Origin: a virus
Strand: one strand, 5' to 3'
DNA length: 64,000 nucleotides
IMG/VR virus record: IMGVR_UViG_3300010151_000007
Location: 36,327-100,326 of that record
The notes under the pieces were generated by a model. That model searched no databases. It worked only from the letters and a program-made list of their open reading frames with translations, and was not told where the DNA came from. The translations under genes were made by a program, and so were the position numbers. This document shows, piece by piece, positions 1 through 64,000 of this stretch (position 1 is the stretch's first letter; the number at the start of each line of letters is the position of its first letter).

Positions 1-186
1 ATTGATTTTAACGACGAGAAATATGTAACCTATAAAGTTGATGAAAAATTACTTTATCGTATATTGAAAGGTCCTCGTTTTGCCCATTGGAACAATGCTG
101 AAATTGGTTCTCATATCATGTTTGCAAGAAAACCAGAAATCTATGAGCGTGCGTTGTATTTCTGCATGAATTATTTCCACGCATGA
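1..186 (+). CDS. 3' end of an unrecognised protein (partial at window edge)
   Basis: The window opens inside an open frame that reads 61 codons to a TGA at 184-186. I do not recognise the family. The last 29 residues (AEIGSHIMFARKPEIYERAL and what follows) are nearly duplicated in the short frame at 1665-1799, so this C-terminus exists twice, 1.6 kb apart. The next gene follows 6 bases later behind a GAGG ribosome site that overlaps this stop codon. The position at the head of a sugar-modification cassette suggests a related role, but that is inference only. Confidence 0.7.
   Translation: MDFNDEKYVTYKVDEKLLYRILKGPRFAHWNNAEIGSHIMFARKPEIYERALYFCMNYFHA
97..186. repeat. Direct repeat copy 1 (90 bp, 82% identical to 1710-1799)
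   Basis: This is the first of two diverged direct repeats that frame the acetyltransferase and DUF115-like genes. Each copy ends at a stop codon, and each is followed within a few bases by the start of a cassette gene. The pattern fits a gene module inserted or exchanged at the 3' end of the upstream gene. Confidence 0.75.
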
Positions 187-192
187 GGTAAA

Positions 193-720
193 ATGCTACA
201 AGGTAAAAAGACGAGATTGGTTTCTGTAAAGAGGTGTAATCTTGAACGATTGCGAAACTGGCGAAATGAGCCAGAGCTACGCAAGTATTTCCGAGAATAC
301 CGCGAAATAAGCCCCGAAATGCAGGAAAAGTGGTTCCAGAAGATTCAGAACGACCCCGATCAGGTGAATTTCGAGATACGGACTGAATTTGGTACTAAGT
401 TAATTGGTCATTGCGGTTTATACTACATTGACTGGCGTGCGCGCCATGCAGAGTTCGGTGTGTATATTGGCAACAAGGAATTTCGTTCAGGTGGCTATGG
501 TTCTGATGCATTGCGAACCCTGTTCAAATATGGTTTCAACGATTTGAATTTGAACAAGATTCATTGCGAAGTATATTCGAATAATGCTTCTTACGATGTA
601 TATCGCCATCTTGGCTTCAAAGACGAGGGTGTTTTGCGACAACACTATTTCAGCGAAGGACAATATTGGGATTCAAAAATGATGAGTCTATTGAGGGAAG
701 AACATGAAAGTATGGAATAA
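193..720 (+). CDS. GNAT-family N-acetyltransferase (RimJ/RimL or PseH-like)
   Basis: A 175-aa protein with the GNAT fold over its full length. The acetyl-CoA pyrophosphate loop is visible as RSGGYGSDAL near residue 96, after the strand AEFGVYIGNKEF, and the C-terminal part has the usual NKIHCEVYSNNASYDVYRHLGF pattern split across helix and strand. The RimL subgroup includes ribosomal-protein acetyltransferases and PseH, which acetylates an amino-sugar in pseudaminic acid synthesis. Because NeuB- and NeuA-like genes follow, acetylation of a nonulosonate precursor is the more likely job (inference). The start has a GAGGTAAA ribosome site; the 3' end overlaps the next gene by 17 bases. Confidence 0.8.
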   Translation: MLQGKKTRLVSVKRCNLERLRNWRNEPELRKYFREYREISPEMQEKWFQKIQNDPDQVNFEIRTEFGTKLIGHCGLYYIDWRARHAEFGVYIGNKEFRSGGYGSDALRTLFKYGFNDLNLNKIHCEVYSNNASYDVYRHLGFKDEGVLRQHYFSEGQYWDSKMMSLLREEHESME

Positions 721-1672
721 TTGCAGACTCTGTGAAGAAGAAACAATCGGCGGTCATCGAGCTACTGCTTATGATATTTATCGTTCACAATTGAAGATGC
801 AGGTTGAGAATGTGTGGTATGATCAGGAAACGAATGAGTGTTTTGGTTTGGATTACAATTATACAAACAGACCAGATTTAGCCGCTGTTTTAACTCCAAA
901 GAATAGATTTCATCAATCAGAAAGATGGGGTAAAGAGTATGTTTCGACAAGGTATAACACTATCTTTAATTCTACAATGGAATGTTCTGATGAAATGATT
1001 CTCATTAATCCACAATTGCTTGAGCAATTCGAAGGAAAGACAATTCTCATTGTTGGTGCAGGCCCCTCTGCAAAAGAGTGTGATTGGGAAAAAGAAGATT
1101 ATGATACAATTTGGACGTGTAACCATTTTTTTAGATTTGACAGATTGGTGAAACGCGAAGATGTGTCTTTAATCAGTCTTGGGAGCGAAGTTGACTTGAC
1201 AGAATCCAATAATGTGTTACATTTATATATGAGAAAGAATGATGACGTTCTTTTTGCATTTGATTGTGGAGCGACCCGCCCGTTTATGCATATGTACGAT
1301 TTTAACGACCAATATCATGGTCGCGGATTGTGCTATCATCCTAGATTCTTTGGTAAAGTTGGAACAATCACGAGGTTGATTTGTTTGGCGATTGCTGCAA
1401 AAGCAAAGAAAATCAAGTTTGTTGGAATGGATGGAGTTTTGAAAGATGGTCCAAACGTTAATATATTCGAACCCGGCAAACCTTTCACCGGCCCAAATAA
1501 ATATTCATTGTTTAATCAACAGTATGTTATGTTTTGGGATTACGTGTTGAATACGTTGCAGCCGAATATAGAATTTGAGAATCTTGGTGAATATCACGAA
1601 TCGAATATAACTGCGGGAATTTCAAAGTTAGAATTTGAAACATATAATAAGAGAGTTAGAGAAAATGTTTAG
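704..1672 (+). CDS. DUF115/Maf-like protein, possible sugar transferase
   Basis: A 322-aa protein. The central strand-loop TILIVGAGPSAKECDWE (about residues 112-128) followed by YDTIWTCNHFFRFDRL, and later KKIKFVGMDGV (about 238-248), is the pattern of the DUF115/MptE-like Rossmann-type family. That family includes the Maf proteins that attach pseudaminic or legionaminic acid to flagellin, and sialyltransferase-like enzymes. Placed between an acetyltransferase and a nonulosonate synthase, a role in moving or attaching a sialic-acid-like sugar is plausible but not shown. The N-terminal 100 residues are not assigned. The alternative is another nucleotide-binding enzyme of the same fold. Confidence 0.6.
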   Translation: MKVWNNCRLCEEETIGGHRATAYDIYRSQLKMQVENVWYDQETNECFGLDYNYTNRPDLAAVLTPKNRFHQSERWGKEYVSTRYNTIFNSTMECSDEMILINPQLLEQFEGKTILIVGAGPSAKECDWEKEDYDTIWTCNHFFRFDRLVKREDVSLISLGSEVDLTESNNVLHLYMRKNDDVLFAFDCGATRPFMHMYDFNDQYHGRGLCYHPRFFGKVGTITRLICLAIAAKAKKIKFVGMDGVLKDGPNVNIFEPGKPFTGPNKYSLFNQQYVMFWDYVLNTLQPNIEFENLGEYHESNITAGISKLEFETYNKRVRENV

Positions 1673-1799
1673 TCCTTATGTGGACTCTTTAGAGTTGCCA
1701 TTCTTTTTGGCAGAAATTGACTCTCACGTAATGTTTGCGAGAAAGCCAGAGATCTATGAACGTGCATTGAATTTCTGTATAAATTACTTCCACGTATGA
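1665..1799 (+). pseudogene. 44-codon frame duplicating the C-terminus of the first gene
   Basis: The frame begins at an ATG overlapping the end of the previous gene and runs to TGA at 1797-1799. Its last 30 codons (1710-1799) align without gaps to 97-186: 74 of 90 bases and 24 of 29 residues are the same. Twelve of the 16 differences fall in third codon positions, so both copies evolved under coding constraint. The first 15 residues do not match. It is best read as the remaining tail of a truncated paralogue, or the tail of a related gene carried in with the cassette; a genuine 44-aa protein is possible. Confidence 0.6.
1710..1799. repeat. Direct repeat copy 2 (partner of 97-186)
   Basis: Second copy of the repeat, in the same orientation, 1.6 kb downstream. 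It shares the stop codon and reading frame with copy 1. The nonulosonate synthase start overlaps its last bases. Confidence 0.75.
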
Positions 1800-2644
1800 G
1801 AAATATAATGACTTATATAATAGCTGAAATTGGAATTAATCATAATGGAGATTTAGAAACGGCGAAACGCCTAATTGATGTAGCAGCCGCTTCCGGTTGT
1901 GATGCTGTCAAGTTTCAAAAAAGAAATCCCGACGTATGCGTGCCAGAACATCAAAAGGGGATTATGAGAGAAACTCCTTGGGGCTGCATGACATATTTAG
2001 AATATAAATACAGAGTAGAATTTGGTAAGAAAGAATATGACGAAATTGATCGTTATTGTAGAACAAAAGAAATAGAATGGTCTGCTTCCCCATGGGATAT
2101 TGATAGTTTAAATTTTTTGAAAGAATATGATTTACCATGGATAAAGGTACCTTCTGCTATGCTTACAAATGTTGAACTGTTGACTGCCGCGTTGGAGACA
2201 GAGAAAAAGTTGATAATTTCAACAGGTATGAGTACAAAACTAGAAATTCAACATACAGTTGATTACATTGTCAAACGAAATCCAAATATAGAATTAGTTT
2301 TGCTTCATTGCAATTCAACATACCCCGCCCCATTAAAGGAACTGAATTTAAAATGTATTCAAACCCTTAAAGAAGATTATCCCTTTGCGGAAATAGGGTA
2401 TAGCGGTCACGAATTTAGATTAGGCACTACGGTATCATCAATTTATTTAGGGGCAACATATCTAGAAAGACACATCACGTTAGATAGAACTATGTGGGGT
2501 TCTGACCACCTTTCCTCTGTCGAACCACAAGGTTTGTTTAAATTAGTAAAAGGTGTTAGAGAACTAGAACTAGCCCTTGGTGACGGACAAATACAAGTGT
2601 ATGATGGTGAAAAAGCAGCTAGGTTAAAGTTGAGAGGATATTGA
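1796..2644 (+). CDS. neuB: N-acetylneuraminate/nonulosonate synthase, NeuB-like, lacking the SAF domain
   Basis: A 282-aa TIM-barrel enzyme that should condense phosphoenolpyruvate with a hexosamine (ManNAc-type) to make a sialic-acid-like nonulosonate. Family landmarks are IIAEIGINHNG at the N-terminus, DAVKFQKRNPD, WSASPWD, WIKVPSAMLTNVELL, LIISTGMST, LLHCNSTYPAP, IGYSGHE, YLERHITLDR and GSDHLSSVEP. Cellular NeuB proteins are about 340-350 aa, with a C-terminal SAF (antifreeze-like) domain that closes over the substrate. That domain is absent: the chain ends after the barrel at RLKLRGY. The ATG at 1808 (MTYIIAE) matches family starts better than 1796. NeuA-like and phosphatase genes lie just downstream. 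Confidence 0.88.
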   Translation: MRNIMTYIIAEIGINHNGDLETAKRLIDVAAASGCDAVKFQKRNPDVCVPEHQKGIMRETPWGCMTYLEYKYRVEFGKKEYDEIDRYCRTKEIEWSASPWDIDSLNFLKEYDLPWIKVPSAMLTNVELLTAALETEKKLIISTGMSTKLEIQHTVDYIVKRNPNIELVLLHCNSTYPAPLKELNLKCIQTLKEDYPFAEIGYSGHEFRLGTTVSSIYLGATYLERHITLDRTMWGSDHLSSVEPQGLFKLVKGVRELELALGDGQIQVYDGEKAARLKLRGY

Positions 2645-2704
2645 ATGTGTAATGATTGCAAACAAGAGAAACGATTGTTTTATAGGTCAGATAAGAATGA
2701 ATAA
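2645..2704 (+). pseudogene. Zinc-ribbon-like 19-codon scrap
   Basis: An ATG directly after the neuB stop, 7 bases behind GAGAGGAT, opens a 19-residue frame beginning MCNDCKQEKRLFYRSDKNE. The CxxC-x-EK-x-x-FYRSDK pattern is that of the first half of small phage zinc-ribbon proteins, which normally carry a second CxxC some 15 residues later. Here a TAA intervenes. It may be a decayed gene or a leader peptide; its stop overlaps the probable cupin start. Confidence 0.3.
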
Positions 2705-3119
2705 CAATACACCAGAAATAGAGGGTATCATGTTTGGAAGTTTGTTGGCACTGGGAAAAGAGCAAGATAAGCTCAACATGAAGATTGTCCCCAAAGGTTG
2801 GGGATATGAGAAATGGATTGTCAACAAAGAAGAATATTGTGGCAAGTTATTGCACTTTCATAAAGGTAAACAATGTTCTTGGCATTTTCATAAAGTGAAA
2901 GATGAAGTCTTTTATGTTTTGTCTGGTTGTCTCCGTGTTACTTTCGCTGAACACGATGACATTGAAAATGCTTATACGATGGAATTAGGTCCTGGCGAAC
3001 GCTTTCACGTTCCAGTTGGCTTGAGGCACAGAATGTACGCACTTGAGGAAACTCAAATGTTTGAATTCTCAACGACTCATTGGGATGAGGATTCGATAAG
3101 AATCGAGAAGGGGGATTGA
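2697..3119 (+). CDS. Single-domain cupin, possible sugar isomerase/epimerase
   Basis: About 140 aa with one cupin barrel. Motif 1 is WHFHKVKDEVFYVLSG (HxH, then E), and motif 2 is PGERFHVPVGLRHRM with the last metal-binding His. This arrangement is common in mannose-6-phosphate isomerase-type and lyxose isomerase-type cupins and in small cupins of sialic acid operons. The open frame extends upstream to 2652; 2697 is preferred because the ATG overlaps the stop of the preceding scrap, but 2730 (behind GAGGG) or 2778 are also possible. The substrate is unknown; the context suggests a hexosamine or nonulosonate intermediate. Confidence 0.75.
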   Translation: MNNNTPEIEGIMFGSLLALGKEQDKLNMKIVPKGWGYEKWIVNKEEYCGKLLHFHKGKQCSWHFHKVKDEVFYVLSGCLRVTFAEHDDIENAYTMELGPGERFHVPVGLRHRMYALEETQMFEFSTTHWDEDSIRIEKGD

Positions 3120-3875
3120 ATGAAAAAGATTGAAGACATTTGTGTAATCGTTCAAGGACGACTCTCCTCTGAACGTTGCCCAAAAAAGATGATTAGACCA
3201 TTTGCGGGCTCAAACTTGCTCGACAAGTGTTTGCGACTTCTCATGAAGTGCGAAGTTCTCCCCAAAGAGAATATCTTCCTCTCTGTTCACGAACCCGAAC
3301 TTCAGGAAATTGGAACAGATTTGGGGATCAATGTGTTTCCTCGTTCAGAAAAGTCTGCACTGTGGGATGGTGGCGAAGGTGCTCACCTTTGTGATATGTA
3401 TGAATGGTGGGATAAACTTCCATTTAAGTACGTGGTATTAATTAACGCATGTACACCAATGATTAAGCCAGAAACAATTGATGGTTTTTTGAATTACTAT
3501 ATGGAATCTGATTCTGATGGTTTGTTTGGTGTTATTGAAAAACAAAACTACTTTTGGAACCAATCTGGAAAGATGATTTCAATTTGGCCAGAGTCGGAAA
3601 CAGTGATGAATACTAAAGCTGTAGAAGCTACATATGAAGCTGCCCATTGCCTTTATGCTGGTCGCATGGACTTGATCGGCGAAGGTATCTGGATGGGAGA
3701 CTTTCAGAAAGAGGGTGATATTGAATTATACCCTATGGCTGAAGAAGAAATCTATGATATTGATTATGAGTGGCAATTTGGCTTAGTGGAAGCAATCTTC
3801 AAACACGTGTACCCTGAATGGTATTTAGAGGCTCCTGGATATATGTACGAGGATTGGAAAGATGATATGGTTTGA
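3120..3875 (+). CDS. neuA: NeuA-like acylneuraminate cytidylyltransferase
   Basis: A 251-aa nucleotidyltransferase of the CMP-sialic acid synthetase type, which would activate the NeuB product with CTP. The nucleotide-binding N-terminus IVQGRLSSERCPKKMIRPFAG has the R-x-x-S-x-R-x-P-x-K pattern, followed by YVVLINACTPMIKPETI in the place of the family's substrate loop, and IYDIDYEWQFGLVEAI at the C-terminus, where CMP-sialate synthetases carry their D-D-x-D-x-x-x-A helix. The chain is slightly divergent, so the sugar could be another nonulosonate or a Kdo-type acid. It starts one base after the cupin stop and overlaps the PhyH gene by 14 bases. Confidence 0.75.
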   Translation: MKKIEDICVIVQGRLSSERCPKKMIRPFAGSNLLDKCLRLLMKCEVLPKENIFLSVHEPELQEIGTDLGINVFPRSEKSALWDGGEGAHLCDMYEWWDKLPFKYVVLINACTPMIKPETIDGFLNYYMESDSDGLFGVIEKQNYFWNQSGKMISIWPESETVMNTKAVEATYEAAHCLYAGRMDLIGEGIWMGDFQKEGDIELYPMAEEEIYDIDYEWQFGLVEAIFKHVYPEWYLEAPGYMYEDWKDDMV

Positions 3876-4731
3876 TGATGAACGCTGTTTTCATGGCGGC
3901 ACCGAAGAAATGTCAAGATATATTAGTGCTCTAGAGGAGAGAAAAACACAATATGGTGATTCTGTAGATTTGAAATTGAAGGAAAAGCACTATGATGTTA
4001 TACAAAATTTGAAACAAAAAGGGTTTCACATAATCCCTAATGTGTTTTCGGAAGAAACACTTGATACAATTCGGGCTGAAATGTCACAAAAACTGCAACG
4101 AGGTGAGGATCTTTGGAAAGGAATAACACTTCCGGAGGAATTTCTTAAATCTGTTGTACCATTTGTATCAATTGAACAACCTCTTTTCAATTGTCCGTCC
4201 GTCAAAGAGATTATATTTCACGATCTACTAGAAGAGATTGCAACTGTATATCTCAATTGTAAGCCTGCTGTTGGCACATTTAATCTTCGAAAAAGCTTTA
4301 TAAATACTTTACCAGACCAAGAAACACAACTTTATCATTGTGACAAAAATAGCATTAAGTTAATGAAGTTTTTTGTTTATTTAAACGACGTTGGCCCCTA
4401 CGGTGGTCCCTTGACTATTGTCGAAGGTAGTCATCGCTTAAAACCAGAGATTTGGGAATCTAAATATCGTTGGACAGATAAGGAGGTAGAAGAAATGTAT
4501 CCCGGCATGGTTCGTCATATTGAAGCTAAAGCGGGAGATTTGATTATTGGTATTACTACTGGTTTTCACAAAGGATTGAAGCCTATCGCAAATGAAAGAA
4601 GCATGTTGACAGTTAATTACACGGTGCATCCAGAAAACTGGAAGCCTATCACTTTTAAGATGCGTCAGGCAGATTATTTGGATTTACCGGAAAAAAAGAA
4701 ACCTCTAACTGATTTTTTGAGGAAAGAATGA
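3862..4731 (+). CDS. Phytanoyl-CoA dioxygenase (PhyH)-like Fe(II)/2-oxoglutarate oxygenase
   Basis: A 289-aa protein with the PhyH double-stranded beta-helix. The iron ligands appear as H159-x-D161 (YHCDKNS) and H236 (TTGFHKG), and R246 in NERSML would bind 2-oxoglutarate. The N-terminal part (KQKGFHIIPNVFSEETL) is also typical. PhyH-type oxygenases hydroxylate small molecules and occur in sugar and natural-product clusters; the substrate here is unknown. It overlaps its neighbours on both sides, so it belongs to the sugar cassette transcript. A role in tailoring a glycan sugar is inference. Confidence 0.78.
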   Translation: MIWFDDERCFHGGTEEMSRYISALEERKTQYGDSVDLKLKEKHYDVIQNLKQKGFHIIPNVFSEETLDTIRAEMSQKLQRGEDLWKGITLPEEFLKSVVPFVSIEQPLFNCPSVKEIIFHDLLEEIATVYLNCKPAVGTFNLRKSFINTLPDQETQLYHCDKNSIKLMKFFVYLNDVGPYGGPLTIVEGSHRLKPEIWESKYRWTDKEVEEMYPGMVRHIEAKAGDLIIGITTGFHKGLKPIANERSMLTVNYTVHPENWKPITFKMRQADYLDLPEKKKPLTDFLRKE

Positions 4732-5066
4732 TATATTTTGTTGACATTGATGAGACAATCTGTTATTATGAAACAGAAGAGAAGATTTTTGTCGATGGTA
4801 TTGAGACTAGAAATTACCTTTTGGCAAAACCTTGTAGAGAAAGAATTGTAAAAATTAATAAACTATACGAAGAAGGAAATAGTATTGTATATTGGACTGC
4901 TAGAGGCTCCATCACTGGTTTGGACTGGACGGCGCTAACAGGAGCACAATTGAAACACTGGGGTGCAAAACATCATAAGCTAATATTGGGTAAGCCATAT
5001 TATGATGTTTTCATCGACGACAAGAACATAAATTCAGATAGATTTTTTGGAGAAAATAATGAATAA
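4728..5066 (+). CDS. HAD-superfamily phosphatase, capsule/nonulosonate type
   Basis: A compact 112-aa HAD phosphatase with all four motifs: FVDIDET (nucleophile D6 and acid D8), YWTARG (motif II Thr), GKPYYD (motif III Lys) and FIDDKN (motif IV Asp pair). The size and the lack of a large cap match the KdsC and capsule-biosynthesis HAD group. Removing phosphate from a nonulosonate-phosphate would complete the NeuB step if NeuB uses a phosphorylated sugar. It overlaps the PhyH stop by 4 bases and the next gene start by 8. Confidence 0.8.
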   Translation: MIYFVDIDETICYYETEEKIFVDGIETRNYLLAKPCRERIVKINKLYEEGNSIVYWTARGSITGLDWTALTGAQLKHWGAKHHKLILGKPYYDVFIDDKNINSDRFFGENNE

Positions 5067-5274
5067 CAGAGACATGTTTTTACACGACCAAGCAATTGGT
5101 GCAGTTATGATGGCACTTCAGAAGTGCCTTTCAGAGCAATCGGATATTACAGATATCCTTAGAGCGATGAAGTTTAGATTATCGGATGAAGGTTTAATGG
5201 TATTGAACCCACCTGTTACTAAATTGAGTTTCAATCTGGAACAAGCAGATGAAGTAGAAGATGCCTCGGTATGA
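5059..5274 (+). CDS. Small conserved-looking phage protein, unknown function
   Basis: A 71-aa soluble, acidic protein. The frame could open at a TTG at 5047, but the ATG at 5059 has a TTGGAGAA ribosome site at the right spacing and is preferred. The central stretch EQSDITDILRAMKFRLSDEG followed by LMVLNPP looks like a helix and a short strand pair. No known domain was recognised. It overlaps the FmdB-like gene by 14 bases and is probably co-expressed with the sigma factor gene downstream. Confidence 0.7.
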   Translation: MNNRDMFLHDQAIGAVMMALQKCLSEQSDITDILRAMKFRLSDEGLMVLNPPVTKLSFNLEQADEVEDASV

Positions 5275-5506
5275 TTATGAGTGTGGGGAATGCAAAAAGA
5301 AGGTAGAATTATTTCATTCGATGCATGAGACGATAAGCACTTGTCCTCTTTGTGGGGTTAGAGGGAAATTTCGCAAACACATTCCACAATTTTCCAAACT
5401 GGATCGAACTGGTCCACCTGTTGGGAGAATTGTGGATTCTCATATCCAGGAAGCAAAGAAAGAAATAGAAGAACACAAAAGAGAAATGAAAAAGGAAATG
5501 GAATAA
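5261..5506 (+). CDS. FmdB-like zinc-ribbon protein
   Basis: An 81-aa protein starting MPRYDYECGECKKK, the hallmark N-terminus of the FmdB regulatory zinc ribbon, with the second cysteine pair in STCPLCG. The two CxxC pairs (C8/C11 and C28/C31) should bind one zinc. The C-terminal third is a charged helix (EAKKEIEEHKREMKKEME). FmdB-like ribbons are frequent in phages near structural or transcription genes; their partner is unknown. The stop overlaps the next ATG. Confidence 0.72.
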   Translation: MPRYDYECGECKKKVELFHSMHETISTCPLCGVRGKFRKHIPQFSKLDRTGPPVGRIVDSHIQEAKKEIEEHKREMKKEME

Positions 5507-5850
5507 TGGTTATCAACGGTTGGTTTGTACTTTTTGGCATTTCTTTAACTATCAACGCCGCTTTAGCATGGGTGCTCAAAACTACAATGGAAGATATCGC
5601 TGATCTAAGAGCGGTTGCATTTGATTTATATGAAGAGTGTTTCGATTTTGCACAACATCTGGAAGTCTTGTATAACATGAATTCTTATCATGGTGATGAG
5701 GTTTTACACAATCTTGTTAAACACTCAAAAGCTTTGATGAACTCCTTCACCGAATACGGGGAAATAACCGAATATTTGGAAGATCCTCTCGCCGACGACG
5801 AAGAATACGACGAAGAAAACGATTATGAAGAAGGAGGGGTCGTACAATGA
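5506..5850 (+). CDS. Small membrane-anchored protein, unknown function
   Basis: A 114-aa protein with one N-terminal membrane helix (about residues 5-24, GWFVLFGISLTINAALAWVL), a helical middle domain and a strongly acidic tail (EDPLADDEEYDEENDYEE). It probably sits in the inner membrane with the acidic tail in the cytoplasm. No family was recognised. It lies between the zinc ribbon and the late sigma gene, overlapping both by a few bases, so it is in the same transcript. Confidence 0.7.
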   Translation: MVINGWFVLFGISLTINAALAWVLKTTMEDIADLRAVAFDLYEECFDFAQHLEVLYNMNSYHGDEVLHNLVKHSKALMNSFTEYGEITEYLEDPLADDEEYDEENDYEEGGVVQ

Positions 5851-6554
5851 TGGCTAGACGACGAGTAATTCGCAGACGAAAAAAGGGCAGTAAGAACTAT
5901 TTTACCAAAGATCATGAACAAGCGATTCTGGACTATTGCAAGACGGACTGCCAAAGAGAAAGAACGGAACTGTATGCTAATTGGATTGGACCTGCCTTCG
6001 ACGAGTTGGTTGACAAGATTGTTTTCACCTATAAGTTCACAACCTTACCGAATATCGATTATTTAAGAGACGAATGCAAGATTTGGTTGATCACCATTCT
6101 GGACAAGTATGATGTAACCCGAGGCTCGAAAGCTTTCTCTTATTTCAGTGTCATCACGAAGAACTGGTTTATTCAGAAAGTTAAGAAACAGTCCAGACAA
6201 AATAAAACAGAAATTGAGATTTCACAATTACCCAAAGAATTGGAGCTAGAGCATATTTCAACAACCAATCAGTATACCAATTTAAGAGAACATGCTGAAT
6301 TTTTCACATTGTTACTGGGTGAAATAAATTCTTGGGAAGTTGAGAAGATGAAACCCAATGAGAAAAAAGTAGTTGATGCAATTAAAATCTTGTTCGATAG
6401 TCACGATGATATCGAGATTTTCAACAAAAAAGCTATTTACCTATACCTCCGAGAGATTACTGGATTGAACACCAAGCAGGTGGTGAATTCATTGAACAAA
6501 ATACGGGCACGATACAAAGTGTTTAAGATCCGATGGGATCGAGGCGATATGTGA
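5847..6554 (+). CDS. 55: T4 gp55-like sigma factor for late transcription
   Basis: A 235-aa protein resembling the small sigma of T4-type phages. The recognisable core is YLRDECKIWLITILDKYDVTRGSKAFSYFSVITKNWFIQ (about residues 66-110), a sigma region 2-like helix set with the conserved aromatic FSYFSVITKNW part that binds core polymerase and melts the -10. The N-terminus is very basic (RRRVIRRRKKGSK). In T4, gp55 with gp33 and the gp45 clamp drives transcription from late promoters that have only a -10 element. The ACTAATTA motifs before the structural genes are the natural candidates for its targets. The ribosome site is GGAGGGG at 5833-5839. Confidence 0.8.
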   Translation: MMARRRVIRRRKKGSKNYFTKDHEQAILDYCKTDCQRERTELYANWIGPAFDELVDKIVFTYKFTTLPNIDYLRDECKIWLITILDKYDVTRGSKAFSYFSVITKNWFIQKVKKQSRQNKTEIEISQLPKELELEHISTTNQYTNLREHAEFFTLLLGEINSWEVEKMKPNEKKVVDAIKILFDSHDDIEIFNKKAIYLYLREITGLNTKQVVNSLNKIRARYKVFKIRWDRGDM

Positions 6555-6863
6555 ATGAAGAAAACCCTTGAAGAAAATATGAACGAAGCACTGGACAGTA
6601 TTGAAAAAGATCGCACATATGCCGAAGAACTTTTGAAAGACGTCATTAACGAGATTAGCAAAAGCGGTAATTCTCACCAATATATTGGTACTGTGGCTGC
6701 GAAATATTTGGAAACTATGCAGCGCTCTAATGAACAAAGGGTAAAACTTATCGCACTGCAATACAAGTCTGGTCCATCCCTTGAAGAAGATATAGAGTTC
6801 TCGGAGAAAGAAACTGATTCGATCTATGATCAACTCCAGAAGGAACAGGACGATGCCAAATGA
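6555..6863 (+). CDS. Helical protein, possible small terminase subunit (gp16-like)
   Basis: A 102-aa, almost wholly helical protein directly after the sigma gene. The pattern YAEELLKDVINEIS, then AAKYLETMQRSNEQRVKLIALQ, resembles the central coiled-coil domain of T4-type gp16, in which two helices end with a conserved NE-x-x-x-x-L. The length is shorter than T4 gp16 (164 aa), and the large subunit lies 40 kb away at 46142, so the assignment is tentative. It could equally be an unrelated small helical phage protein. Confidence 0.4.
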   Translation: MKKTLEENMNEALDSIEKDRTYAEELLKDVINEISKSGNSHQYIGTVAAKYLETMQRSNEQRVKLIALQYKSGPSLEEDIEFSEKETDSIYDQLQKEQDDAK

Positions 6864-8124
6864 TATTGATTACGATCTCCTATTAGGAGAAATGAACAAT
6901 CTCACTGACTATGAGAGCGATCGTCCAACCATATATCCAGAGGATTTGGTCAATGATCCCCTTTCTGTTTACCGTCATGCTCTAAAGAAGATCGTAAAGC
7001 CAAACATATTAGCTGAATCAGGCCCATATAAAGCGATTTGTTTAAATTCGTTTTCTATCGCAGCCGATTCAGCTAATCGTTTTTCTTTGTTTGCTTTTGG
7101 TTTTACGGAAAAGGTAGTATATAAAAGGGTTGCTTGTTATGCTAGGATTCCAGAATTGCATTCAATCCTTCCAAATCCATTTTCGATAAAAGATCCAGAA
7201 AAGAAGGCTGAAGCAATTCGTATGCACCCGGTTTTCATTAGCGAGCTTGCTGCGGAAGATCTGGGTGAAGGGGAATTTCCAAACCCAGGGGCTGTCATCG
7301 AAGTTGATTTTGAGGATAGGAAGAACAGGAGGGTCGGCATTTATAAGCGCAAACTTGTAAGCAGCCCTACACCTGGAGTATCCAGCGGCCCAAAAAGTAG
7401 AAAATTCAAACCCGGTGACCAAATAGTCTCTCTTTCTACCGTCACTAATTTGGCGAGCGATAGCACTTCCACTTCTGTCGGCTCGTGCAACCCAAAACAA
7501 AAAACAATAGACTCTACAGTAAAAAGAAAGCCGTTAATTATCAAGGCTTGGGAGATGTTGAGCCCGTTTTTCCCTTCCAACGCAGTCATGACTTCAGGTT
7601 TTAGAAACCCTGGAGACCAAATTGCAACCATAGAAAAGCTCGCAAGAAATAACGGCGTAATTGGTGCAGAATATCCAACATGGCGAGAAAAGCGAAAAGA
7701 ACTAAGGGCCAGAGGGTTTCTAATTGCAGATCCCAACACTCCCCAAACCAGCGGCCATTATGTCGGAAACACATTCGATGTGTCTGGGAACGGCATTAGG
7801 TCTTTATCCGAGTCGGAAAGAAGGGATTGGTTATTAAGGGTCGCCGAGATTTCTCAACTTCTTTCTGAAGATGAATTTTTTCCCGTTAAATTAATAACAA
7901 TACTTGTCGAATATACAAATAACGCAGTACATATAGAGATCGAAAGTGCCGAAGTAGACCAACTCATACTCATGGATCGGTTTATGGAATTAAATCCGAA
8001 TTGTGATTCTTCCAGAGTACAATCCGCGATCGATGACACTGCTTTGGATATTTCTTTAATGGAAAGTGATCTGCCAGAAGAACCAGAGGTGGTTGAATTA
8101 CATGACGCCGATGCAAAAATATGA
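6853..8124 (+). CDS. Baseplate hub protein with gp5-like OB fold and M15 peptidase domain
   Basis: About 423 aa, starting at ATG 6853 behind AGAAGGA; an in-frame ATG at 6826 is less likely. Residues 50-170 match the gp5-type N-terminal OB region: ILPNPFSIKDPEKKAEAIRM, HPVFISEL and PGAVIEVDFEDR are landmark phrases. Residues 240-375 carry an M15-type zinc peptidase: S300-G-H302-Y-V-G-N-T-F-D309 and VH360IE supply the three zinc ligands, and GFRNPGDQ precedes them. In T4, gp5 pierces the envelope with a lysozyme domain; here a D,D- or L,D-peptidase seems to take that role. The gene heads the baseplate block. Confidence 0.75.
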   Translation: MPNDIDYDLLLGEMNNLTDYESDRPTIYPEDLVNDPLSVYRHALKKIVKPNILAESGPYKAICLNSFSIAADSANRFSLFAFGFTEKVVYKRVACYARIPELHSILPNPFSIKDPEKKAEAIRMHPVFISELAAEDLGEGEFPNPGAVIEVDFEDRKNRRVGIYKRKLVSSPTPGVSSGPKSRKFKPGDQIVSLSTVTNLASDSTSTSVGSCNPKQKTIDSTVKRKPLIIKAWEMLSPFFPSNAVMTSGFRNPGDQIATIEKLARNNGVIGAEYPTWREKRKELRARGFLIADPNTPQTSGHYVGNTFDVSGNGIRSLSESERRDWLLRVAEISQLLSEDEFFPVKLITILVEYTNNAVHIEIESAEVDQLILMDRFMELNPNCDSSRVQSAIDDTALDISLMESDLPEEPEVVELHDADAKI

Positions 8125-8143
8125 TTAAAAAAAGAGAGGGGTA

Positions 8144-9088
8144 ATGGACAAATTTAAAGGAAGAACTGTATTGGGCGGCCAATCCAAATTAGCCGGTCTG
8201 AACAACACACAGGTCAACGAGCCTTTACCTCTTTTTCACAAAGCCGAAGGAGAAAGGGTTGTTAAGGGTCATAACAATGCGTATATCGTGTTGGGTCGTG
8301 ACCGACCTGCTGGTTTAGAATCTGGGTATGGTGGTAAAGGCGAAACTCGCTGCGGTACCATCGATCTTGTAGTTGGTCGCATGGGATGGGATCCAAAAGA
8401 AGGTCGAGTTGTTGATAACAACTTCGGCTCTTTTATCGCTGCCGACAAACCCGGTGACGCTGCAAGGATTTATATTTCCCAAAGAACAGATATCGATAAC
8501 AATTTCGGTTTAGTAGACGGTGGCGTCGGTAACTCTAAAAACCTTTCAGCCATCGGTATAAAAGCAGATTCAGTTCGGATTGTTGCCCGACGCGGCATAA
8601 AGTTGGTCACCGGACGCTCTCCTCAAGGTCGAAATTCGTTGAACGGTAAAGCAGACGCCCAATATGGTATTGATTTAATCGCAGGCAATCGTGACGAACT
8701 AAAAAGAAATTATAGTGGTGCCCCTAAATCTCAAATACCCTACCTCCAACCAATCCCGAAAGGTTCGAATTTGCAAGAAGCTATGAAAAATATGAATGAT
8801 GCAATAAATGAATTGAATTCAATTGTACACGACTTTATTCAATTACAGCTAACTTTCAATGGCTCGGTAATGACCAGTTTCCACCAAGGTACCGCTGGGC
8901 CGATTCCCGTGATTACAAACCCCGATCCGGCAGTTATAGCCCAGGGTACTCAAATGCAAATGAGGGCTTTTTCCGACTGCATTAGCGAATTAGCAAAACA
9001 GAGGCAAGTGTTAATGTCTTTAGAAATGGACTATTTACGCACCGCTGGTTCGAAATGGATTTGTAGTAGATACAATAGGACCAACTAG
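8144..9088 (+). CDS. Putative baseplate/spike-associated structural protein
   Basis: A 314-aa protein with a strong ribosome site (GAGAGGGG). Residues 1-190 are rich in Gly, Asn and Asp with short alternating strands (DNNFGSFIAAD, DIDNNFGLVDGG, SVRIVARRGIKLVTG), suggesting beta-solenoid or prism-like folding. Residues 200-310 are helical and end in an Asn-Arg-Thr-Asn tail. The position between the hub/peptidase gene and the giant baseplate gene argues for a spike or hub partner. I do not recognise the family. Confidence 0.6.
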   Translation: MDKFKGRTVLGGQSKLAGLNNTQVNEPLPLFHKAEGERVVKGHNNAYIVLGRDRPAGLESGYGGKGETRCGTIDLVVGRMGWDPKEGRVVDNNFGSFIAADKPGDAARIYISQRTDIDNNFGLVDGGVGNSKNLSAIGIKADSVRIVARRGIKLVTGRSPQGRNSLNGKADAQYGIDLIAGNRDELKRNYSGAPKSQIPYLQPIPKGSNLQEAMKNMNDAINELNSIVHDFIQLQLTFNGSVMTSFHQGTAGPIPVITNPDPAVIAQGTQMQMRAFSDCISELAKQRQVLMSLEMDYLRTAGSKWICSRYNRTN

Positions 9089-9089
9089 A

Positions 9090-12000
9090 ATGGCAAAGAA
9101 AAAGAATAGTGAAGGGCGCGAGAGTTTAGAAGAATTTGGAAGGCTCAAAGAGCCTGATGATTCCGAGACTGGTGTTGAAGCTGGTGTTGTAATACCAGAT
9201 ATCCTCAATAGGGTTCCAAATACAAACACCGAATTAACGAATAACGACTTGATTTCAATTCCTGAATTTGATAGGCCAGTGATTTTTACTTCATTGGGTG
9301 ATGAAGATTCTGAAGCAATTTCTGGTTTTAAGTTTGACGGGTGCGAAGCATCTGATTTCTTTAGCACTGAACCGGAGGAGTGTGAACCCTGTTTGAAGAA
9401 TCCTTTCGCATTTGTTCCAGATTGGACCTCTATGTTGGAAGGTGAAGTTTTCTTTAATGGAAAAGAATGTCAACATTGCGTCGTAATGTATAGTGATGAT
9501 GTCAATCCACAGGGTGCCGCTCTTAAGAAGGTGAAAGAAGATGGTGTCAAGAAGCTGATCGAAGTGTTCCGCAAAGCATCAGTCGCAAAAGCTGTCTATT
9601 ATGTGCCAAGATCTCAAAGAAATAAAGATATAATCCCACCTATATCCATAGGAGAGGAATTTACCTTAGCAGAAATTGGTGGTGTATTACCCACTTTTCA
9701 TATATTTGGTGCTTTACTTGATCTGGCTGCTGCACCGCCCCCTGCCAGAAAAGGGTTTGTAAGGGTAACTGAAACCTTTAACATGGTAGAGGAATTAGAT
9801 GCGGCGGCTACAATTGAAAAGCATACTCCAATCTCAAGCGCGATTGGGACTAAGGTTCTGGTTTGCGTTCCTTCCGCACAATTGGAAAAAATCCCTCAAG
9901 CAATCCTTTCAGAGCCCGACACAGAATTTGAATCTAAACTGACTGTCACTATACTAGGCCCAGACTTTGCTCGGTTCGTGAATAAGACGAAGAAGACTTT
10001 TACAAGATACAACAAGCAAGTTTTGAGATGGGCTGTCTTTGATGGTGGATTACTCTTGAAGAAGGGTTCGACCAACAGAGACGACTATGTTGTTTTGGAT
10101 TTGCTTAAAGAAAAAGACTTCCTTTCTCAATTTCAAAAAGAATTGCTAGATATGCTCAAGACCAAGGGTTTAACCACAGGGCCATCAACCACGGTTTTGG
10201 AAAAGTTCACAATCAACTTTGAAGAAGAGGGGGACAAGCTAAAGATAAAAGAGGTCATCGCTAATAGTGGCGGCTGTAGAGACATCGTGTTTTCGAGAAC
10301 TTCCAATTCTTCTGAATTTAACAAGTTCATGAAAAAACGTTCAAGTTTGAGATCAACAACACTTGGATACATCGGTGCTCTTCCAGAAATGGATTCAGCC
10401 ATTTCGGCTAGAAAACCAATGTCTTGGCTTGAATATGTTACTAAATTTACATATCCCGGCTTAGAGGTTAGTCTTGGGCCAAATGCAATAGTGAAATCAA
10501 ATGATAGTTGTTTCGCTGATGATCAGATTAATATCTTCTTAAATTCCATGTTAGATGCCCTCATAGATCTCGGCGGCGATATTTTATCTGAAACTAATAA
10601 AACACTATGTCGAACAGTTGATGAGTCCGAGACATACAAAAGAGATTTGAACAAACAGGCAGATGACAATCTAAGAAGAATATTGATTGCAGAAGTTAAA
10701 ATGCATGGTAACAGTAAGCCGTTTGTTGATCTGCTAATTAAGATGCTTGAAAAACAAGATCTTGATTTCGAAAGTCTTTGGAGCGACTTGATTGATAAAA
10801 TGGGCTACTGTGGCTGGATTCAGATGGCTAAGAATTCGATTGACTGCTTGGCTCAAGGCTTGGGTGCCGACAGTTTAGAGAAAGCTATGGTTGAAGCTAT
10901 TTTTAAAGCAATACCGGAAGATCAAATAGAAAAGGTCTTCGTTGGATTACCACCCGATGTTCAAAAAAAGATAACAGACAAAATAGGGGCATCATTCAAC
11001 AATGCTCCTGCTCCGTGGGATGCGGGTTATCGTTCTGGGAATTATAGCGGCCCAGGCTTCAATCCAAAAGAAAGAGCAAAAGCTGTCAAAGAGACAAAAG
11101 CCGAACCCGGTTTTACCCCTACTCCAATCCCAACTCGCGGTGCCGGGCGTAGTCGCACGGAATTACCCAACACCACGGCTCGCAAGATTGTTAAAGCAAG
11201 GGAAAAAGAAAACCAAGTAGATCCTACACAGGTAAGTGAGAACCAAGCTTTGAGAGGTTCTGGCGGAACATATGGGAATATGCTGGGAGATATCCAGAAA
11301 GAGATATTTGCAGCATATAAAGACGCCATCTTAGAGTTTGCGGGTGTCCAGCAGTTAATGACGATTTTGGAAGATCTTCCGGGCGTGGGTATAGTAGCAC
11401 AAGTATTTCGTTCTAGTCCTTGCACTCTACCCGGTCCTTTGAACTTTGAGCCACCACTCGATAGTTTCTTGAACACTTTAGAGTTTGATTTTTGTAACAT
11501 CCCTGGTGGCAATTGGGCAGACTTGACTTTGCCTAAAATGAACCCCCCAATGGACAAGGGTGTCCCAATCAAGATTGCTGCCAGTAATATAATGAAAGTT
11601 ATTGGGGAGATCGCGAAGGAAGTGTTGATTGCACTTGCGATGCAATTGTTCAAGAAAATATTGACAGGAATGATAAAAGCCATCAGTGGTATTGCATGCG
11701 AAGCACTCAAAACTCTAGGCGGCGCTCTCGGAGATTTGGTCAACGGAAACGACAAACTTAAAGACGGGTTGAAAAAACAACTATGTCCCGACAAAGATCT
11801 TTCTGATGAAGAGTTCGCTGCCACACTCAATAAGTTGTTCAATAGTTTGAACCCCGTTGATCCAACTTGTTTGGAAACAATCACGAACGAAGAGATTGGT
11901 ACTTTTATCGATGATATTTTGTTAGTGCTGACTCAAGGTCAAATCTTGGACCTATTGGCTGGTGTTGCCAGCCAAGAGGTTCTGGAGATTGTAACAAGAA

Positions 12001-15000
12001 CTGCCTTAAGTTCAGAATCAGAATGCATTTCAGATATCTTTTCTGATCCTTCCGCTGTTGATTCATATTTTGATGGTCTGGGAGATTTGCTTAATTTGGA
12101 TGATTTGATTGACGAATTGGGTCAATTCCCTCGCGAACTTCCAAACACGGTCTGCACTCCAGAAATGCTGGAAGATATTGACGATTTACGCTGTCAATTG
12201 CTGCAACAAAAGGGTATGTCCCTTCAAGATTGTCGTGACGAATTAGACAGACTGAAAGCAGAGGCCGAAAAGAACCTTGGAGATTTGGCAGATGTCCTAC
12301 AAAATGGCCCATTCGCCGACCTGCCCGGTCTTCTTTCCACTGCTGATTGTCCGACAGATGGTTTGTTTCCATATAACGATCTGAACGTTATGGATTTGAC
12401 ACCGCACGTCATTGGCCCGGTATTCACATCCATTTCAAACGAACACACCGCAGACCTATTGGGCTCCGATGGCGTATTAAATAATATCCTTTCAGATACA
12501 AACGGGAAAAGACTCCGTGCTCACAACTTCTATGTTAGGCATTTCGGCAACCCAAATTCATCAAACTTAAGTTTCTTCGAATGGTATTCGGATAATTCGA
12601 TTGAAGATCACGACGCCACATTCCTTAAGCCAAACCCAATCGATCAGTTTGGTAATAAATTAAAAGGCGCGGAGGCTAGTGGCAACAGTATTGTCGCGGC
12701 AATTTTTGGTTCGCACGGTGGTTTCCCACCGACAGTCGGCTCGTGGTTGATGAAACAATATGAAGAATTGGATATTAGTTTCTCGACAAAGCGTTTAACG
12801 GAAGATCAACTAGCTCTAGAAGAGATTTTGGAAGATAATCCATTTATTTCCTTTAGCCCAGCTTCGAATGATTTAGAATTGAACTACATTGATTTCAAAA
12901 GCGAATATTCATTTAAACTGGTGTATGACTACAACATAGAAGAAAATGGAGAGTTATTAAAAAACAAGTATCGTGTAAAGATAATAGAGGATTTGGATCC
13001 ATCTGATGATGGAAATCTTTCCCGAGTAAATATCCCTAAAGGTACTCCCCCCTCTATTCTCCAATCTCGCGGAGGTACTATAACTTCTGGTGATTTCACG
13101 ATTAGTTCTGTTCCCTCTGAAGAAGTTCGAATATTATTGGGTACTTTGAATCTCGAAAACGATAGCAAAATCTCCTACGAGTCCGAAGCTCTGAAAGAAT
13201 ACATTTCAAGTGTATTAAAGAGTAACATCGACCTATCACAAGACTCCAAAGACAAGTTGGAATCAAATTCACACAGAAGTTATGTGACAAACATTTTTGA
13301 TATTATCAACAAGGGATTCTTACGCAGAATCTCTGATAAAATCATAACCCCAGCAGAGGGTAAAGAGATACCTAAGGGTTTTGCTTTTGGTTATGATGCC
13401 GACAGGCAGCCAGAAGTGGTGTTATTAGATCCGGAGAAATATGGCGGCAACGAGATCTCACCAGCTTTCTACGTGAAGCCTCCGAAAAGAGACGGGTGGA
13501 TGGGTATGCTGGACGAACTAGTTCCGGAATGGGACGCCTGTGAACCTCGTAGAACCCCTATGTGCGACTTTGAAGGTATAAAAGACAATGTTCAGGATTT
13601 GTATGGGAAGCTAAAAGAAGACAAACGCCGCGAATTCACGCCTTTGTGTACCGAAGAAGCACCTTACGATAAAATGCTCGACCGTATGGCAGCAGCCTCT
13701 TTAGACGGAGTGGTTAGGACTGCTTTAAGAATTTACATTGTCGATGTCTTGCTTCGTGTCATTCCGGTAATAACGCAGTTTGAACTTAACATACCAGAGA
13801 ATTTTGACGCCCTTCTAGAAGAATATATCGTTGATTATTCGATAGAACGAATCAAAGAAGAAGATAAGAAAGTTTTCGGTGGAAGCAATCATTATTATTA
13901 CAGATTTTTGGAGCAGGTTGTTAACAATATTGCAAGAAAGATAGATTCAAAAATAATCAGCATGGATGATTTGACACCAGAAGAAAAAGAAGCGTTTGAC
14001 TCGATCGCTGACACTGTGGCTCGTTTCTATACCACTTATCAAGGCAAGCTGGAGTCTCTTTCAACTACGGCGATTACAACACAAGACTTTGTGCAGAGGG
14101 CTTTTTCTCACAAGAATGCTGAATTGGGCGATGGTTCTGCCGCTTTCAACAAGCTTGAAGCAAAAAGAGCCAAAGAAGAGGTCTTTAATAAGATAATCGG
14201 CTCAACTCAAAAAGAAGCTAAAATTCTCATGAGAAGGTATGTTCGCGAAGAGTTTGAACACATGCGTGGCGATTTTAATGACAGGCTAAAGCCGACAATT
14301 TCTAATTTGGACTCTTTGTTTCTCGGAAGCGAGAGTTGGATTCAAGGTGCTGTAAGTTCCGGTGGCCCCAAGAATGTGTTTTCAGATCCCACCGAAAACA
14401 ATCTTTTCGAGACTCGCGAAGGTGAGATCCCTAATTGGCCGTTTGTGCTAGAGAAATATGTGCTCATTGAAGAAAAAGATGATCCTCAATTGGCGAACCG
14501 CGAAGAAAACTTGTTTCACATCGTTAACATGTCTGACTGGGAAGATTACGTCCAGAAACAAAGAGACGATGGCATCACTGGTGACATTTCAAAATATTGG
14601 AAATCTTGGAAATTTGGTATTAGAGTTGTTTATAAACCAATAAACGCTTTTGACAATGCTTATTGGTCACCACTAACGACTGGCGCGACTAGAGAACAGA
14701 GAATGAAACATAAAGCGTTCCTAATCGGCGAAAATGATGCATATATTCCTTTAGTTAATGCAGAACTAGAGATAGAAGATCAAGAATTTACTGATTTCGA
14801 CCCCGAAGCATATGATGTTTTCTGCTTAATTAAGGAACTTCGGAAGAAAACTGAATACAAAATGCTGTTCAAATACTGTTTCCCGATGCAAAGGTTTCTT
14901 TCTTTACTTACGCTGTATTCTGCAAAAGGGTTCTATCCTTCAATCGGTAACATTGGTGCGCCCGAAGAAGGTGGGGATCGTTGGGTTCTTGCGGGCGGTC

Positions 15001-15263
15001 GCGCTCTCTTTGGATTCAGAGCGTGGGATAGACAGACCTTTGAACGCTCTTCAAAGCAGGCAAGAATTATGTTTGAAACCATCTACGAGACAACAAACAA
15101 AGATACTACTTATAAAGTGAGAGGCCAAAGGACCGTATCGGCCAACTTCAGGGACACTTTGAGGCCGAAGATTAACTTTGATACTGGTTTAAGGTGGTGG
15201 CAAAGAAGGAATAGACGCAACAGACCATACGATAAGTTTGGTAACGACTGTGAGGATGAATAA
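9090..15263 (+). CDS. Giant (2057 aa) putative baseplate protein, family not recognised
   Basis: A single 2057-aa frame between the hub genes and gp25. Near residue 90 it has a cysteine cluster (GCEASDFF, ECEPCLKNPF), around residue 630-710 a Pro/Gly/charged linker, and from about residue 829 hydrophobic amphipathic helices (IMKVIGEIAKEVLIALAMQL). The C-terminus is basic and aromatic (WWQRRNRRNRPYDKF). No T4 baseplate gene is this long. The place of the gene makes a wedge, hub or tail-plug role likely, but the function is inferred from context alone. It overlaps the gp25 gene by one base. Confidence 0.6.
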   Translation: MAKKKNSEGRESLEEFGRLKEPDDSETGVEAGVVIPDILNRVPNTNTELTNNDLISIPEFDRPVIFTSLGDEDSEAISGFKFDGCEASDFFSTEPEECEPCLKNPFAFVPDWTSMLEGEVFFNGKECQHCVVMYSDDVNPQGAALKKVKEDGVKKLIEVFRKASVAKAVYYVPRSQRNKDIIPPISIGEEFTLAEIGGVLPTFHIFGALLDLAAAPPPARKGFVRVTETFNMVEELDAAATIEKHTPISSAIGTKVLVCVPSAQLEKIPQAILSEPDTEFESKLTVTILGPDFARFVNKTKKTFTRYNKQVLRWAVFDGGLLLKKGSTNRDDYVVLDLLKEKDFLSQFQKELLDMLKTKGLTTGPSTTVLEKFTINFEEEGDKLKIKEVIANSGGCRDIVFSRTSNSSEFNKFMKKRSSLRSTTLGYIGALPEMDSAISARKPMSWLEYVTKFTYPGLEVSLGPNAIVKSNDSCFADDQINIFLNSMLDALIDLGGDILSETNKTLCRTVDESETYKRDLNKQADDNLRRILIAEVKMHGNSKPFVDLLIKMLEKQDLDFESLWSDLIDKMGYCGWIQMAKNSIDCLAQGLGADSLEKAMVEAIFKAIPEDQIEKVFVGLPPDVQKKITDKIGASFNNAPAPWDAGYRSGNYSGPGFNPKERAKAVKETKAEPGFTPTPIPTRGAGRSRTELPNTTARKIVKAREKENQVDPTQVSENQALRGSGGTYGNMLGDIQKEIFAAYKDAILEFAGVQQLMTILEDLPGVGIVAQVFRSSPCTLPGPLNFEPPLDSFLNTLEFDFCNIPGGNWADLTLPKMNPPMDKGVPIKIAASNIMKVIGEIAKEVLIALAMQLFKKILTGMIKAISGIACEALKTLGGALGDLVNGNDKLKDGLKKQLCPDKDLSDEEFAATLNKLFNSLNPVDPTCLETITNEEIGTFIDDILLVLTQGQILDLLAGVASQEVLEIVTRTALSSESECISDIFSDPSAVDSYFDGLGDLLNLDDLIDELGQFPRELPNTVCTPEMLEDIDDLRCQLLQQKGMSLQDCRDELDRLKAEAEKNLGDLADVLQNGPFADLPGLLSTADCPTDGLFPYNDLNVMDLTPHVIGPVFTSISNEHTADLLGSDGVLNNILSDTNGKRLRAHNFYVRHFGNPNSSNLSFFEWYSDNSIEDHDATFLKPNPIDQFGNKLKGAEASGNSIVAAIFGSHGGFPPTVGSWLMKQYEELDISFSTKRLTEDQLALEEILEDNPFISFSPASNDLELNYIDFKSEYSFKLVYDYNIEENGELLKNKYRVKIIEDLDPSDDGNLSRVNIPKGTPPSILQSRGGTITSGDFTISSVPSEEVRILLGTLNLENDSKISYESEALKEYISSVLKSNIDLSQDSKDKLESNSHRSYVTNIFDIINKGFLRRISDKIITPAEGKEIPKGFAFGYDADRQPEVVLLDPEKYGGNEISPAFYVKPPKRDGWMGMLDELVPEWDACEPRRTPMCDFEGIKDNVQDLYGKLKEDKRREFTPLCTEEAPYDKMLDRMAAASLDGVVRTALRIYIVDVLLRVIPVITQFELNIPENFDALLEEYIVDYSIERIKEEDKKVFGGSNHYYYRFLEQVVNNIARKIDSKIISMDDLTPEEKEAFDSIADTVARFYTTYQGKLESLSTTAITTQDFVQRAFSHKNAELGDGSAAFNKLEAKRAKEEVFNKIIGSTQKEAKILMRRYVREEFEHMRGDFNDRLKPTISNLDSLFLGSESWIQGAVSSGGPKNVFSDPTENNLFETREGEIPNWPFVLEKYVLIEEKDDPQLANREENLFHIVNMSDWEDYVQKQRDDGITGDISKYWKSWKFGIRVVYKPINAFDNAYWSPLTTGATREQRMKHKAFLIGENDAYIPLVNAELEIEDQEFTDFDPEAYDVFCLIKELRKKTEYKMLFKYCFPMQRFLSLLTLYSAKGFYPSIGNIGAPEEGGDRWVLAGGRALFGFRAWDRQTFERSSKQARIMFETIYETTNKDTTYKVRGQRTVSANFRDTLRPKINFDTGLRWWQRRNRRNRPYDKFGNDCEDE

Positions 15264-15664
15264 TGGCTCAAGGGATAGCAATAAAATTACCACTAGAAGT
15301 TGACAGTGTTGACGGACCTTTTTCTCTGCATAAAACAGAATTAGAGGCGATTCAGCAAAACTTGAAAATGTTATTACTCACCTCTCCTGGTGAACGGATT
15401 ATGGTGCCAGACTATGGTGTTGGTATTAGAAACTTCTTGTTTTCTCAAAATACAGAATCGTTGATAAGAGACATTCAGGATACCATCGCAAATCAGATAT
15501 CGAAGTTCATGCCATATATTAAAATTAACGATATCGAAGTCGGAAGTCCTGAACTATCTGCTGGCTCGGTATTTATTGACAAGAATATAATCGAAATAAG
15601 GATTTCTTATTTTGTTCCAAACCTTAGACTCGGTAATGTTTTGAGACTACCAGTTTCAGGTTGA
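15263..15664 (+). CDS. 25: Baseplate wedge subunit gp25-like
   Basis: A 133-aa protein of the gp25/W family (GPW_gp25). The conserved stretch is ELEAIQQNLKMLLLTSPGER, then MVPDYGVGIRNFLF; ER and the aromatic-Gly that follow are the family signature. In T4, gp25 joins the wedge core to the sheath and starts sheath assembly. The length matches T4 gp25 (132 aa) closely. It is followed by the gp6-like gene, the usual T4-type pairing. Confidence 0.9.
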   Translation: MAQGIAIKLPLEVDSVDGPFSLHKTELEAIQQNLKMLLLTSPGERIMVPDYGVGIRNFLFSQNTESLIRDIQDTIANQISKFMPYIKINDIEVGSPELSAGSVFIDKNIIEIRISYFVPNLRLGNVLRLPVSG

Positions 15665-15665
15665 A

Positions 15666-15673
15666 ACTAATTA
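15666..15673 (+). promoter_or_regulatory. Candidate late promoter ACTAATTA before the gp6 gene
   Basis: Exact ACTAATTA, in the 29-base gap after the gp25 stop and 28 bases before the ATG at 15694. An AAGGAAAAG ribosome site lies between, leaving room for a short leader. Confidence 0.55.
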
Positions 15674-15693
15674 TTTAAGGAAAAGAAACAATA

Positions 15694-17490
15694 ATGCCCA
15701 AAAAGAATTTACCAATTAAATATACAAGCCGCGACTTCGACTCTATTCGTCAAGAATTAGAAGAGTTTGCTAAAAGATATTACCCGGATACAATCAAGGA
15801 CTTTTCAGAATCATCTGTTAGTTCAATGATGGTTGATGCGGTTTCATATGTTGGTGATGTGCTTTCTTTTTACATCGACTATCAGGCTAACGAAGGCTTG
15901 ATTGATAGTGCAATAGAATATGACAACATTTTAAGACTTGCTAAACAGATGGGTTATAAGTTCAATGGCAGCACTTCCGCTACTGGTAAAGCTGCCTTTT
16001 TTGCCATTGTACAGGCAAATAGTCTAGGTTTAGGTCCGAAAACAGCAAATTTACCCATCCTAAAGCGAAATAGTGTCTTTGGAGCCGATAGTGGTGGCAC
16101 CTTTATTCTCACTCAAGATGTTAGATTTGACAACCCAAACAACGAAGTTGTGGTTGCGAGGGTTGATACGACCACTGGTTTGCCAACTTCTTACGCGATC
16201 AGAGCCTATGGTGATGTCATTTCGGGTAAATTTGAACAAGAATCCATTATTCTCGGGGCTTTTGAGAGGTTCAGGAGGCTAGAATTGTCGGCAAATGACA
16301 TCGTAGAGGTCATAAGCGTCTTCGATTCTGACGGAAATGAATATTCAGAGGTAGAATATCTCTCACAAGACGTTATTTATCGAGGCGTAATCAACAAAGA
16401 CTCTTCTACAAGAGATGAAGTGCCGAAGATTTTCCAAACAGTCGCAGTTCCGAGAAGGTTTGTAACCGAAAGAGAAGAGAAAAAGACCTTTTTGCAGTTT
16501 GGCTATGGAGACGAAAGTCAAACAACTACTGGCGCATTGGTAGATCCTTCAACAGTTGTGATGCAAATGTACAGTAAAGACTATGTAACCGATACTTCTT
16601 TCGACCCATCTAAGCTTTTGAATACTGATAAGTTTGGTGTCGGCCCCGCCAACACAACTTTGACTGTTAGGTATCGAAGAAATACAAATACGAATGTGAA
16701 TGTTGCCGTCGGCTCGTTGAACAAGGTGGTCAGAGCAAATCTAACCTACAATGATCCTTCCGTTGTTTCTGCTGCAAACAGGGCTGACATTTTATCGTCT
16801 ATAGAGGTTTCAAACGAAGAAGCCATAGTAGGTTCAGTCAGCTTACCAACAATCGAGGAGATAAGAAGGTCTGCTTTGGACAACTTTGCATCCCAAAGCC
16901 GTGCAGTAACTCTGAAAGATTACCAAGCTATCGCCTACAATATGGACAGTCAGTTTGGTAAAGTGAAAAGAGTGAATGTAGTTAGGGATAATGATTCGTT
17001 GAAGAGAAATCTAAACATGTATGTTCTTTCAGAAAACTTTAATGGTCGACTAATTTCTCCAAACGTTAAATTGAAAAACAATCTTAAGCGATGGATTTCT
17101 CAATATAAGATGATCAATGACACTATTGATATTTTGGACGCCAAGATTGTTAATTTTGGGATAGAGTTTGAGATTATTGCACAAGATAGAACGAATCGAT
17201 TCGATGTTTTAGAAAAAGCCTTGTCCGTAGTGAGGGCAAAATACAACATTGCTTACATGATAGGCGAATCATTTTTCTTGACAGATGTGTATAGCGTGTT
17301 GAATAAAATAGATGGGGTCGCCGATGTGGCAAATGTTAAATTGGTTAACAAGAGGGGTGGCTCTTATTCTGAATCTTTCTACAACATCAAACGAAACATG
17401 TCTGGTGATGGAAGGTTTTTGAAAGTGCCGGAAAATGTTGCTTTGGAGATTAAATTTCCGTTCTCCGATATCAAAGGGAGTGTCCGATAA
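15694..17490 (+). CDS. 6: Baseplate wedge subunit gp6-like (baseplate J family)
   Basis: A 598-aa protein. The N-terminus is diagnostic for the gp6/J family in T4-type phages: KYTSRDFDSIRQELEEFAKR, then DFSESSVSSMMVDAVSYVGD and FYIDYQANEGLIDSA. The middle has the J-type phrase SRAVTLKDYQAIAYNM, and the end has the phrase VADVANVKLVNKRGG. In T4, gp6 dimers form the inner ring of the baseplate wedges. It has its own candidate late promoter and runs into the next gene with one base of overlap. Confidence 0.88.
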   Translation: MPKKNLPIKYTSRDFDSIRQELEEFAKRYYPDTIKDFSESSVSSMMVDAVSYVGDVLSFYIDYQANEGLIDSAIEYDNILRLAKQMGYKFNGSTSATGKAAFFAIVQANSLGLGPKTANLPILKRNSVFGADSGGTFILTQDVRFDNPNNEVVVARVDTTTGLPTSYAIRAYGDVISGKFEQESIILGAFERFRRLELSANDIVEVISVFDSDGNEYSEVEYLSQDVIYRGVINKDSSTRDEVPKIFQTVAVPRRFVTEREEKKTFLQFGYGDESQTTTGALVDPSTVVMQMYSKDYVTDTSFDPSKLLNTDKFGVGPANTTLTVRYRRNTNTNVNVAVGSLNKVVRANLTYNDPSVVSAANRADILSSIEVSNEEAIVGSVSLPTIEEIRRSALDNFASQSRAVTLKDYQAIAYNMDSQFGKVKRVNVVRDNDSLKRNLNMYVLSENFNGRLISPNVKLKNNLKRWISQYKMINDTIDILDAKIVNFGIEFEIIAQDRTNRFDVLEKALSVVRAKYNIAYMIGESFFLTDVYSVLNKIDGVADVANVKLVNKRGGSYSESFYNIKRNMSGDGRFLKVPENVALEIKFPFSDIKGSVR

Positions 17491-18962
17491 TGTCTATTAA
17501 GAGATATTTTGCTAATGCCGATAATACAATCACCAATGCATTCATGGATGATTTAAGAACACGAGGCACTGGTGCAAACATGGGCCAAGCAGATATATTG
17601 GAAGTGTTTTCCGTTTATGCGCAGGCTTCCACCTCTTCCGTTGAAAAATCAAGAGCCCTGATTAAGTTTCCGGTCTCAACTTTTTCTACTGACCGAACCG
17701 CTGGCACAATCCCTGCATCTGGTAGCGTTAGTTGGTATTTAAAACTTTACAACGCAGAACATGGAAGAACTCTTCCAACCAACGTGGCTTACCTCGTTTC
17801 GTCTATTTCGAGAGACTGGACCGAAGGTACTGGTCTGGACATGGAAGGATACAGTGATTTAGGAAAATCTAATTGGGATAGTGCTTCCGCCGCTGTCTCT
17901 TGGACCACTGCTGGCGGGGACTTTTCCACTTCGGGGACATATACTTTTTCTGCGAGTGCTGGTGATGAGAACATAAATATCGATGTCACTAGCTTGGTAG
18001 AAGCGTGGATGGGTGGCGTCCGCGATAATCACGGTTTTATCGTGAAATTGATTGACACTTTTGAAAACGGAACTCGCTCCTATTACACAAAGAAATTCTT
18101 CGGGAGAGGGACCGAATTCTTTTTCAAGCGCCCAGTTTTGGAGGCTCGTTGGGACTCCTCTGAAAAGGATCAGAGAAACAACTTCTTTTACAGTAGCTCT
18201 CTCGCATCTGCCGCAGAAAACCTAAATACAATATATCTTTACAATTATGTAAGGGGTCGCCTTAGGGATATTCCCGCTATTGGTACCGGTGCTATATACG
18301 TGTCTCTTTATTCGGGCTCGACAGGTCCGACGGGCAGTGCTCTCGCACTCACCGCTGACGGCGCTCACGTAGCCTCTACGACCCCCCGCCGGGCAACAGG
18401 GTCTCATGTGTCGACTGGTATCTACAAGGCCACCATGGCCCTCACAGCGGCTTCTACGCCGTTGACAAAATTGTTTGATGTGTGGCAGAATAAAGCCGGA
18501 ACAGATGATTACAAAACAGGATCTATAGAACCAAAAACATTGGCTTCGTTAGACAGCTACCCAGACGACGAATATGTGTCTGCAATTTCTAACATGAAGA
18601 GTTCTTATCGCTATAATGAGATTCCAGTCTTCCGCGTTCACATACGCAAAAAAGATTGGAGCCCCACTATTTATACAGTAGCCAGTAAACAGGTTATAAA
18701 TTCTGAAACAATAGAAAGTGCTTCATATTCTATACACAGGGTTGTTGATGATTTGGAAGTCGTGCCGTATGGGACAGGGAGTGATATGGAAACTAGAATG
18801 TCTTTCGACGTAAGTGGAAATTATTTCTCTCTTGACATGGAAATGTTGGAGCCCGGTTATATGTATGGTATGACCTTCTCGTACTACAATGATGCTTTGG
18901 CTTCCTGGCTAGAACAGCCCGAAACATTCAAATTTAGAATAGACAAAAAACAGAGTAAGTAA
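17490..18962 (+). CDS. Virion protein with DNRLRE (CBM96)-like domain
   Basis: A 490-aa protein. Residues about 1-225 follow the DNRLRE-domain pattern: an N-terminal A-D-x-T-I-x-N, a strand SRALIKFPVSTF, the KLYNAEHGRTLPTN and VSSISRDWTEGTG segments, then NIDVTSLVEAWMGG and NHGFIVKL. Such jelly-roll domains are found in surface carbohydrate-binding and adhesin proteins. The remainder is Ser/Thr/Gly-rich with strands. Bases 18270-18480 inside it are clearly richer in G+C than the surroundings. A baseplate-mounted binding protein is a fair inference; the ligand is unknown. Confidence 0.6.
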   Translation: MSIKRYFANADNTITNAFMDDLRTRGTGANMGQADILEVFSVYAQASTSSVEKSRALIKFPVSTFSTDRTAGTIPASGSVSWYLKLYNAEHGRTLPTNVAYLVSSISRDWTEGTGLDMEGYSDLGKSNWDSASAAVSWTTAGGDFSTSGTYTFSASAGDENINIDVTSLVEAWMGGVRDNHGFIVKLIDTFENGTRSYYTKKFFGRGTEFFFKRPVLEARWDSSEKDQRNNFFYSSSLASAAENLNTIYLYNYVRGRLRDIPAIGTGAIYVSLYSGSTGPTGSALALTADGAHVASTTPRRATGSHVSTGIYKATMALTAASTPLTKLFDVWQNKAGTDDYKTGSIEPKTLASLDSYPDDEYVSAISNMKSSYRYNEIPVFRVHIRKKDWSPTIYTVASKQVINSETIESASYSIHRVVDDLEVVPYGTGSDMETRMSFDVSGNYFSLDMEMLEPGYMYGMTFSYYNDALASWLEQPETFKFRIDKKQSK

Positions 18963-21900
18963 TGGGAATTAAAGACTTATTTGATTCTGAAAACACTAAG
19001 ATCTTAACTTCTACTACGTTAGAAGAAGAACACGAAGCAATAGAATCAATTGAAAATATCAAGCAAAAGCGCCTCTCAAAAGAAAGATTCATACCACAGG
19101 TAGATTTTTCTAAGCCAGAGAACTTTGCTCATTACGGATCTGCCGAAAGGTATTATGAGAATTCCATGAAGAGGGTTCTTAACCAATATCCATATGACGG
19201 TTCAGAGGCAGAAATCCAAGGATTCTTAAATAATTCAACCTATGTTGACTTGTATGTTCTCGATAAGAAATATCCAAGAACAAATGGTTATATTAAATTC
19301 TCTGCTACAGGTTGGGGGACTTTAACTGGTTCAGTCATCAAAGATGGCTGGGGTGCCCCCAGTACAACTGGTTCTATCGGGCATGAATACATTGATATTC
19401 GTGGCGGCCCACATACTGCATCCGGTGGCATGATTGGAAAAGATTTGGCCGACGTATTCGCTAAATCAAACATCTATGACACAGATATCTATGACACAGA
19501 AGGCGTTCTTTCCTTAGAACGTGATGGTTCACGCGAATCTAATCTACAATTCAATATTAGTTCTAGTGGTGGTACGTTTGAGTTCTGGTTCAAAAAAGCT
19601 CACTGGAATGCAGGATTAACTTCCAAAGAAGTTGTTTTCGACCTTTGGAATCAAGAACCCATTGGCTCCAGTCAATATGGTCGTGTTTTGTTGTTCCTAT
19701 CGGGTGCCAGTAGCACCACTTCAACAATGCGCTACCAAATCAATTCAGGTTCAACTCTTAGTTCCCTCTTGGCCAGTAGTGGAAGTGTACCTCTCTTGGG
19801 TGGGAAAACGGTTGACGATGATTGGCACCACTTTGCTGTAGTATTCAAACAAAATGGAAGCAATCTAGACTTCCGGGATTATTTAGATGGGACGCCAGAG
19901 GGTGTTACTGATGCATCGATAGTGTTTAATGACATGTCTGGCTCGTGGAAATTACGTCTTGGGGCTTTGCAGACAGCGCCGGAAGGTATAACACCCGACA
20001 AAGGTGAAGCAGACGGAATGTCTGGGTATGGTAAACTTTCTGCCTCATTAGACGAATTTAGATATTGGAAAACTGTTCGAACTGAAAAAGAGATTAATGA
20101 GAACCTTTGGAAACAAGTCCGGGGTGGTACTAACACTGATATTTCGAATACGAATTTGGGCGTATATCTAAAATTTAACGAAGGCATTACAAATATAGGT
20201 TCAATTGATTCGACTGTTTTGGATTATTCTGGTCGCATTTCAAACGGCGTATGGACAGGCTACCCCGGCTCATCAGCAAGAAACACAGGTTCAGCTATGG
20301 TGGAGGCTTCTGTAGCCGCTTCGGAATACTTAGATCCTATTATTTACGAACAGCACCCTGAATACTCTGCCACTGTTACGGCTTTGAAAGACTCTGGAAG
20401 CGTGCATGACAGTCAAAATTCTTCACGTTTCATTGATTTGCTGCCAGCTTGGGTGATCGATCAGGATCTCGACGAGGGTTCGGAACACCTTCACAATTTA
20501 ACACAAATAATGTCATCATATTTTGACACCCTGCATTTGCAAATTGAGTCTCTTTCGAAGATTAAAAATGCTTCTTACATAACTTCAAGTATCAAACCCC
20601 TTCCTTTCGCAGACAGATTACTTGAATCTCAAGGTATGGTGGCACCCGAAATATTTATTGATTCGACCATAACTGAACACTACATGAATCATGATGGTGA
20701 ACGTGAATTTGAACTTGATCTAACGGATATCAAAAACCATATTTACAAGAACATTTACAACAACTTAATCCATCTTTATAAGTCGAAAGGCACCGAAAAG
20801 GCGTATCGTAACCTTTTGAGGTGCTATGGGATCGGTGATGAAATTGTAAAATTCAATACCTATGCGAATAATCAAACATTCAAAATAGAAGATACCCATT
20901 ATCTTTCGAGTTGTCGAAAGAAATATATCGACTTTAGTTCGCCGAACAAGTATGGCGCTGTTGTGATTAATGCGACAGCTAGTTCAATTGGTGGTCACCT
21001 CTCTGTCCCGACTCACTATAATGTTGATATGGCGGTTACGGATGAGGTGGAAGTAATCTTCCCGAACAACCCAGATACCTTTGAAAACAATAGGGTGTTC
21101 AAGACTTTCACAACTGCCTCGATCTTTGGTTACCATATCGTATCTGGTGGGCCAGCAGCCTCTATAATGGAATGGACCGCTTCTGCAAAAGACAGTAACT
21201 ATGAACTATACGCGGTTCGCCCCTTGCCCAATTCCAGTGATGCTTATTTCTGGTTGACAGATAGAAACAGAACTTTCAACTTAACAAGTAGTTTGTATAC
21301 TGACGTATATTCCGGTGAAAAATGGAACTTCGCAATCAGACAGCACAAAGAGCAGCACCCAATTGGCACACAGATTTCTGGTGCCGTTCTAGGTCATATC
21401 TGGGAGTTTTTGGGGTTCAATGTAGATGGTGGGATAGTAAAGAACCAATTCAACTTCTCTGCCTCTCTTAGCTCGGCTCACAAAGGGCTTGCCACTAAGG
21501 GTCGGAAATATTATGCAGGAGCCAATAGGACAAACTTTACAGGAACTTTACAAACACAGACAGACGTTAAGATTTCGTCAGTTCGCAGTTGGCACTCATA
21601 TCTTTCAAACGATGTTTTGATTGCGCATGCTAAGGATCCAAATAATTTCGGCACTGGAAGGCCGACCAGAAACACTCAATTTTTTAATAGTTCTATTACA
21701 TCTATACTGCCTGAATATGCAACTTTGAGATTTGCTTGGGAGATGAATGAGTTAACCACATCGGATAACAATGGTGAATTTAGAATAACTGATTTCTCTT
21801 CTGGTTCGGGTGATTTTATCGCCAGTTTGGATGCCGGGTATACCAATACGTTTGGACACCACGATGCTCACGGCTATCTGTTTCCAGCTTCGAGTACCAC

Positions 21901-24900
21901 TGTTGTTTCAAACGAATATATAAACGCAGCAAAGCAGAAACTTCCAGAAGTTATCGATAGTAGTGATATGGTAAATGTCCTAACACAAGACGACGAAATC
22001 TTCACAAGAGATCCTGCTGTTTCTCAACATGTTTTTGCGTTTGAGAAGAGTATGTATGGAGTCGTCTCACAGGAAATTCTAAACATATTTGCTGGCGTCA
22101 CTCACATGAATGATTTGATTGGCGAGGTGACCAACAAATACCGTTCAGGCTATAAAGACATGAGGTTGTTGAGGGAGCTTTTCTTTGAGAAGGTTCGTAA
22201 TACCCCTGATTTAGACAACTTTATGGATTACTATCGTTGGATCGATTCATCGATAATGAAGTTCTTGAAACAATTGACGCCGGGCTCCGCTATTCTATCG
22301 GACGATATCAGGAACATTGTTGAAAGCCACATCCTAGAAAGAAACAAATATGATCACAAATACCCATTTTTAGACTTCCGGGGAAATACACGCTGGGCAG
22401 AAACAACTATCGAAGGCTCTGTCAAGGGCCTTGGAGAATTAGAATACAATTGGAAGTATGGTCATGCTCCGGTTGACAATAACGATGCCGATAATGCATT
22501 GTGGTGGAAGACTAGAGCCAGAGCGAATGATACTGTCCTCACCTCTGGTGATACAACAAAAGACGTTCAGCGCCAAAGGCTGCGCGCTGCAATCAATAAT
22601 GATAGTTTTGCTTCCCCTGTTCGTTTAAGGGAGGTAACAAACTCGAAGTATCGTTCTGTAGTCAACTCCTTAAGAGACTTCAGAACTGTTATGAAGCCAG
22701 ACATTATTCGAACAAAAACTATTAAAGGCGGAATCAACTTCGAAAACAATAAGAAGTTTAGCGTCTTTAAGAACTTGATAATGAATTATCCAACAGGTCT
22801 AAGTGATTCGGGTTATGAACTTGACATTGTAAAAAAAGCGGATAAGAATATCAATGACATTGAAGATCCTTCTAAACTGGTTCGTAAGAATTGGGGCATT
22901 GAAAGCTACTTCGACAAGGTTACGACCTTTGCGTCCGGTGGCTCCCAATTCTTCTTCGACAACGCGGAAAAGGTTATCCCCGGCAACCTAATAAGCTCAT
23001 CTGTTGTTTCTGGTTACAACGCTAGTAACAATAATTCATATAACCGTTCGGCTTTGAATTCAACCGCATTAACGAATATCCACTTCGATGCTTATGGCAC
23101 AGAATTGGAGACTCCAATGCAGGGCCCATTCTCTGACGCTCACGTCGGTGGCTTACAACACCGTCATGTTAAAATGAACAGAGGTTCGGATACACTATAT
23201 ACCCGCCCAGAAGCCTGGAGGGTGCGTTCTTTTCCGACTGATTCGATGTTGCGATACAAAAATCCTTCCGTTAATCCCTTGAATGACGTTGAAAACCCTG
23301 CATACCCGATTGCAATCTACTATCGCGATGAAACTGCAAAAAGACCGGTAGTAATCAAGAACGTTAAATACACAACCGGCTCCGCTATCCTTGGAAACTA
23401 TCGCAGAGAAATGGAAATAGTTCCGATCACGGGTCGAAAGAGTCATAACAAGTCGTTCATTCAAAACGAAGGGTTCTCCGTGACTGGTGTATCTTCCTCT
23501 TTTGTAACCGATCTGGTAGATTACACAAAACCGTTAAGAACAACAAACTCCGGAACAACGTATCCTGGCAAGAATAATTCACATGCCCAGCATGTTATAG
23601 TCCAAAGATTTTCCGCTCCAGGCTCTCCAGAAACAATGGGAGATCATCAGGGCGGCAGCGGCTTAGATGTTGAGGCTGGCGAATATTCACCATATAATAG
23701 CTTAAATTACAGAAATTTATCTGTTCGGCAGCCGCTAAACAGAAGTCTTCTTGTACACCACACAAGGCAGTTTGGTTTCTATAGCGGTTCTGCGGTTACA
23801 TCAGCAAATTATGCTGGTACCGGCTCATACCACAAGCAGCATAGGAACAGAGGTTTGAGGATGGAATATTCTCAAGCAAGATCCCCTGTCGATGCGGCGG
23901 TTATCACAGCTTCGGTGTTTGACAATGCGTTCATCTCAAGCCTGATTCCAAGATCTGATTTACATTATGCTTGGGTAACAGCTTCCTATGAAAGCACAAA
24001 GCAAGTAGGGTTCGCTCCACCAACTGGGTTTGTTTCAACTTCTGCTGGCCGCGTGAATGCTATAGCCTTTAGTTCCGGTAGTGAAATAGGTGCTGGTAAG
24101 AACGCTAGTGGTCAATTGAAATATGGTTTCTATGGCCCACCCGCCCCAAACATTACTACTGATTTTGTATTTAATGATTATGTTGGCTTGAATACGAACA
24201 TTAGAGAACCAATCAATACTAGCTCATATGATTTTGTTGGGTTCACCGCTAGTGGTGGCGAGATTGATCCTTCCACTGGCAGATATAGATATCTCAACGA
24301 GGTTTACATTGATGGTGTCACTGGACAAGCCTCCAACCCTTATACTTTGAATGGCCTGCTTCACCATCGCAACGGACCTTATCAGCACGCCAATTTTAAG
24401 ACCATTGCTCACCAAACACACCCGATTGTTAGAAGGCAGAGGAAAGATAATGTGATAACCCACACTATCGAAGGTGGTGTAGAAAGAATCATTGCAGGTT
24501 CAACAACAAAAGATACAAACGGAAAAACAAAGGTATTTATCGAGCCAGCGATAAATAACAAATATAAGCCTATTAAGATCGATATGGTCGTTGTGACTGG
24601 CGAAGATCAAAATAACGACACGAAAACATCTAACATCGTCGCTTCAGTTTCGGTTGTTGGGAAAAACCTGTTCTTTGAAAACCCAGAACTTAACAACTTG
24701 ATTGGTTTGCGAGCAGATCAAGAGACGCCATACGACAAAATCAAGAAGATGTATCTAGATGGTGCCCTAAAGGATCCCAACAGCCCAATCGTAGATATCA
24801 AAAGACTGATCTATACAGAGACGGTTTATCCTGCTGGAAAGAATGCTCATCTAAAGAAGACTCGCGGTCGTACATCGTTTAATAACAACTTCTGGAGATC

Positions 24901-27900
24901 GACAAGAGAAGATAGGAATGTGACTGGTAGTTATTCAACAATTTCGGGACAATATTCCGCTAGTTTCTGGCCACTAGATGCAGCAACTTCATATACCCTC
25001 CTTGGTAACAATGCTTTTGCTTATACAAACTCTGCCGGTGCCTGGAGCCTTTACAATCCGGAATCCCAATATAACAGGATGGGGGAGTTGATGGGTCAAT
25101 GGTATTACGATCTTAGGTATTTGGTAAACAACATAGGGACACCTGATTTCTCAAGAATGAAGGCGCTACCGATGTATTACAGGCCCCATAAGATTTATTT
25201 CAAAAATACGCTGGCGGCTCCGTATAATAAAAGGTATGACGAAATGTCAACTACCGGAGCATTTCAAGATCTTGGTGGTGCCCTTGGTGGTGGTCAAGCA
25301 GTTTGGGAAACTGGGCGATTGGCCGGAAAATTTGTTAATGGAGAGTTTGTTTACACCGAAAGGTACCCTTTTCACGACACATATGACGACTATTCGCTAG
25401 ATATTAAGAACAAAGCAAAGGGTTACTCGGTCCTCCCAGAATTCAGAATTAGTGAGCATATCAATATGTTCTATAAAGATGGTGGGGAGAGCACGCTGCA
25501 AGAGAATTCGAAAGAATATTCAATTTACGGAATCCCAACTGCCAGTTCCAATCCACAGAATTCATCTGAAAACGATTTCTTTGAAATCTACTCAAATTCA
25601 GATTTCATGAAATACTTTGAATTAGTCAAAAACGACAACAAGGGTTTGTTGCAGCCTGCAACAATTTCCTTAAAATGTAAAGGTATAAAGAAATTCCTGC
25701 CATATGAAGGTTTTTACCCGGTTCTTCGTACTTTGGATTTAGCAACTCAATTCTCAAAATCTTATGAGCCTTATATCAAATCAAGAGGGGCTGACTCACA
25801 ATACGACAACGCCAGATTAAGAACGGTCTTTGCTCCAATGTTTGCTCCCGGAATTCTTTACAATACAATCAAGTCTGGCCTCGCTGTTGATTTCCCTGTC
25901 ATGACAGGCTCAATTAGAGCTTCGCACACACACAAGGTGGCCGTCGGCGCGGGAGATCTGGAAAGCATCCACACGACCATTGGTTCCAACTCAAGATACA
26001 AATCAGCACTTCCAGCCTCTTCCAACCATGTGGATGGGTGGGATTATCGTATTCCATTTGAAGCAATCATAAATCCTGAAAACTTCATTTCAAATAAATG
26101 GATTGCCGACTCTGAAAAGTTTAACTCAAATCAGGACATCACTGCTTCTCTAGGTCTCGGCGGTGATAGTCTTTACACAATGATGGCTAACAATTTCTTT
26201 GCGGAAACAATCGATTTCTTCTTAGAGGAGCAAACTGTAACGAAGATCGTTTCGAAACCTGAAAGCGAATTTAAGTCTGTAACCCCTGGCCAGCCATATG
26301 GCATGAGGGTCAAGGTTTGGAGGACTATGGATGGTCCGAAGCCTGTAACCGGAAGTTGGGGGCAATTCCCAATTCCACAGAATAGTGGCTCGGCAATAAA
26401 AGAATCCTTCGTGATGTATTCTCGCCCAAGTGCTTTTGGACCCCCTGTGTCTGCTACCGGCTCCAATAACGCCGGGGCACCCCGAAAATGGTCGAATTGG
26501 CCAAGTGGGACATTCGGGTGTGAAAATGGTGTTTACGCCTCTCATACCCCTCCATATTATGATGGCGAATCGTGGATTGATATTATCTATTATCCATGGA
26601 AAACTACCGCCGGTACAGATGCTAAATATAACTCGGACGTTAATAAGCCTTACAAGCCCTCGCTAGATGAAATTTTGAATTTCATCAACCCTACAGCTAG
26701 CATCGATACCACTGCCGGCTTCCCTGGTGGGACATATGTCCGCAAATGGAGATATGATAGGGAAGTAATCGACTCATCCACTCCTTTCTATAATGATATG
26801 GAAGCTTATCATGGCCCCATGGCCGGTGCTTTTGCCAACAGGTGGTCCATGCAAGCTGACGCATCGTTCGTTATCGATGAAAGAGAGAAAGATAAGTGGT
26901 CGATTAAGTCGCGCTTTGAAACCCCTATGCTTAATTTTGCTTATGTAACCTCTAGTGATGGAACTAAGACCACAAGGGAACAGGCGGGCGATGGTCGCGG
27001 CGCAGAAGCTTCATCCGGTATAGGAATGTGGCATCAGTTCGGGCGCATACCAAAAATTGATGAAGGTGTTTATCTTCAAATAACTGATATTCCCGAAAAC
27101 TGGATTACAAACCACCCATCTGCAACGATTCTGTTTGATCCGCAAGGGGATTACACCGGAATTAATATTCCATTCTTATCTTCCAGCACAGACAGTTTGA
27201 GATATAGGGTGCCAATTGGCGTTTCTGGTGATATGTCAAATTCGCCTCTTTCGCTTGTTGATATCTGTGGTTTCTCCACAACGGCTGAAAAGATTGGTAA
27301 GATCGCAGATTCCAAGACAGTGAGTGAGGCAGTTGTAGCAATTCCGTTTATCGAAATTGATGCAACCAGAAAGTTCTTCAATATCAATTTGGAGAAAAGT
27401 GGCGAGTCTGTTCAAGAACAGATAGAGAAAATGAAGAAGTTCGTTATTCCGCCGCGCCTAGACTTTGTTCACAATAAAGACCTTGAAGCAATTGCCATGT
27501 ATATCTTTGAATTCAACCATGTATTCGATAAAGACGACCTTTCTCACATGTGGCAAAATGTATTACCAGAAGCCGGAATGAAGATGGAAGAAGTAAGTTC
27601 TATTATTTCTCATGACTTGAGGAAGGGCGAGATATTAGAAAAAATGCCTGAAGAATTGAAGTGGATGGTGTTTAAGGTCAAGCAGCGAGCGAAGACTGAT
27701 TATTGGAAACAGACCAACAGATCAAATAGTGAAAATATTCCTTTTTATTCTTACAACTGGCCTTATGACTTTTTCTCTTTGATTGAGATGGTTCAGATAG
27801 ATTCGGAAGTGGAGATGAAGAAAAAGGAAGATATTAGCTCTGGCTTGGATTCCCTACCAACTCGAAACTTGAGAGAAGAACTTTTCAACGATGATTTGTT

Positions 27901-28117
27901 ACTTCAGTTTGACCTCCCCGAACCCGAAAACACTGGTCCGGATTTGACAGAACAACAAGTTGAAGATTTGGAAGAAGCTAGGGGTAGCCTTGATTTGACA
28001 AGAGGCAACACAAACCTTGCTCGCTTGATAGGTAATACTGGTGCCTCTAGAACCACAGATAGGATTGACACAGATCTTGGCGGCATCCCAAATCCAGATG
28101 GAGATAGGGGAACATGA
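18962..28117 (+). CDS. Giant (3051 aa) tail/baseplate protein with LamG-like domain
   Basis: One 9.2-kb frame. Residues about 200-390 form a concanavalin/LamG-like jelly roll: GGTFEFWFKKAHW, DDDWHHFAVVFKQNG, then LSASLDEFRYWKTVRTEKEI are typical of its strands. Residues about 590-625 hold IYKNIYNNLIHLYKSKGTEK and AYRNLLRCYGI, a phrase I associate with large structural proteins of environmental T4-type phages. The rest is Ser/Gly/Asn-rich beta-structure with a helical, acidic C-terminus (about 2740-3051). It probably bridges baseplate and fibres, and the LamG domain may bind a host glycan. No frame break is seen. Confidence 0.65.
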   Translation: MGIKDLFDSENTKILTSTTLEEEHEAIESIENIKQKRLSKERFIPQVDFSKPENFAHYGSAERYYENSMKRVLNQYPYDGSEAEIQGFLNNSTYVDLYVLDKKYPRTNGYIKFSATGWGTLTGSVIKDGWGAPSTTGSIGHEYIDIRGGPHTASGGMIGKDLADVFAKSNIYDTDIYDTEGVLSLERDGSRESNLQFNISSSGGTFEFWFKKAHWNAGLTSKEVVFDLWNQEPIGSSQYGRVLLFLSGASSTTSTMRYQINSGSTLSSLLASSGSVPLLGGKTVDDDWHHFAVVFKQNGSNLDFRDYLDGTPEGVTDASIVFNDMSGSWKLRLGALQTAPEGITPDKGEADGMSGYGKLSASLDEFRYWKTVRTEKEINENLWKQVRGGTNTDISNTNLGVYLKFNEGITNIGSIDSTVLDYSGRISNGVWTGYPGSSARNTGSAMVEASVAASEYLDPIIYEQHPEYSATVTALKDSGSVHDSQNSSRFIDLLPAWVIDQDLDEGSEHLHNLTQIMSSYFDTLHLQIESLSKIKNASYITSSIKPLPFADRLLESQGMVAPEIFIDSTITEHYMNHDGEREFELDLTDIKNHIYKNIYNNLIHLYKSKGTEKAYRNLLRCYGIGDEIVKFNTYANNQTFKIEDTHYLSSCRKKYIDFSSPNKYGAVVINATASSIGGHLSVPTHYNVDMAVTDEVEVIFPNNPDTFENNRVFKTFTTASIFGYHIVSGGPAASIMEWTASAKDSNYELYAVRPLPNSSDAYFWLTDRNRTFNLTSSLYTDVYSGEKWNFAIRQHKEQHPIGTQISGAVLGHIWEFLGFNVDGGIVKNQFNFSASLSSAHKGLATKGRKYYAGANRTNFTGTLQTQTDVKISSVRSWHSYLSNDVLIAHAKDPNNFGTGRPTRNTQFFNSSITSILPEYATLRFAWEMNELTTSDNNGEFRITDFSSGSGDFIASLDAGYTNTFGHHDAHGYLFPASSTTVVSNEYINAAKQKLPEVIDSSDMVNVLTQDDEIFTRDPAVSQHVFAFEKSMYGVVSQEILNIFAGVTHMNDLIGEVTNKYRSGYKDMRLLRELFFEKVRNTPDLDNFMDYYRWIDSSIMKFLKQLTPGSAILSDDIRNIVESHILERNKYDHKYPFLDFRGNTRWAETTIEGSVKGLGELEYNWKYGHAPVDNNDADNALWWKTRARANDTVLTSGDTTKDVQRQRLRAAINNDSFASPVRLREVTNSKYRSVVNSLRDFRTVMKPDIIRTKTIKGGINFENNKKFSVFKNLIMNYPTGLSDSGYELDIVKKADKNINDIEDPSKLVRKNWGIESYFDKVTTFASGGSQFFFDNAEKVIPGNLISSSVVSGYNASNNNSYNRSALNSTALTNIHFDAYGTELETPMQGPFSDAHVGGLQHRHVKMNRGSDTLYTRPEAWRVRSFPTDSMLRYKNPSVNPLNDVENPAYPIAIYYRDETAKRPVVIKNVKYTTGSAILGNYRREMEIVPITGRKSHNKSFIQNEGFSVTGVSSSFVTDLVDYTKPLRTTNSGTTYPGKNNSHAQHVIVQRFSAPGSPETMGDHQGGSGLDVEAGEYSPYNSLNYRNLSVRQPLNRSLLVHHTRQFGFYSGSAVTSANYAGTGSYHKQHRNRGLRMEYSQARSPVDAAVITASVFDNAFISSLIPRSDLHYAWVTASYESTKQVGFAPPTGFVSTSAGRVNAIAFSSGSEIGAGKNASGQLKYGFYGPPAPNITTDFVFNDYVGLNTNIREPINTSSYDFVGFTASGGEIDPSTGRYRYLNEVYIDGVTGQASNPYTLNGLLHHRNGPYQHANFKTIAHQTHPIVRRQRKDNVITHTIEGGVERIIAGSTTKDTNGKTKVFIEPAINNKYKPIKIDMVVVTGEDQNNDTKTSNIVASVSVVGKNLFFENPELNNLIGLRADQETPYDKIKKMYLDGALKDPNSPIVDIKRLIYTETVYPAGKNAHLKKTRGRTSFNNNFWRSTREDRNVTGSYSTISGQYSASFWPLDAATSYTLLGNNAFAYTNSAGAWSLYNPESQYNRMGELMGQWYYDLRYLVNNIGTPDFSRMKALPMYYRPHKIYFKNTLAAPYNKRYDEMSTTGAFQDLGGALGGGQAVWETGRLAGKFVNGEFVYTERYPFHDTYDDYSLDIKNKAKGYSVLPEFRISEHINMFYKDGGESTLQENSKEYSIYGIPTASSNPQNSSENDFFEIYSNSDFMKYFELVKNDNKGLLQPATISLKCKGIKKFLPYEGFYPVLRTLDLATQFSKSYEPYIKSRGADSQYDNARLRTVFAPMFAPGILYNTIKSGLAVDFPVMTGSIRASHTHKVAVGAGDLESIHTTIGSNSRYKSALPASSNHVDGWDYRIPFEAIINPENFISNKWIADSEKFNSNQDITASLGLGGDSLYTMMANNFFAETIDFFLEEQTVTKIVSKPESEFKSVTPGQPYGMRVKVWRTMDGPKPVTGSWGQFPIPQNSGSAIKESFVMYSRPSAFGPPVSATGSNNAGAPRKWSNWPSGTFGCENGVYASHTPPYYDGESWIDIIYYPWKTTAGTDAKYNSDVNKPYKPSLDEILNFINPTASIDTTAGFPGGTYVRKWRYDREVIDSSTPFYNDMEAYHGPMAGAFANRWSMQADASFVIDEREKDKWSIKSRFETPMLNFAYVTSSDGTKTTREQAGDGRGAEASSGIGMWHQFGRIPKIDEGVYLQITDIPENWITNHPSATILFDPQGDYTGINIPFLSSSTDSLRYRVPIGVSGDMSNSPLSLVDICGFSTTAEKIGKIADSKTVSEAVVAIPFIEIDATRKFFNINLEKSGESVQEQIEKMKKFVIPPRLDFVHNKDLEAIAMYIFEFNHVFDKDDLSHMWQNVLPEAGMKMEEVSSIISHDLRKGEILEKMPEELKWMVFKVKQRAKTDYWKQTNRSNSENIPFYSYNWPYDFFSLIEMVQIDSEVEMKKKEDISSGLDSLPTRNLREELFNDDLLLQFDLPEPENTGPDLTEQQVEDLEEARGSLDLTRGNTNLARLIGNTGASRTTDRIDTDLGGIPNPDGDRGT

Positions 28118-29118
28118 CATTTTTTGATGACAAACAAGAGGTGTTGAATATTGAGTTGACACCATATGGGCGTAAGCTGCTGGCTCAAGGGAAGTTAAAC
28201 CCCACATACTATGCGTTTTTCGATCATGATGTTATTTACGATCCCAATTACATAGAATCAGGATCTTCAGAATATCAGTATGAAGCGGAAAATAGAATTC
28301 AAGATCGCACACCAAGAAAGAAAGTTCAACGCTCCAAGAGTGCCCGAACTGACCAAGTTACTAAGGATTTAGACTTGTATGAACACAGTTTCAATCTAGA
28401 AAATGCTTTGGGAACAAGTGCTCACAATTCTCAAAAAGCTCCACGTTTGGAATTAACCTTTCTTCAAGGCGAGGTTGATGGTACTATAACAAAGTTTATG
28501 TCAACATCTTCAGGCCCATCCTTCTCTTATCATCAAGATGTCAAGATAACGCAAATACCGACAGATATTGAAATACAAACTGCAATAGCTCACGAAGATA
28601 GATTAGAGAAAGACATCAAATTCAAACCAGATTTTGAACTTAGCACAAACAATGTACACTCGGACGGTTCGACGGTTGTGATCAGCCCGGAGCAAATATT
28701 TCTTTTACTTGATGAAGAGAATACAATTGTTTTGAATGAAAATTTTGATATTGAAGTTTTTGAAGTGCTGGACTTAACTGGCTCTTTTGGCGAAGAGGTG
28801 TTGAAACCTTTGTCTTTTGTCCGTCCGGTAGAATATGTTGTTGACGGTAAATTAATCGATAGGGGTGAAGCTTTTGCGGAAGCCGGTCGCTCCCAAGATG
28901 GCAGCCTAAATGTTACTAACGAATATGTTGAATATTATTTCAATGTTAACACTGACGTATTCGACGAGATATCAGATTCGGAGATATGTCAAGCTGCATT
29001 TGAACTGAAAAAGAGGAATATTCTTGTTGATCTTGAAGTAGATTGTCCAGATTTGATAGAAGTGCCAGACTTGAATATCTATGAAAGTGACGCAGTTGAA
29101 ATAGAAGATTGTCCTTGA
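28114..29118 (+). CDS. Structural protein with N-terminal 'GRKLLAQG' module (paralogue of 34585 gene)
   Basis: A 334-aa acidic protein overlapping the giant gene by 4 bases. The N-terminus FFDDKQEVLNIELTPYGRKL and then LAQGKLNPTYYAFFDHDV matches, position for position, the start of the 306-aa protein at 34585 (LDAVLTDTGRKRLAKG, then FALGDDE). The shared unit is about 45 residues: a strand, LTxxGRKxLAxGK, and a strand ending in Asp. The C-terminal half is unrelated and very acidic. It is probably a baseplate or tail-fibre connector; the family has no assigned function that I know. Confidence 0.6.
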   Translation: MTFFDDKQEVLNIELTPYGRKLLAQGKLNPTYYAFFDHDVIYDPNYIESGSSEYQYEAENRIQDRTPRKKVQRSKSARTDQVTKDLDLYEHSFNLENALGTSAHNSQKAPRLELTFLQGEVDGTITKFMSTSSGPSFSYHQDVKITQIPTDIEIQTAIAHEDRLEKDIKFKPDFELSTNNVHSDGSTVVISPEQIFLLLDEENTIVLNENFDIEVFEVLDLTGSFGEEVLKPLSFVRPVEYVVDGKLIDRGEAFAEAGRSQDGSLNVTNEYVEYYFNVNTDVFDEISDSEICQAAFELKKRNILVDLEVDCPDLIEVPDLNIYESDAVEIEDCP

Positions 29119-29119
29119 G

Positions 29120-29127
29120 ACTAATTA
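29120..29127 (+). promoter_or_regulatory. Candidate late promoter ACTAATTA before the 1067-aa gene
   Basis: Exact motif in extended context GAGACTAATTAAG, one base after the preceding stop and 23 bases before ATG 29143, with AAGAGAAC as a weak ribosome site. Confidence 0.5.
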
Positions 29128-29142
29128 AGAAAGAGAACTAAA

Positions 29143-32100
29143 ATGGAATTAGATAAAAAAGGAATTACTGAAACTGTTTTGCCAATACCTCACATTAAAA
29201 GTGTGGTGTTGGAAAATATTCGCTTGTCTGATGCTTTGTCTCTGGGTTATTCGAAAGAAGAGGTGGAAAAACTCCAGAAGAATGTATTTGGTCGTCCAAA
29301 ACCAAAGAAAGGTTCTTTGACATCGGAGACTGGTGACAAATACCTCTTTGTTAAAGTGGTGATATCGATTAGAGATCATGAGATTTCGAACAATAGAACA
29401 ACTTGGATAACAAACGACGAAATTTCTAAATATTTGAAACTGCATCTTGTGTTGGCTAGGCAGAAATCAATAATCGACAATTTGAACTCTGGTGGATTCA
29501 AACCGAGATTCTTGAAAGCAGACAAAGTCAAGAGTAAAATCGAAGAGCAAATTATAGATCTTGGAAGAACAAAACTTTCCGATGCAACCGTATCTTCAAT
29601 TGATGGAAAGAAAATCTATACAATCGAGTTAGAGACTTTCTTTGTTGCTGGTCGATTTGACCCTAAGGAATTGTCTCTTTTTTCGTCTATATACTTTGAC
29701 GAAATACAATATGAATTGGATAATGGTACCAGATTATTTTCAAAAAGAGGTCGCTTCCAGGGTAAAGTCGTTTCAAAAAGAATACTAGAAGATTCGGTTG
29801 TGAAAACGCAAGGCTTTGTTTTTTCGACCGATGAGGGTAAGATTTGGACTGGTGCTGTCCATAAAGATGGGGGGAAATATTTTGGTGGTCTACGGGGTAC
29901 TGACATAGAGTTGACAAAGGATGATATTTTCGATGTTTCAATTTCCGATCGAAGGGTTTTGGATAACTCGTCAGACTCCCTCCTCTCTTTAATCAATGTT
30001 AAAAAAGACAAAAAGGAAAAGGCTATCCAACTTTCCTCCTATGAGGGGGATGTTGATTCGGAAGATTATTTCACTCCTTTGTTTATTTCGAAAGATATGG
30101 AAAACAGAGGTAGGGGCGTGTTATCTATCGATATAATCAAGCTCCTGAATCGGGAATCTTTGTATGGTGTCGTAACAGAAACGCTGTCTCGTGATGTAAT
30201 GTCTCACGTTTTGAGGGATACATCAATAAAAAACATACAAGTATATCGCGAAAGAGTGTCCCAAGACAAGCTTTCAGAAAAGCTCATTCGTTTTTCTGCC
30301 GACGAACAAGATGAGTTAATTGTAATCTCTAAGGATGTGAGGGGGAAACTGAAAGCAGCTTCTAGAAAATTGAGTGCTACTAGTAACAGGGGTACGGAAA
30401 AAGAAGTAGTGGGAAAAATAAAGGAAGTGTTTATTTCCTTACCCGCTGGTTACAGAAGTTTTACGTTTACAGACTCCAGCATGAAGACCAGGACAGATGG
30501 ACTGTATCGTTATTACATCATAATGGAGTTGGAAGACGGAATCCTTTCCTACATGAAGAGGATGGTGAAGAGTACCAACGAAGTTCTGTCCAAAGTCGAT
30601 TCTTATTTGGCCGATGCCGTGAACGATGCGAATCTAGGCAAAGGGTTTTCAGATAGGTTTACACAAAGATATGATTTGTTTTTTCCAAATACGGATAAGA
30701 AATACAATGACGCACCATGGATCCTGGGCTCTAAGAAGGTGTTCGAAATCCTTAGAAATTTGAGCAAAGTGGAAGACGAAAGGAGTGAAAGAATATTCAT
30801 GAATTTCATAAACATGACAGACCCTCACACTGGCTCCGTAGAAGGAATTCAATTATTGAGTTCGGTTTTAAGGAATTTTATCTTGAAGATAAAAAAAGGT
30901 AATCCAAATATTCGCTTCGATGAAGAGACTGATTTTGGCAACAAAACTTTCACTATCAAAGACAGGGAGCCTAGCTCAATCCAGATTAGAAAAAGGTTTA
31001 ATTCTATTTTAGATTCCAATGTGTTGAGAAACGTTGGATACGATTTCTTAAACTTCAAGAAAGGCTCTGTTGGTTTGAAACGAATGCCAATAGAGGGGTA
31101 TCGAAGAAGAATAAAGATGGAAATGCGTAAATACTATACTCATGAAAATCCGTCCACATTGGCAATTGGTGGCGATTTTTCCGAAAATATGTTCTCTTAT
31201 TTGTCGGTTGCTAACATTCTCTTGGGGCCAAACAAAATCTCAACACTGGGCCGAGGCAAGAGACACTTTGACAAAGAACAATATATTACAGCAATAAATA
31301 ATATCATCTCTTTCAACGAGAACGGAAACATCTTACCCCTCTTGACTGAAAGGTATTTCTCCAATATTCAAACAAATAACTTGACAACTGAAGAGAAAAA
31401 GGATAATGATCTATTAGCTGATTTAATGTCTGGGATCAACGTTAGCTTCTCTGAAGATTATCAGACCTTCAGGGACGAGAGTGAGGAAAAAAGAACTAGC
31501 CTTGTTGACTCCACGAACATACTTGGTTCATCAACCGAATTTACTTCAGTTGGTAGTTTTGCGCCACCCGATAATAGTAAATTAGATGGCCAAAACAGTA
31601 CGATATTCGATAATGTTAACTTAACTAACATAGCTTCTTCGATAGTTTCTTCTTTCGCTTTGGCGAATGGCGGCGTTGACAACAAGGTTGCCAATACGAA
31701 AAAGATTGAATCTGTGCGACAATTTGATTTTGCGGCACCCCAGAACGCACTAGACAAAAAGAACGAAGAATTGTCTAACGTGGGTCTTGATAGGAATAAA
31801 TCGATCGCCGCGATTAGAGATTTCCCCAATCAGTTGAAATCAATCTTAAACAGCAGAAATTCAGAGGTTCGAACAAATTGGCTAGATGAACCTGAAGACA
31901 TTTACAAAGAAGCGAAGTCAGCCGGAATGACTTATTTTAATTTCCAATACTTACAAAGAGTGGAATACCTCCAAACCTTTGAATCAGATTCGGAATTCTA
32001 TCCACGTAAACCAGTTTGGGCTAAATTGAACAAGAAGAAAATAGACTCTTTGGGTGAAGACGATATGATACTGTGTAGAATGATAGAACATGCAGATTCG

Positions 32101-32346
32101 TTCGCTAAGATTGGTTCGAATAAGAAACTTCGACTACCTGTTTTCGATGAGTATTTCTTTATTGGCTCAAACAAAGAAGAAAGGCCACCGATCTCCAGTT
32201 CCCTCAAGACCAGACTGTTGACCGAGAAGTTCAGAAAAGCCTCAAGATTCCAGACAGATTTTGTACATAATACGATCCCAATCCAACCCTTGGAGAATGT
32301 TGAAATTGGAACAAATTTCGATTCGGAAGAAATAGATGACAACTAA
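29143..32346 (+). CDS. Large (1067 aa) virion structural protein
   Basis: A 1067-aa protein of mixed helix and strand, without recognised enzyme motifs. Near residue 236, EGKIWTGAVHKDGGKYFGGL resembles a recurring phrase in baseplate-region proteins of marine T4-type phages. Residues 320-650 are helix-rich and charged, and the C-terminus is PLENVEIGTNFDSEEIDDN. It has its own candidate late promoter and overlaps the next gene by 11 bases. A baseplate wedge or fibre-network role follows from location only. Confidence 0.6.
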   Translation: MELDKKGITETVLPIPHIKSVVLENIRLSDALSLGYSKEEVEKLQKNVFGRPKPKKGSLTSETGDKYLFVKVVISIRDHEISNNRTTWITNDEISKYLKLHLVLARQKSIIDNLNSGGFKPRFLKADKVKSKIEEQIIDLGRTKLSDATVSSIDGKKIYTIELETFFVAGRFDPKELSLFSSIYFDEIQYELDNGTRLFSKRGRFQGKVVSKRILEDSVVKTQGFVFSTDEGKIWTGAVHKDGGKYFGGLRGTDIELTKDDIFDVSISDRRVLDNSSDSLLSLINVKKDKKEKAIQLSSYEGDVDSEDYFTPLFISKDMENRGRGVLSIDIIKLLNRESLYGVVTETLSRDVMSHVLRDTSIKNIQVYRERVSQDKLSEKLIRFSADEQDELIVISKDVRGKLKAASRKLSATSNRGTEKEVVGKIKEVFISLPAGYRSFTFTDSSMKTRTDGLYRYYIIMELEDGILSYMKRMVKSTNEVLSKVDSYLADAVNDANLGKGFSDRFTQRYDLFFPNTDKKYNDAPWILGSKKVFEILRNLSKVEDERSERIFMNFINMTDPHTGSVEGIQLLSSVLRNFILKIKKGNPNIRFDEETDFGNKTFTIKDREPSSIQIRKRFNSILDSNVLRNVGYDFLNFKKGSVGLKRMPIEGYRRRIKMEMRKYYTHENPSTLAIGGDFSENMFSYLSVANILLGPNKISTLGRGKRHFDKEQYITAINNIISFNENGNILPLLTERYFSNIQTNNLTTEEKKDNDLLADLMSGINVSFSEDYQTFRDESEEKRTSLVDSTNILGSSTEFTSVGSFAPPDNSKLDGQNSTIFDNVNLTNIASSIVSSFALANGGVDNKVANTKKIESVRQFDFAAPQNALDKKNEELSNVGLDRNKSIAAIRDFPNQLKSILNSRNSEVRTNWLDEPEDIYKEAKSAGMTYFNFQYLQRVEYLQTFESDSEFYPRKPVWAKLNKKKIDSLGEDDMILCRMIEHADSFAKIGSNKKLRLPVFDEYFFIGSNKEERPPISSSLKTRLLTEKFRKASRFQTDFVHNTIPIQPLENVEIGTNFDSEEIDDN

Positions 32347-34543
32347 AAAGAAAACAATAGCTTCTCCCAGTATAGTGGAAAATGAAAGCTCAATTTTTAA
32401 GGACATCTTTCGCCAAAACCTTGGCGCATGGCTCCCCACTTCAGAGGGTTTACAATATGAAGAAAGGGATCGCCTAGACCTCAAGGTATCTTCGGATTTT
32501 CAAGTTGAACGTGTCGATGATGATCTTTTTGTTTACACGAAAGAAACCTTGACTATTAGACCGAATGGTCGTATAATAGACTTTGATGAGTGGCAGAAAA
32601 ACATTGAACTGGCGATAAACACGGAACTAGAATTCGAAGATTACATTACAACTTTTGATTTACCTTTGACTTTAGACGAGGCGAAGTTTGTCCAGAACAA
32701 TACAAAAGTTCTCAATTCAGATTTTCAATTCAACTACCCTTTTGAAGAATATGAAGAACTTGTGAATGAGGGCGAGACCTTTGAGACATTCATCACAAGC
32801 TACTATGAGCTTGCGCTTAAAGCACAGGCTGACGAACATTTTGCTCACCTGATCAACGGAGATACTGTTCTGAATCTAACGAAAGCTAATTTGGGTCGTG
32901 GTGTTGACTTGTCGCGCCGCCAACCAACAAGACTAGAAAGAGAGGCAGAGCGCGCTGGATACAGAAATCAAATTTTCCCATCAGAAAACTTAGAACTCCT
33001 CTTTAACTATAATACTTATTTGGCAGCATTCCCTATGTACAATCGTCTTTCTTTAAAGACAGACGCTTCAACAACCAATATGATGGACGCTCTCCAAGAC
33101 ACTAAATTGGGAACCTTATTTTCTAGGTGGCTGACACAGTTTCTATTCATGTCTGAACCTGTCGTGGAATCCGAACAGAATGGGGATGAAGTTGAGAACT
33201 CAACTATTAGAAGAACTGTAGTTGATTTTCTGGAATGGTGGAAAAATAGAGCCCCAAGTTTACTAGGCGATCTTCCTGATTCGTTCTCCTATGTTGACAG
33301 CGGCACCGCTGAAAGTGTAGATATCGCTAATACGGAAAATCCAATCGCTTTGGCTTTGGCTTTGAGGCAAATTCGGAATAAGATTAACGAAGCTTTCAGG
33401 AACCACCAAAGAAGTTATTCGGAGATCCTCTCCGGAAAGAAATCGATTAATGAAACCTTGATGTATCGTGTCGCTAAATTTAAAGGTGTCCCAAGCGGAA
33501 CGCCAATCCAGAACTACTATATCCCAAACATAGATGAAATCGATGTTTTGGACTTTATAGACACTCAAGTCAAATATGATCAAGAATATTCTTACCTAGT
33601 TTATGCCGAAAAGATGGTGATAGGTTCGAAATATCAATACGAAGCACTGACTTTTGAAAGAGAACCTAGAAGCACCTTGAGGGCTGCTAAATTAAGAGTG
33701 GATATTTTCCCTACCTTTAAAATAGTTGAGGTGCCATTGATCACGATTACCGGAAGAATTCTTGCCACCCCACCAGTCTATCCAGAAATAAATATTGTCC
33801 CTTTCAAGGGGGTGAAAGATCGGCTGTTATTCCATTTTCAGACAAATACAAACAGACTCCACGAGGTTCCCGTTATTTTACAAGACTCTGACAGAGGATT
33901 CTTTGACAATTTACAAGCATCTCATAATCTTCCTGCGGGCGCTCCCGTCGAATTTGAAACATTTTTGGAAGCTTCGAGATTCGAAATATATCGTACAACA
34001 AAGCCTCCTCAAAACTATAACGACTTCAAGGATTCGTTATTAACGACAATTACTACGGATGTTGATGCGACTACAAAACTCAAAGCTTCGTCGGCTGCCT
34101 ATAAAATGAGTTTGAAACCTAACACAAAATACTATTTAACGTTTAGGACTATTGATAGAAATGGTGGTTTGTCAAATCCGTCACCTATTTACCAAGTAGA
34201 ATTGTTTCACGAATCAGGGGTATCGTATCCTCTGATTCAAGAATATCAGTTTTCAGATATTGACAAATCCAAGATGACATCGAAAGCTATGAATAGAATG
34301 GTGTTGATCTCACCAAGAATAACCCAAATCTTTTTGAACGAAAAGGAATCCGGGTTGAAGCAGAACGGCCTTCTGGTTGATAGTGCGAAAAACAAGAACA
34401 TCAAACTTGGCTTACAAGAAGATGCTCTGATAGAGAAAAGGTTCAAAATTCGAATCACTTCACGTTTGACTGGCAAAAAGGTCGATGTAAACATCGATTT
34501 CAAACAGAAACATAATGTGACAGAATTTGAAAGAGATATATAA
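32336..34543 (+). CDS. Structural protein (735 aa) with C-terminal fibronectin III-like domain
   Basis: The N-terminal two thirds are helical and acidic, with no recognised family. Around residues 535-625 the segment FEIYRTTKPPQNYNDF, MSLKPNTKYYLTFRTIDRNG, then GLSNPSPIYQVEL follows the FnIII strand order, including the Tyr-x-x-x-x-Arg strand and the Ser-Asn-Pro-Ser turn. FnIII modules are common on phage tail surfaces, where they aid weak binding or spacing. It starts inside the end of the previous gene and is probably translated from the same message. Confidence 0.6.
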   Translation: MTTKKKTIASPSIVENESSIFKDIFRQNLGAWLPTSEGLQYEERDRLDLKVSSDFQVERVDDDLFVYTKETLTIRPNGRIIDFDEWQKNIELAINTELEFEDYITTFDLPLTLDEAKFVQNNTKVLNSDFQFNYPFEEYEELVNEGETFETFITSYYELALKAQADEHFAHLINGDTVLNLTKANLGRGVDLSRRQPTRLEREAERAGYRNQIFPSENLELLFNYNTYLAAFPMYNRLSLKTDASTTNMMDALQDTKLGTLFSRWLTQFLFMSEPVVESEQNGDEVENSTIRRTVVDFLEWWKNRAPSLLGDLPDSFSYVDSGTAESVDIANTENPIALALALRQIRNKINEAFRNHQRSYSEILSGKKSINETLMYRVAKFKGVPSGTPIQNYYIPNIDEIDVLDFIDTQVKYDQEYSYLVYAEKMVIGSKYQYEALTFEREPRSTLRAAKLRVDIFPTFKIVEVPLITITGRILATPPVYPEINIVPFKGVKDRLLFHFQTNTNRLHEVPVILQDSDRGFFDNLQASHNLPAGAPVEFETFLEASRFEIYRTTKPPQNYNDFKDSLLTTITTDVDATTKLKASSAAYKMSLKPNTKYYLTFRTIDRNGGLSNPSPIYQVELFHESGVSYPLIQEYQFSDIDKSKMTSKAMNRMVLISPRITQIFLNEKESGLKQNGLLVDSAKNKNIKLGLQEDALIEKRFKIRITSRLTGKKVDVNIDFKQKHNVTEFERDI

Positions 34544-34552
34544 ATTCAAAAC

Positions 34553-34560
34553 ACTAATTA
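34553..34560 (+). promoter_or_regulatory. Candidate late promoter ACTAATTA before the 306-aa gene
   Basis: Exact motif in the 41-base gap after 34543, 32 bases before ATG 34585. AAAGAGGTAAA serves as ribosome site. Confidence 0.5.
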
Positions 34561-34584
34561 GATTATAGTGAAAGAGGTAAAAGC

Positions 34585-35505
34585 ATGGGTTTCCTAGACA
34601 ACAGTGGAGATATCATTTTAGACGCCGTTTTGACGGATACAGGTCGAAAAAGGCTAGCAAAAGGCGATGGCAGTTTCAGAATCGTAAAGTTTGCACTTGG
34701 CGACGACGAAATTAATTATGAACTGTATGACAAGAATCACGCAAGCGGTTCAGCATATTATGATTTAGAAGTCCTCCAGACTCCTGTTTTGGAATCTTTT
34801 ACAAATAACACTTCGATGATGAAATCAAAATTGATTTCTATTCCGCGTGATAATCTGCTCTTTTTACCTGTCTTGAAGTTGAATGAAGTGTTTGATAATG
34901 CCACTAAGCGCCACGCTGATTCGAAGGCTTTTAATGTCGCCGTAAACTCTACTTCTGAAACGGAATTCGCAACCATCGGTTCAACTTCTTTGGATGGTGT
35001 TCTGTTTGGCGAAGATCCCGCTGGCGGTGGTAACTACATTCGCGTAGATCAGGGTTTAGACACAAGTCAAATTTCACCCGCTAGAGTATTAGATCCTCTG
35101 TTAGTGGAGACTCAATTCATAATTGAGATTGATTCTCGTTTTGGTTCCATTACTTCCCTAAGCGGCAAACGCGCTGACGTCTCGTTCATCGACGATGATT
35201 TAGTAGCTAGCTACTTCTTGAGTCTTGGGACTGATGCAGAATTTGTAATGGAGAATACAGACACTAGCACAACTAGTAATCAAACCATTGCAGGCCCTCG
35301 CGGCACAGTGTTAAAACTTAAGATTCAATCTAGTTTGGAACTCAATACGAGTGATTATTTATTCGATACTCTGGGTTCTACTGGGAATATGCTTGGTAAA
35401 ACAGGCAATCCAGCTATTAAACTAATTGATTCGACCGTAAGAGTGACAGGGGCCAACACTGGCTACAGGATTGATATCCCTGTCCGATTCGTGAAGAAGC
35501 AGTGA
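34585..35505 (+). CDS. Structural protein with 'GRKRLAKG' N-terminal module
   Basis: A 306-aa protein beginning MGFLDNSGDIILDAVLTDTG, then RKRLAKGDGSFRIVKFALGDDE. It is a paralogue, in its first 45 residues, of the protein at 28114. The middle has VESFT-like strands and the tail ends RIDIPVRFVKK. Ser/Thr-rich beta-structure dominates. It probably belongs to the tail or baseplate periphery, followed by two further paralogous structural genes. Confidence 0.6.
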   Translation: MGFLDNSGDIILDAVLTDTGRKRLAKGDGSFRIVKFALGDDEINYELYDKNHASGSAYYDLEVLQTPVLESFTNNTSMMKSKLISIPRDNLLFLPVLKLNEVFDNATKRHADSKAFNVAVNSTSETEFATIGSTSLDGVLFGEDPAGGGNYIRVDQGLDTSQISPARVLDPLLVETQFIIEIDSRFGSITSLSGKRADVSFIDDDLVASYFLSLGTDAEFVMENTDTSTTSNQTIAGPRGTVLKLKIQSSLELNTSDYLFDTLGSTGNMLGKTGNPAIKLIDSTVRVTGANTGYRIDIPVRFVKKQ

Positions 35506-35520
35506 TAAAGAGGAAACATA

Positions 35521-36606
35521 ATGGCTAATAGCTTCAAAAATTTAACAAGTAACGACGTAACAAACACCAGAACATTGCTTCATGAAGCAATCCCTATTAC
35601 TGGTTCAATTGTTTCAGGCACCTATGGCGCTTTCCCCAACGACACCAGTGTCAAGAACTATGCTCACGGCATGTTTCAAAGTGTATACGACTACCCATAC
35701 TTAAGCTCATCTGCAAATCAAATCTTTGATATCACTGTAGGTGTGAGCGCCGATTCAATCGCTTATTCTGCTGTATCTGTCCAGCAAGCAAAGAAAAAGA
35801 ATATCTACAACCAGATGGCTCAAATTTTGGTGGGGCATGATAACACAGGTTCTATCCGAGCTTTCGACCAAGACGGTGATTTGAGTGGTGGCAGTAAATA
35901 CAACGAATTGATCTTCATCAATTTCTCCAGACTTCTTGTCAAAGATGAAATTAAGAAGGGCTCTTTCGAAATGCAGCTTGGTGTTAGTGCAAGCTCAAAT
36001 CAACCAATGCGTGACAGGATTAAAGTATTCGATTCAGGTGCGGCAAATTCCTATAAGGTGAATTCACCAGCGGGTGAATATGGGATTTTGTATGCAACAA
36101 ACTCTGTCGGCACTCGTCTGTCTGGTGGTGGAGTCAACACGGAGAGACCGAAGGTTGGTTTGGTTTATTATCAAGCCGGCATTGTTGCTTTAAGTCCCGC
36201 CGTGTTCGAAGTCGGTAGCTACGGCATACTCTCCGGAAGTGCAACTATGACAGCTAAAAGTGGTTCGATGCTCGCAGTTCTCACTGGTTCTGAAATCTCT
36301 GGCACAGCCGACTCACTAAGAAATAGAATTTACAACATCTCGTTCAACAACACAACTGAATTGAATTCTACAATCTACTTTGTCCGCGCCGGCCATAACG
36401 AGTTTAATTACAGTTCAAACCCGACTTACCTAAGTTCTAGTCAAATCCGAGTTAAAAACAATGCAGTTGACCAGCCGCTTGCTTACTTTACGACCGTAGG
36501 ACTGTATTCGGCGGACAATGAATTGCTAGCTGTTGCTAAGCTTTCTGAACCGCTCCGCAAGGATTCATCGCAAGAATATACGCTTCGCGTCAGATTGGAT
36601 TATTGA
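35521..36606 (+). CDS. Structural protein A of a paralogous pair (361 aa)
   Basis: A beta-rich, Ser/Gly-rich 361-aa protein with an AAGAGGAAA ribosome site. The last 70 residues (FNYSSNPTYLSS, then TTVGLYSADNELLAVAKLSEP and TLRVRLDY) match the end of the next gene's product (NHSNNPTYI, SQVGIYDEQKRLIAVANVSKP, FKLKIDL). The shared end module recurs in tail-fibre-like proteins of environmental T4-type phages as far as I recall, with no known function. It lacks chaperone-type or enzymatic motifs. Confidence 0.6.
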   Translation: MANSFKNLTSNDVTNTRTLLHEAIPITGSIVSGTYGAFPNDTSVKNYAHGMFQSVYDYPYLSSSANQIFDITVGVSADSIAYSAVSVQQAKKKNIYNQMAQILVGHDNTGSIRAFDQDGDLSGGSKYNELIFINFSRLLVKDEIKKGSFEMQLGVSASSNQPMRDRIKVFDSGAANSYKVNSPAGEYGILYATNSVGTRLSGGGVNTERPKVGLVYYQAGIVALSPAVFEVGSYGILSGSATMTAKSGSMLAVLTGSEISGTADSLRNRIYNISFNNTTELNSTIYFVRAGHNEFNYSSNPTYLSSSQIRVKNNAVDQPLAYFTTVGLYSADNELLAVAKLSEPLRKDSSQEYTLRVRLDY

Positions 36607-36626
36607 TTCACTTATAAGGAGTTCGA

Positions 36627-37946
36627 ATGTCACTTTACAAGTTTGACAAAAACGATATCCTTCGAAATGTAATCAAGACTCACCCACAAAGTGAGTTTTT
36701 CATTTATAACTCGAAGATTTACATAAATAATGAAATGAATATCAGTGGGGCGTTCACTGGTTCTCAATTTGGTGCCCCAACAGGTTTTGTGAGTCTTTAT
36801 GAATACAATGTTGACCGCAAGGAAACATCAACAGGTCGTGTGATTGGAACGGACGCCGCCCCCGACACTGGTTTGATTTATCCGTTTGTGGTTAAGAATA
36901 GTTCTCACACTTCGTTCAAGACAATGACTGACGAGGAATATGCTTCGAAGCCGTATGGTAGTTATCTATCGGGTAGTTATCGCCTGACTTCTTCCATTCG
37001 ACGAAAGTATTTTCCAGCTAATCACTTAACTTCTTTGGGTGCTCAAAATGCATCAAAATTTATTGAAAACACTTCACTAGCCTCTCTGGCAGAACACGCT
37101 TTCAATATCAAGGGCACAATATCAGGTTCAGAGATATCGGCTTTAAAACAAACTCTTAACTTCTACACGAGGTTAAGCCCACATTATGCCTATTCTTCTT
37201 CGTTTGGCGATAAGAGTTTGCAGGTTGTAAACCTAATTTCAATTCCATCGATTGTATACGGCTCTTCAATTAAGAAAGGCACGGTGGATTTGAGGTTTTA
37301 TATCACTGGTACTTTAGTAGGGAGACTTCAGGACACAAGACAGAACGGAGAGTTGATAGAAACCACGGGCTCTAGTGTTGATTCTATTGCTGGCGTCGTA
37401 CTTTACAACGAAGGATTTCTGCTATTAACTGGAAGTTGGAACATGGGTTCAACAAGTAACTCAATCGACTTCATTGGGAATAACGTTTCAGGCGATAAAT
37501 CTCAAGCCAAATGGATCTACTTTGGTGTTGGCGCTCAAGACAGCACGGCGTCCGCCGACAATGGTGGTTCATTAGCGCCCTCTAGGGCTTCTGCTAGCTG
37601 TCTGACGACGTTCCAGGGTACCCACTATGTCCCGACCCTCACCATGTTCGCACACGCCAAGAAGGGGCATCTGAACCACTCTAACAACCCCACCTATATT
37701 AAGTATGGGCAAAATACCACATTTACCAGTGGCACCTACTTTTTCAAGGAACCGGAGTTGGATATTAAGAATATCGTGAGTTCCTCTTACTCGACGGTCA
37801 CCGCAAGTTTCGCGAAGCATACATATATTTCACAAGTCGGAATCTATGATGAACAGAAAAGACTAATTGCGGTTGCAAATGTTTCTAAACCGGTTAAGAA
37901 GACAGAGGAAAGAGATTTTACTTTTAAGTTGAAGATCGATTTATGA
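36627..37946 (+). CDS. Structural protein B of a paralogous pair (439 aa)
   Basis: A 439-aa paralogue of the preceding protein, 21 bases downstream, behind AAGGAGTTCG. The N-terminus differs (FDKNDILRNVIKTHPQSEFF), but the middle and C-terminal modules correspond. Bases 37550-37700 are visibly richer in G+C than the flanks, as if that segment (after NGGSLAPSRASASCLTT) had been exchanged. It ends in the overlap ATGATGA with the ParB-like gene. Adhesion or tail-fibre attachment is a guess. Confidence 0.6.
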   Translation: MSLYKFDKNDILRNVIKTHPQSEFFIYNSKIYINNEMNISGAFTGSQFGAPTGFVSLYEYNVDRKETSTGRVIGTDAAPDTGLIYPFVVKNSSHTSFKTMTDEEYASKPYGSYLSGSYRLTSSIRRKYFPANHLTSLGAQNASKFIENTSLASLAEHAFNIKGTISGSEISALKQTLNFYTRLSPHYAYSSSFGDKSLQVVNLISIPSIVYGSSIKKGTVDLRFYITGTLVGRLQDTRQNGELIETTGSSVDSIAGVVLYNEGFLLLTGSWNMGSTSNSIDFIGNNVSGDKSQAKWIYFGVGAQDSTASADNGGSLAPSRASASCLTTFQGTHYVPTLTMFAHAKKGHLNHSNNPTYIKYGQNTTFTSGTYFFKEPELDIKNIVSSSYSTVTASFAKHTYISQVGIYDEQKRLIAVANVSKPVKKTEERDFTFKLKIDL

Positions 37947-38404
37947 TGAAAAAGATGCTGAATGAATGGAAACAGTATTTGCGAGAAGAGGAAGAGGATT
38001 GGAAGCCCTCTGGGGAGGAAATGATGTTCCCTGCGAAGTTTCTATTTTCCCATATGGGGGAATACAGAACAGAACAAAGGTGGAAAGACTTTGCGAAGCT
38101 TTCAGGCGAGGAGAAAATGAAGTGGGCTCGGTCGGTAAAACTCGACGAACCTGTTGAGATTACTGTTTTCTCTGATGGTACTTTCGGCCACGGCGATGGA
38201 CATCATCGGGTTATGGCGGCGAAAATCTTGGATGTTGAAATACCCATTGTCATATCCAGAAACAAATTGAAAGACCGCGACCCCGAGTTGTGGACAGTTT
38301 GGCTCAACTCCGTCAGACAAGGAAAACACCCAAAAGAGTTAAATCCCGAAGGATATATTGTTCGCAGTTTGGAACAGTTTAGGCGCATGGAAAAGGAGCG
38401 TTAA
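37943..38404 (+). CDS. ParB-like nuclease-fold protein with capsid-targeting-like leader
   Basis: A 153-aa protein. Residues about 55-115 hold the ParB/sulfiredoxin-fold signature: EPVEITVFSDGTFGHGDGHH, then RVMAAKILDVEIPIVI, where DGHHR-x-x-A-A is the nucleotide-binding motif. If the second ATG (37946) is used, the start MKKMLNEWKQYLREE has Leu12-x-Glu14, aligning exactly with the shared leader of four other small proteins here. It may bind or cut DNA or bind CTP. Whether it is packaged in the head is a testable inference. The start overlaps the previous stop. Confidence 0.65.
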   Translation: MMKKMLNEWKQYLREEEEDWKPSGEEMMFPAKFLFSHMGEYRTEQRWKDFAKLSGEEKMKWARSVKLDEPVEITVFSDGTFGHGDGHHRVMAAKILDVEIPIVISRNKLKDRDPELWTVWLNSVRQGKHPKELNPEGYIVRSLEQFRRMEKER

Positions 38405-38407
38405 AGT

Positions 38408-38932
38408 ATGATCTTAGGGCTTGACATAAGTACAAGTATAACTGGGTACACCGTGATGGACGGTAAAGGAGCTATCGTCGAAAATGGTGCCTGGGATATG
38501 CGCAACAAAAGATATTTTGATGATCTCATGGACAAAGCCAAGTTTATTAAAGAGCAGTTAAAAGAGTTGTCGGTAACTTATTCAATAAAAGAAATCTACA
38601 TTGAGAAGTCTTTACAGTCTTTCAGATCTGGATTCTCTTCTGCAAAAACATTGTCAACGCTTTCCAGCTTCAACGGAATCGTGAGTTGGATGTGCTATGA
38701 GGAATATGGGATGAAGGCCGAGTACATCGCCGCCACCACTGCCCGCAAATTATGCGGCATCAGGATTCCCAAAGGTCAAAAAGCGAAACAAGTTGTTTTG
38801 CAGTATTTACTTGACAACGAGCCCTCTTTCGTGATAAGTTATACAAGAGCGGGAAATCCTAAACCCGACTCTTACGATCGTGCTGACAGCATAGTGATCG
38901 CAAAAGCAGGGTTATGCAAGAAGAAAAACTAA
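38408..38932 (+). CDS. RuvC-like RNase H-fold nuclease
   Basis: A 174-aa protein with the RuvC fold: MILGLDISTSITGYTV supplies the first Asp (D6), IYIEKSL the Glu (E66), and SYDRADSIVIA the last acidic pair (D157 and D160). Four acidic residues in this order mark metal-dependent Holliday junction or branch-cutting nucleases. In T4-type phages that role is filled by gp49, which is unrelated in fold, so a RuvC-like enzyme would be a functional substitute. It sits next to the primase gene, overlapping it by 19 bases. Confidence 0.75.
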   Translation: MILGLDISTSITGYTVMDGKGAIVENGAWDMRNKRYFDDLMDKAKFIKEQLKELSVTYSIKEIYIEKSLQSFRSGFSSAKTLSTLSSFNGIVSWMCYEEYGMKAEYIAATTARKLCGIRIPKGQKAKQVVLQYLLDNEPSFVISYTRAGNPKPDSYDRADSIVIAKAGLCKKKN

Positions 38933-39843
38933 AGATACTTAAAAACGTATTAGGGAATTTTTATCACAGCGGGCAGGAATGTTTATTTCACTGTCCGTTT
39001 TGTGATCATAGGAAAAAGAAACTTTCAATTAACCTGAAGAAATCAGTGTTTAAGTGCTGGACGTGTGGCGTCAGCGGCAAGAATCTTGGTTTCTTGGTTC
39101 GAAAGTTTGGCAACACTGACCAGAAAGTAGAATGGGGGAGATATGATCAGCATGTTGATTTGCTTGATTTTGATAATCTTTTTGGAGATACTGAAACGCT
39201 GGAAGCCAGAATAGTAAGACTCCCCGAAGAGTTTGTGAGTTTGGCGAATTTAAACGTCTCCTTATCGGCCCGAATGGCGCGGAAATATCTTTTCTCAAGA
39301 GGTCTGACTAAAGCAGACATTCTAAAATGGAAAATAGGATATGCTCCAAGCGGCGAGTATGCTGGTAGGATCATTGTACCTTCGTTCGATATCGAAGGAA
39401 AATTAAACTTCTTCGTATCGAGAACATACACAAAGCAATACCCGACTTACATGATTCCGGACGCAAGCAAAGACGTGATTTTCAACGAATTAACGATTGA
39501 TTGGGAACGGGACATCACAATTGTGGAAGGGGTTTTTGATGCGATAAAAGCTGACAACTCGATCCCCCTGCTTGGATCCTCGCTTAAAAAAGAGAGTTAC
39601 ATATTGGAAAAGATTGCAGAGCACAAAAGCAACGTGTTCCTTGCTCTCGATCGCGATGCTCAAAAGAAGGCGCAAAGAATGATAAGACTATTTAATCTAT
39701 ATGGAATAGAAGTATCACAACTGGAACTGGGAAAGTACGACGACGTCGGCGAAATGTCCAAAGAGGAATTCCAGGGATTCAAGAATTCATCACAAATCAT
39801 GGATTTTGAAAACTACTTAATTAGTAAGATTGGAGCACTATAG
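38914..39843 (+). CDS. DNA primase (zinc ribbon plus TOPRIM)
   Basis: A 309-aa DnaG-type primase. The N-terminal zinc ribbon is HCPFCDHRKKK with C27/C30, and FKCWTCGVSGK with C48/C51. The TOPRIM core shows ITIVEGVFDAIKAD (E205) and NVFLALDRDAQKKA (the DxD pair). It should lay RNA primers for lagging-strand synthesis, the role of gp61 in T4, although it looks closer to compact DnaG forms. The chain ends ENYLISKIGAL, with an ACTACTTA motif inside its last codons. Confidence 0.85.
   Translation: MQEEKLKILKNVLGNFYHSGQECLFHCPFCDHRKKKLSINLKKSVFKCWTCGVSGKNLGFLVRKFGNTDQKVEWGRYDQHVDLLDFDNLFGDTETLEARIVRLPEEFVSLANLNVSLSARMARKYLFSRGLTKADILKWKIGYAPSGEYAGRIIVPSFDIEGKLNFFVSRTYTKQYPTYMIPDASKDVIFNELTIDWERDITIVEGVFDAIKADNSIPLLGSSLKKESYILEKIAEHKSNVFLALDRDAQKKAQRMIRLFNLYGIEVSQLELGKYDDVGEMSKEEFQGFKNSSQIMDFENYLISKIGAL
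39812..39819 (+). promoter_or_regulatory. Possible late promoter variant ACTACTTA before the 39845 gene
   Basis: This variant motif lies in the last codons of the primase gene, 33 bases before ATG 39845. It is followed by AATTAGTAAG, which holds the reverse complement of ACTAATTA. It is weaker than the intergenic copies. Confidence 0.25.
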
Positions 39844-39844
39844 A

Positions 39845-40144
39845 ATGAAAATAACTAAAGAGAAACTATTAACCATCATTCGTGAAGAAAAAGCAATCCT
39901 TGATCGGGAAGAAAAAGGCTTGTTAAACGAATCGACTTTAAACGAAGTAGATGTAGCAGATATGGACACTCTGGAAAAGTTGATGATTGTTGGTCGCGGG
40001 GTTTACAAGATGGTTGCGACATTGGGACTTCCAACGGCTTACGCAGTTTTCATGGTCTATGCTTTGGAAAGGGCAACAGGTAAGAGAATCCTCAATGATA
40101 AAGAGAGAGAGGAGCTTAAAGAAGAGAGTGAGGGTCAATTATGA
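39845..40144 (+). CDS. Small membrane-associated protein with MKITKxxL leader
   Basis: A 99-aa protein. A TTG at 39830 is in frame, but ATG 39845 gives the start MKITKEKLLTIIREE, matching the leader shared by several small proteins here (Ile12-x-Glu14-Glu15). Residues about 48-75 (MIVGRGVYKMVATLGLPTAYAVFMVYAL) could form one membrane helix or a buried helix pair. The C-terminus is charged. If the leader is cut by the prohead protease, the mature chain would begin at Glu15. Function unknown. Confidence 0.65.
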   Translation: MKITKEKLLTIIREEKAILDREEKGLLNESTLNEVDVADMDTLEKLMIVGRGVYKMVATLGLPTAYAVFMVYALERATGKRILNDKEREELKEESEGQL

Positions 40145-40548
40145 AAATTAGCAAGACAACCCTAGAAGATTTAATTAAAGAAGAGTTTGATTCCCAATAT
40201 TCAAAAAGTTCTAAATTGCAGAAACGCTTTGAAATACAGGTGGGGAAACTGCTGGACAGAATTCATTCAATCGGAACACGGTACGCGGATTCTTTAACAT
40301 CCAAATTTTCAGGCACTCGCGTTAAAATCGATACTCGTAAAACAGATTATTTGCGTAAACTTCACGATCGCGCTCATTCCGCTACGGTTACCTGGGAAGG
40401 AACTATCGAGAAGATTGACTTCGATATTGAACAGATGCACGATGCTACGGAGATCGTTCTTTTTGCGACTGTCGTTTTAGATGAAATCCACGCCCAAGCT
40501 TTGGGAATGAATAAGATCGCCGTTGATACTAGGGGACTAAGCTTGTGA
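40141..40548 (+). CDS. Small basic protein with MKISKxxL leader, unknown
   Basis: A 135-aa protein starting MKISKTTLEDLIKEEFDS, with Ile12-Lys-Glu14-Glu15 as in its neighbours. The body is a Lys/Arg-rich helical region (KSSKLQKRFEIQVGKLLDRI) followed by mixed strands (SATVTWEGTIEKIDFDIEQM). It overlaps the previous stop by four bases. Its pI looks basic, fitting a DNA-associated internal head protein, but no family was recognised. Confidence 0.65.
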   Translation: MKISKTTLEDLIKEEFDSQYSKSSKLQKRFEIQVGKLLDRIHSIGTRYADSLTSKFSGTRVKIDTRKTDYLRKLHDRAHSATVTWEGTIEKIDFDIEQMHDATEIVLFATVVLDEIHAQALGMNKIAVDTRGLSL

Positions 40549-40736
40549 AGTTTAAGAAAGCAGATATAAAAAAGATCATTAAAGAAGAATTCCGAACAAT
40601 TCTCCGAGAAGACAAACAAGCAGATACTTATCGCATGGCCGAAGTAATGGATGAATTATCTTCTATTATTGAACGATGGGACGAATCCCACCCTTATACA
40701 ATTGAAATCAGACGAATCATTGAATTGTGGTCGTGA
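40545..40736 (+). CDS. 63-aa protein with MKFKKADI leader, unknown
   Basis: A GTG start overlaps the stop of the preceding gene (GTGA). The product begins MKFKKADIKKIIKEEF and repeats a second Ile-Leu-Arg-Glu site (RTILRED) soon after. The remainder is one amphipathic helix and an acidic tail. Together with the two preceding genes it forms a run of three tandem genes with the same N-terminal leader. Function unknown. Confidence 0.6.
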   Translation: MKFKKADIKKIIKEEFRTILREDKQADTYRMAEVMDELSSIIERWDESHPYTIEIRRIIELWS

Positions 40737-40737
40737 C

Positions 40738-40766
40738 TTGCCAAGATGGTGTGAACGTGTTACATT
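40738..40766 (+). promoter_or_regulatory. Possible sigma70-type promoter before the 40773 gene
   Basis: TTGCCA at 40738-40743 and TACATT at 40761-40766 are 17 bases apart in one of the few real gaps of this region. Each hexamer differs from consensus by one and two bases. Transcription would start near the ATG at 40773, giving a leaderless or nearly leaderless message. Confidence 0.25.
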
Positions 40767-40772
40767 ATATAG

Positions 40773-40967
40773 ATGAAAGAGATCAAGGAGGGGGCACTCT
40801 GCACGGTTAGGTTCGTGGAGGGTGGTCTCTATACAGAAGAAATAGGCGTCGTAATGGCTGAATTGAAGAGGGTTAGACCTTTCGATGAAAGTCGATACGA
40901 TGTTTTCGTGGTTAGGCTAAAGAAAAATATGAAGTTCCCACGTCGTTATTTACATATGATGGAGTAA
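40773..40967 (+). CDS. 64-aa small protein, possibly an SH3-like fold, unknown
   Basis: A 64-aa protein: EGALCTVRFVEGGLYTEEIG, then VVMAELKRV and YDVFVVRLKKNMKF look like four or five short strands of a small barrel. The ATG at 40773 has no ribosome site upstream; AAGGAGGGGG lies inside the frame at 40788-40797, so either the message is leaderless or translation begins further in. Its stop overlaps the start of the SbcCD-like gene, suggesting coupling. Confidence 0.5.
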   Translation: MKEIKEGALCTVRFVEGGLYTEEIGVVMAELKRVRPFDESRYDVFVVRLKKNMKFPRRYLHMME

Positions 40968-43900
40968 TGTTGAAGCTAGCACACCTAAGTGACACCCATA
41001 TCCGGAATTACAAATATCACAAAGAATATAGAATGATATTTGACCAAATATACAATATTTTGAGGGAAGAAGAGCCCGATTATATCGTCCATTGTGGCGA
41101 TTTGGCACACACAAAGACTCAATTATCACCAGAATACTTCGATTTAGCGGCGGATCTCCTTCGAAAGTTGGCAGATATAGCGCCTTTGATCATCATTCCG
41201 GGTAATCATGATGGCAATTTGAAGAATGGTCATCGCCAAGATGCCATTACACCGATCGTTTCCGCATTGGAGCATGACAATATCCACTTCCAGAAGAAAT
41301 CGGGTGAATATTCGCCTGATGGTATTATTTCTTTTAATGTGTTGTCGGTGTTTGATGAAGAGAATTGGAAGAAGCCGAGTGATCCGAGCAAGATTAACAT
41401 CGCCCTGTATCATGGAGCCATTTCTGGTGTCAAAACTGACATCGGCTATATTATGGAACATGGTGATCACCCTGTCGACATCTTCGCCGATCATGATTTT
41501 GCATTTTTGGGGGACATTCACAAGACAAATCAGATTGTTGACACTGAAGGGAAATGTAGATATCCCGGTTCGACTGTGCAACAGAACTTTGGCGAGACTA
41601 ACGACAAGGGGTTGTTGATTTGGGAGATCAAGACAAAAGAAGATTTTACATGCCGCCACATCGCCGTGTCGAATCCGAAACCATTTGTTTCAATCCCGTT
41701 GACACCGAAGGGACGCCTGCCTCGTAAGCTGTCAATCCCACTCGGAGCGAGAATAAGAATAGTCTCGGAAACAAACACCTCTCTTGATGTAATCAAACGT
41801 GCTGTTGATGTTGTTAAACATAAGTTCAAGCCAGAAAGCGTGGCCTATCTAAATCGAGCTTCAAATCGAGTAGACGTTTCCAAAAGCATTTCAGATGTTG
41901 AGCACTTGAATCTTCGCGATGCAGCAGTTCAAGAGAAATTGATTCGCGAATACTTGGGCGATTATGAGGTCGAAGAGAACTTGATTGCCGAAGTCCTCGA
42001 ATTGAACAGGAAATATGCCAAAATTGCCGAGGAAGGTGAGGAGATTTCTAGAAATATCAATTGGGAAATTAATGATCTAGAATGGGACACTCTTTTTAAT
42101 TATGGGGAAGGCAATGCACTGGACTTCACGAAATTGAACGGCATCGTTGGATTGTTTGGAAAGAACTTTTCGGGTAAATCCAGTGTTGTTGACAGCCTTC
42201 TATACACCCTCTTCAACACGACGTCGAAGAACGAAAGAAAGAACTTGAATGTAATTAATCAAGCCCACGACGAAGGCTCTGGTACGGTCTCCATTTCCGT
42301 TGGGAACGAAAGATATTACATATCTCGTCAGTCAGCTAAATACACAAAGAAGCTCAAAGGGGAAACAACCCTGGAGGCAAAGACTGAATTAGAATTTTAC
42401 AAGATTGATGAGAACGGCGAGGTTGTAAGTTTGAATGGTCTGACGAGGAATGATACTGACAAGAATATTCGTAAAATGTTTGGCTCAAGTGAGGACTTCA
42501 TGTACACAAGTATGTCGACTCAATTGGATAGTCTCGCATTCATTCGGGAAGGTTCTACTAAAAGGAAAGAGATTCTTGCCAAATTCTTAGATTTGGAGAT
42601 CTTCGAAAAGAAGTTCAGATTGTCCAAAGAAGATTCGGTCGACATTCGCGGCGCTTTAAAAAGGTTAGAAGATCGAGATTATGATGAAGAGATAAACGAA
42701 GTCGAAGAAGAGATTCTTAAAAAAGCTTCCGCTCTAGAACATCAAGAGGGTCTTTGTGCAGAACACAAGACACTTCTGGAAGAACTGTCAAATGAGTTGA
42801 GTATCGTGGAACAGAAGATCAATAATGCTCCAACGAAGATTATTGACATTCATTCGATTCGTACTCAAATCAAAGATTCAGAGATAAGTGTATCCTCTAT
42901 GAAAGACCAAAACAGAACTTTTGAGCAGGAAATAGAAGATTCAGAAGAAATACTCCTGAAGGCTAAAAAGTCTATTTCTGAAATCGATCACGAAGAGATG
43001 TATAGGAAGGTTGAGATCCTTGATGCAAGGGGGGACGCTTTTGATACGTTGCGAGATTCGATTATTGAACTGGAAGAGCGCCTTGAAAGAAAGAAAAAGA
43101 AGAAGAAAATTCTTTCCCAAGTGCCTTGTGGGGATAAGTTTCCAACCTGTAAATTCATCCGTGATGCGGTGGTGGCTGAAACTCACATCCCAGATATCAA
43201 AAAATCTATTCACACAAAGACTCTAGAAATGCGCGAACTAGCTGTTGAGCTTTTTAGTGAGGAGCAGCCGCGCCTCAAGGTAGAACAATACGAGGCATTG
43301 GTGAATATCGAGACCAAAGAAGAAAAGACTTTGAGTGAAACAAGGTTGGGTGTTGAAAGAAACATATCAAAAATCCTTCAGCTAAATTCCGTTCTCAAAG
43401 GTTTGAAGACAGAAGAACAGGAATATGAAGTAAACAAAGAAGTGATTGAGAATTACGAAGCCTTAGTTATGAAGAAAGAGTTTCTTTCAAATCAGACTGA
43501 ACAATGTCAAGACAATTTGGAAAACTGTGATAAAGAGATTTTGAAACTTCATCGCGAAGGTGGTTCGCTATCACAGAAACTTGAAAACCTTAAAGAATTG
43601 AAGAAAGAGTATCATACACTCCAGACTGAATTTGCTGCCTATGATTTGTTCATGCGTTGCATGCATAGTAATGGAATTGCATACGATATCATTAAAAAGA
43701 ATCTGCCAATCTTGAATCAAGAGATCGCGAAGATTCTTGCTAACTTGACCGACTTTGAAGTCTTCTTTGAGGAGAATGGCAATCGTTTGGACATCTTTAT
43801 TAAACATCCAAAATATGAACCAAGAGCTTTATCTATGGCGTCTGGTGCTGAAAAGACAATGGCAGCTATGGCAATTCGTTTAGCCTTGTTGACTGTCTCA

Positions 43901-44110
43901 AGTTTGCCGACTTCCAACGTAATGATTCTCGATGAACCGGGTGTTTTCTTGGACGAGGAACACCTTCAGTCGTTTTCTCAAATGCTGGAAATGATTAAAA
44001 CAAAATTTAAGATCGTTATTCTTATTTCTCATCTGGAGAGTTTGAAAGACGTTGTTGATATGACGATCGATATAACCAAAAAAAATGGATATGCGTTCAT
44101 ACAACAGTAA
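40967..44110 (+). CDS. Single-chain Mre11-Rad50 (SbcD-SbcC; T4 gp47-gp46) fusion
   Basis: A 1047-aa protein combining two normally separate subunits. Residues 1-340 are the Mre11/SbcD nuclease: LSDTHI (D9, H11), HCGDLAHT, IIPGNHDG, ALYHGAISG and FLGDIHKTN give the metal ligands. Residues about 380-1047 are the Rad50/SbcC ATPase: Walker A GKNFSGKS (398-405), a Q-loop region, two coiled-coil arms, a hook with C721 and C728 (PCGDKFPTCK), signature SGAEK (959-963) and Walker B ILDEP (987-991). In T4 the pair gp46/gp47 resects DNA ends for recombination-dependent replication and host DNA breakdown. No stop or shift lies between the halves. Confidence 0.9.
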   Translation: MLKLAHLSDTHIRNYKYHKEYRMIFDQIYNILREEEPDYIVHCGDLAHTKTQLSPEYFDLAADLLRKLADIAPLIIIPGNHDGNLKNGHRQDAITPIVSALEHDNIHFQKKSGEYSPDGIISFNVLSVFDEENWKKPSDPSKINIALYHGAISGVKTDIGYIMEHGDHPVDIFADHDFAFLGDIHKTNQIVDTEGKCRYPGSTVQQNFGETNDKGLLIWEIKTKEDFTCRHIAVSNPKPFVSIPLTPKGRLPRKLSIPLGARIRIVSETNTSLDVIKRAVDVVKHKFKPESVAYLNRASNRVDVSKSISDVEHLNLRDAAVQEKLIREYLGDYEVEENLIAEVLELNRKYAKIAEEGEEISRNINWEINDLEWDTLFNYGEGNALDFTKLNGIVGLFGKNFSGKSSVVDSLLYTLFNTTSKNERKNLNVINQAHDEGSGTVSISVGNERYYISRQSAKYTKKLKGETTLEAKTELEFYKIDENGEVVSLNGLTRNDTDKNIRKMFGSSEDFMYTSMSTQLDSLAFIREGSTKRKEILAKFLDLEIFEKKFRLSKEDSVDIRGALKRLEDRDYDEEINEVEEEILKKASALEHQEGLCAEHKTLLEELSNELSIVEQKINNAPTKIIDIHSIRTQIKDSEISVSSMKDQNRTFEQEIEDSEEILLKAKKSISEIDHEEMYRKVEILDARGDAFDTLRDSIIELEERLERKKKKKKILSQVPCGDKFPTCKFIRDAVVAETHIPDIKKSIHTKTLEMRELAVELFSEEQPRLKVEQYEALVNIETKEEKTLSETRLGVERNISKILQLNSVLKGLKTEEQEYEVNKEVIENYEALVMKKEFLSNQTEQCQDNLENCDKEILKLHREGGSLSQKLENLKELKKEYHTLQTEFAAYDLFMRCMHSNGIAYDIIKKNLPILNQEIAKILANLTDFEVFFEENGNRLDIFIKHPKYEPRALSMASGAEKTMAAMAIRLALLTVSSLPTSNVMILDEPGVFLDEEHLQSFSQMLEMIKTKFKIVILISHLESLKDVVDMTIDITKKNGYAFIQQ

Positions 44111-44117
44111 TTACTGT
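44104..44117. repeat. Perfect 14-bp palindrome ACAGTAATTACTGT
   Basis: The palindrome covers the stop codon of the Mre11-Rad50 gene and lies just before the GGAGG ribosome site of the next gene. It could be a protein-binding operator or a small hairpin that hides the ribosome site. It lacks a U tract, so it is not a terminator. Confidence 0.6.
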
Positions 44118-44135
44118 ATGGGAGGTTTTATCCTT

Positions 44136-44354
44136 ATGGAAGAAACGCAAATTGAAAAAGTCATCGCACAGGATGGCGTATTAGACAGGGTTCTAGAAAA
44201 AGTAATATCAAGAAAGCTGTTAGTGTGGACTGTCGCAACCGTATTTATGGGGCTACAATTTATCACTGGTGCTGAATGGATTCAAATCTGTTTGCTTTAC
44301 ATAGGTATTCAAGGTCTGGCTGACATGGTTATTGAATACAGAAGGGCAATGTAA
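44136..44354 (+). CDS. Small two-helix membrane protein, holin-like
   Basis: A 72-aa protein starting at ATG 44136, 10 bases behind GGGAGG. An amphipathic N-terminus (EETQIEKVIAQDGVLDRVLE) is followed by two membrane helices (LLVWTVATVFMGLQFI and IQICLLYIGIQGLADMVI), then a short charged tail. The size and topology suit a class II-type holin, and the two genes that follow look like envelope-spanning lysis proteins. There is no catalytic motif. Holin activity is inference from topology and place. Confidence 0.55.
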   Translation: MEETQIEKVIAQDGVLDRVLEKVISRKLLVWTVATVFMGLQFITGAEWIQICLLYIGIQGLADMVIEYRRAM

Positions 44355-44357
44355 ACA

Positions 44358-44771
44358 GTGATTACTTGGCTGACTTTCAAAGCTTTTTCAAAGAAAGTTT
44401 TTGCATGGCTCAAAGTATATTGGTACGTCCCGATTGTTGTTACAGTCGGGGCGCTTTTTGCTTGGGTTTTGCAAGATCAGAAGGCGATGAAAAGGGTTTT
44501 AAAAGTTATGGAGGCTGCTTCATCTGCATATGAAAAAGAGAGAGAAGTGATCGAGGACACACACAAGAAAGAGCTTGATGGAATCTCTAGAATTCAAGAA
44601 CAGAAAAAACTCAAACAACAAGAACTTCTCAAGAAAAGGGAGAGGGAAGTTAAAGAAGCTCTTGACAAAAAGGCTGAACGGGTTAAGATATTAGAGAAGG
44701 AATTTGGAAAAGATTCTGATATTATGAAGAAAATTCTGGAGGAAGAATTTGGTTTTCATGAAATCAATTAA
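44358..44771 (+). CDS. Inner-membrane coiled-coil protein, i-spanin-like
   Basis: A 137-aa protein with a GTG start. One N-terminal membrane helix (about residues 22-41, YVPIVVTVGALFAWVL) is followed by an unbroken charged coiled coil of about 90 residues (EKEREVIEDTHKKELDGISR, then KLKQQELLKKREREVKEAL). That is the layout of an Rz-type inner-membrane spanin. The next gene overlaps its end, as Rz1 genes often do. Other membrane-tethered coiled-coil roles are possible. Confidence 0.55.
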   Translation: MITWLTFKAFSKKVFAWLKVYWYVPIVVTVGALFAWVLQDQKAMKRVLKVMEAASSAYEKEREVIEDTHKKELDGISRIQEQKKLKQQELLKKREREVKEALDKKAERVKILEKEFGKDSDIMKKILEEEFGFHEIN

Positions 44772-45210
44772 AGAGTTGCTGATAGTTGCTACATTGATGT
44801 TCCCAACGGCAGCGTATGGCCAAGACTATAGGGTATTTGAGCAGGGTGAAGAAGCTCCGGAAAAAGGGTTTTTCTTCAGTGAGGATTCGTTTGCTAATTT
44901 ACTGGCAAAAATACAAGCAGATAAAGAGACCGCTCTTTCTTTGCAGGAAACAGAGCTTGGCTTTAAACATCATCTTGAGACGCTCGATCTAAAAGAGCAG
45001 GTTGAACTTACAACTTTGCGTTTAGACATTCAGGTTGAAAGAAGTAATGAGATTCTTGCAATCAAACAAGAACATCTTGAGAGATTGGAGGAACTAGCTT
45101 TAAAGAGACGCCCTGATTGGGTTGTGCCTGTTGCGGTTATCGGAACCGCCTTGGCAACTGCCGGTTTGAGCGTTGGTGTTGCTTATGCTGTGTCAGACGC
45201 GGTTAAATAA
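44749..45210 (+). CDS. Exported coiled-coil protein with C-terminal membrane helix
   Basis: About 150 aa. Either TTG 44749 (six bases after GGAGG) or ATG 44758 starts it. A signal peptide is clear (KELLIVATLMFPTAAYGQ, cleavage likely after AYG), without a lipobox cysteine. Residues 45-125 form a coiled coil, and residues about 130-150 a membrane helix (WVVPVAVIGTALATAGLSVG). It may partner the preceding coiled-coil protein across the envelope, but the absence of a lipoylated cysteine separates it from classic o-spanins. Confidence 0.55.
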   Translation: MVFMKSIKELLIVATLMFPTAAYGQDYRVFEQGEEAPEKGFFFSEDSFANLLAKIQADKETALSLQETELGFKHHLETLDLKEQVELTTLRLDIQVERSNEILAIKQEHLERLEELALKRRPDWVVPVAVIGTALATAGLSVGVAYAVSDAVK

Positions 45211-45608
45211 TGGGCACCTACGGAACTAACAATACTCATAATATTGCACGCCTTGAGCACGCAATTCAAGAGAAGTATGGGCCTGATGCCATAAAGACTC
45301 CAACTTCAGAATGGGGCGAAGAGAAAGAGAAGAAGTTTTTAGAACAATCTAAAACTCTAAACAAGAAGCTTCAAAAATCTATGGAGAAGGATGAACGCCA
45401 AGAGACAGACGGCGTTTTAATTTCGAAAAAACTACTTAGTAGAGAAGCTGAAGAGAGAATTTGCCCGGTTTGCAATAAATATTCTTTTGACACGAAAGAC
45501 AGCGTTTATATGAACAAGTTTGAGTGTTGCAGGATGTGTTATATCCAATGGGTAGAGGATCGAGAAAAACGCTGGAAATCTGGCTGGCGGCCAAGTAAAG
45601 AGGAATAA
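45210..45608 (+). CDS. Zinc-finger-containing protein, unknown
   Basis: A 132-aa protein with a charged helical N-terminal half and a C-terminal zinc-binding module: RICPVCNKYSF, then FECCRMCYIQWVEDRE gives CxxC and CCxxC. The last residues (KRWKSGWRPSKEE) are basic and aromatic. It stands upstream of the terminase gene, where T4 has gp16, but it does not look like gp16. DNA or protein binding is likely; the function is unknown. Confidence 0.6.
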   Translation: MGTYGTNNTHNIARLEHAIQEKYGPDAIKTPTSEWGEEKEKKFLEQSKTLNKKLQKSMEKDERQETDGVLISKKLLSREAEERICPVCNKYSFDTKDSVYMNKFECCRMCYIQWVEDREKRWKSGWRPSKEE

Positions 45609-45614
45609 AACAAA

Positions 45615-46142
45615 ATGTCAACTTTAGATATTATTAGAGGAATCGCACAAGCTGCTGCTAACGCATATGACGGCGCGCTTGACGACAAAGGCGAGAAATT
45701 AGAAATCGGACTCAAGAGAGACGAGGGTCATGCAATTTTGGACTCCCGTGTTATTGATGGGTTTGTTGTTTCTTTTCATGGAAATATGCTTTGCTTGAAA
45801 TACCAAGCAGAATGCAAGATTTCCGAAGTCCACAAGCCTGGGTTTGAAGACGATGTTAATCAGCGTCTTGCAAGCATTGTCAAGTTCCTTAAAAAAGAAT
45901 ACAAGAAGATTACTAGCGACAGTCTTAGTTTGAAGATGGAAGATGAGCCTGTGATTAATGTTCAATACATTTCCAGAGTCCGTACAGATATTCAAGCACA
46001 CTGTTTTTATGTAATCGGAAATATTGATAGCGAGCCGATCAAGGGTGAATCCCGCGATTCAATCGAATCAAGCTTTAAGAGTTTTGTCGAACAGGGTGGT
46101 TGGGGCGGCAAGAAAGCTCCAAACGATACTAGAAAAGGCTGA
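45615..46142 (+). CDS. Conserved-looking protein before the terminase, unknown
   Basis: A 175-aa alpha/beta protein. Strands such as VIDGFVVSFHGNMLCLKYQA and PVINVQYISRVRTDIQAHCF alternate with helices (VNQRLASIVKFLKKEYKKI). A Gly/Trp-rich patch (EQGGWGGKKAP) ends it. The stop overlaps the terminase start, so the two are co-translated. I do not recognise the family; a structural or packaging accessory is possible. Confidence 0.6.
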   Translation: MSTLDIIRGIAQAAANAYDGALDDKGEKLEIGLKRDEGHAILDSRVIDGFVVSFHGNMLCLKYQAECKISEVHKPGFEDDVNQRLASIVKFLKKEYKKITSDSLSLKMEDEPVINVQYISRVRTDIQAHCFYVIGNIDSEPIKGESRDSIESSFKSFVEQGGWGGKKAPNDTRKG

Positions 46143-47728
46143 TGGCAAGACTAACTAAAAAACAAACAGCCCACGAGCTAATGAAGTGCGGTAAAGATCC
46201 CGCCTACTTCATCAAGAACTATGTGAGGATTTCCCACCCAACTCGTGGTGTCATTCCTTTTAACTTATTCCCGTTTCAGGAAGATGTTATTCATGAGTTT
46301 GGTAATCATCGTTTCAATATTGCGCTGAAGGCACGCCAGCTTGGCCTGTCCACCACAGTCGCAGGGTATGCCCTGTGGATGCTTTTGTTTTATAGAGACA
46401 AAAACATTCTGGTTGTCGCCACAAAGCGAGATACTGCCGGTAACTTGTTGAAGAAAGTTCGCCAAATGTATGACCGCCTTCCAAAGTGGATGAAGATTTC
46501 AGATATTGCAATCGATAACAGGTATGAATTCAGATTAAAGAATGGCTCTGAAATGAAGGCATCAGCAAGCTCTAGTGACGCCGGACGTTCCGAAGCACTC
46601 TCGATGCTCATCGTGGACGAAGCGGCCCACGTAGACGGCCTAGATGACCTGTGGGCTGCTCTTTATCCTACCTTGTCGACTGGTGGGCGTTGTATCGCCC
46701 TTTCCACTCCGAATGGCGTTGGCAACTGGTTTCACAGGAATTATACGTCCGCCGAAAACGGCGTAAACGTTTTCAACCCAATCAAACTACTTTGGAATAT
46801 CCACCCAGAACGTGATCAATCTTGGTTCGAAAACGAAACCAGAAACATGCCCCCTCGCCAGATTGCACAAGAGCTTGAATGCTCCTTCAATGCTTCTGGC
46901 GATACTGTTATCAGTCCGAAAGATATTGCACATTTGTTTGAAATGACCAAAGAACCAGAATACAAAACCGGCTTTGATCACAATTTATGGATTTGGGAAA
47001 ACAGAATAGAAGAGTTTACTTACTTCATATGTGCCGACGTTGCGAGAGGTGATGGAAATGATAGTTCCGTTTTCCACGTTGTCAAAGCAGAAAAGATGGA
47101 AATTGTTGCAGAGTATCAAGGCAAACCTTCTTTGAGTGATTTCTCACACTTGCTGGCGAGCACCGGCAAAGAATATGGTAACTGCCTACTTGTGGTTGAG
47201 GTTAACAATCTTGGTATTTCTGTCATCGAAAAGCTGCAAGAATTAGAATACCCAAACATGTATTATGCGGCCAAGTCGACTCACGAATATGTTGAAAGCC
47301 ATATGGCGGCTCACACAAGTAATGTAGTTCCAGGTTTTACTACATCATCCAAGACGCGCCCGCTGATTATCGCAAAGATGGAAGAATTCATTAGAAACCG
47401 AATGGTGAAATCCTATTCATCTAGGTTTGTCGATGAAATCAAGACATTCATTTGGCAAAACGGAAAACCACAAGCAATGCGCTCATATCACGACGATTTG
47501 ATCATGGCTTTTGCAATTGCGTGCTGGGTCCGCGATACGGCAATCACTGTCAACAAAACTGAAATAGAATACCAGAAAGCAATGGTTATGTCTATTGGTC
47601 GAACTGAAAGAAAAATACACACTACGATTCCTGGCCAGACCGGTCACATCTATCGTGGTGGTGTTTCTGAAAAGGCGTATGCCGAAAGAGAAAAGTATCG
47701 TAAATTCATTTGGTTACTGAAGGGTTAA
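46142..47728 (+). CDS. 17: Terminase large subunit, gp17-like
   Basis: A 528-aa packaging motor. The ATPase shows a Walker A variant ARQLGLSTT (residues 64-72) and Walker B MLIVDEAAH (D159, E160); STPNGVGNWFH is the coupling region. The C-terminal nuclease is RNase H-like: ICADVARGDGNDSS (D299), LLVVEVNNLG, then YHDDLIMAFAIACW. It cuts concatemers and pumps DNA into the prohead through the portal. It is shorter than T4 gp17 (610 aa). The portal gene follows 5 bases later. Confidence 0.93.
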   Translation: MARLTKKQTAHELMKCGKDPAYFIKNYVRISHPTRGVIPFNLFPFQEDVIHEFGNHRFNIALKARQLGLSTTVAGYALWMLLFYRDKNILVVATKRDTAGNLLKKVRQMYDRLPKWMKISDIAIDNRYEFRLKNGSEMKASASSSDAGRSEALSMLIVDEAAHVDGLDDLWAALYPTLSTGGRCIALSTPNGVGNWFHRNYTSAENGVNVFNPIKLLWNIHPERDQSWFENETRNMPPRQIAQELECSFNASGDTVISPKDIAHLFEMTKEPEYKTGFDHNLWIWENRIEEFTYFICADVARGDGNDSSVFHVVKAEKMEIVAEYQGKPSLSDFSHLLASTGKEYGNCLLVVEVNNLGISVIEKLQELEYPNMYYAAKSTHEYVESHMAAHTSNVVPGFTTSSKTRPLIIAKMEEFIRNRMVKSYSSRFVDEIKTFIWQNGKPQAMRSYHDDLIMAFAIACWVRDTAITVNKTEIEYQKAMVMSIGRTERKIHTTIPGQTGHIYRGGVSEKAYAEREKYRKFIWLLKG

Positions 47729-47733
47729 TATAA

Positions 47734-49707
47734 ATGGCAAGAGGAAGAAATACGAGAAATCCAAGGTCAGAGCTATACAAACAACTTACAAGGTTGTTCT
47801 CTGGTCCCATGGTCAACAGGAGAAGTCAAACTGGTCGCCGTTTACGTCGTCACCAATTAGACAAGTTTGCATCACGTTTCCGTTCTGCAAGTGGGCAGCA
47901 GTTTACTCGTTCTACATATTTCCCATTCCAGAACATGCAGCACTCAATGATCAACAACCATAGCCGTGCAGAACGGTATACTGATTTTGATCAAATGGAG
48001 TACACACCAGAGATTGCGTCTGCCTTGGATATTTATGCAGACGAAATGACAACCCACTCTTCATTGCAACCAATGCTTAATGTCAAGTGTTCAAACGAAG
48101 AGATTAAAGCTGTCTTATATTCCCTGTACCACAACATCATGAACGTTGAGCATAACTTATTCGGCTGGTGTCGAACAATGTGTAAGTATGGTGACTTCTT
48201 TTTGTATTTGGATATCGAAGAAAACAAGGGGATCATCAAAACTATTGGCCTTCCTTCACACGAAGTCGAAAGAATAGAAGGCGAGGACAAAGAAAATCCG
48301 AACTATATTCAGTTCCAATGGAATTCAGGCGGCCTGACGCTTGAGAATTGGCAGTTAGCTCATTTTCGTATTTTAGGAAATGACAAATATGTCCCTTATG
48401 GTTCCTCTGTTCTGGAAGCGTCTCGTCGTATCTGGAGACAGCTAACGCTTCTTGAGGACGCAATGATGGCTTATCGTATCGTTCGCTCGCCTGAAAGAAG
48501 AGTTTTCTATATTGATGTTGGCTCTATTGCTCCTGCTGAAGTTGAGCAGTACATGCAAAAAGTTATCACTCAAATGAAAAGAGGATCCATTGTTGATGAA
48601 CAAACTGGCCGAGTTGACTTGCGCTACAACCCTCTTGGTGTAGAAGAAGATTTCTACATTCCAGTTAGAGGCGACACTAGTTCAAAAATTGAAACACTCC
48701 CCGGCGGCTCATTTACTGGTGATATCGATGACGTTGAATACTTGAGGGACAAGTTGTTCTCTGCTCTGAAGATTCCTGCTTCTTACATTTCAAGAGGCGC
48801 TGGCGCAGAAGAGGACAAAACAACATTAGCTCAAAAGGATATCCGTTTCGCAAGAACGATCCAAAGACTTCAAAGGGCGGTCGTTTCAGAGTTGGAAAAG
48901 ATTGGCATCATTCACCTCTATACAATGGGTTTCAAGGGCGATGATTTACTATCATTCAAATTGAGTTTGAATAACCCATCGAAGATTGCAGAACTCCAAG
49001 AGTTGGAACACTGGAACACTAAGTTCGATGTTGCAGCAGCAGCAACAGAAGGATTCTTCTCTAGAAGATGGGTTGCAGAACACTTGTTTAATATGTCTAA
49101 TGAAGAGTTCTTACGCAACCAGAGAGAGCTATTCTATGATCGTAAGTTCGATGCCAACTTGGCAGCCGTCGCAGAAATGGAACAAGAGAGTGCGGCAGGC
49201 GGCCTTGGCGGCCTTGGTGGTATGGGAGGTGGCGCTGGCGATATCGGTGATATCGGCGACCTTGGTGATTTAGGGGACGAATTAGGGCTTGGCTCCGGTG
49301 CTGGTGACGCCCCCGACCTAGACGTGGGCGGTGATGATGATAGCGTTCTTTTGGCGACACCCGATGACGAAGGTCCGTTACAGGAAGCGGAGCCCAACGA
49401 AGGCGACGAGTATACACGCCCCGGCTGGAAAGGTAAGACTCACAAAAAGACGAAAGGAAATCCAGGTTCGAAAGCAAGGAAGAAGAACTACAAAGCTGCG
49501 TATTCTCGTGAAAAAGCCTCTCCCACTAGAAGGAACACTCACCACGGATATAACGAATTGAATTCCTTGGTTCAAGGGCTTTATGAAGGTCGGACAGCTA
49601 ATTATATTATTGATGAAGAAGAAGGTGAGATTTTGAATGCCCAATCGGACTTCAATAGATTAATCGAAGGGATGGAGAAGTTCAATTCAACGGAGAACCA
49701 AGAATGA
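47734..49707 (+). CDS. 20: Portal vertex protein, gp20-like, with Gly/Asp linker and basic tail
   Basis: A 657-aa portal. Family landmarks are SMINNHSRAERYTDFDQMEY, IASALDIYADEMTTHSSL, RRVFYIDVGSIAPAEVEQYM, ETLPGGSFTGDIDDVEYLRD, KLFSALKIPASYI and TLAQKDIRFARTIQRLQ. T4 gp20 is 524 aa. The extra length is a C-terminal extension: a Gly/Asp/Leu-rich run (GGLGGLGGMGGGAGDIGDIG and more, bases 49200-49330), then a basic segment (GKTHKKTKGNPGSKARKKN), then a short folded end. The dodecamer forms the DNA gate and starts prohead assembly. Confidence 0.93.
   Translation: MARGRNTRNPRSELYKQLTRLFSGPMVNRRSQTGRRLRRHQLDKFASRFRSASGQQFTRSTYFPFQNMQHSMINNHSRAERYTDFDQMEYTPEIASALDIYADEMTTHSSLQPMLNVKCSNEEIKAVLYSLYHNIMNVEHNLFGWCRTMCKYGDFFLYLDIEENKGIIKTIGLPSHEVERIEGEDKENPNYIQFQWNSGGLTLENWQLAHFRILGNDKYVPYGSSVLEASRRIWRQLTLLEDAMMAYRIVRSPERRVFYIDVGSIAPAEVEQYMQKVITQMKRGSIVDEQTGRVDLRYNPLGVEEDFYIPVRGDTSSKIETLPGGSFTGDIDDVEYLRDKLFSALKIPASYISRGAGAEEDKTTLAQKDIRFARTIQRLQRAVVSELEKIGIIHLYTMGFKGDDLLSFKLSLNNPSKIAELQELEHWNTKFDVAAAATEGFFSRRWVAEHLFNMSNEEFLRNQRELFYDRKFDANLAAVAEMEQESAAGGLGGLGGMGGGAGDIGDIGDLGDLGDELGLGSGAGDAPDLDVGGDDDSVLLATPDDEGPLQEAEPNEGDEYTRPGWKGKTHKKTKGNPGSKARKKNYKAAYSREKASPTRRNTHHGYNELNSLVQGLYEGRTANYIIDEEEGEILNAQSDFNRLIEGMEKFNSTENQE
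49195..49335 (+). repeat. Low-complexity Gly/Asp coding repeat in the portal gene
   Basis: Short repeats of GGT/GGC with GAT, ATC and CTT encode tandem GGLGG and GDIGD/GDLGD units. It is a flexible acidic linker and a likely site of repeat-length change. Confidence 0.7.
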
Positions 49708-50531
49708 AGCTTAAGCATAATAAAAAAAGAAATACCGCTTTTTTGTTTGAAGCGTTGATTCGCGAAATGGCCAAGACGGTTCTTTCCGAAAAGAAGGACG
49801 TGCGCGAGAAGATTAAAACAATCTTGAAAGAGCATTTTAAGAAAGGCTCCCTTCTGCATACAGAGCTTGGGCTTTATAAAACCATTTATGAAACCAGGGG
49901 CGCAGATCTCTACACAGCCGAAAGACTTGTACAAGAAGTTCAGAAATCTCACGGTGCAATGAGTAAAAAGGATTTGTTCAACGAACAGTCTGTCTTGATA
50001 AACGAAATCAACAAAACAGTAACTGCTGAAGTTTATAACAACTTTGTCCCAAGTTATAAAGGTTTGGCAACAATTAATCAACTCTTTCAAGAGGGGTTGA
50101 AGCCAAAACAAAGGGTCGCTCTGGAAAGAAAACTGATTCGGTCTATGATCACTAGAGACAACTCGTCACACGAGCTTCAAGAAATGGCCCACACCGATAG
50201 TTTGGTTTATAACTCGTTTGTCAAAAGATTCAACGAGACATACGACACCTCACTTCTTTCTGAACAGAAAGAGTTGTTGAACAAGTACATCATGTCTGTC
50301 GGGGATAATGGATTGCAATTTAAGGTTTACTTGAATTCTCAAATCGGAACCTTGAAAGAAAGGGTAGAAGAAGCGTTCTCTTTGGAAGAAATCAAGGACA
50401 GTGAAATCCTCCAAGAACGTTTGGGACAAGTAAGAGACAGATTGGATTCTTTTTCGACGAAGAGAATTGATTCTGAAATGATAGAGAATGTTCTGAAGAT
50501 TCAGAATCTTGTTAAGGAACTATACGACTGA
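49704..50531 (+). CDS. Helical protein in the head operon, unknown
   Basis: A 275-aa, nearly all-helical protein starting MKLKHNKKRNTAFLFEALIR. It has long charged helices (KKDVREKIKTILKEHFKKG and SLEEIKDSEILQERLGQVRD). Its start overlaps the portal stop by four bases. It stands between portal and prohead protease, where T4 has core proteins gp67/gp68; those are much shorter. A prohead-core role is possible but unsupported by motif. Confidence 0.6.
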   Translation: MKLKHNKKRNTAFLFEALIREMAKTVLSEKKDVREKIKTILKEHFKKGSLLHTELGLYKTIYETRGADLYTAERLVQEVQKSHGAMSKKDLFNEQSVLINEINKTVTAEVYNNFVPSYKGLATINQLFQEGLKPKQRVALERKLIRSMITRDNSSHELQEMAHTDSLVYNSFVKRFNETYDTSLLSEQKELLNKYIMSVGDNGLQFKVYLNSQIGTLKERVEEAFSLEEIKDSEILQERLGQVRDRLDSFSTKRIDSEMIENVLKIQNLVKELYD

Positions 50532-51088
50532 TGGCAATCAATATTCATGTTGGTGATTCGCCGCCACCCGAAGAGGTGGAGCAGATTGAACAGAAGCCAA
50601 TTGCAAAAATACAACTCAAAATAAGAAAGACTCTCGACGGCGATATCATGATCTTCGATCATGCAGACATCGATATTGTGGTTATGCCTGAAAAGATGAA
50701 GCTTATAGCTTTTGCGAAAGACGTGACAAGTGAATTTGTATATGGAGCCGAAAATAGAATGTTTCAGTTTCTTAGCAAAAAAGGTATTATCGATCCAGCC
50801 ACGGTTCAAGGCGGAAACATATATGGTTCTATAGAAGGTATGATAAGAACGTCTGATGAATTGCATCCGATTAAAATACTACTTCTCAATATCTCAAAGT
50901 TCATTGACGAAGAGCGTCCATATTTTGAGTTCGTTGAAGACTATGAAGAAATGCAGACCGACCGCTTCGTTGATCCTGATGCAGAGGAGTCGACGGAACT
51001 CGGCGAAGTTCCACATAAGAAACAGAAAGGTCACTTGCGTCCCGGTGGTGGAGCAAATGGTACTTACTGGCAATCATATACATATTGA
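50531..51088 (+). CDS. Head-operon protein with acidic linker, unknown
   Basis: A 185-aa protein. Residues 1-140 appear folded (AKIQLKIRKTLDGDIMIFDH, IDIVVMPEKMKLIAFAKDV). The end is a linker and then HKKQKGHLRPGGGANGTYWQ, a basic and Gly-rich tail. Its start overlaps the preceding stop by one base. No family was recognised; co-expression with capsid genes suggests an assembly or structural task. Confidence 0.58.
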   Translation: MAINIHVGDSPPPEEVEQIEQKPIAKIQLKIRKTLDGDIMIFDHADIDIVVMPEKMKLIAFAKDVTSEFVYGAENRMFQFLSKKGIIDPATVQGGNIYGSIEGMIRTSDELHPIKILLLNISKFIDEERPYFEFVEDYEEMQTDRFVDPDAEESTELGEVPHKKQKGHLRPGGGANGTYWQSYTY

Positions 51089-51113
51089 GAAATAGAAATG
51101 AAAAAACTACCGG

Positions 51114-51473
51114 ATGGTAAGCATTGAGGTATTTGTGGATTTAATTTGGTTCATTCTGTCGTCAACAGGCTTGACAACACTTCTCGTATATGCTACAATT
51201 TTTGACCCTATCCGCCCATCGAAAGAATGGTTGAATGGATGGGGTCATTTATTTCACTGCCCCTTATGTTTAGGTTTTTGGGCAGGTATATTTATGTTTG
51301 CCGTTAACCCTTGGACGGAACTATTTACTTTTGACTACACTGTCACAAACAGTTTGATATGTGGCTGTGTTAGTTCTTTGAGTGCGTATGCATTCAATGT
51401 TATGCTGGGAGACGAAGGTTTAAACATGGTACTTAAAGGAGGTGATCATGACAACTTTAATTCAAACAGTTAG
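51114..51473 (+). CDS. Small membrane protein, DUF1360-like
   Basis: A 119-aa protein with two or three membrane helices (VDLIWFILSSTGLTTLLVYA, LGFWAGIFMFAV, SLICGCVSSLSAYAFNVML). The loop HLFHCPLCLGFWAG is the CPxC-x-x-FW hallmark of the DUF1360 family, found in phages and Gram-positive bacteria with unknown function. The GTA/ATG start has no strong ribosome site, and a 9-codon frame (51098-51127) overlaps it. It lies inside the head operon, which is unusual for a membrane protein. Confidence 0.62.
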   Translation: MVSIEVFVDLIWFILSSTGLTTLLVYATIFDPIRPSKEWLNGWGHLFHCPLCLGFWAGIFMFAVNPWTELFTFDYTVTNSLICGCVSSLSAYAFNVMLGDEGLNMVLKGGDHDNFNSNS

Positions 51474-51516
51474 ATGGGGCTTAATGCCCGTTCGTAGATG
51501 CTGCAAAGGTTCGTAA
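51448..51516 (+). CDS. 22-codon micro-protein with perfect Shine-Dalgarno
   Basis: AAAGGAGGTGATC at 51435-51447 is the longest anti-16S match seen in the window, and it ends directly at ATG 51448. The frame encodes MTTLIQTVRWGLMP then VRRCCKGS and stops at TAA 51514-51516. The peptide is basic, with a hydrophobic start and a CC pair. It overlaps the end of the membrane gene in another frame. The strength of the ribosome site argues for real translation, or for a coupling leader for the protease gene 17 bases later. Confidence 0.5.
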   Translation: MTTLIQTVRWGLMPVRRCCKGS

Positions 51517-51533
51517 CTTAGAGGTAACTTTTA

Positions 51534-52136
51534 ATGTCAGGAAAAGTATTATTACGTGAATTTTATGCTCTGTGCGACGGCGGCGTGTGTCAGGACTATT
51601 TGACTGAATCTGAAAAGATGGAAATGTCGAATGGAACTGGCTTTTACATGACCGGTGTTATGCAAAGAGCAGATCTGAAAAATGGGAACGGTAGAGTGTA
51701 TCCGAGAAAAGTTCTAGAACGTGAAATCGAAAACTATAAAAGGTTAGTAGAAGAACGTAGAGCTTTGGGAGAACTAGACCATCCAGACGATCCCGTTATC
51801 AATTTACGCAATACTTCTCATCTTGTCACCAAAATTTGGTGGGAAGGAAACGACGTTAAAGGTAAGGTGAAAGTCCTTAACACTCCTTCGGGTAAAGTGT
51901 TACAAGAGCTTGCCAAGTCTGGTGTTACATTAGGAATATCTTCACGGGGCTTAGGCTCCACAAGTCAGGGGCACAATGGTCTGATGGTGGAAGATGATTT
52001 CCAATTAATTTGTTTTGACTTTGTATCCGAACCTTCTACTCCCGGCGCTTTCATGATGAAAGAAGTAAAAGATGGATACCCAATTGAAAAGTCTGATCGT
52101 ATTTTCCGTGCACTCAATGAGGTAATCAAGAAGTGA
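51534..52136 (+). CDS. 21: Prohead maturation protease, gp21-like
   Basis: A 200-aa serine protease of the T4 gp21 (herpesvirus assemblin-like) fold. H83 in GELDHPDDP and S136/S137 in LGISSRGLGS sit almost exactly where T4 gp21 has His85 and Ser140. FYMTGVMQRADLKNGNGRVY and FVSEPSTPGAFM are further landmarks. It should cut scaffold, capsid and internal proteins after (Ile/Leu)-x-Glu, then degrade itself. Likely targets in this window are the scaffold, the capsid protein (after Glu62) and the small MKITK-leader proteins. Confidence 0.9.
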   Translation: MSGKVLLREFYALCDGGVCQDYLTESEKMEMSNGTGFYMTGVMQRADLKNGNGRVYPRKVLEREIENYKRLVEERRALGELDHPDDPVINLRNTSHLVTKIWWEGNDVKGKVKVLNTPSGKVLQELAKSGVTLGISSRGLGSTSQGHNGLMVEDDFQLICFDFVSEPSTPGAFMMKEVKDGYPIEKSDRIFRALNEVIKK

Positions 52137-52351
52137 AAATTACAAAAGAGAAATTGAAGAAAGTGATTTTAGAGGCATACAATACTCAAATGACTCATTC
52201 AGATGCATCTGATTTGAAAGATGTGGCCAGAGCGATCAAAAGAGTTTTGGAAAGCGAGAACTTGTCCCCTCAAGGCCAAGAGGATATGACAATAGCTTTC
52301 GAAATGATTAAAAGAGTGTTGAACAGTGCACATTATGCTAGGACAAGATAA
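52133..52351 (+). CDS. 72-aa protein with MKITKEKL leader ending in a gp21-type site
   Basis: A GTG start overlaps the protease stop (GTGA), giving MKITKEKLKKVILEAYNTQ, where I12-L13-E14 before Ala15 is the best T4-type cleavage site of the leader group. The mature part is two amphipathic helices (DLKDVARAIKRVLESEN and MTIAFEMIKRVLNSAH). Being encoded right behind the protease favours a prohead-core or internal-protein role. Family not recognised. Confidence 0.65.
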   Translation: MKITKEKLKKVILEAYNTQMTHSDASDLKDVARAIKRVLESENLSPQGQEDMTIAFEMIKRVLNSAHYARTR

Positions 52352-52355
52352 CTAA

Positions 52356-52775
52356 ATGAACAAGAAACAATTGAAAGAAATCATGAGACCCCTTGTCAAA
52401 GAACTCATGATGGAAGCGTTGATTCAGGAAGGGTTGTTGTCGAACATTGTTTCAGAAGTGAATAAAGGTCTCCGCGAAAGCGACGATCGCTTAATCAGAG
52501 CACACGCTTCAGAAACAATGCCAGAAAGAGACAATACCGAGACGGTCAGTGAACCGGCTCGTTTGCCTCGCAAGAAAAGTAAAAGAAACGATCTCCAAGA
52601 GCAAAGACAAAGAATGCTTAAGGAGATGTCAGAAAGTGCATATGGCGGCGTAGATATATTTGAAGGCGTCGATCCCATACCGCAGCAAGGCACTGGTCAG
52701 CAGTCGAAGTTCGGAGCCTTGAGAGACCGAGACCCTAATGATTCTGGCATTGATTTGTCACAATTTGGTTTTTGA
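52356..52775 (+). CDS. Head-operon protein of unknown function (139 aa)
   Basis: A helical N-terminus (KQLKEIMRPLVKELMMEAL, then IQEGLLSNIVSEV) is followed by a charged, disordered middle (ARLPRKKSKRNDLQEQRQRM) and a short acidic end (DPNDSGIDLSQFGF). Several (Ile/Leu)-x-Glu sites occur near the start. I recall similar proteins beside gp21 in environmental T4-type phages, without function. It may be a minor scaffold or core component. Confidence 0.62.
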   Translation: MNKKQLKEIMRPLVKELMMEALIQEGLLSNIVSEVNKGLRESDDRLIRAHASETMPERDNTETVSEPARLPRKKSKRNDLQEQRQRMLKEMSESAYGGVDIFEGVDPIPQQGTGQQSKFGALRDRDPNDSGIDLSQFGF

Positions 52776-52778
52776 AAG

Positions 52779-52786
52779 ACTAATTA
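52779..52786 (+). promoter_or_regulatory. Candidate late promoter ACTAATTA before the 52808 gene
   Basis: Exact motif in context AAGACTAATTATG, 29 bases before ATG 52808 in a 32-base gap. AGAAAAGGAAA is the ribosome site. Confidence 0.55.
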
Positions 52787-52807
52787 TGAGAGAAAAGGAA
52801 AACAACA

Positions 52808-53212
52808 ATGGGTGACAACGATTTTAAACACTACAATGTCGGCCTTCATAACGTCGGTTCTTATCAAACTTCTGGTTGGCCATGGATCACTGGTTCAACC
52901 GGCCATGCGGCTAATTCAGAAATAAAGTATGAATTCCCAAGTGTGGCAAAAGCAGTGACTGTGATCAACAAATCTAATCAAAGCATTCAGATTCACTTTG
53001 CTCCCGCCTCCGCTGGTAATCCGATTACAGGTTTGCACTACGTCTCACTCGACAGCGATGAAGATAAGATCGTATTGAATGTCAAATGCAAAGAGATTTA
53101 TATCACGGCTCCAAACACTGGTTCATCTAGAAGTTATGAAATCATTGCAGAAATGACAAACATCAACGCAGACCGAATGTACATTCTTACTGGGTCTGGT
53201 GTGACAGATTGA
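52808..53212 (+). CDS. Small beta-rich virion protein, possible capsid decoration
   Basis: A 134-aa protein made of short strands (FKHYNVGLHNVGSYQTSG, AVTVINKSNQSIQIHFAP, LHYVSLDSDEDKIVLNV). It has no enzymatic motif. Its own candidate late promoter, and its place between protease and scaffold genes, suggest an abundant capsid-associated or decoration protein. The stop TGA overlaps a TTG that opens a further 45-codon frame shifted by -1. Confidence 0.6.
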   Translation: MGDNDFKHYNVGLHNVGSYQTSGWPWITGSTGHAANSEIKYEFPSVAKAVTVINKSNQSIQIHFAPASAGNPITGLHYVSLDSDEDKIVLNVKCKEIYITAPNTGSSRSYEIIAEMTNINADRMYILTGSGVTD

Positions 53213-53346
53213 CGTCTAATTTCAAAATTGCTTACGATGCTGACAGAAGAGTTGATACACCTGTTGCGGTAACAATATTGGCCAGAACAGGAAGCTTAAC
53301 AGTTGGCAAAGTTGATATATACACACCCTATGTAGAAACAGAATAA
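53209..53346 (+). CDS. 45-codon frame after the 52808 gene: small gene or frameshift extension
   Basis: From TTG 53209 (sharing TTGA with the previous stop) the frame runs 45 codons to TAA. It encodes beta-like, non-random sequence: FKIAYDADRRVDTPVAVTIL, then TGSLTVGKVDIYTPYVETE. The preceding stop lies one base away in the 0 frame, so a -1 shift would add this segment to the 134-aa protein. No strong ribosome site is seen for a separate start. Without it, a 140-base gap would be left in a gene-dense region. Confidence 0.5.
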   Translation: MTSNFKIAYDADRRVDTPVAVTILARTGSLTVGKVDIYTPYVETE

Positions 53347-53356
53347 AAGAGGTAAG

Positions 53357-53632
53357 ATGAGTTACAAGAGGAATTATAGGAACCACGATCGCAGAAGAGA
53401 ATATACTCCGGTTCCTGAAAGTAGACGGCCTTCGAATTTAACAGTCGTTGTCCACGAAGGTGAATTTCCAGAAAGAGCAATTAAAAGGTTCTTGAAAAAG
53501 TGCAAAAAGAATAGAATCTTAGATGATTATCGGAAGCATGAATATTATGAAAAGCCTTCGGTTAAAAGAAAAAGGGCCGCTCATAAACGAAAGAGAACCC
53601 TTGATAAATTGAGGGCCAAAGAAGGTACCTGA
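53357..53632 (+). CDS. rpsU: Ribosomal protein bS21 (phage-encoded)
   Basis: A 91-aa protein. Residues about 27-88 are the bS21 family: LTVVVHEGEFPERAIKRFLK, then KCKKNRILDDYRKHEYYEKP and SVKRKRAAHKRKR contain the conserved F-x-x-A-x-x-x-F-x-x-x-C/S, R-x-x-x-Y-Y-E-K-P and K-R-K-R blocks. Host bS21 is about 70 aa; here a basic 26-residue N-terminal extension is added. bS21 binds the 30S platform by the anti-SD region and influences mRNA initiation. Phage copies are known, notably in marine viruses, and are thought to replace the host protein. It has the ribosome site AAGAGGTAAG and lies among capsid genes. Confidence 0.9.
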   Translation: MSYKRNYRNHDRRREYTPVPESRRPSNLTVVVHEGEFPERAIKRFLKKCKKNRILDDYRKHEYYEKPSVKRKRAAHKRKRTLDKLRAKEGT

Positions 53633-53651
53633 AAGGGTGCCTTTTCTTTTT
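53621..53651 (+). terminator. Intrinsic terminator after bS21
   Basis: AAGGTACC (53622-53629) pairs with GGTGCCTT (53636-53643), with one T-G wobble, around a TGAAAG loop. TTTTCTTTTT follows. The hairpin overlaps the last codons of the bS21 gene. Confidence 0.75.
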
Positions 53652-53682
53652 GGCCGAAAACGGGAACTTCAACTTTCCAAAT

Positions 53683-53690
53683 ACTAATTA
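53683..53690 (+). promoter_or_regulatory. Candidate late promoter ACTAATTA before the scaffold gene
   Basis: Exact motif between the bS21 terminator and the scaffold start, 34 bases before ATG 53717. The terminator-then-motif order marks a new transcription unit. TGTATAAAAGGG follows it. Confidence 0.6.
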
Positions 53691-53716
53691 AATCTGTATA
53701 AAAGGGTGTACCATAT

Positions 53717-54817
53717 ATGTCTTCTATGTTAGAACAAGCAATTATTGACGCAGACTCATTACGAGAAACAGCTATTCGCAGTGCGAAGAGAATTGTTCTG
53801 GAAGAGCATGCAAGCGAAATTAAGAACATTGTCGAGGGTCTTTTAGAGGCTGACGAAGAAAAGGGTTCTGGATTGGATGCTCTTGCTGATTTGACTGGCG
53901 AGGACTCGCTTGAAGATTCGGGTGCAACCGAAGATGTAGAAGGGATCCCCCAGGCGGCAGCCGGAACCGAACGGTTGTGCCCATGCCCAGATAACGATGA
54001 AGAAGTGGAATTAGAATTTACACTTGACGATTTGAAGAAAATGGCTGGAGAGATTGAGGGTGGCGAACCGGTCCCTCATGAAGAGTTGGTAGACAACGAA
54101 GAGCCAATGATGCAAGAAGAGTTAGATTTAGAATTAGACTTAGACTCTACGGAAGAAGTGGAAGAGGCTTGTGGGACCTACGAAGAAGCTCGTGGAACCT
54201 ATGAAGAAGCTCGTGGAACCTACGAAGAAGAATTGGAGCTTGAGGGTTTGGATGAGGCAGAACTTCGACGAATGGTCGAAGAGTTGGTGGTCGACATTGA
54301 ACCAAAGAATTCTGGCTGGGCAGGAACCCCAGAAAGTCATATGGAAGAATATGAAGAAATGGCATTGGCACAAGCCGCCGACGCCGAACACAAAGAGGAG
54401 AACGATGAATTGAAAAAGACCGTCGACTCTTTGGAAGAACAACTTACTGTTGCATTACGCAACAATAACAAACTTTCTGAAACCATTAATTTGGTGAAGG
54501 AACGCTTTGGCAAGATTACTCTCGCCAACGCGAGGCTCTTGTACGAAAATCGTATACTTAATAACAACTCGTTGAATGAGAAACAAAAAGATAGAATTGT
54601 TGAAGCTATTAAGTTGTCGGATTCTGTAGAAGAGGCGAAGGTCATTTATGAGACTCTTCAAAGTGCGGTGGGTTCTCGAAAGAGGACTGTTGAATCACTG
54701 AACGAAGCAATAGTTAGACCTTCACATACTGCACGCCGTGCAAAGCCTGTGACAAACGAAAAAGAGGATTCTCTCCGTAGTCATTGGCAGACATTGGCCG
54801 GTATAAAGAAAGACTAA
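53717..54817 (+). CDS. 22: Prohead scaffold (core) protein, gp22-like
   Basis: A 366-aa, very acidic protein that is mostly helix. Gene order (protease, then this, then major capsid) is that of T4 gp21-22-23. It has several (Ile/Leu)-x-Glu sites (IVLEEH, GLLEADE), as needed for digestion by the prohead protease. The centre is Glu-rich with a threefold 7-residue repeat. The end forms coiled coil (VDSLEEQLTVALRNNNKLS) and a basic tail. It should form the internal core that shapes the head and then be degraded. The sequence itself is too acidic and simple for a family match by eye, so place counts heavily. Confidence 0.8.
   Translation: MSSMLEQAIIDADSLRETAIRSAKRIVLEEHASEIKNIVEGLLEADEEKGSGLDALADLTGEDSLEDSGATEDVEGIPQAAAGTERLCPCPDNDEEVELEFTLDDLKKMAGEIEGGEPVPHEELVDNEEPMMQEELDLELDLDSTEEVEEACGTYEEARGTYEEARGTYEEELELEGLDEAELRRMVEELVVDIEPKNSGWAGTPESHMEEYEEMALAQAADAEHKEENDELKKTVDSLEEQLTVALRNNNKLSETINLVKERFGKITLANARLLYENRILNNNSLNEKQKDRIVEAIKLSDSVEEAKVIYETLQSAVGSRKRTVESLNEAIVRPSHTARRAKPVTNEKEDSLRSHWQTLAGIKKD
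54161..54223 (+). repeat. Three 21-bp tandem repeats in the scaffold gene
   Basis: Three in-frame units encode EE-A-(C/R)-G-T-Y. Units two and three differ at a single base; the first differs at a few positions. This is a likely slippage or recombination site that would change scaffold length. Confidence 0.85.
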
Positions 54818-54820
54818 TTA
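54813..54820 (+). promoter_or_regulatory. Candidate late promoter ACTAATTA before the major capsid gene
   Basis: Exact motif in context AAGACTAATTAAATA, overlapping the scaffold stop (TAA 54815-54817 lies inside it) and 25 bases before ATG 54838. GGAG at 54831-54834 is the ribosome site. Confidence 0.6.
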
Positions 54821-54837
54821 AATATTTTTAGGAGAAA

Positions 54838-56568
54838 ATGAAACTTATGTCTATACTAGGAAAATTAACAGAAGGTATTGAACGTCGGGATCTCCAAAAA
54901 GAAGGTGCAAAATTGCTTAACAAGTGGGAACGCACCGGGCTTTTGGAAGGAATGAAAGGCGATCATGCTCGTGCCTCGATGGCACAGTTGCTTGAAAATC
55001 AGGCAAAACAGTTGTTGCAGGAAACTTCCTCAATGGCTGCGGGAGACGTGGAAGGCTTTGCCTCTGTAGCGTTCCCATTGGTGCGCCGTGTATTCGGTGG
55101 CCTATTGGCAAACGACCTTGTGTCGGTTCAGCCTATGAGTCTCCCATCGGGACTTATCTTCTTCCTCGACTTTACTGTCTCGGATGAGACAGGTACTCGT
55201 CTTTCGTATGAAAGCGGTGACTCGTTGTACGGCGGCGGTGTTGTGGCCAAGCAGATCACTGGTGGTGTTGACCTGACAGGCGAAAACGCAGAAGATTCAG
55301 GTTATAACTTAAATAACGGTTATGCCTCACCAACTGGCTCTGGCACAGTGGCTATTACAGCCCACGACTCTGGTACATTCGGTGTTAACACTGAAGGTTC
55401 AGCGAATGGTTGGCAAACAATCACTGCTGACACAGCAAACAAGTTGATGCGTTGGGATCCGGACTTGAATTCTGGTTCAACTAAAGTTGCTATCGGTAAG
55501 GTTCAGCTTTCAAGCCTAGCCCAGTTCGATAGTGCAAACTTGGTCAACTTGGTTGTCACTCTAACTGGTACCCCCGCTGGAGCGACACAGGTTCGCCGTT
55601 TGACCCAGTTCAGTGGTACTACCAAGACACACGCTTTGGTGTTCTTTAAGGCTGATGGTGCTACGCTTACCCAGCTTTCTGGTGCTGTCACGGGCTCCAA
55701 GACTATGAATTGGGCAGAAGTCGATGACTTCACTGCTGGCGGTGCAACCGGCGCTGTTGTTGGTACCACGGTTTGGGGCTTGGAAAACGAAGCCAACATT
55801 CCAGAGATCGATATCAAGGTTGATTCAGTCTCGGTCACCACACAGACCAAAAAGCTCAAAGCTAAGTGGACACCTGAACTTGGTCAGGATTTGAACGCAT
55901 ACCATAACTTGGATGCAGAGGTTGAGTTGACATCTATTCTTTCCGAGCAGATTGCACTTGAAATCGACCGCGAAATCCTTGAAGACCTCTTGAAGTTAGC
56001 CCAGGCTGGAACTTTTTATTGGTCACGCTCCCCAGGCATGTTCCTGAACAGAACAACTGGCGCAGAGATTGGTGCTTCTACCGCTGCTCCAGACTTCACA
56101 GGAACCGTATCCGAATGGTATGAGACTCTCATTGAAACAATTAACGATGTGTCTGCACAGATTCATCGTAAGACCTTGAGAGGCGGTGCTAACTTCGTGG
56201 TATGTGGTCCAGAAGTTGCCAATATTCTTGAATTCACTGCTGGATTCCGCGCAAGCGTGACCGCAGATGACGATAGAGGGACCATTGGTGCCGTCAACGT
56301 CGGCTCGCTTTCGAAGAAATTCGAAGTCTATGTTGATCCATACTTCCCGCGTAACGTGATTCTGGTCGGGCGCAAGGGTGGTAGCTTCCTCGAAAGTGGA
56401 TATGTCTACGCTCCGTATGTGCCACTTCAGGTTACACCAACAATCTTCGGTGTTGAAGACTTCGTGCCTCGCAAGGGTGTCATGACTCGCTACGCCAAGA
56501 AGATGGTTCGTCCTGATATGTATGGTGTGGTTGTTGTCCGTGGCTTGCTTGGTGAGACCGGAAGCTGA
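54838..56568 (+). CDS. 23: Major capsid protein, gp23-like
   Basis: A 576-aa HK97-fold capsid protein of the T4 type. The N-terminus (LLNKWERTGLLEGM, then ASMAQLLENQAKQLLQETSS) is a helical pro-region whose L60-Q61-E62 followed by Thr63 fits gp21 cleavage, close to the E65 site in T4. VEGFASVAFPLVRRVFGGLL and LVSVQPMSLPSGLIFFLDF are family landmarks, as is the C-terminal YGVVVVRGLLG. It is longer than T4 gp23 (521 aa); the extra residues lie in a Gly/Thr-rich insertion around residues 150-330. It is framed by its own promoter motif and a strong terminator. Confidence 0.95.
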   Translation: MKLMSILGKLTEGIERRDLQKEGAKLLNKWERTGLLEGMKGDHARASMAQLLENQAKQLLQETSSMAAGDVEGFASVAFPLVRRVFGGLLANDLVSVQPMSLPSGLIFFLDFTVSDETGTRLSYESGDSLYGGGVVAKQITGGVDLTGENAEDSGYNLNNGYASPTGSGTVAITAHDSGTFGVNTEGSANGWQTITADTANKLMRWDPDLNSGSTKVAIGKVQLSSLAQFDSANLVNLVVTLTGTPAGATQVRRLTQFSGTTKTHALVFFKADGATLTQLSGAVTGSKTMNWAEVDDFTAGGATGAVVGTTVWGLENEANIPEIDIKVDSVSVTTQTKKLKAKWTPELGQDLNAYHNLDAEVELTSILSEQIALEIDREILEDLLKLAQAGTFYWSRSPGMFLNRTTGAEIGASTAAPDFTGTVSEWYETLIETINDVSAQIHRKTLRGGANFVVCGPEVANILEFTAGFRASVTADDDRGTIGAVNVGSLSKKFEVYVDPYFPRNVILVGRKGGSFLESGYVYAPYVPLQVTPTIFGVEDFVPRKGVMTRYAKKMVRPDMYGVVVVRGLLGETGS

Positions 56569-56590
56569 TAGCAACTAGCTAGTTCTTTTA

Positions 56591-56622
56591 AACCCCGTAC
56601 CCTTTGGTGCGGGGTTTTTTTT
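56591..56622 (+). terminator. Strong intrinsic terminator after the major capsid gene
   Basis: AACCCCGTACC (56591-56601) pairs with GGTGCGGGGTT (56606-56616), with a single T-G wobble, loop CTTT, then a run of eight T starting within the stem. It is the best terminator in the window. Confidence 0.9.
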
Positions 56623-56640
56623 ATGTTTCGGAGACGGAAA

Positions 56641-56648
56641 ACTATTTA
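56641..56648 (+). promoter_or_regulatory. Candidate late promoter variant ACTATTTA before the neck gene
   Basis: This one-base variant of the motif lies between the capsid terminator and ATG 56674, 33 bases before it. The rest of the 99-base gap holds no gene. Confidence 0.45.
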
Positions 56649-56673
56649 GTTTGTACAGTAGGAAACCATATTT

Positions 56674-57999
56674 ATGCCAGCAAGACCAGTATTAGATCCA
56701 ATACAACAATCAAGCCTTTCCATACTCCCCGAAACGGGGTCTACAGCCACGACTGGTGCCGGTGCTGGTAATACCTCCAACTATCCGTTTGGAATGTATG
56801 TAGACACCAACCACGCCCTCTATGACGCGAATTTCATATCAGGTGCGGCTGACCAAGTCACATACGTGTATCGCAAGCTTGGTGGTGACGTCCTTGACAT
56901 TGAATTAAAGCAAGAAAGCGTATATTCTTCTTACGAAGAAGCTGTTTTAGAGTATTCATACCTAATCAACCTTCATCAAAGCAAGAATGCACTTTCTGAT
57001 TTTCTTGGTCATGCGACTGGTACATTTGATCAAGATGGGCAGTTGAAAACAACTTTAAGCTCATCGAATGTTAATCTAAGGTATCCTAAATTTGAATTCC
57101 GTTCCGCAAAAAGGGTTGCTCTTGGTGTTGCCACCGAAGCCCAGGTTGGTGGTACACAGACATTCTATTCAGCTTCATTCCTTTTGGTTGCTGGACAGCA
57201 AGATTATAACTTACAAACAGTCGTTTCAAGTAATGCTGCTGGCACCGAACCGGCAACTGGTAACGCTCCAAAATATGCTAGCATTATTAATTCAAATGCT
57301 GATAAAAGAATTACGATTAGGAAAGTCTTTTTTAAAACTCCTCAATCAATATGGAGGTTTTATGGCTACTATGGTGGCTTAAATGTTGTTGGAAACTTAA
57401 ATCATTATGGTCAATTCGCTGATGACACAACCTTTGAGATTATTCCGGCTTGGCACAATAAGTTGCAAGCTATGGCTTTCAAAGATCACTTGTATACGAG
57501 ATTATCTCATTATTCATATGAATTGATTAACAACAACTTAAGGATCTACCCATATCCGCAACAGAGCTTGGTTAACTATATTTGGTTCACCTTCACAGTG
57601 GATGGCGCGATTGCAGCATGGGATGACGAAGATGGTCAGGACACTGGTATAAAAGGGATTAATAATCTCAACACTTTGCCGTTTGACAACCTCCCTTATG
57701 AGAATATCAATGGTATCGGTAAACAATGGATTCGCCGCTTTGCTTTGTCACTGGCCAAAGAAACACTCGGACAAATCCGAAGCAAGTTCTCCCCACTCCC
57801 GATTCCAGGTGATAACATCACTTTGAACGGCGAAGCCCTCTTGACTCAAGCAAAAGAGGAACAAACTGCTTTGCGGGACGAACTGAAAGAGATTCTTGAT
57901 CAGCTTACTTACCCCGCTCTTATCGAGAAGGACTTAGAGAAAGTTAATAACACTGCGAAAATCTTTGAAGAAGTTCCGCTTCCAATTTACCAAGGGTGA
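56674..57999 (+). CDS. Neck protein, gp13-like (putative)
   Basis: A 441-aa protein. The N-terminal helical part (VYRKLGGDVLDIELKQESVY, then SSYEEAVLEYSYLIN) looks like the gp13/head-completion type, and the C-terminal part has FALSLAKETLGQIRSKFSPL and a helical tail. Its place directly before gp14- and gp15-like genes, in the T4 order 13-14-15-18-19, is the main support. T4 gp13 is 309 aa, so this one carries extra beta-rich sequence. It should form the collar that closes the filled head. Confidence 0.65.
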   Translation: MPARPVLDPIQQSSLSILPETGSTATTGAGAGNTSNYPFGMYVDTNHALYDANFISGAADQVTYVYRKLGGDVLDIELKQESVYSSYEEAVLEYSYLINLHQSKNALSDFLGHATGTFDQDGQLKTTLSSSNVNLRYPKFEFRSAKRVALGVATEAQVGGTQTFYSASFLLVAGQQDYNLQTVVSSNAAGTEPATGNAPKYASIINSNADKRITIRKVFFKTPQSIWRFYGYYGGLNVVGNLNHYGQFADDTTFEIIPAWHNKLQAMAFKDHLYTRLSHYSYELINNNLRIYPYPQQSLVNYIWFTFTVDGAIAAWDDEDGQDTGIKGINNLNTLPFDNLPYENINGIGKQWIRRFALSLAKETLGQIRSKFSPLPIPGDNITLNGEALLTQAKEEQTALRDELKEILDQLTYPALIEKDLEKVNNTAKIFEEVPLPIYQG

Positions 58000-58004
58000 A
58001 CTGA

Positions 58005-58499
58005 ATGGCCGATGACAAGAAGTGGTCTAGACCATCGAACCCACCTTCACCTTTATTCTTAGGGGCAAAGGAGAGGGATTTCGTTAAGCAAGTAAACGAC
58101 GAATTAATCGAAAGAACGATTGGTCAGCAAATTGTTTATTATCCTTTAGATTTGGACCGCACAGATTATCACCCACTATATGGTGAAGCGATAAAGAAAT
58201 CATTCAGCCCGCCGATTCGAGTGTTCGCTCTTGTCGAATGGGATGAATATTCAACCGAGTATGTGGAGAATGTTGGCCTCGACAAAAAGAGTACAATCAA
58301 GATTCACTTTCACCACCGCCGGTTAACAGAAGATCAGGATTTGTTTGTTCGCGAAGGTGATTTCATTCTGTATGGCTTGAACTTCTACGAGATTGTTCAA
58401 TTGGAAGAACCGAAACAAATCTTTGGTCAGATTGAGAAAGAAATGGAAATCTCTGCTTTGTGTATTATTTCCCGCGAAGGGTTGTTTGATGCAACTTGA
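58005..58499 (+). CDS. Neck protein, gp14-like
   Basis: A 164-aa protein. QIVYYPLDLDRTDYHPLYGE, then IRVFALVEWDEYSTEYV, IKIHFHHRRLTEDQD and LNFYEIVQLEEPKQIFGQIE match the pattern of gp14-type neck proteins of environmental T4-type phages; it is shorter than T4 gp14 (256 aa). It should join gp13 in the neck ring between portal and tail. It begins 5 bases after the preceding stop. Confidence 0.65.
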   Translation: MADDKKWSRPSNPPSPLFLGAKERDFVKQVNDELIERTIGQQIVYYPLDLDRTDYHPLYGEAIKKSFSPPIRVFALVEWDEYSTEYVENVGLDKKSTIKIHFHHRRLTEDQDLFVREGDFILYGLNFYEIVQLEEPKQIFGQIEKEMEISALCIISREGLFDAT

Positions 58500-58529
58500 T
58501 AAACTTATTGATCACGGGGAGCCATTCTG

Positions 58530-59438
58530 ATGTCTGATAAGAAGTTCGACTACACAGAAGTAAAAGACGCAGACAACGTATTGAGAGAGATTGTATTCAT
58601 GCCATCCACTCTTGAAACAATTGATTTTGCTTTGTATCGCTATGTGGATGAAGTGTTAAATCTTCATGTGAACACCAACAAAGGTTTCAAAAAAGCAAAA
58701 GTTCTTTGGTCTTCGACCGAGCGCGGCTATCAGATTCGTCACGACCAGACTCTACGAGACTTTCAGGGAAGACTTATTCTCCCTTTGATTACGATCGAAA
58801 GAGACTCTTACGAAAAGGATCCAAGTTTCAAAGGTTCTTTCCAAGCGCATATTCCAGAGAAATCGAATGAGCCTGGAAGAAGAACGATTGTTGCATCAAG
58901 AAGGATTAAACAAGATAAAACGGCAAACTTCAACAACGCCGACTCTCAAAGGAAACGAGGTGCAGCATCCAGCCCCGCTGTCGGTCACGGTCAATTAAAC
59001 TTCCCAATCCACAAGAAAGCAGAGAAGGTTGTGTTTGAAACAATTTATCAACCACTACCAACTTGGTTAAAGATGCAATACAAGATTACGCTTCGTGCAG
59101 AATACCAGCAGCAAGCAAACACTTTATTAACGCCTTTTGTTACAATCCCTGGCCAAATCAACAACTTCTTTATCGAACACGAAGGCCACAGGTATGAAGG
59201 CTTCATCGAAGGCACGTTCAGCAATGGAAGCAACTCTTCAAACCAAGGCACAGAAGAAAGAATGTTTGAAACAACAATCAATGTTAGAGTCCTTGGGTAT
59301 CTTATGGGCGAAGGTGAGAACGGCGAGAAACCAAAGATTTCAATTGAAGAGAATTATGTGGAAGTTAAGATTCCGAGAGAACGTACAATTACGGGTGATT
59401 TGAATACCTTCATCAAGAAGGGATTTTATAGAGAATGA
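58530..59438 (+). CDS. Tail completion/sheath terminator protein, gp15-like
   Basis: A 302-aa protein. The order of elements fits T4 gp15 (272 aa): a helix with RYVDEVLNLHV, a strand pair with KAKVLWSSTERGYQ, GRLILPLITIERDS, then FETIYQPLPTWLKMQYKITL with the conserved Pro-x-Pro-x-x-x-x-x-x-Tyr, and a helix pair with ANTLLTPFVTIPGQ. The gp15 hexamer caps the tail tube and sheath and meets the neck. Its stop overlaps a short downstream frame. Confidence 0.72.
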   Translation: MSDKKFDYTEVKDADNVLREIVFMPSTLETIDFALYRYVDEVLNLHVNTNKGFKKAKVLWSSTERGYQIRHDQTLRDFQGRLILPLITIERDSYEKDPSFKGSFQAHIPEKSNEPGRRTIVASRRIKQDKTANFNNADSQRKRGAASSPAVGHGQLNFPIHKKAEKVVFETIYQPLPTWLKMQYKITLRAEYQQQANTLLTPFVTIPGQINNFFIEHEGHRYEGFIEGTFSNGSNSSNQGTEERMFETTINVRVLGYLMGEGENGEKPKISIEENYVEVKIPRERTITGDLNTFIKKGFYRE

Positions 59439-59515
59439 AGGTTTTTGAAAACCTCAAAGACTACTTAATGTATGAGAAAGTAGTAATACGCAAGGAGTAT
59501 TTTTCGAATGGCTGA
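59435..59515 (+). CDS. 26-codon micro-frame before the sheath gene
   Basis: ATG 59435 overlaps the gp15 stop (ATGA) and opens MKVFENLKDYLMYEKVVIRK, then EYFSNG, ending in TGA 59513-59515 inside the sheath gene start. The sequence looks like one amphipathic helix. A 7-bp inverted repeat (AGGTTTT/AAAACCT, 59439-59454) lies in its first codons. It may be a tiny coupled gene or a chance frame over the sheath promoter. Confidence 0.3.
   Translation: MKVFENLKDYLMYEKVVIRKEYFSNG
59460..59467 (+). promoter_or_regulatory. Candidate late promoter variant ACTACTTA before the sheath gene
   Basis: Context AAGACTACTTAATG, 48 bases before ATG 59508; AAGGAG at 59492-59497 is the ribosome site. One base differs from ACTAATTA. 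Confidence 0.4.
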
Positions 59516-62471
59516 TAGCAGAAAGTTTAAATTTGTATCTCCGGGGATTTTCATTGATGAAATCGATCAGTCTCAAGTCCCTGTTGCTCCTGAAAATGTT
59601 GGTCCGGTAATCATCGGTCGTGCAGAGCGTGGCCCAAGTATGGTTCCGGTTAAGATCAATTCATTTTCAGAGTTTGTAGAGACGTTTGGTAACCCAATCG
59701 CAGGAAAGGGCGGCAGCGATGACGTATGGCGTGATGGTAACTTCTCTGCTCCTACTTATGGTGTCTATGCTGCCCAAGCTTATTTGAAAGCTGGTGTTGG
59801 CCCCGTGACATTCGTTCGCTTATTGGGCACCGACCACCCAGACGCTACCGCAGACGGCGCAGGCGAAGCTGGTTGGAAAACTGCCGCAACCCCTAACAAG
59901 CTTGTTGCCTCCAATGGTGGTGCTTACGGTCTATTCGTGTGGCCTTCAAGTTCAAATGGCGGTGAAATAGGTTCGCACGCCAACCCCACTGGTTCATTGG
60001 CTGCTGTATGGTATCTGGATACTGGCTCCAAGATCGAGTTAACCGGAACTGTCGACATCGACAAAACCAAGAATTCGCAGTCTGCCGGTCAATTTTATTA
60101 TTCAGACGCAAGCAAGACCTTCACTGCTGTTATTACCAAAGGCTCCGCTGTTGAAGAGAGGGTAACATTCTCTTTGGACATCAGTGCAGACAACTACATC
60201 CGTAATGTCTTCAACACTAACCCACAACTTGTGAACAGTACAATCGAAGACACAAACTTGACAAAGAGTTACTGGCTTGGCGAAACATACGAACGCACAA
60301 CTAGTGATACCATCGGTTCATCTACTGTTCAATTCGGCGCACTCGCTGCCGTAATGAGTGGTTCTGCCGCAAACCACAAAAAGAAGATGGGTTACCGTGA
60401 TGCTCACAGTGGTTGGTTCTTCTCGCAAGACGTTTCAACAGACAACTCAAGTTATAAACATGATGATATGACCAAGCTGTTCAAGTTTGTCGGTATCAAC
60501 GGTTATGGTGAATGGCTCAACAAGAATGTCAAAATTTCTGTCTCAAACGTTCGTGCATCAAACAACACTGCCGATCCATACAGCAAATTCGATATATTGA
60601 TTCGCCGCGCATCAGACTCTGACTTGAAGCCAATCATACTTGAAAGGTATTCAGGTCTTACCTTGAACCCTCTCTCACAAGATTACATTGCCACAAGGAT
60701 TGGTGATATGAGTATCGAGTGGGATAATGATGAGAATCGTTATCGTGAATTTGGCGACTTCTTGAACCGCTCTCGTTATGTTCGCGTTGTCATGAACGAC
60801 GTCGCTATCGCCCCAGCATTGGCTCCCTTTGGCGTGTATGGTCCTCCGAGATGTAAGAGTTATACCTTTGCGTCTGGCAATGCCAACATGTTCGATATCG
60901 TTGACACTCTGTCTTCCGCTACTTGGAATCAAATTTACTCTTTCACCACTACAACAGGCTCTATCCCTGGAACTGCAATTGGTCACACTAGCAATGATTT
61001 GTTCGAAGTGACTGGTAATTCCCTTGTCGGCTTCACTGGTTCGGTAAGATTCCCTGCCTCCCCTACAAGAGCCTCGGCTAGTAATGGCGGGACTACTCAC
61101 CGTAATGCGTACTTCGGTACCGATGCTGGTAGAAGTTCTGCAAATACCGATTTCGATCCTGGTTATGGCGAATACTTGAGACCCTTCAGTGATGATATCA
61201 TTTCAGACAACTCTTGGTCTGATACCTTCGGATTGGGAAGCCTTCCGAATGCTATGGAATATGGTTGGGTGTTCTCTTTGGATGATTTGAGAGTCGTTAC
61301 TGGTTCGAGCTACAGCTTCGCTACCGGACCTGCCAACAACATCAATGATGTTTACTGGATTTCGGGCTCCCGTGTTGCTGGTAGTGCATTCAACTGTTCG
61401 GGGACATGGACAGGTGCCGCATCGTGGCAAAACATCCTTAAGGCCGATTCAACAAGATTCACCTCACCTATGTGGGGTGGTTTTGATGCCTTGGACATTA
61501 AAGAAAGAGAACCTTTCCGCGATTCATTGCTGAATGGTTCCGAAAGCGAAACAGGTAATTATGCTTACTTCACTGTGAAGCGCGCTATCAACACTGTGGC
61601 CGATCCAGAGGTTGTCGAAACAAACATGATTTCAATGCCAGGGCTTACAAATGAAAGCCTTACAAAGCATTTGATTGATGTTTGTGAGGCTCGTGGCGAT
61701 GCTATAGGGGTTATCGACGCTAAGGGCGGGTTCACTCCTCGACACGATTCTAGCGATACCGCATCGAGCCGTAAGGGTGATTTAAAGACCGTTCTAGACA
61801 ACATGGACGCCCGTAATCTCAACAATAGTTATGGTGCAACCTACTATCCGTGGGTTAAGATTCGCGATGACATTAACGGCGTGTTCTTGAACACCCCTCC
61901 TTCTGTCGTTGCAATTGGCACCTTGGCACACACTGAAAAGGTTTCTGATGTATGGTTCGCTCCTGCCGGATTCCAGAGAGGTGGGTTGTCGAATGGTAAC
62001 GCTGGGTTGACGGTCGTTGGTATCGAAACCAAATTGACTTCAAAGAACCGTGATGATCTTTATGAAAGAAACATTAACCCAATCGCAAGCTTCCCGGCCC
62101 AAGGAATTGTGGTCTTCGGCCAAAAGACCCTTCAGGCTACCCCTTCTGCATTGGACAGAATCAATGTCCGCAGAATGCTTATTCACGTAAAGAGGGGGAT
62201 CTCTAGAATCGCAACTACCACACTGTTCTCACCTAATGTTCAAGCTACTTGGACAGGGTTCAAGACAAACGCTGACAACTTCCTTCAGGATGTAAAGTCT
62301 GGGTTTGGTATTGATGACTTCCGCGTTATCTTGGATGAAACAACTACAACACCAGATTTGGTGGACAGGAACATCATCTACGCTAAGGTATTCGTGAAGC
62401 CTACAAAGGCTGCCGAATTCATTGCGATTGACTTTATCATCACTCGCTCGGGTGCTTCGTTTGAAGACTGA
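59508..62471 (+). CDS. 18: Tail sheath protein, gp18-like
   Basis: A 987-aa sheath protein. The N-terminus FVSPGIFIDEIDQSQVPVAP, then VGPVIIGRAERGPSMVPVKI, is the sheath family start, and PIASFPAQGIVVFGQKTLQ, then RINVRRMLIHVKRGISRIA and DRNIIYAKVFVKPTKAAEFI is the conserved C-terminal domain. T4 gp18 is 659 aa; the extra 330 residues are in a Ser/Thr/Gly-rich middle section (about residues 130-640) that should be on the outer surface. The hexameric rings contract to drive the tube into the host. Confidence 0.95.
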   Translation: MADSRKFKFVSPGIFIDEIDQSQVPVAPENVGPVIIGRAERGPSMVPVKINSFSEFVETFGNPIAGKGGSDDVWRDGNFSAPTYGVYAAQAYLKAGVGPVTFVRLLGTDHPDATADGAGEAGWKTAATPNKLVASNGGAYGLFVWPSSSNGGEIGSHANPTGSLAAVWYLDTGSKIELTGTVDIDKTKNSQSAGQFYYSDASKTFTAVITKGSAVEERVTFSLDISADNYIRNVFNTNPQLVNSTIEDTNLTKSYWLGETYERTTSDTIGSSTVQFGALAAVMSGSAANHKKKMGYRDAHSGWFFSQDVSTDNSSYKHDDMTKLFKFVGINGYGEWLNKNVKISVSNVRASNNTADPYSKFDILIRRASDSDLKPIILERYSGLTLNPLSQDYIATRIGDMSIEWDNDENRYREFGDFLNRSRYVRVVMNDVAIAPALAPFGVYGPPRCKSYTFASGNANMFDIVDTLSSATWNQIYSFTTTTGSIPGTAIGHTSNDLFEVTGNSLVGFTGSVRFPASPTRASASNGGTTHRNAYFGTDAGRSSANTDFDPGYGEYLRPFSDDIISDNSWSDTFGLGSLPNAMEYGWVFSLDDLRVVTGSSYSFATGPANNINDVYWISGSRVAGSAFNCSGTWTGAASWQNILKADSTRFTSPMWGGFDALDIKEREPFRDSLLNGSESETGNYAYFTVKRAINTVADPEVVETNMISMPGLTNESLTKHLIDVCEARGDAIGVIDAKGGFTPRHDSSDTASSRKGDLKTVLDNMDARNLNNSYGATYYPWVKIRDDINGVFLNTPPSVVAIGTLAHTEKVSDVWFAPAGFQRGGLSNGNAGLTVVGIETKLTSKNRDDLYERNINPIASFPAQGIVVFGQKTLQATPSALDRINVRRMLIHVKRGISRIATTTLFSPNVQATWTGFKTNADNFLQDVKSGFGIDDFRVILDETTTTPDLVDRNIIYAKVFVKPTKAAEFIAIDFIITRSGASFED

Positions 62472-62496
62472 TAAAAAGGGACTTTTTGCCCCTTAG

Positions 62497-62504
62497 ACTA
62501 TTTA
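62497..62504 (+). promoter_or_regulatory. Candidate late promoter variant ACTATTTA before the tail tube gene
   Basis: Context TAGACTATTTAATAT, 26 bases before ATG 62523 in a 51-base gap. GGAG at 62509-62512 is the ribosome site. Confidence 0.5.
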
Positions 62505-62522
62505 ATATGGAGATAAATTAGA

Positions 62523-63083
62523 ATGCCAATTTCTGGTAATGAAAATAACTTTTGGACAAAAGCTCCAAGTAAAGACCCGAAGCGTAGTTTTCGATGGAAG
62601 GTTAATATTGGTGGTCAAACCATTTGGTATGCAAGAAAAGCTGAAAAACCAAAATTCACACTGACTGAATCTTCACACGATTTCTTGATGCACAAGTTTT
62701 ATTGGCCAGGGAAAGCTGAATGGAATGATGTTGAACTTGTTTTGGTCGATCCTGTCGAGCCGGACTTGGCGGGCAATTTGGTGCAAATCATCGCGGAAGC
62801 CGGATACAAGATCCCAGCCGGTGTCGCCTCTGCTTATACAAGTATTTCAAAAGCTTCTGCTTTGGCTGCTACTGGTGGAGACATCGTCATTCAGCAAATC
62901 GATTCGGAAGATAATGTTATAGAACAGTGGGTCTTGAAGCACGCATGGATTAGGGAAGTGACGTTTGGTGATTTGGATTATACTTCCGAAGACCTCACCG
63001 AAGTTACCATGCGTATTAGATACGACTGGGCAGAATTCAGTAACCCAGCAGCCGGCACTAACGATATCTTCAGACCTTCCTGA
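62523..63083 (+). CDS. 19: Tail tube protein, gp19-like (copy 1)
   Basis: A 186-aa tube subunit. The start ENNFWTKAPSKDPKRSFRWK, then VWYARK-type and EKPKFTLTESSHDFLMHKFYW, and VTFGDLDYTSEDLTEVTMRI follow the gp19/T4-type tube domain. T4 gp19 is 163 aa. Stacked hexamers form the inner channel. The next gene encodes a longer paralogue. It probably gives the bulk of the tube because its size matches the family and it sits behind the promoter motif. Confidence 0.9.
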   Translation: MPISGNENNFWTKAPSKDPKRSFRWKVNIGGQTIWYARKAEKPKFTLTESSHDFLMHKFYWPGKAEWNDVELVLVDPVEPDLAGNLVQIIAEAGYKIPAGVASAYTSISKASALAATGGDIVIQQIDSEDNVIEQWVLKHAWIREVTFGDLDYTSEDLTEVTMRIRYDWAEFSNPAAGTNDIFRPS

Positions 63084-63096
63084 TAGGAGTTTGTAG

Positions 63097-63897
63097 GTGG
63101 CTCACAACCAAAATCCAGGCGATATAAAACGATTAGACGCTGAATCGAACTTTTGGACATCAAAACCGTCCAAAGACCCGAAGAAGCGTTTTAACTTTGT
63201 TGTAGAGATCGACGCATTCAAATTCGAAGATGAAGAAGGGTCTGGTGCAGAACAAGAAGACAGATCGAGTGATCTTAATACCCTTGGTTTAGTTTGGTAT
63301 GCTTCCTCTATCGACAAGCCCACGTTGAACATCGGTTCAGAACAGTTTGTTCAGTATGGCAAACCCATACCACTGAACGTCCCTTATTACGATGGTTGGG
63401 AACCCATCACATTAAAAATGGTTGATCCCACATATCCAAACGCTACAAGGAAGCTCTTGCGTATCATTCGCCGTTCAGGTCATGCTGATGAAATGACTCT
63501 CGATAGAGACGGAGAAGATACAAGACAATCTAACAGGATGTTCGACCCTGCCGCTTATATGAAGTTCTTTGGTGAGGTTCGTATATACCAGCTTATTGAT
63601 TCCTTTGATCACAATGATGCAAAAGATCTTGACTTGAAAGCAGGCATGCGCGTTGGCGAGGTATGGAGACTTAAAGGGGCCTTCCCAACACAGTTCGACT
63701 TTGGTTCGCTGGATTATGGTTCTGAAGAATTATTGGAAATTTCCTTGACAATCCAATTCTCTCATGTTAAAGTAGAGGTATGGAATACTGGTGAAGAAGG
63801 TGACAGTGAAAGTGGGTTTACCTACTTCCCTGATGACGATTTCCCCGCGACAGACACATGCGCCGAGGGTTCTAGCGAGTTCTCGGGCGTACAATAA
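63097..63897 (+). CDS. Second tail-tube-like protein (gp19 paralogue, longer)
   Basis: A 266-aa protein with a GTG start behind TAGGAG. The opening ESNFWTSKPSKDPKKRFNFV and the later FDFGSLDYGSEELLEISLTI repeat the pattern of the preceding gp19, with about 80 extra residues in loops (an acidic insert after VVEIDAFKF, another after IIRRSGHADEMTL) and an acidic tail. Such paralogues in T4-type phages may form a tube end, like gp54/gp48 or gp3 positions; here the role is inferred. Confidence 0.78.
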   Translation: MAHNQNPGDIKRLDAESNFWTSKPSKDPKKRFNFVVEIDAFKFEDEEGSGAEQEDRSSDLNTLGLVWYASSIDKPTLNIGSEQFVQYGKPIPLNVPYYDGWEPITLKMVDPTYPNATRKLLRIIRRSGHADEMTLDRDGEDTRQSNRMFDPAAYMKFFGEVRIYQLIDSFDHNDAKDLDLKAGMRVGEVWRLKGAFPTQFDFGSLDYGSEELLEISLTIQFSHVKVEVWNTGEEGDSESGFTYFPDDDFPATDTCAEGSSEFSGVQ

Positions 63898-63907
63898 AGA
63901 GGTTTAG

Positions 63908-64000
63908 ATGAGAGATAATAGTAATAGATGGGCTCCTAACGAGGAACCTAGCGAAGCTCCTGTGCAGGCAAATGTAAGTCTTCATTATGCCGCTCCCACG
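63908..64000 (+). CDS. 5' end of a further tail gene (partial)
   Basis: ATG 63908 lies 12 bases after AAAGAGG and opens a frame that runs off the window: MRDNSNRWAPNEEPSEAP, then VQANVSLHYAAPT. The visible part is a Pro/Glu-rich, probably disordered start. No family can be given. Confidence 0.55.
   Translation, partial: MRDNSNRWAPNEEPSEAPVQANVSLHYAAPT

Follow-up and report, generated by a model that had tools for sequence, protein, structure and literature searches.

For most phage proteins no function is known, and only for a few phages is it known which proteins enter the host together with the DNA. In phage T4, packaged cargo includes counter-defence proteins and the ADP-ribosyltransferase Alt (PMC9026906, PMC3012670, PMC9391042). 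In the T4 capsid-targeting sequence (CTS), residues 4 and 7 act in targeting and residues 8 and 10 in processing, and the cleavage motif of the protease gp21 is defined as L/I-x-E (PMC9026906). The prohead proteases of giant phages (SPN3US gp245, phiKZ gp175) also remove N-terminal propeptides at x-x-E, with several cuts each (PMC10052503, PMC9026906), but these are for the most part long (20-254 residues) and specific to one protein, with no common tag, and the phiKZ motif is S/A-x-E as against [LIV]-x-E here. Polyvalent proteins of phages and conjugative elements (ART-PolyVal, DdrB-like ParB) are predicted to be packaged and injected and have effector domains overlapping those found here (ADP-ribosyltransferase, ParB-like) (PMC5512222), but they are large multidomain fusions and not small, separate leader-bearing effectors.

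The window, i.e. the whole 64,000-nucleotide stretch of viral DNA analysed here, encodes proteins most similar in organization to those bearing the CTS of T4 IPII and IPIII (MKTYQEFIAEA): a short N-terminal leader is found on unrelated proteins, it ends in hydrophobic-x-x-hydrophobic-[IL]-x-E with equal spacing, and it occurs with an S77 protease and a gp23 head. No sequence class is in common, however, and the leaders lack sequence similarity to MKTYQEFIAEA. The leaders have 14-16 residues instead of 10 and fall into at least three interchangeable classes, with as many as 19 class I genes in one phage genome versus a handful in T4, and a second site near residue 22 is frequent. Thus the principle is known from T4, while the leader families, their interchangeability and their scale appear to be new.

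We consider it likely that these leaders are T4-type capsid-targeting sequences that direct proteins into the head, are cut by gp21 and serve injection. The analysis shows that the leaders exist, are specific to phages and are swapped, that the bodies are diverse, that the cleavage motif is conserved in head proteins of the same phages, and where the genes lie; binding, cleavage, packaging and injection are inferred, without proteomic or cleavage data. In the proposed mechanism, a short, amphipathic helix at the N-terminus (of class I, II or III) would bind the prohead core during head assembly, the gp22-type scaffold being the likely receptor, and pull an otherwise unrelated protein into the prohead. 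A gp21-type protease would then cut after the Glu of [LIV]-x-E at residue 14 (or 15), often with a second cut at a similar site near residue 22, and the mature protein, freed within the head, would be injected with the DNA. The cargo is predicted to comprise fast-changing host-takeover, counter-defence and cell-wall enzymes together with small core proteins.

Leader proteins of the window

The relevant features of the window are as follows.

37943..38404, + strand: ParB-like protein with a class II leader; weak PHROG profile matches
39845..40144, + strand: class I leader protein, 99 aa; leader MKITKEKLLTIIRE followed by E
40141..40548, + strand: class I leader protein, 135 aa; leader MKISKTTLEDLIKE followed by E; ATGA overlap with the preceding gene
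40545..40736, + strand: class I leader protein, 63 aa, GTG start; leader MKFKKADIKKIIKE followed by E; GTGA overlap
47734..49707, + strand: portal protein, gp20-like, from gene order and relatives
51534..52136, + strand: gp21-type prohead protease (Peptidase_S77); PF03420, E=2e-30, 106 bits against a cut-off of 27
52133..52351, + strand: class I leader protein, 72 aa, GTG start; leader MKITKEKLKKVILE followed by A
52356..52775, + strand: probable prohead-core-type protein, 139 aa; class I-like start MNKKQLKEIMRPLVKE
53717..54817, + strand: gp22-like scaffold, from position and composition; no confident family match
54838..56568, + strand: major capsid protein gp23; PF07068, 8e-75

The N-termini at 39845, 40141, 40545 and 52133 are MKITKEKLLTIIREE, MKISKTTLEDLIKEE, MKFKKADIKKIIKEE (GTG) and MKITKEKLKKVILEA (GTG), respectively. 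The sequence-only reading of the window had ascribed to all four Lys2, Lys5, hydrophobic residues at 8 and 11, Ile12, Glu14 and Glu or Ala at 15, and this held exactly in every case. A scan of every possible start in the 100,326-bp record found exactly these four class I proteins, and in a permutation test of the record's N-termini six pairs scored above the maximum of 20 permutations. The starts at 40141, 40545 and 52133 share four bases with the preceding stop codon (ATGA or GTGA) and have purine-rich stretches upstream.

None of the four proteins matched a Pfam or PHROG family. The body of the 39845 protein has a hydrophobic segment and more L-x-E sites (LLNE, TLNE), that of the 40141 protein had no relative in viral contigs in a body search, and the 40545 protein has a second site, ILRE followed by D. 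The 52133 gene is located between the gp21 and gp22-like genes, its start overlapping the gp21 stop. The 52356 protein also lacked a Pfam or PHROG match, and its prohead-core assignment rests on position only.

The ParB-like protein, read from 37946 (MKKMLNEWKQYLREE), has the Leu12 and Glu14 that had been noted, but the claim that it bears the same leader as the four failed: it carries a parallel class II leader (MKKMLNEWKQYLRE followed by E), and at least three leader classes exist, not one. Its relative in L566 (68% identity) starts with MKLLLEQWRKLISE followed by E. The profile matches were to phrog_26387 (3e-4) and phrog_1033 (1.6e-3), with no Pfam match and no PDB relative found, and an AlphaFold2 model of the ParB-like pair was of low confidence (pLDDT 58). 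Three proteins at the opposite end of the record (positions 74, 451 and 1080) also bear class II leaders. Looser class II relatives were seen at about 1710 and 1997 of the record, outside the window.

Size, conservation and distribution of the leader families

The motif search, a check proposed with the sequence-only reading, revealed large families in viral contigs in addition to the four proteins of the record. The consensus sequences are MKITKSQLKQIIKEEL for class I, MKLLLENWRKFLNEE for class II and MKHLRQYIRQILLTE for class III. Both class I and class II have many matches in viral contigs, and the counts are lower bounds. The 360 class I proteins represent 277 body families, with 2-4 bits of information at most leader positions and near zero past residue 23, and the 199 class II proteins represent 110 body families; the claim that the bodies after the leader are unrelated therefore held across large families. 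Duplication of one ancestral protein was ruled out by this diversity and by the leader swaps described below. Counts at loci fetched with the pattern are partly conditioned on it; those from gp21-fetched loci and partly constrained motifs are unbiased.

One rival explanation is that the common start is a simple helix cap or a coincidence of composition, and in its favour the hydrophobic-x-x-hydrophobic-[LIV]-x-E pattern is present by chance at about 2% of random viral N-termini. Against it, a scan of 257 Gb of bacterial genomes found the class I DNA pattern in only 11 stretches, located on apparently phage-derived MAG contigs, and the reversed class I pattern gave zero matches versus more than 150 forward matches in 32 records. 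This genome-contig scan and the reversed-pattern control leave practically no room for a helix-cap coincidence. Commonness of the start in non-phage proteins, which would have refuted the original proposal, was thus not found. Two of the bacterial genomes with the class I pattern also encode a gp21-type protease, and both leader classes were absent from 120 viral contig stretches drawn by random 14-mer (1.02 Mb).

A second rival places the similarity in the nucleic acid and not in a peptide signal, as a DNA or RNA element such as a shared start of translation, a promoter or a site of recombination, and tandem arrays of leader genes would suit recombination. However, the 22 occurrences of MKITKSQLKQIIKEE are encoded by 20 different DNA sequences, codons differ for 38% of the identical residues within a locus, and homologous bodies bear class I, II or III leaders from unrelated DNA. 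The codon variation of MKITKSQLKQIIKEE shows that leader conservation acts at the protein level, and a nucleic acid element is as good as ruled out.

Among cultured phages, direct scans of T4 and 10 other T4-like records found neither the class I nor the class II pattern, and all 11 records encode gp21. When the leader peptides were searched by tblastn in 50,697 phage records, nothing was returned at E<=10; this was not taken as absence because short lysine-rich peptides are insensitive or masked in such a search. A de novo leader test recovered T4 IPII and IPIII as a positive control. In the same test, the cultured T4-like Flavobacterium phage immuto yielded leaders with the same motif (MKKSQLRQIIKEAL, MENFDLKKFLVEN and MKKQILSEQFRRMQKLAGIITES), one of them on a gene in the portal-gp21 slot, although their sequences differ from the classes found here; in the literature found, they were not described as leaders and no proteomics was reported. 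Several motif matches in T4, HTVC008M and the present record were evidently due to chance.

The [LIV]-x-E motif in leaders and head proteins

Both class I and class II leaders end in [LIV]-x-E, the gp21-type cleavage motif. In 62 class I leaders selected with only residues 2-8 constrained, Glu14 was present in 100% and Ile12 in 92%. With residues 1-11 of class II constrained, [LIVMF]xE was found at 12-14 in 199 of 225 proteins, and in 12 of the 26 exceptions it was moved by exactly one residue, against a background of 2% per position. One class II member without the motif at 12-14 is in the present record (MKKLLNEWKEFASKE). The hydrophobic residues 6 and 3 before the Glu (L8, I11 and E14 in class I; W8, F/Y11 and E14 in class II) give the same register as the T4 CTS (Y4..F7-I8-x-E10). 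A point against gp21 cleavage is that residue 15 of class I is Glu in about 84-92%, whereas residue 63 of gp23, after its site, is mostly Ala. A second [LIVMF]-x-E, starting at residues 17-24, is present in about 57% of class I proteins, so it is uncertain whether residue 14/15, inferred from sequence alone, would be the sole or principal cut.

[LIV]-x-E is likewise conserved where the gp21, gp22-like and gp23 proteins of these phages have their propeptide sites. The gp21-like protease noted earlier at 51534 was confirmed by PF03420, and its N-terminus has a conserved [LI]TE at residues 23-25, with the E in 99% of 110 relatives. In the gp22-like scaffold, LLE occupies residues 42-44 and its Glu is invariant (100%) among 35 relatives, and the gp23 site is QLLQ-E62 followed by T (consensus LL[KR]E followed by A), with L59, L60 and E62 in 100% of 21 sequences. 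The expectation that one phage encodes an S77 protease and a gp23 capsid with the cleavage motif of the leaders held in both the window and the clade.

A third rival is that the leader docks to another phage hub (a chaperonin, the tail, or a replication or membrane site), [LIV]-x-E being part of a binding helix and not a protease site. The leaders do resemble amphipathic helices, proteins are reportedly guided to GroEL by the N-terminus of T4 gp23 (reference cited in PMC10052503), the gp21 link is weaker in class II records, and cell-wall amidase and M23 bodies are among class II. However, a binding helix would not predict that [LIVMF]xE is kept by a one-residue shift, that three unlike leaders have Glu with a hydrophobic residue two positions before it, or that the leaders match the gp21, gp22-like and gp23 sites. 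Hub docking is thus considered unlikely.

Leader exchange, bodies and gene position

In six strict body families, two or three leader classes occur side by side. Since homologous bodies were found with class I, II or III leaders, the leaders are interchangeable between proteins. The bodies include ADP-ribosyltransferase, Nudix, acetyltransferase, SAM lyase, Zeta-toxin, amidase and ParB-like domains, and the effector-type domains begin directly after the leader. The original proposal of a targeting and cleavage signal for head packaging and injection is supported by comparison, i.e. by phage specificity, [LIV]-x-E register, the phages' own head-protein sites, the prohead-core gene slot, swapping and effector domains, with packaging, cleavage and injection themselves inferred.

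Leader proteins might instead be prohead-core proteins degraded or expelled in maturation, like T4 gp67 and gp68, in which case injection would be wrong for most of them. Many class I genes lie in the gp67/gp68 slot, many bodies are short with more L-x-E sites, and the four proteins of the window have no family match. Against this, class II and some class I bodies carry folded enzyme domains, for which a role as fragments of a scaffold would make no sense, and T4 CTS cargo is injected (PMC9391042). As a general explanation this is improbable, but it probably applies to a subset of leader proteins.

If the leaders are head-targeting tags, a 15-residue search finds packaged, probably injected proteins in hundreds of uncultured genomes, among them putative ADP-ribosyltransferases, SAM lyases, acetyltransferases and Zeta-type kinases possibly acting before phage gene expression. 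A phage's injected proteins would then be readable from DNA alone, the T4 CTS would become a general interchangeable code and no longer a single-phage curiosity, and new tags for loading proteins into phage heads would be available. With less confidence, we lean towards a bolder reading, in which a loose N-terminal address code (hydrophobic-x-x-hydrophobic-[LIV]-x-E) is general among T4-like phages. Written in a number of unrelated leader families that are freely swapped, it would bring together up to about 20 different proteins per particle for delivery by the virion, and the leaders would thus mark a large unannotated set of injected effectors.

Gene position links the leaders to head assembly genes. 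gp21 was found in 29 of 34 class I records versus 2 of 39 random control records (P=7e-13), but in only 10 of 22 class II records (seven of the nine larger than 120 kb). This association may partly reflect common ancestry of one clade, because class I and II are lacking in every cultured phage examined, yet all 11 tested encode gp21. All 92 leader genes were on the gp21 strand, with 49 less than 2 kb upstream of gp21, and they often occupy the T4 gp67/gp68 slot next to it; the portal-gp21 interval is the place of class I leader genes in relatives of this phage. Leader genes were also observed in tandem arrays.

Head module and leader genes of the record

The window covers bases 36327-100326 of an uncultured viral record 100,326 bp long. 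Gene order and Pfam matches revealed a T4-type head module in the window (names gp20 to gp23 as in T4):

46142, terminase-like gene
47734, portal-like gene
51534, gp21-type prohead protease (Pfam Peptidase_S77, 2e-30)
53717, gp22-like (scaffold) gene
54838, capsid protein gp23 (8e-75)

The sequence-only reading had reported a common N-terminal leader, here class I, on the proteins starting at 39845, 40141, 40545 and 52133. These four N-termini held as written; when all possible starts of the record were scanned, no further class I protein appeared. Three of the genes, each overlapping the next, lie in a run 11 kb upstream from the protease gene; the start of the fourth overlaps the stop codon of the protease gene. 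The leader of the ParB-like protein (37943/37946) differs from class I, and has equal length and a Leu-x-Glu end at residues 12-14; it belongs to class II. The body of the 39845-40144 protein contains a long hydrophobic stretch (KLMIVGRGVYKMVATLGLPTAYAVFMVYALERA), and membrane insertion is conceivable.

A class II cluster was also observed at the record start, outside the window (record bases 26-4405):

74, class II leader protein, weak ART-PolyVal
451, class II leader protein
1080, class II leader protein
about 1710 and 1997, looser class II forms
3086, possible class II member (MNNKYKQFLNESTYSFDYDSTL), HAD-like

Leader families and their association with the protease gene

A DNA pattern scan found the class I leader in at least 120 stretches of viral contigs, often with 2-5 copies per stretch; class I genes, often arranged in tandem, number as many as 19 in a single phage. 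Class II was first spotted on contigs with the class I pattern, and its own scan showed it to be a large family too; of the long records with class I, about half have class II as well. Neither leader occurred in 1.02 Mb of viral sequence (120 stretches picked by a random 14-mer) or in 39 random viral records, and reversed-pattern controls gave zero matches throughout. Bacterial and archaeal genomes totalling 257 Gb had the class I pattern in 11 stretches, all on MAG contigs; two of these genomes also encode a gp21-type protease, consistent with mis-binned phages as the source. Bacterial-MAG contigs NHDW01000006.1, PBIO01000025.1, DJKT01000043/44.1 and others (loci L205-L213) carry many leader genes and appear to be mis-binned large phages. 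A third class, MKHLRQYIRQILLTE / MKxLRxYIRxILxE, was seen in large phages also bearing class I arrays (loci L205 and L257).

The leader is conserved while the bodies vary: there are 277 body families among 360 class I proteins and 110 among 199 class II proteins. Information content in class I is 2-4 bits at most leader positions and near zero beyond residue 23. In its 22 occurrences MKITKSQLKQIIKEE is encoded by 20 distinct DNA sequences, and therefore the constraint acts on the protein. Pfam domains start at their profile start right behind the leader (DUF192 at residue 28, NUDIX at 29, LigT at 25); the leader is thus an add-on.

The 92 leader genes at gp21-selected loci are without exception on the same strand as gp21. 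Of these, 49 precede gp21 by no more than 2 kb, in the interval occupied in T4 by gp67 and gp68. Among class I records, gp21 was detected in 29 of 34, versus 2 of 39 random records (P=7e-13); among class II records it was detected in 10 of 22 (7 of the 9 above 120 kb). Since the leader phages form one clade, a functional link cannot be concluded from this association by itself.

Presumed cleavage motif and exchange of leaders

T4 gp21 cleaves after L/I-x-E, and T4 IPIII is targeted by residues 4 and 7 and processed by 8 and 10 (PMC9026906). The IPIII pattern Y4..F7-I8-x-E10 is in identical register to class I L8..I11-I12-x-E14 and class II W8..F/Y11-L12-x-E14. Among 62 class I leaders from gp21-selected loci, constrained at residues 2-8 only, Glu14 is invariant and Ile12 is found in 92%. 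Class II leaders constrained at residues 1-11 only have [LIVMF]-x-E at 12-14 in 199 of 225; in 12 of the 26 exceptions it is displaced by one residue (e.g. MKIIMENWDRFILQEA; background 2% per position), so the motif is retained despite the spacing change. Similar sites occur in head proteins of the same clade: LL[KR]E|A in gp23 (both Leu and Glu in 100%, n=21 sequences), [LI]TE at residues 23-25 of gp21 (Glu in 99%, n=110) and LLE at 42-44 of the gp22-like protein (Glu in 100%, n=35). In about 57% of class I proteins another [LIVMF]-x-E follows that begins somewhere in residues 17-24, against 11-17% in control windows, suggesting that class I cleavage may happen there too; propeptides of giant phages are known to be cut more than once (PMC10052503).

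Different leader classes were found on homologous bodies in 40 pairs (E<1e-8), and six mixed body families survive a strict rule whereby the body alignment must begin near both leaders. One such family carries MKLTEAKLKKLINEVLEE (locus L116), MKLIMENWRKYLSEEE (L462) and the class III leader MKHLRQYIRQILLTEAA (L205); L257 holds a class III relative of the record's protein at base 1080 (MKLLLENWRKYITEQ). If the leaders share one job, one would expect to see a leader replaced by another of unrelated sequence on the same body.

The earlier proposal that the leader targets proteins into the head and is cleaved there is supported, by inference from pattern, position, swapping and analogy; neither targeting nor cleavage was measured. 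The principle itself is known: diverse defence proteins of T-even phages have been described with a conserved capsid targeting sequence, or CTS (PMC3012670). The leader families themselves, and interchangeable classes on this scale, are absent from the papers found, and appear to be new.

Domains of the proposed cargo and other T4-like phages

Class II bodies include NUDIX (3), GNAT acetyltransferase (3), ART-PolyVal ADP-ribosyltransferase (2), SAM lyase, Zeta toxin, M23 peptidase, amidase, exonuclease, HNH, LigT and 5'-nucleotidase; class I bodies include pentapeptide repeats, a TseH-like domain, GNAT and ParBc_2. Some of these assignments rest on weak matches, with E values of 1e-3 to 1e-5. 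In the record itself, the class II protein at base 74 is a weak ART-PolyVal protein. T4 packages the ADP-ribosyltransferase Alt and the restriction inhibitor IPI. ART and ParB-type domains have been predicted to be packaged more widely (PMC5512222).

The general motif (hydrophobic-x-x-hydrophobic-[LIV]-x-E) within residues 2-16 was found in 12 of 97 genes of the record versus 25 of 1437 random viral genes (P=1e-6), two of the 12 apparently by chance. When shared N-termini were sought de novo, the positive control, T4 IPII/IPIII, was recovered, and the cultured Flavobacterium phage immuto (MW353176.1; loci L504, L539-L547) proved to have leaders of its own: three N-termini common to unlike proteins (MKKSQLRQIIKEAL, MENFDLKKFLVENKLT and MKKQILSEQFRRMQKLAGIITES), with one leader gene (123311) between portal and gp21.

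The hypothetical T4 protein gp61.1 (54 aa; NC_000866 18966-19130; locus L569) starts MKTFKEFIKED, closely resembling the T4 CTS, and could be an overlooked internal head protein. In Microcystis phage Mel-JY01 (60276-62718; loci L548-L557), adjacent related proteins with possibly ADP-ribosyltransferase-like bodies start MIKLKSLLQEI or MIKLMSLVTET, with spacing equal to that of the T4 sequence.
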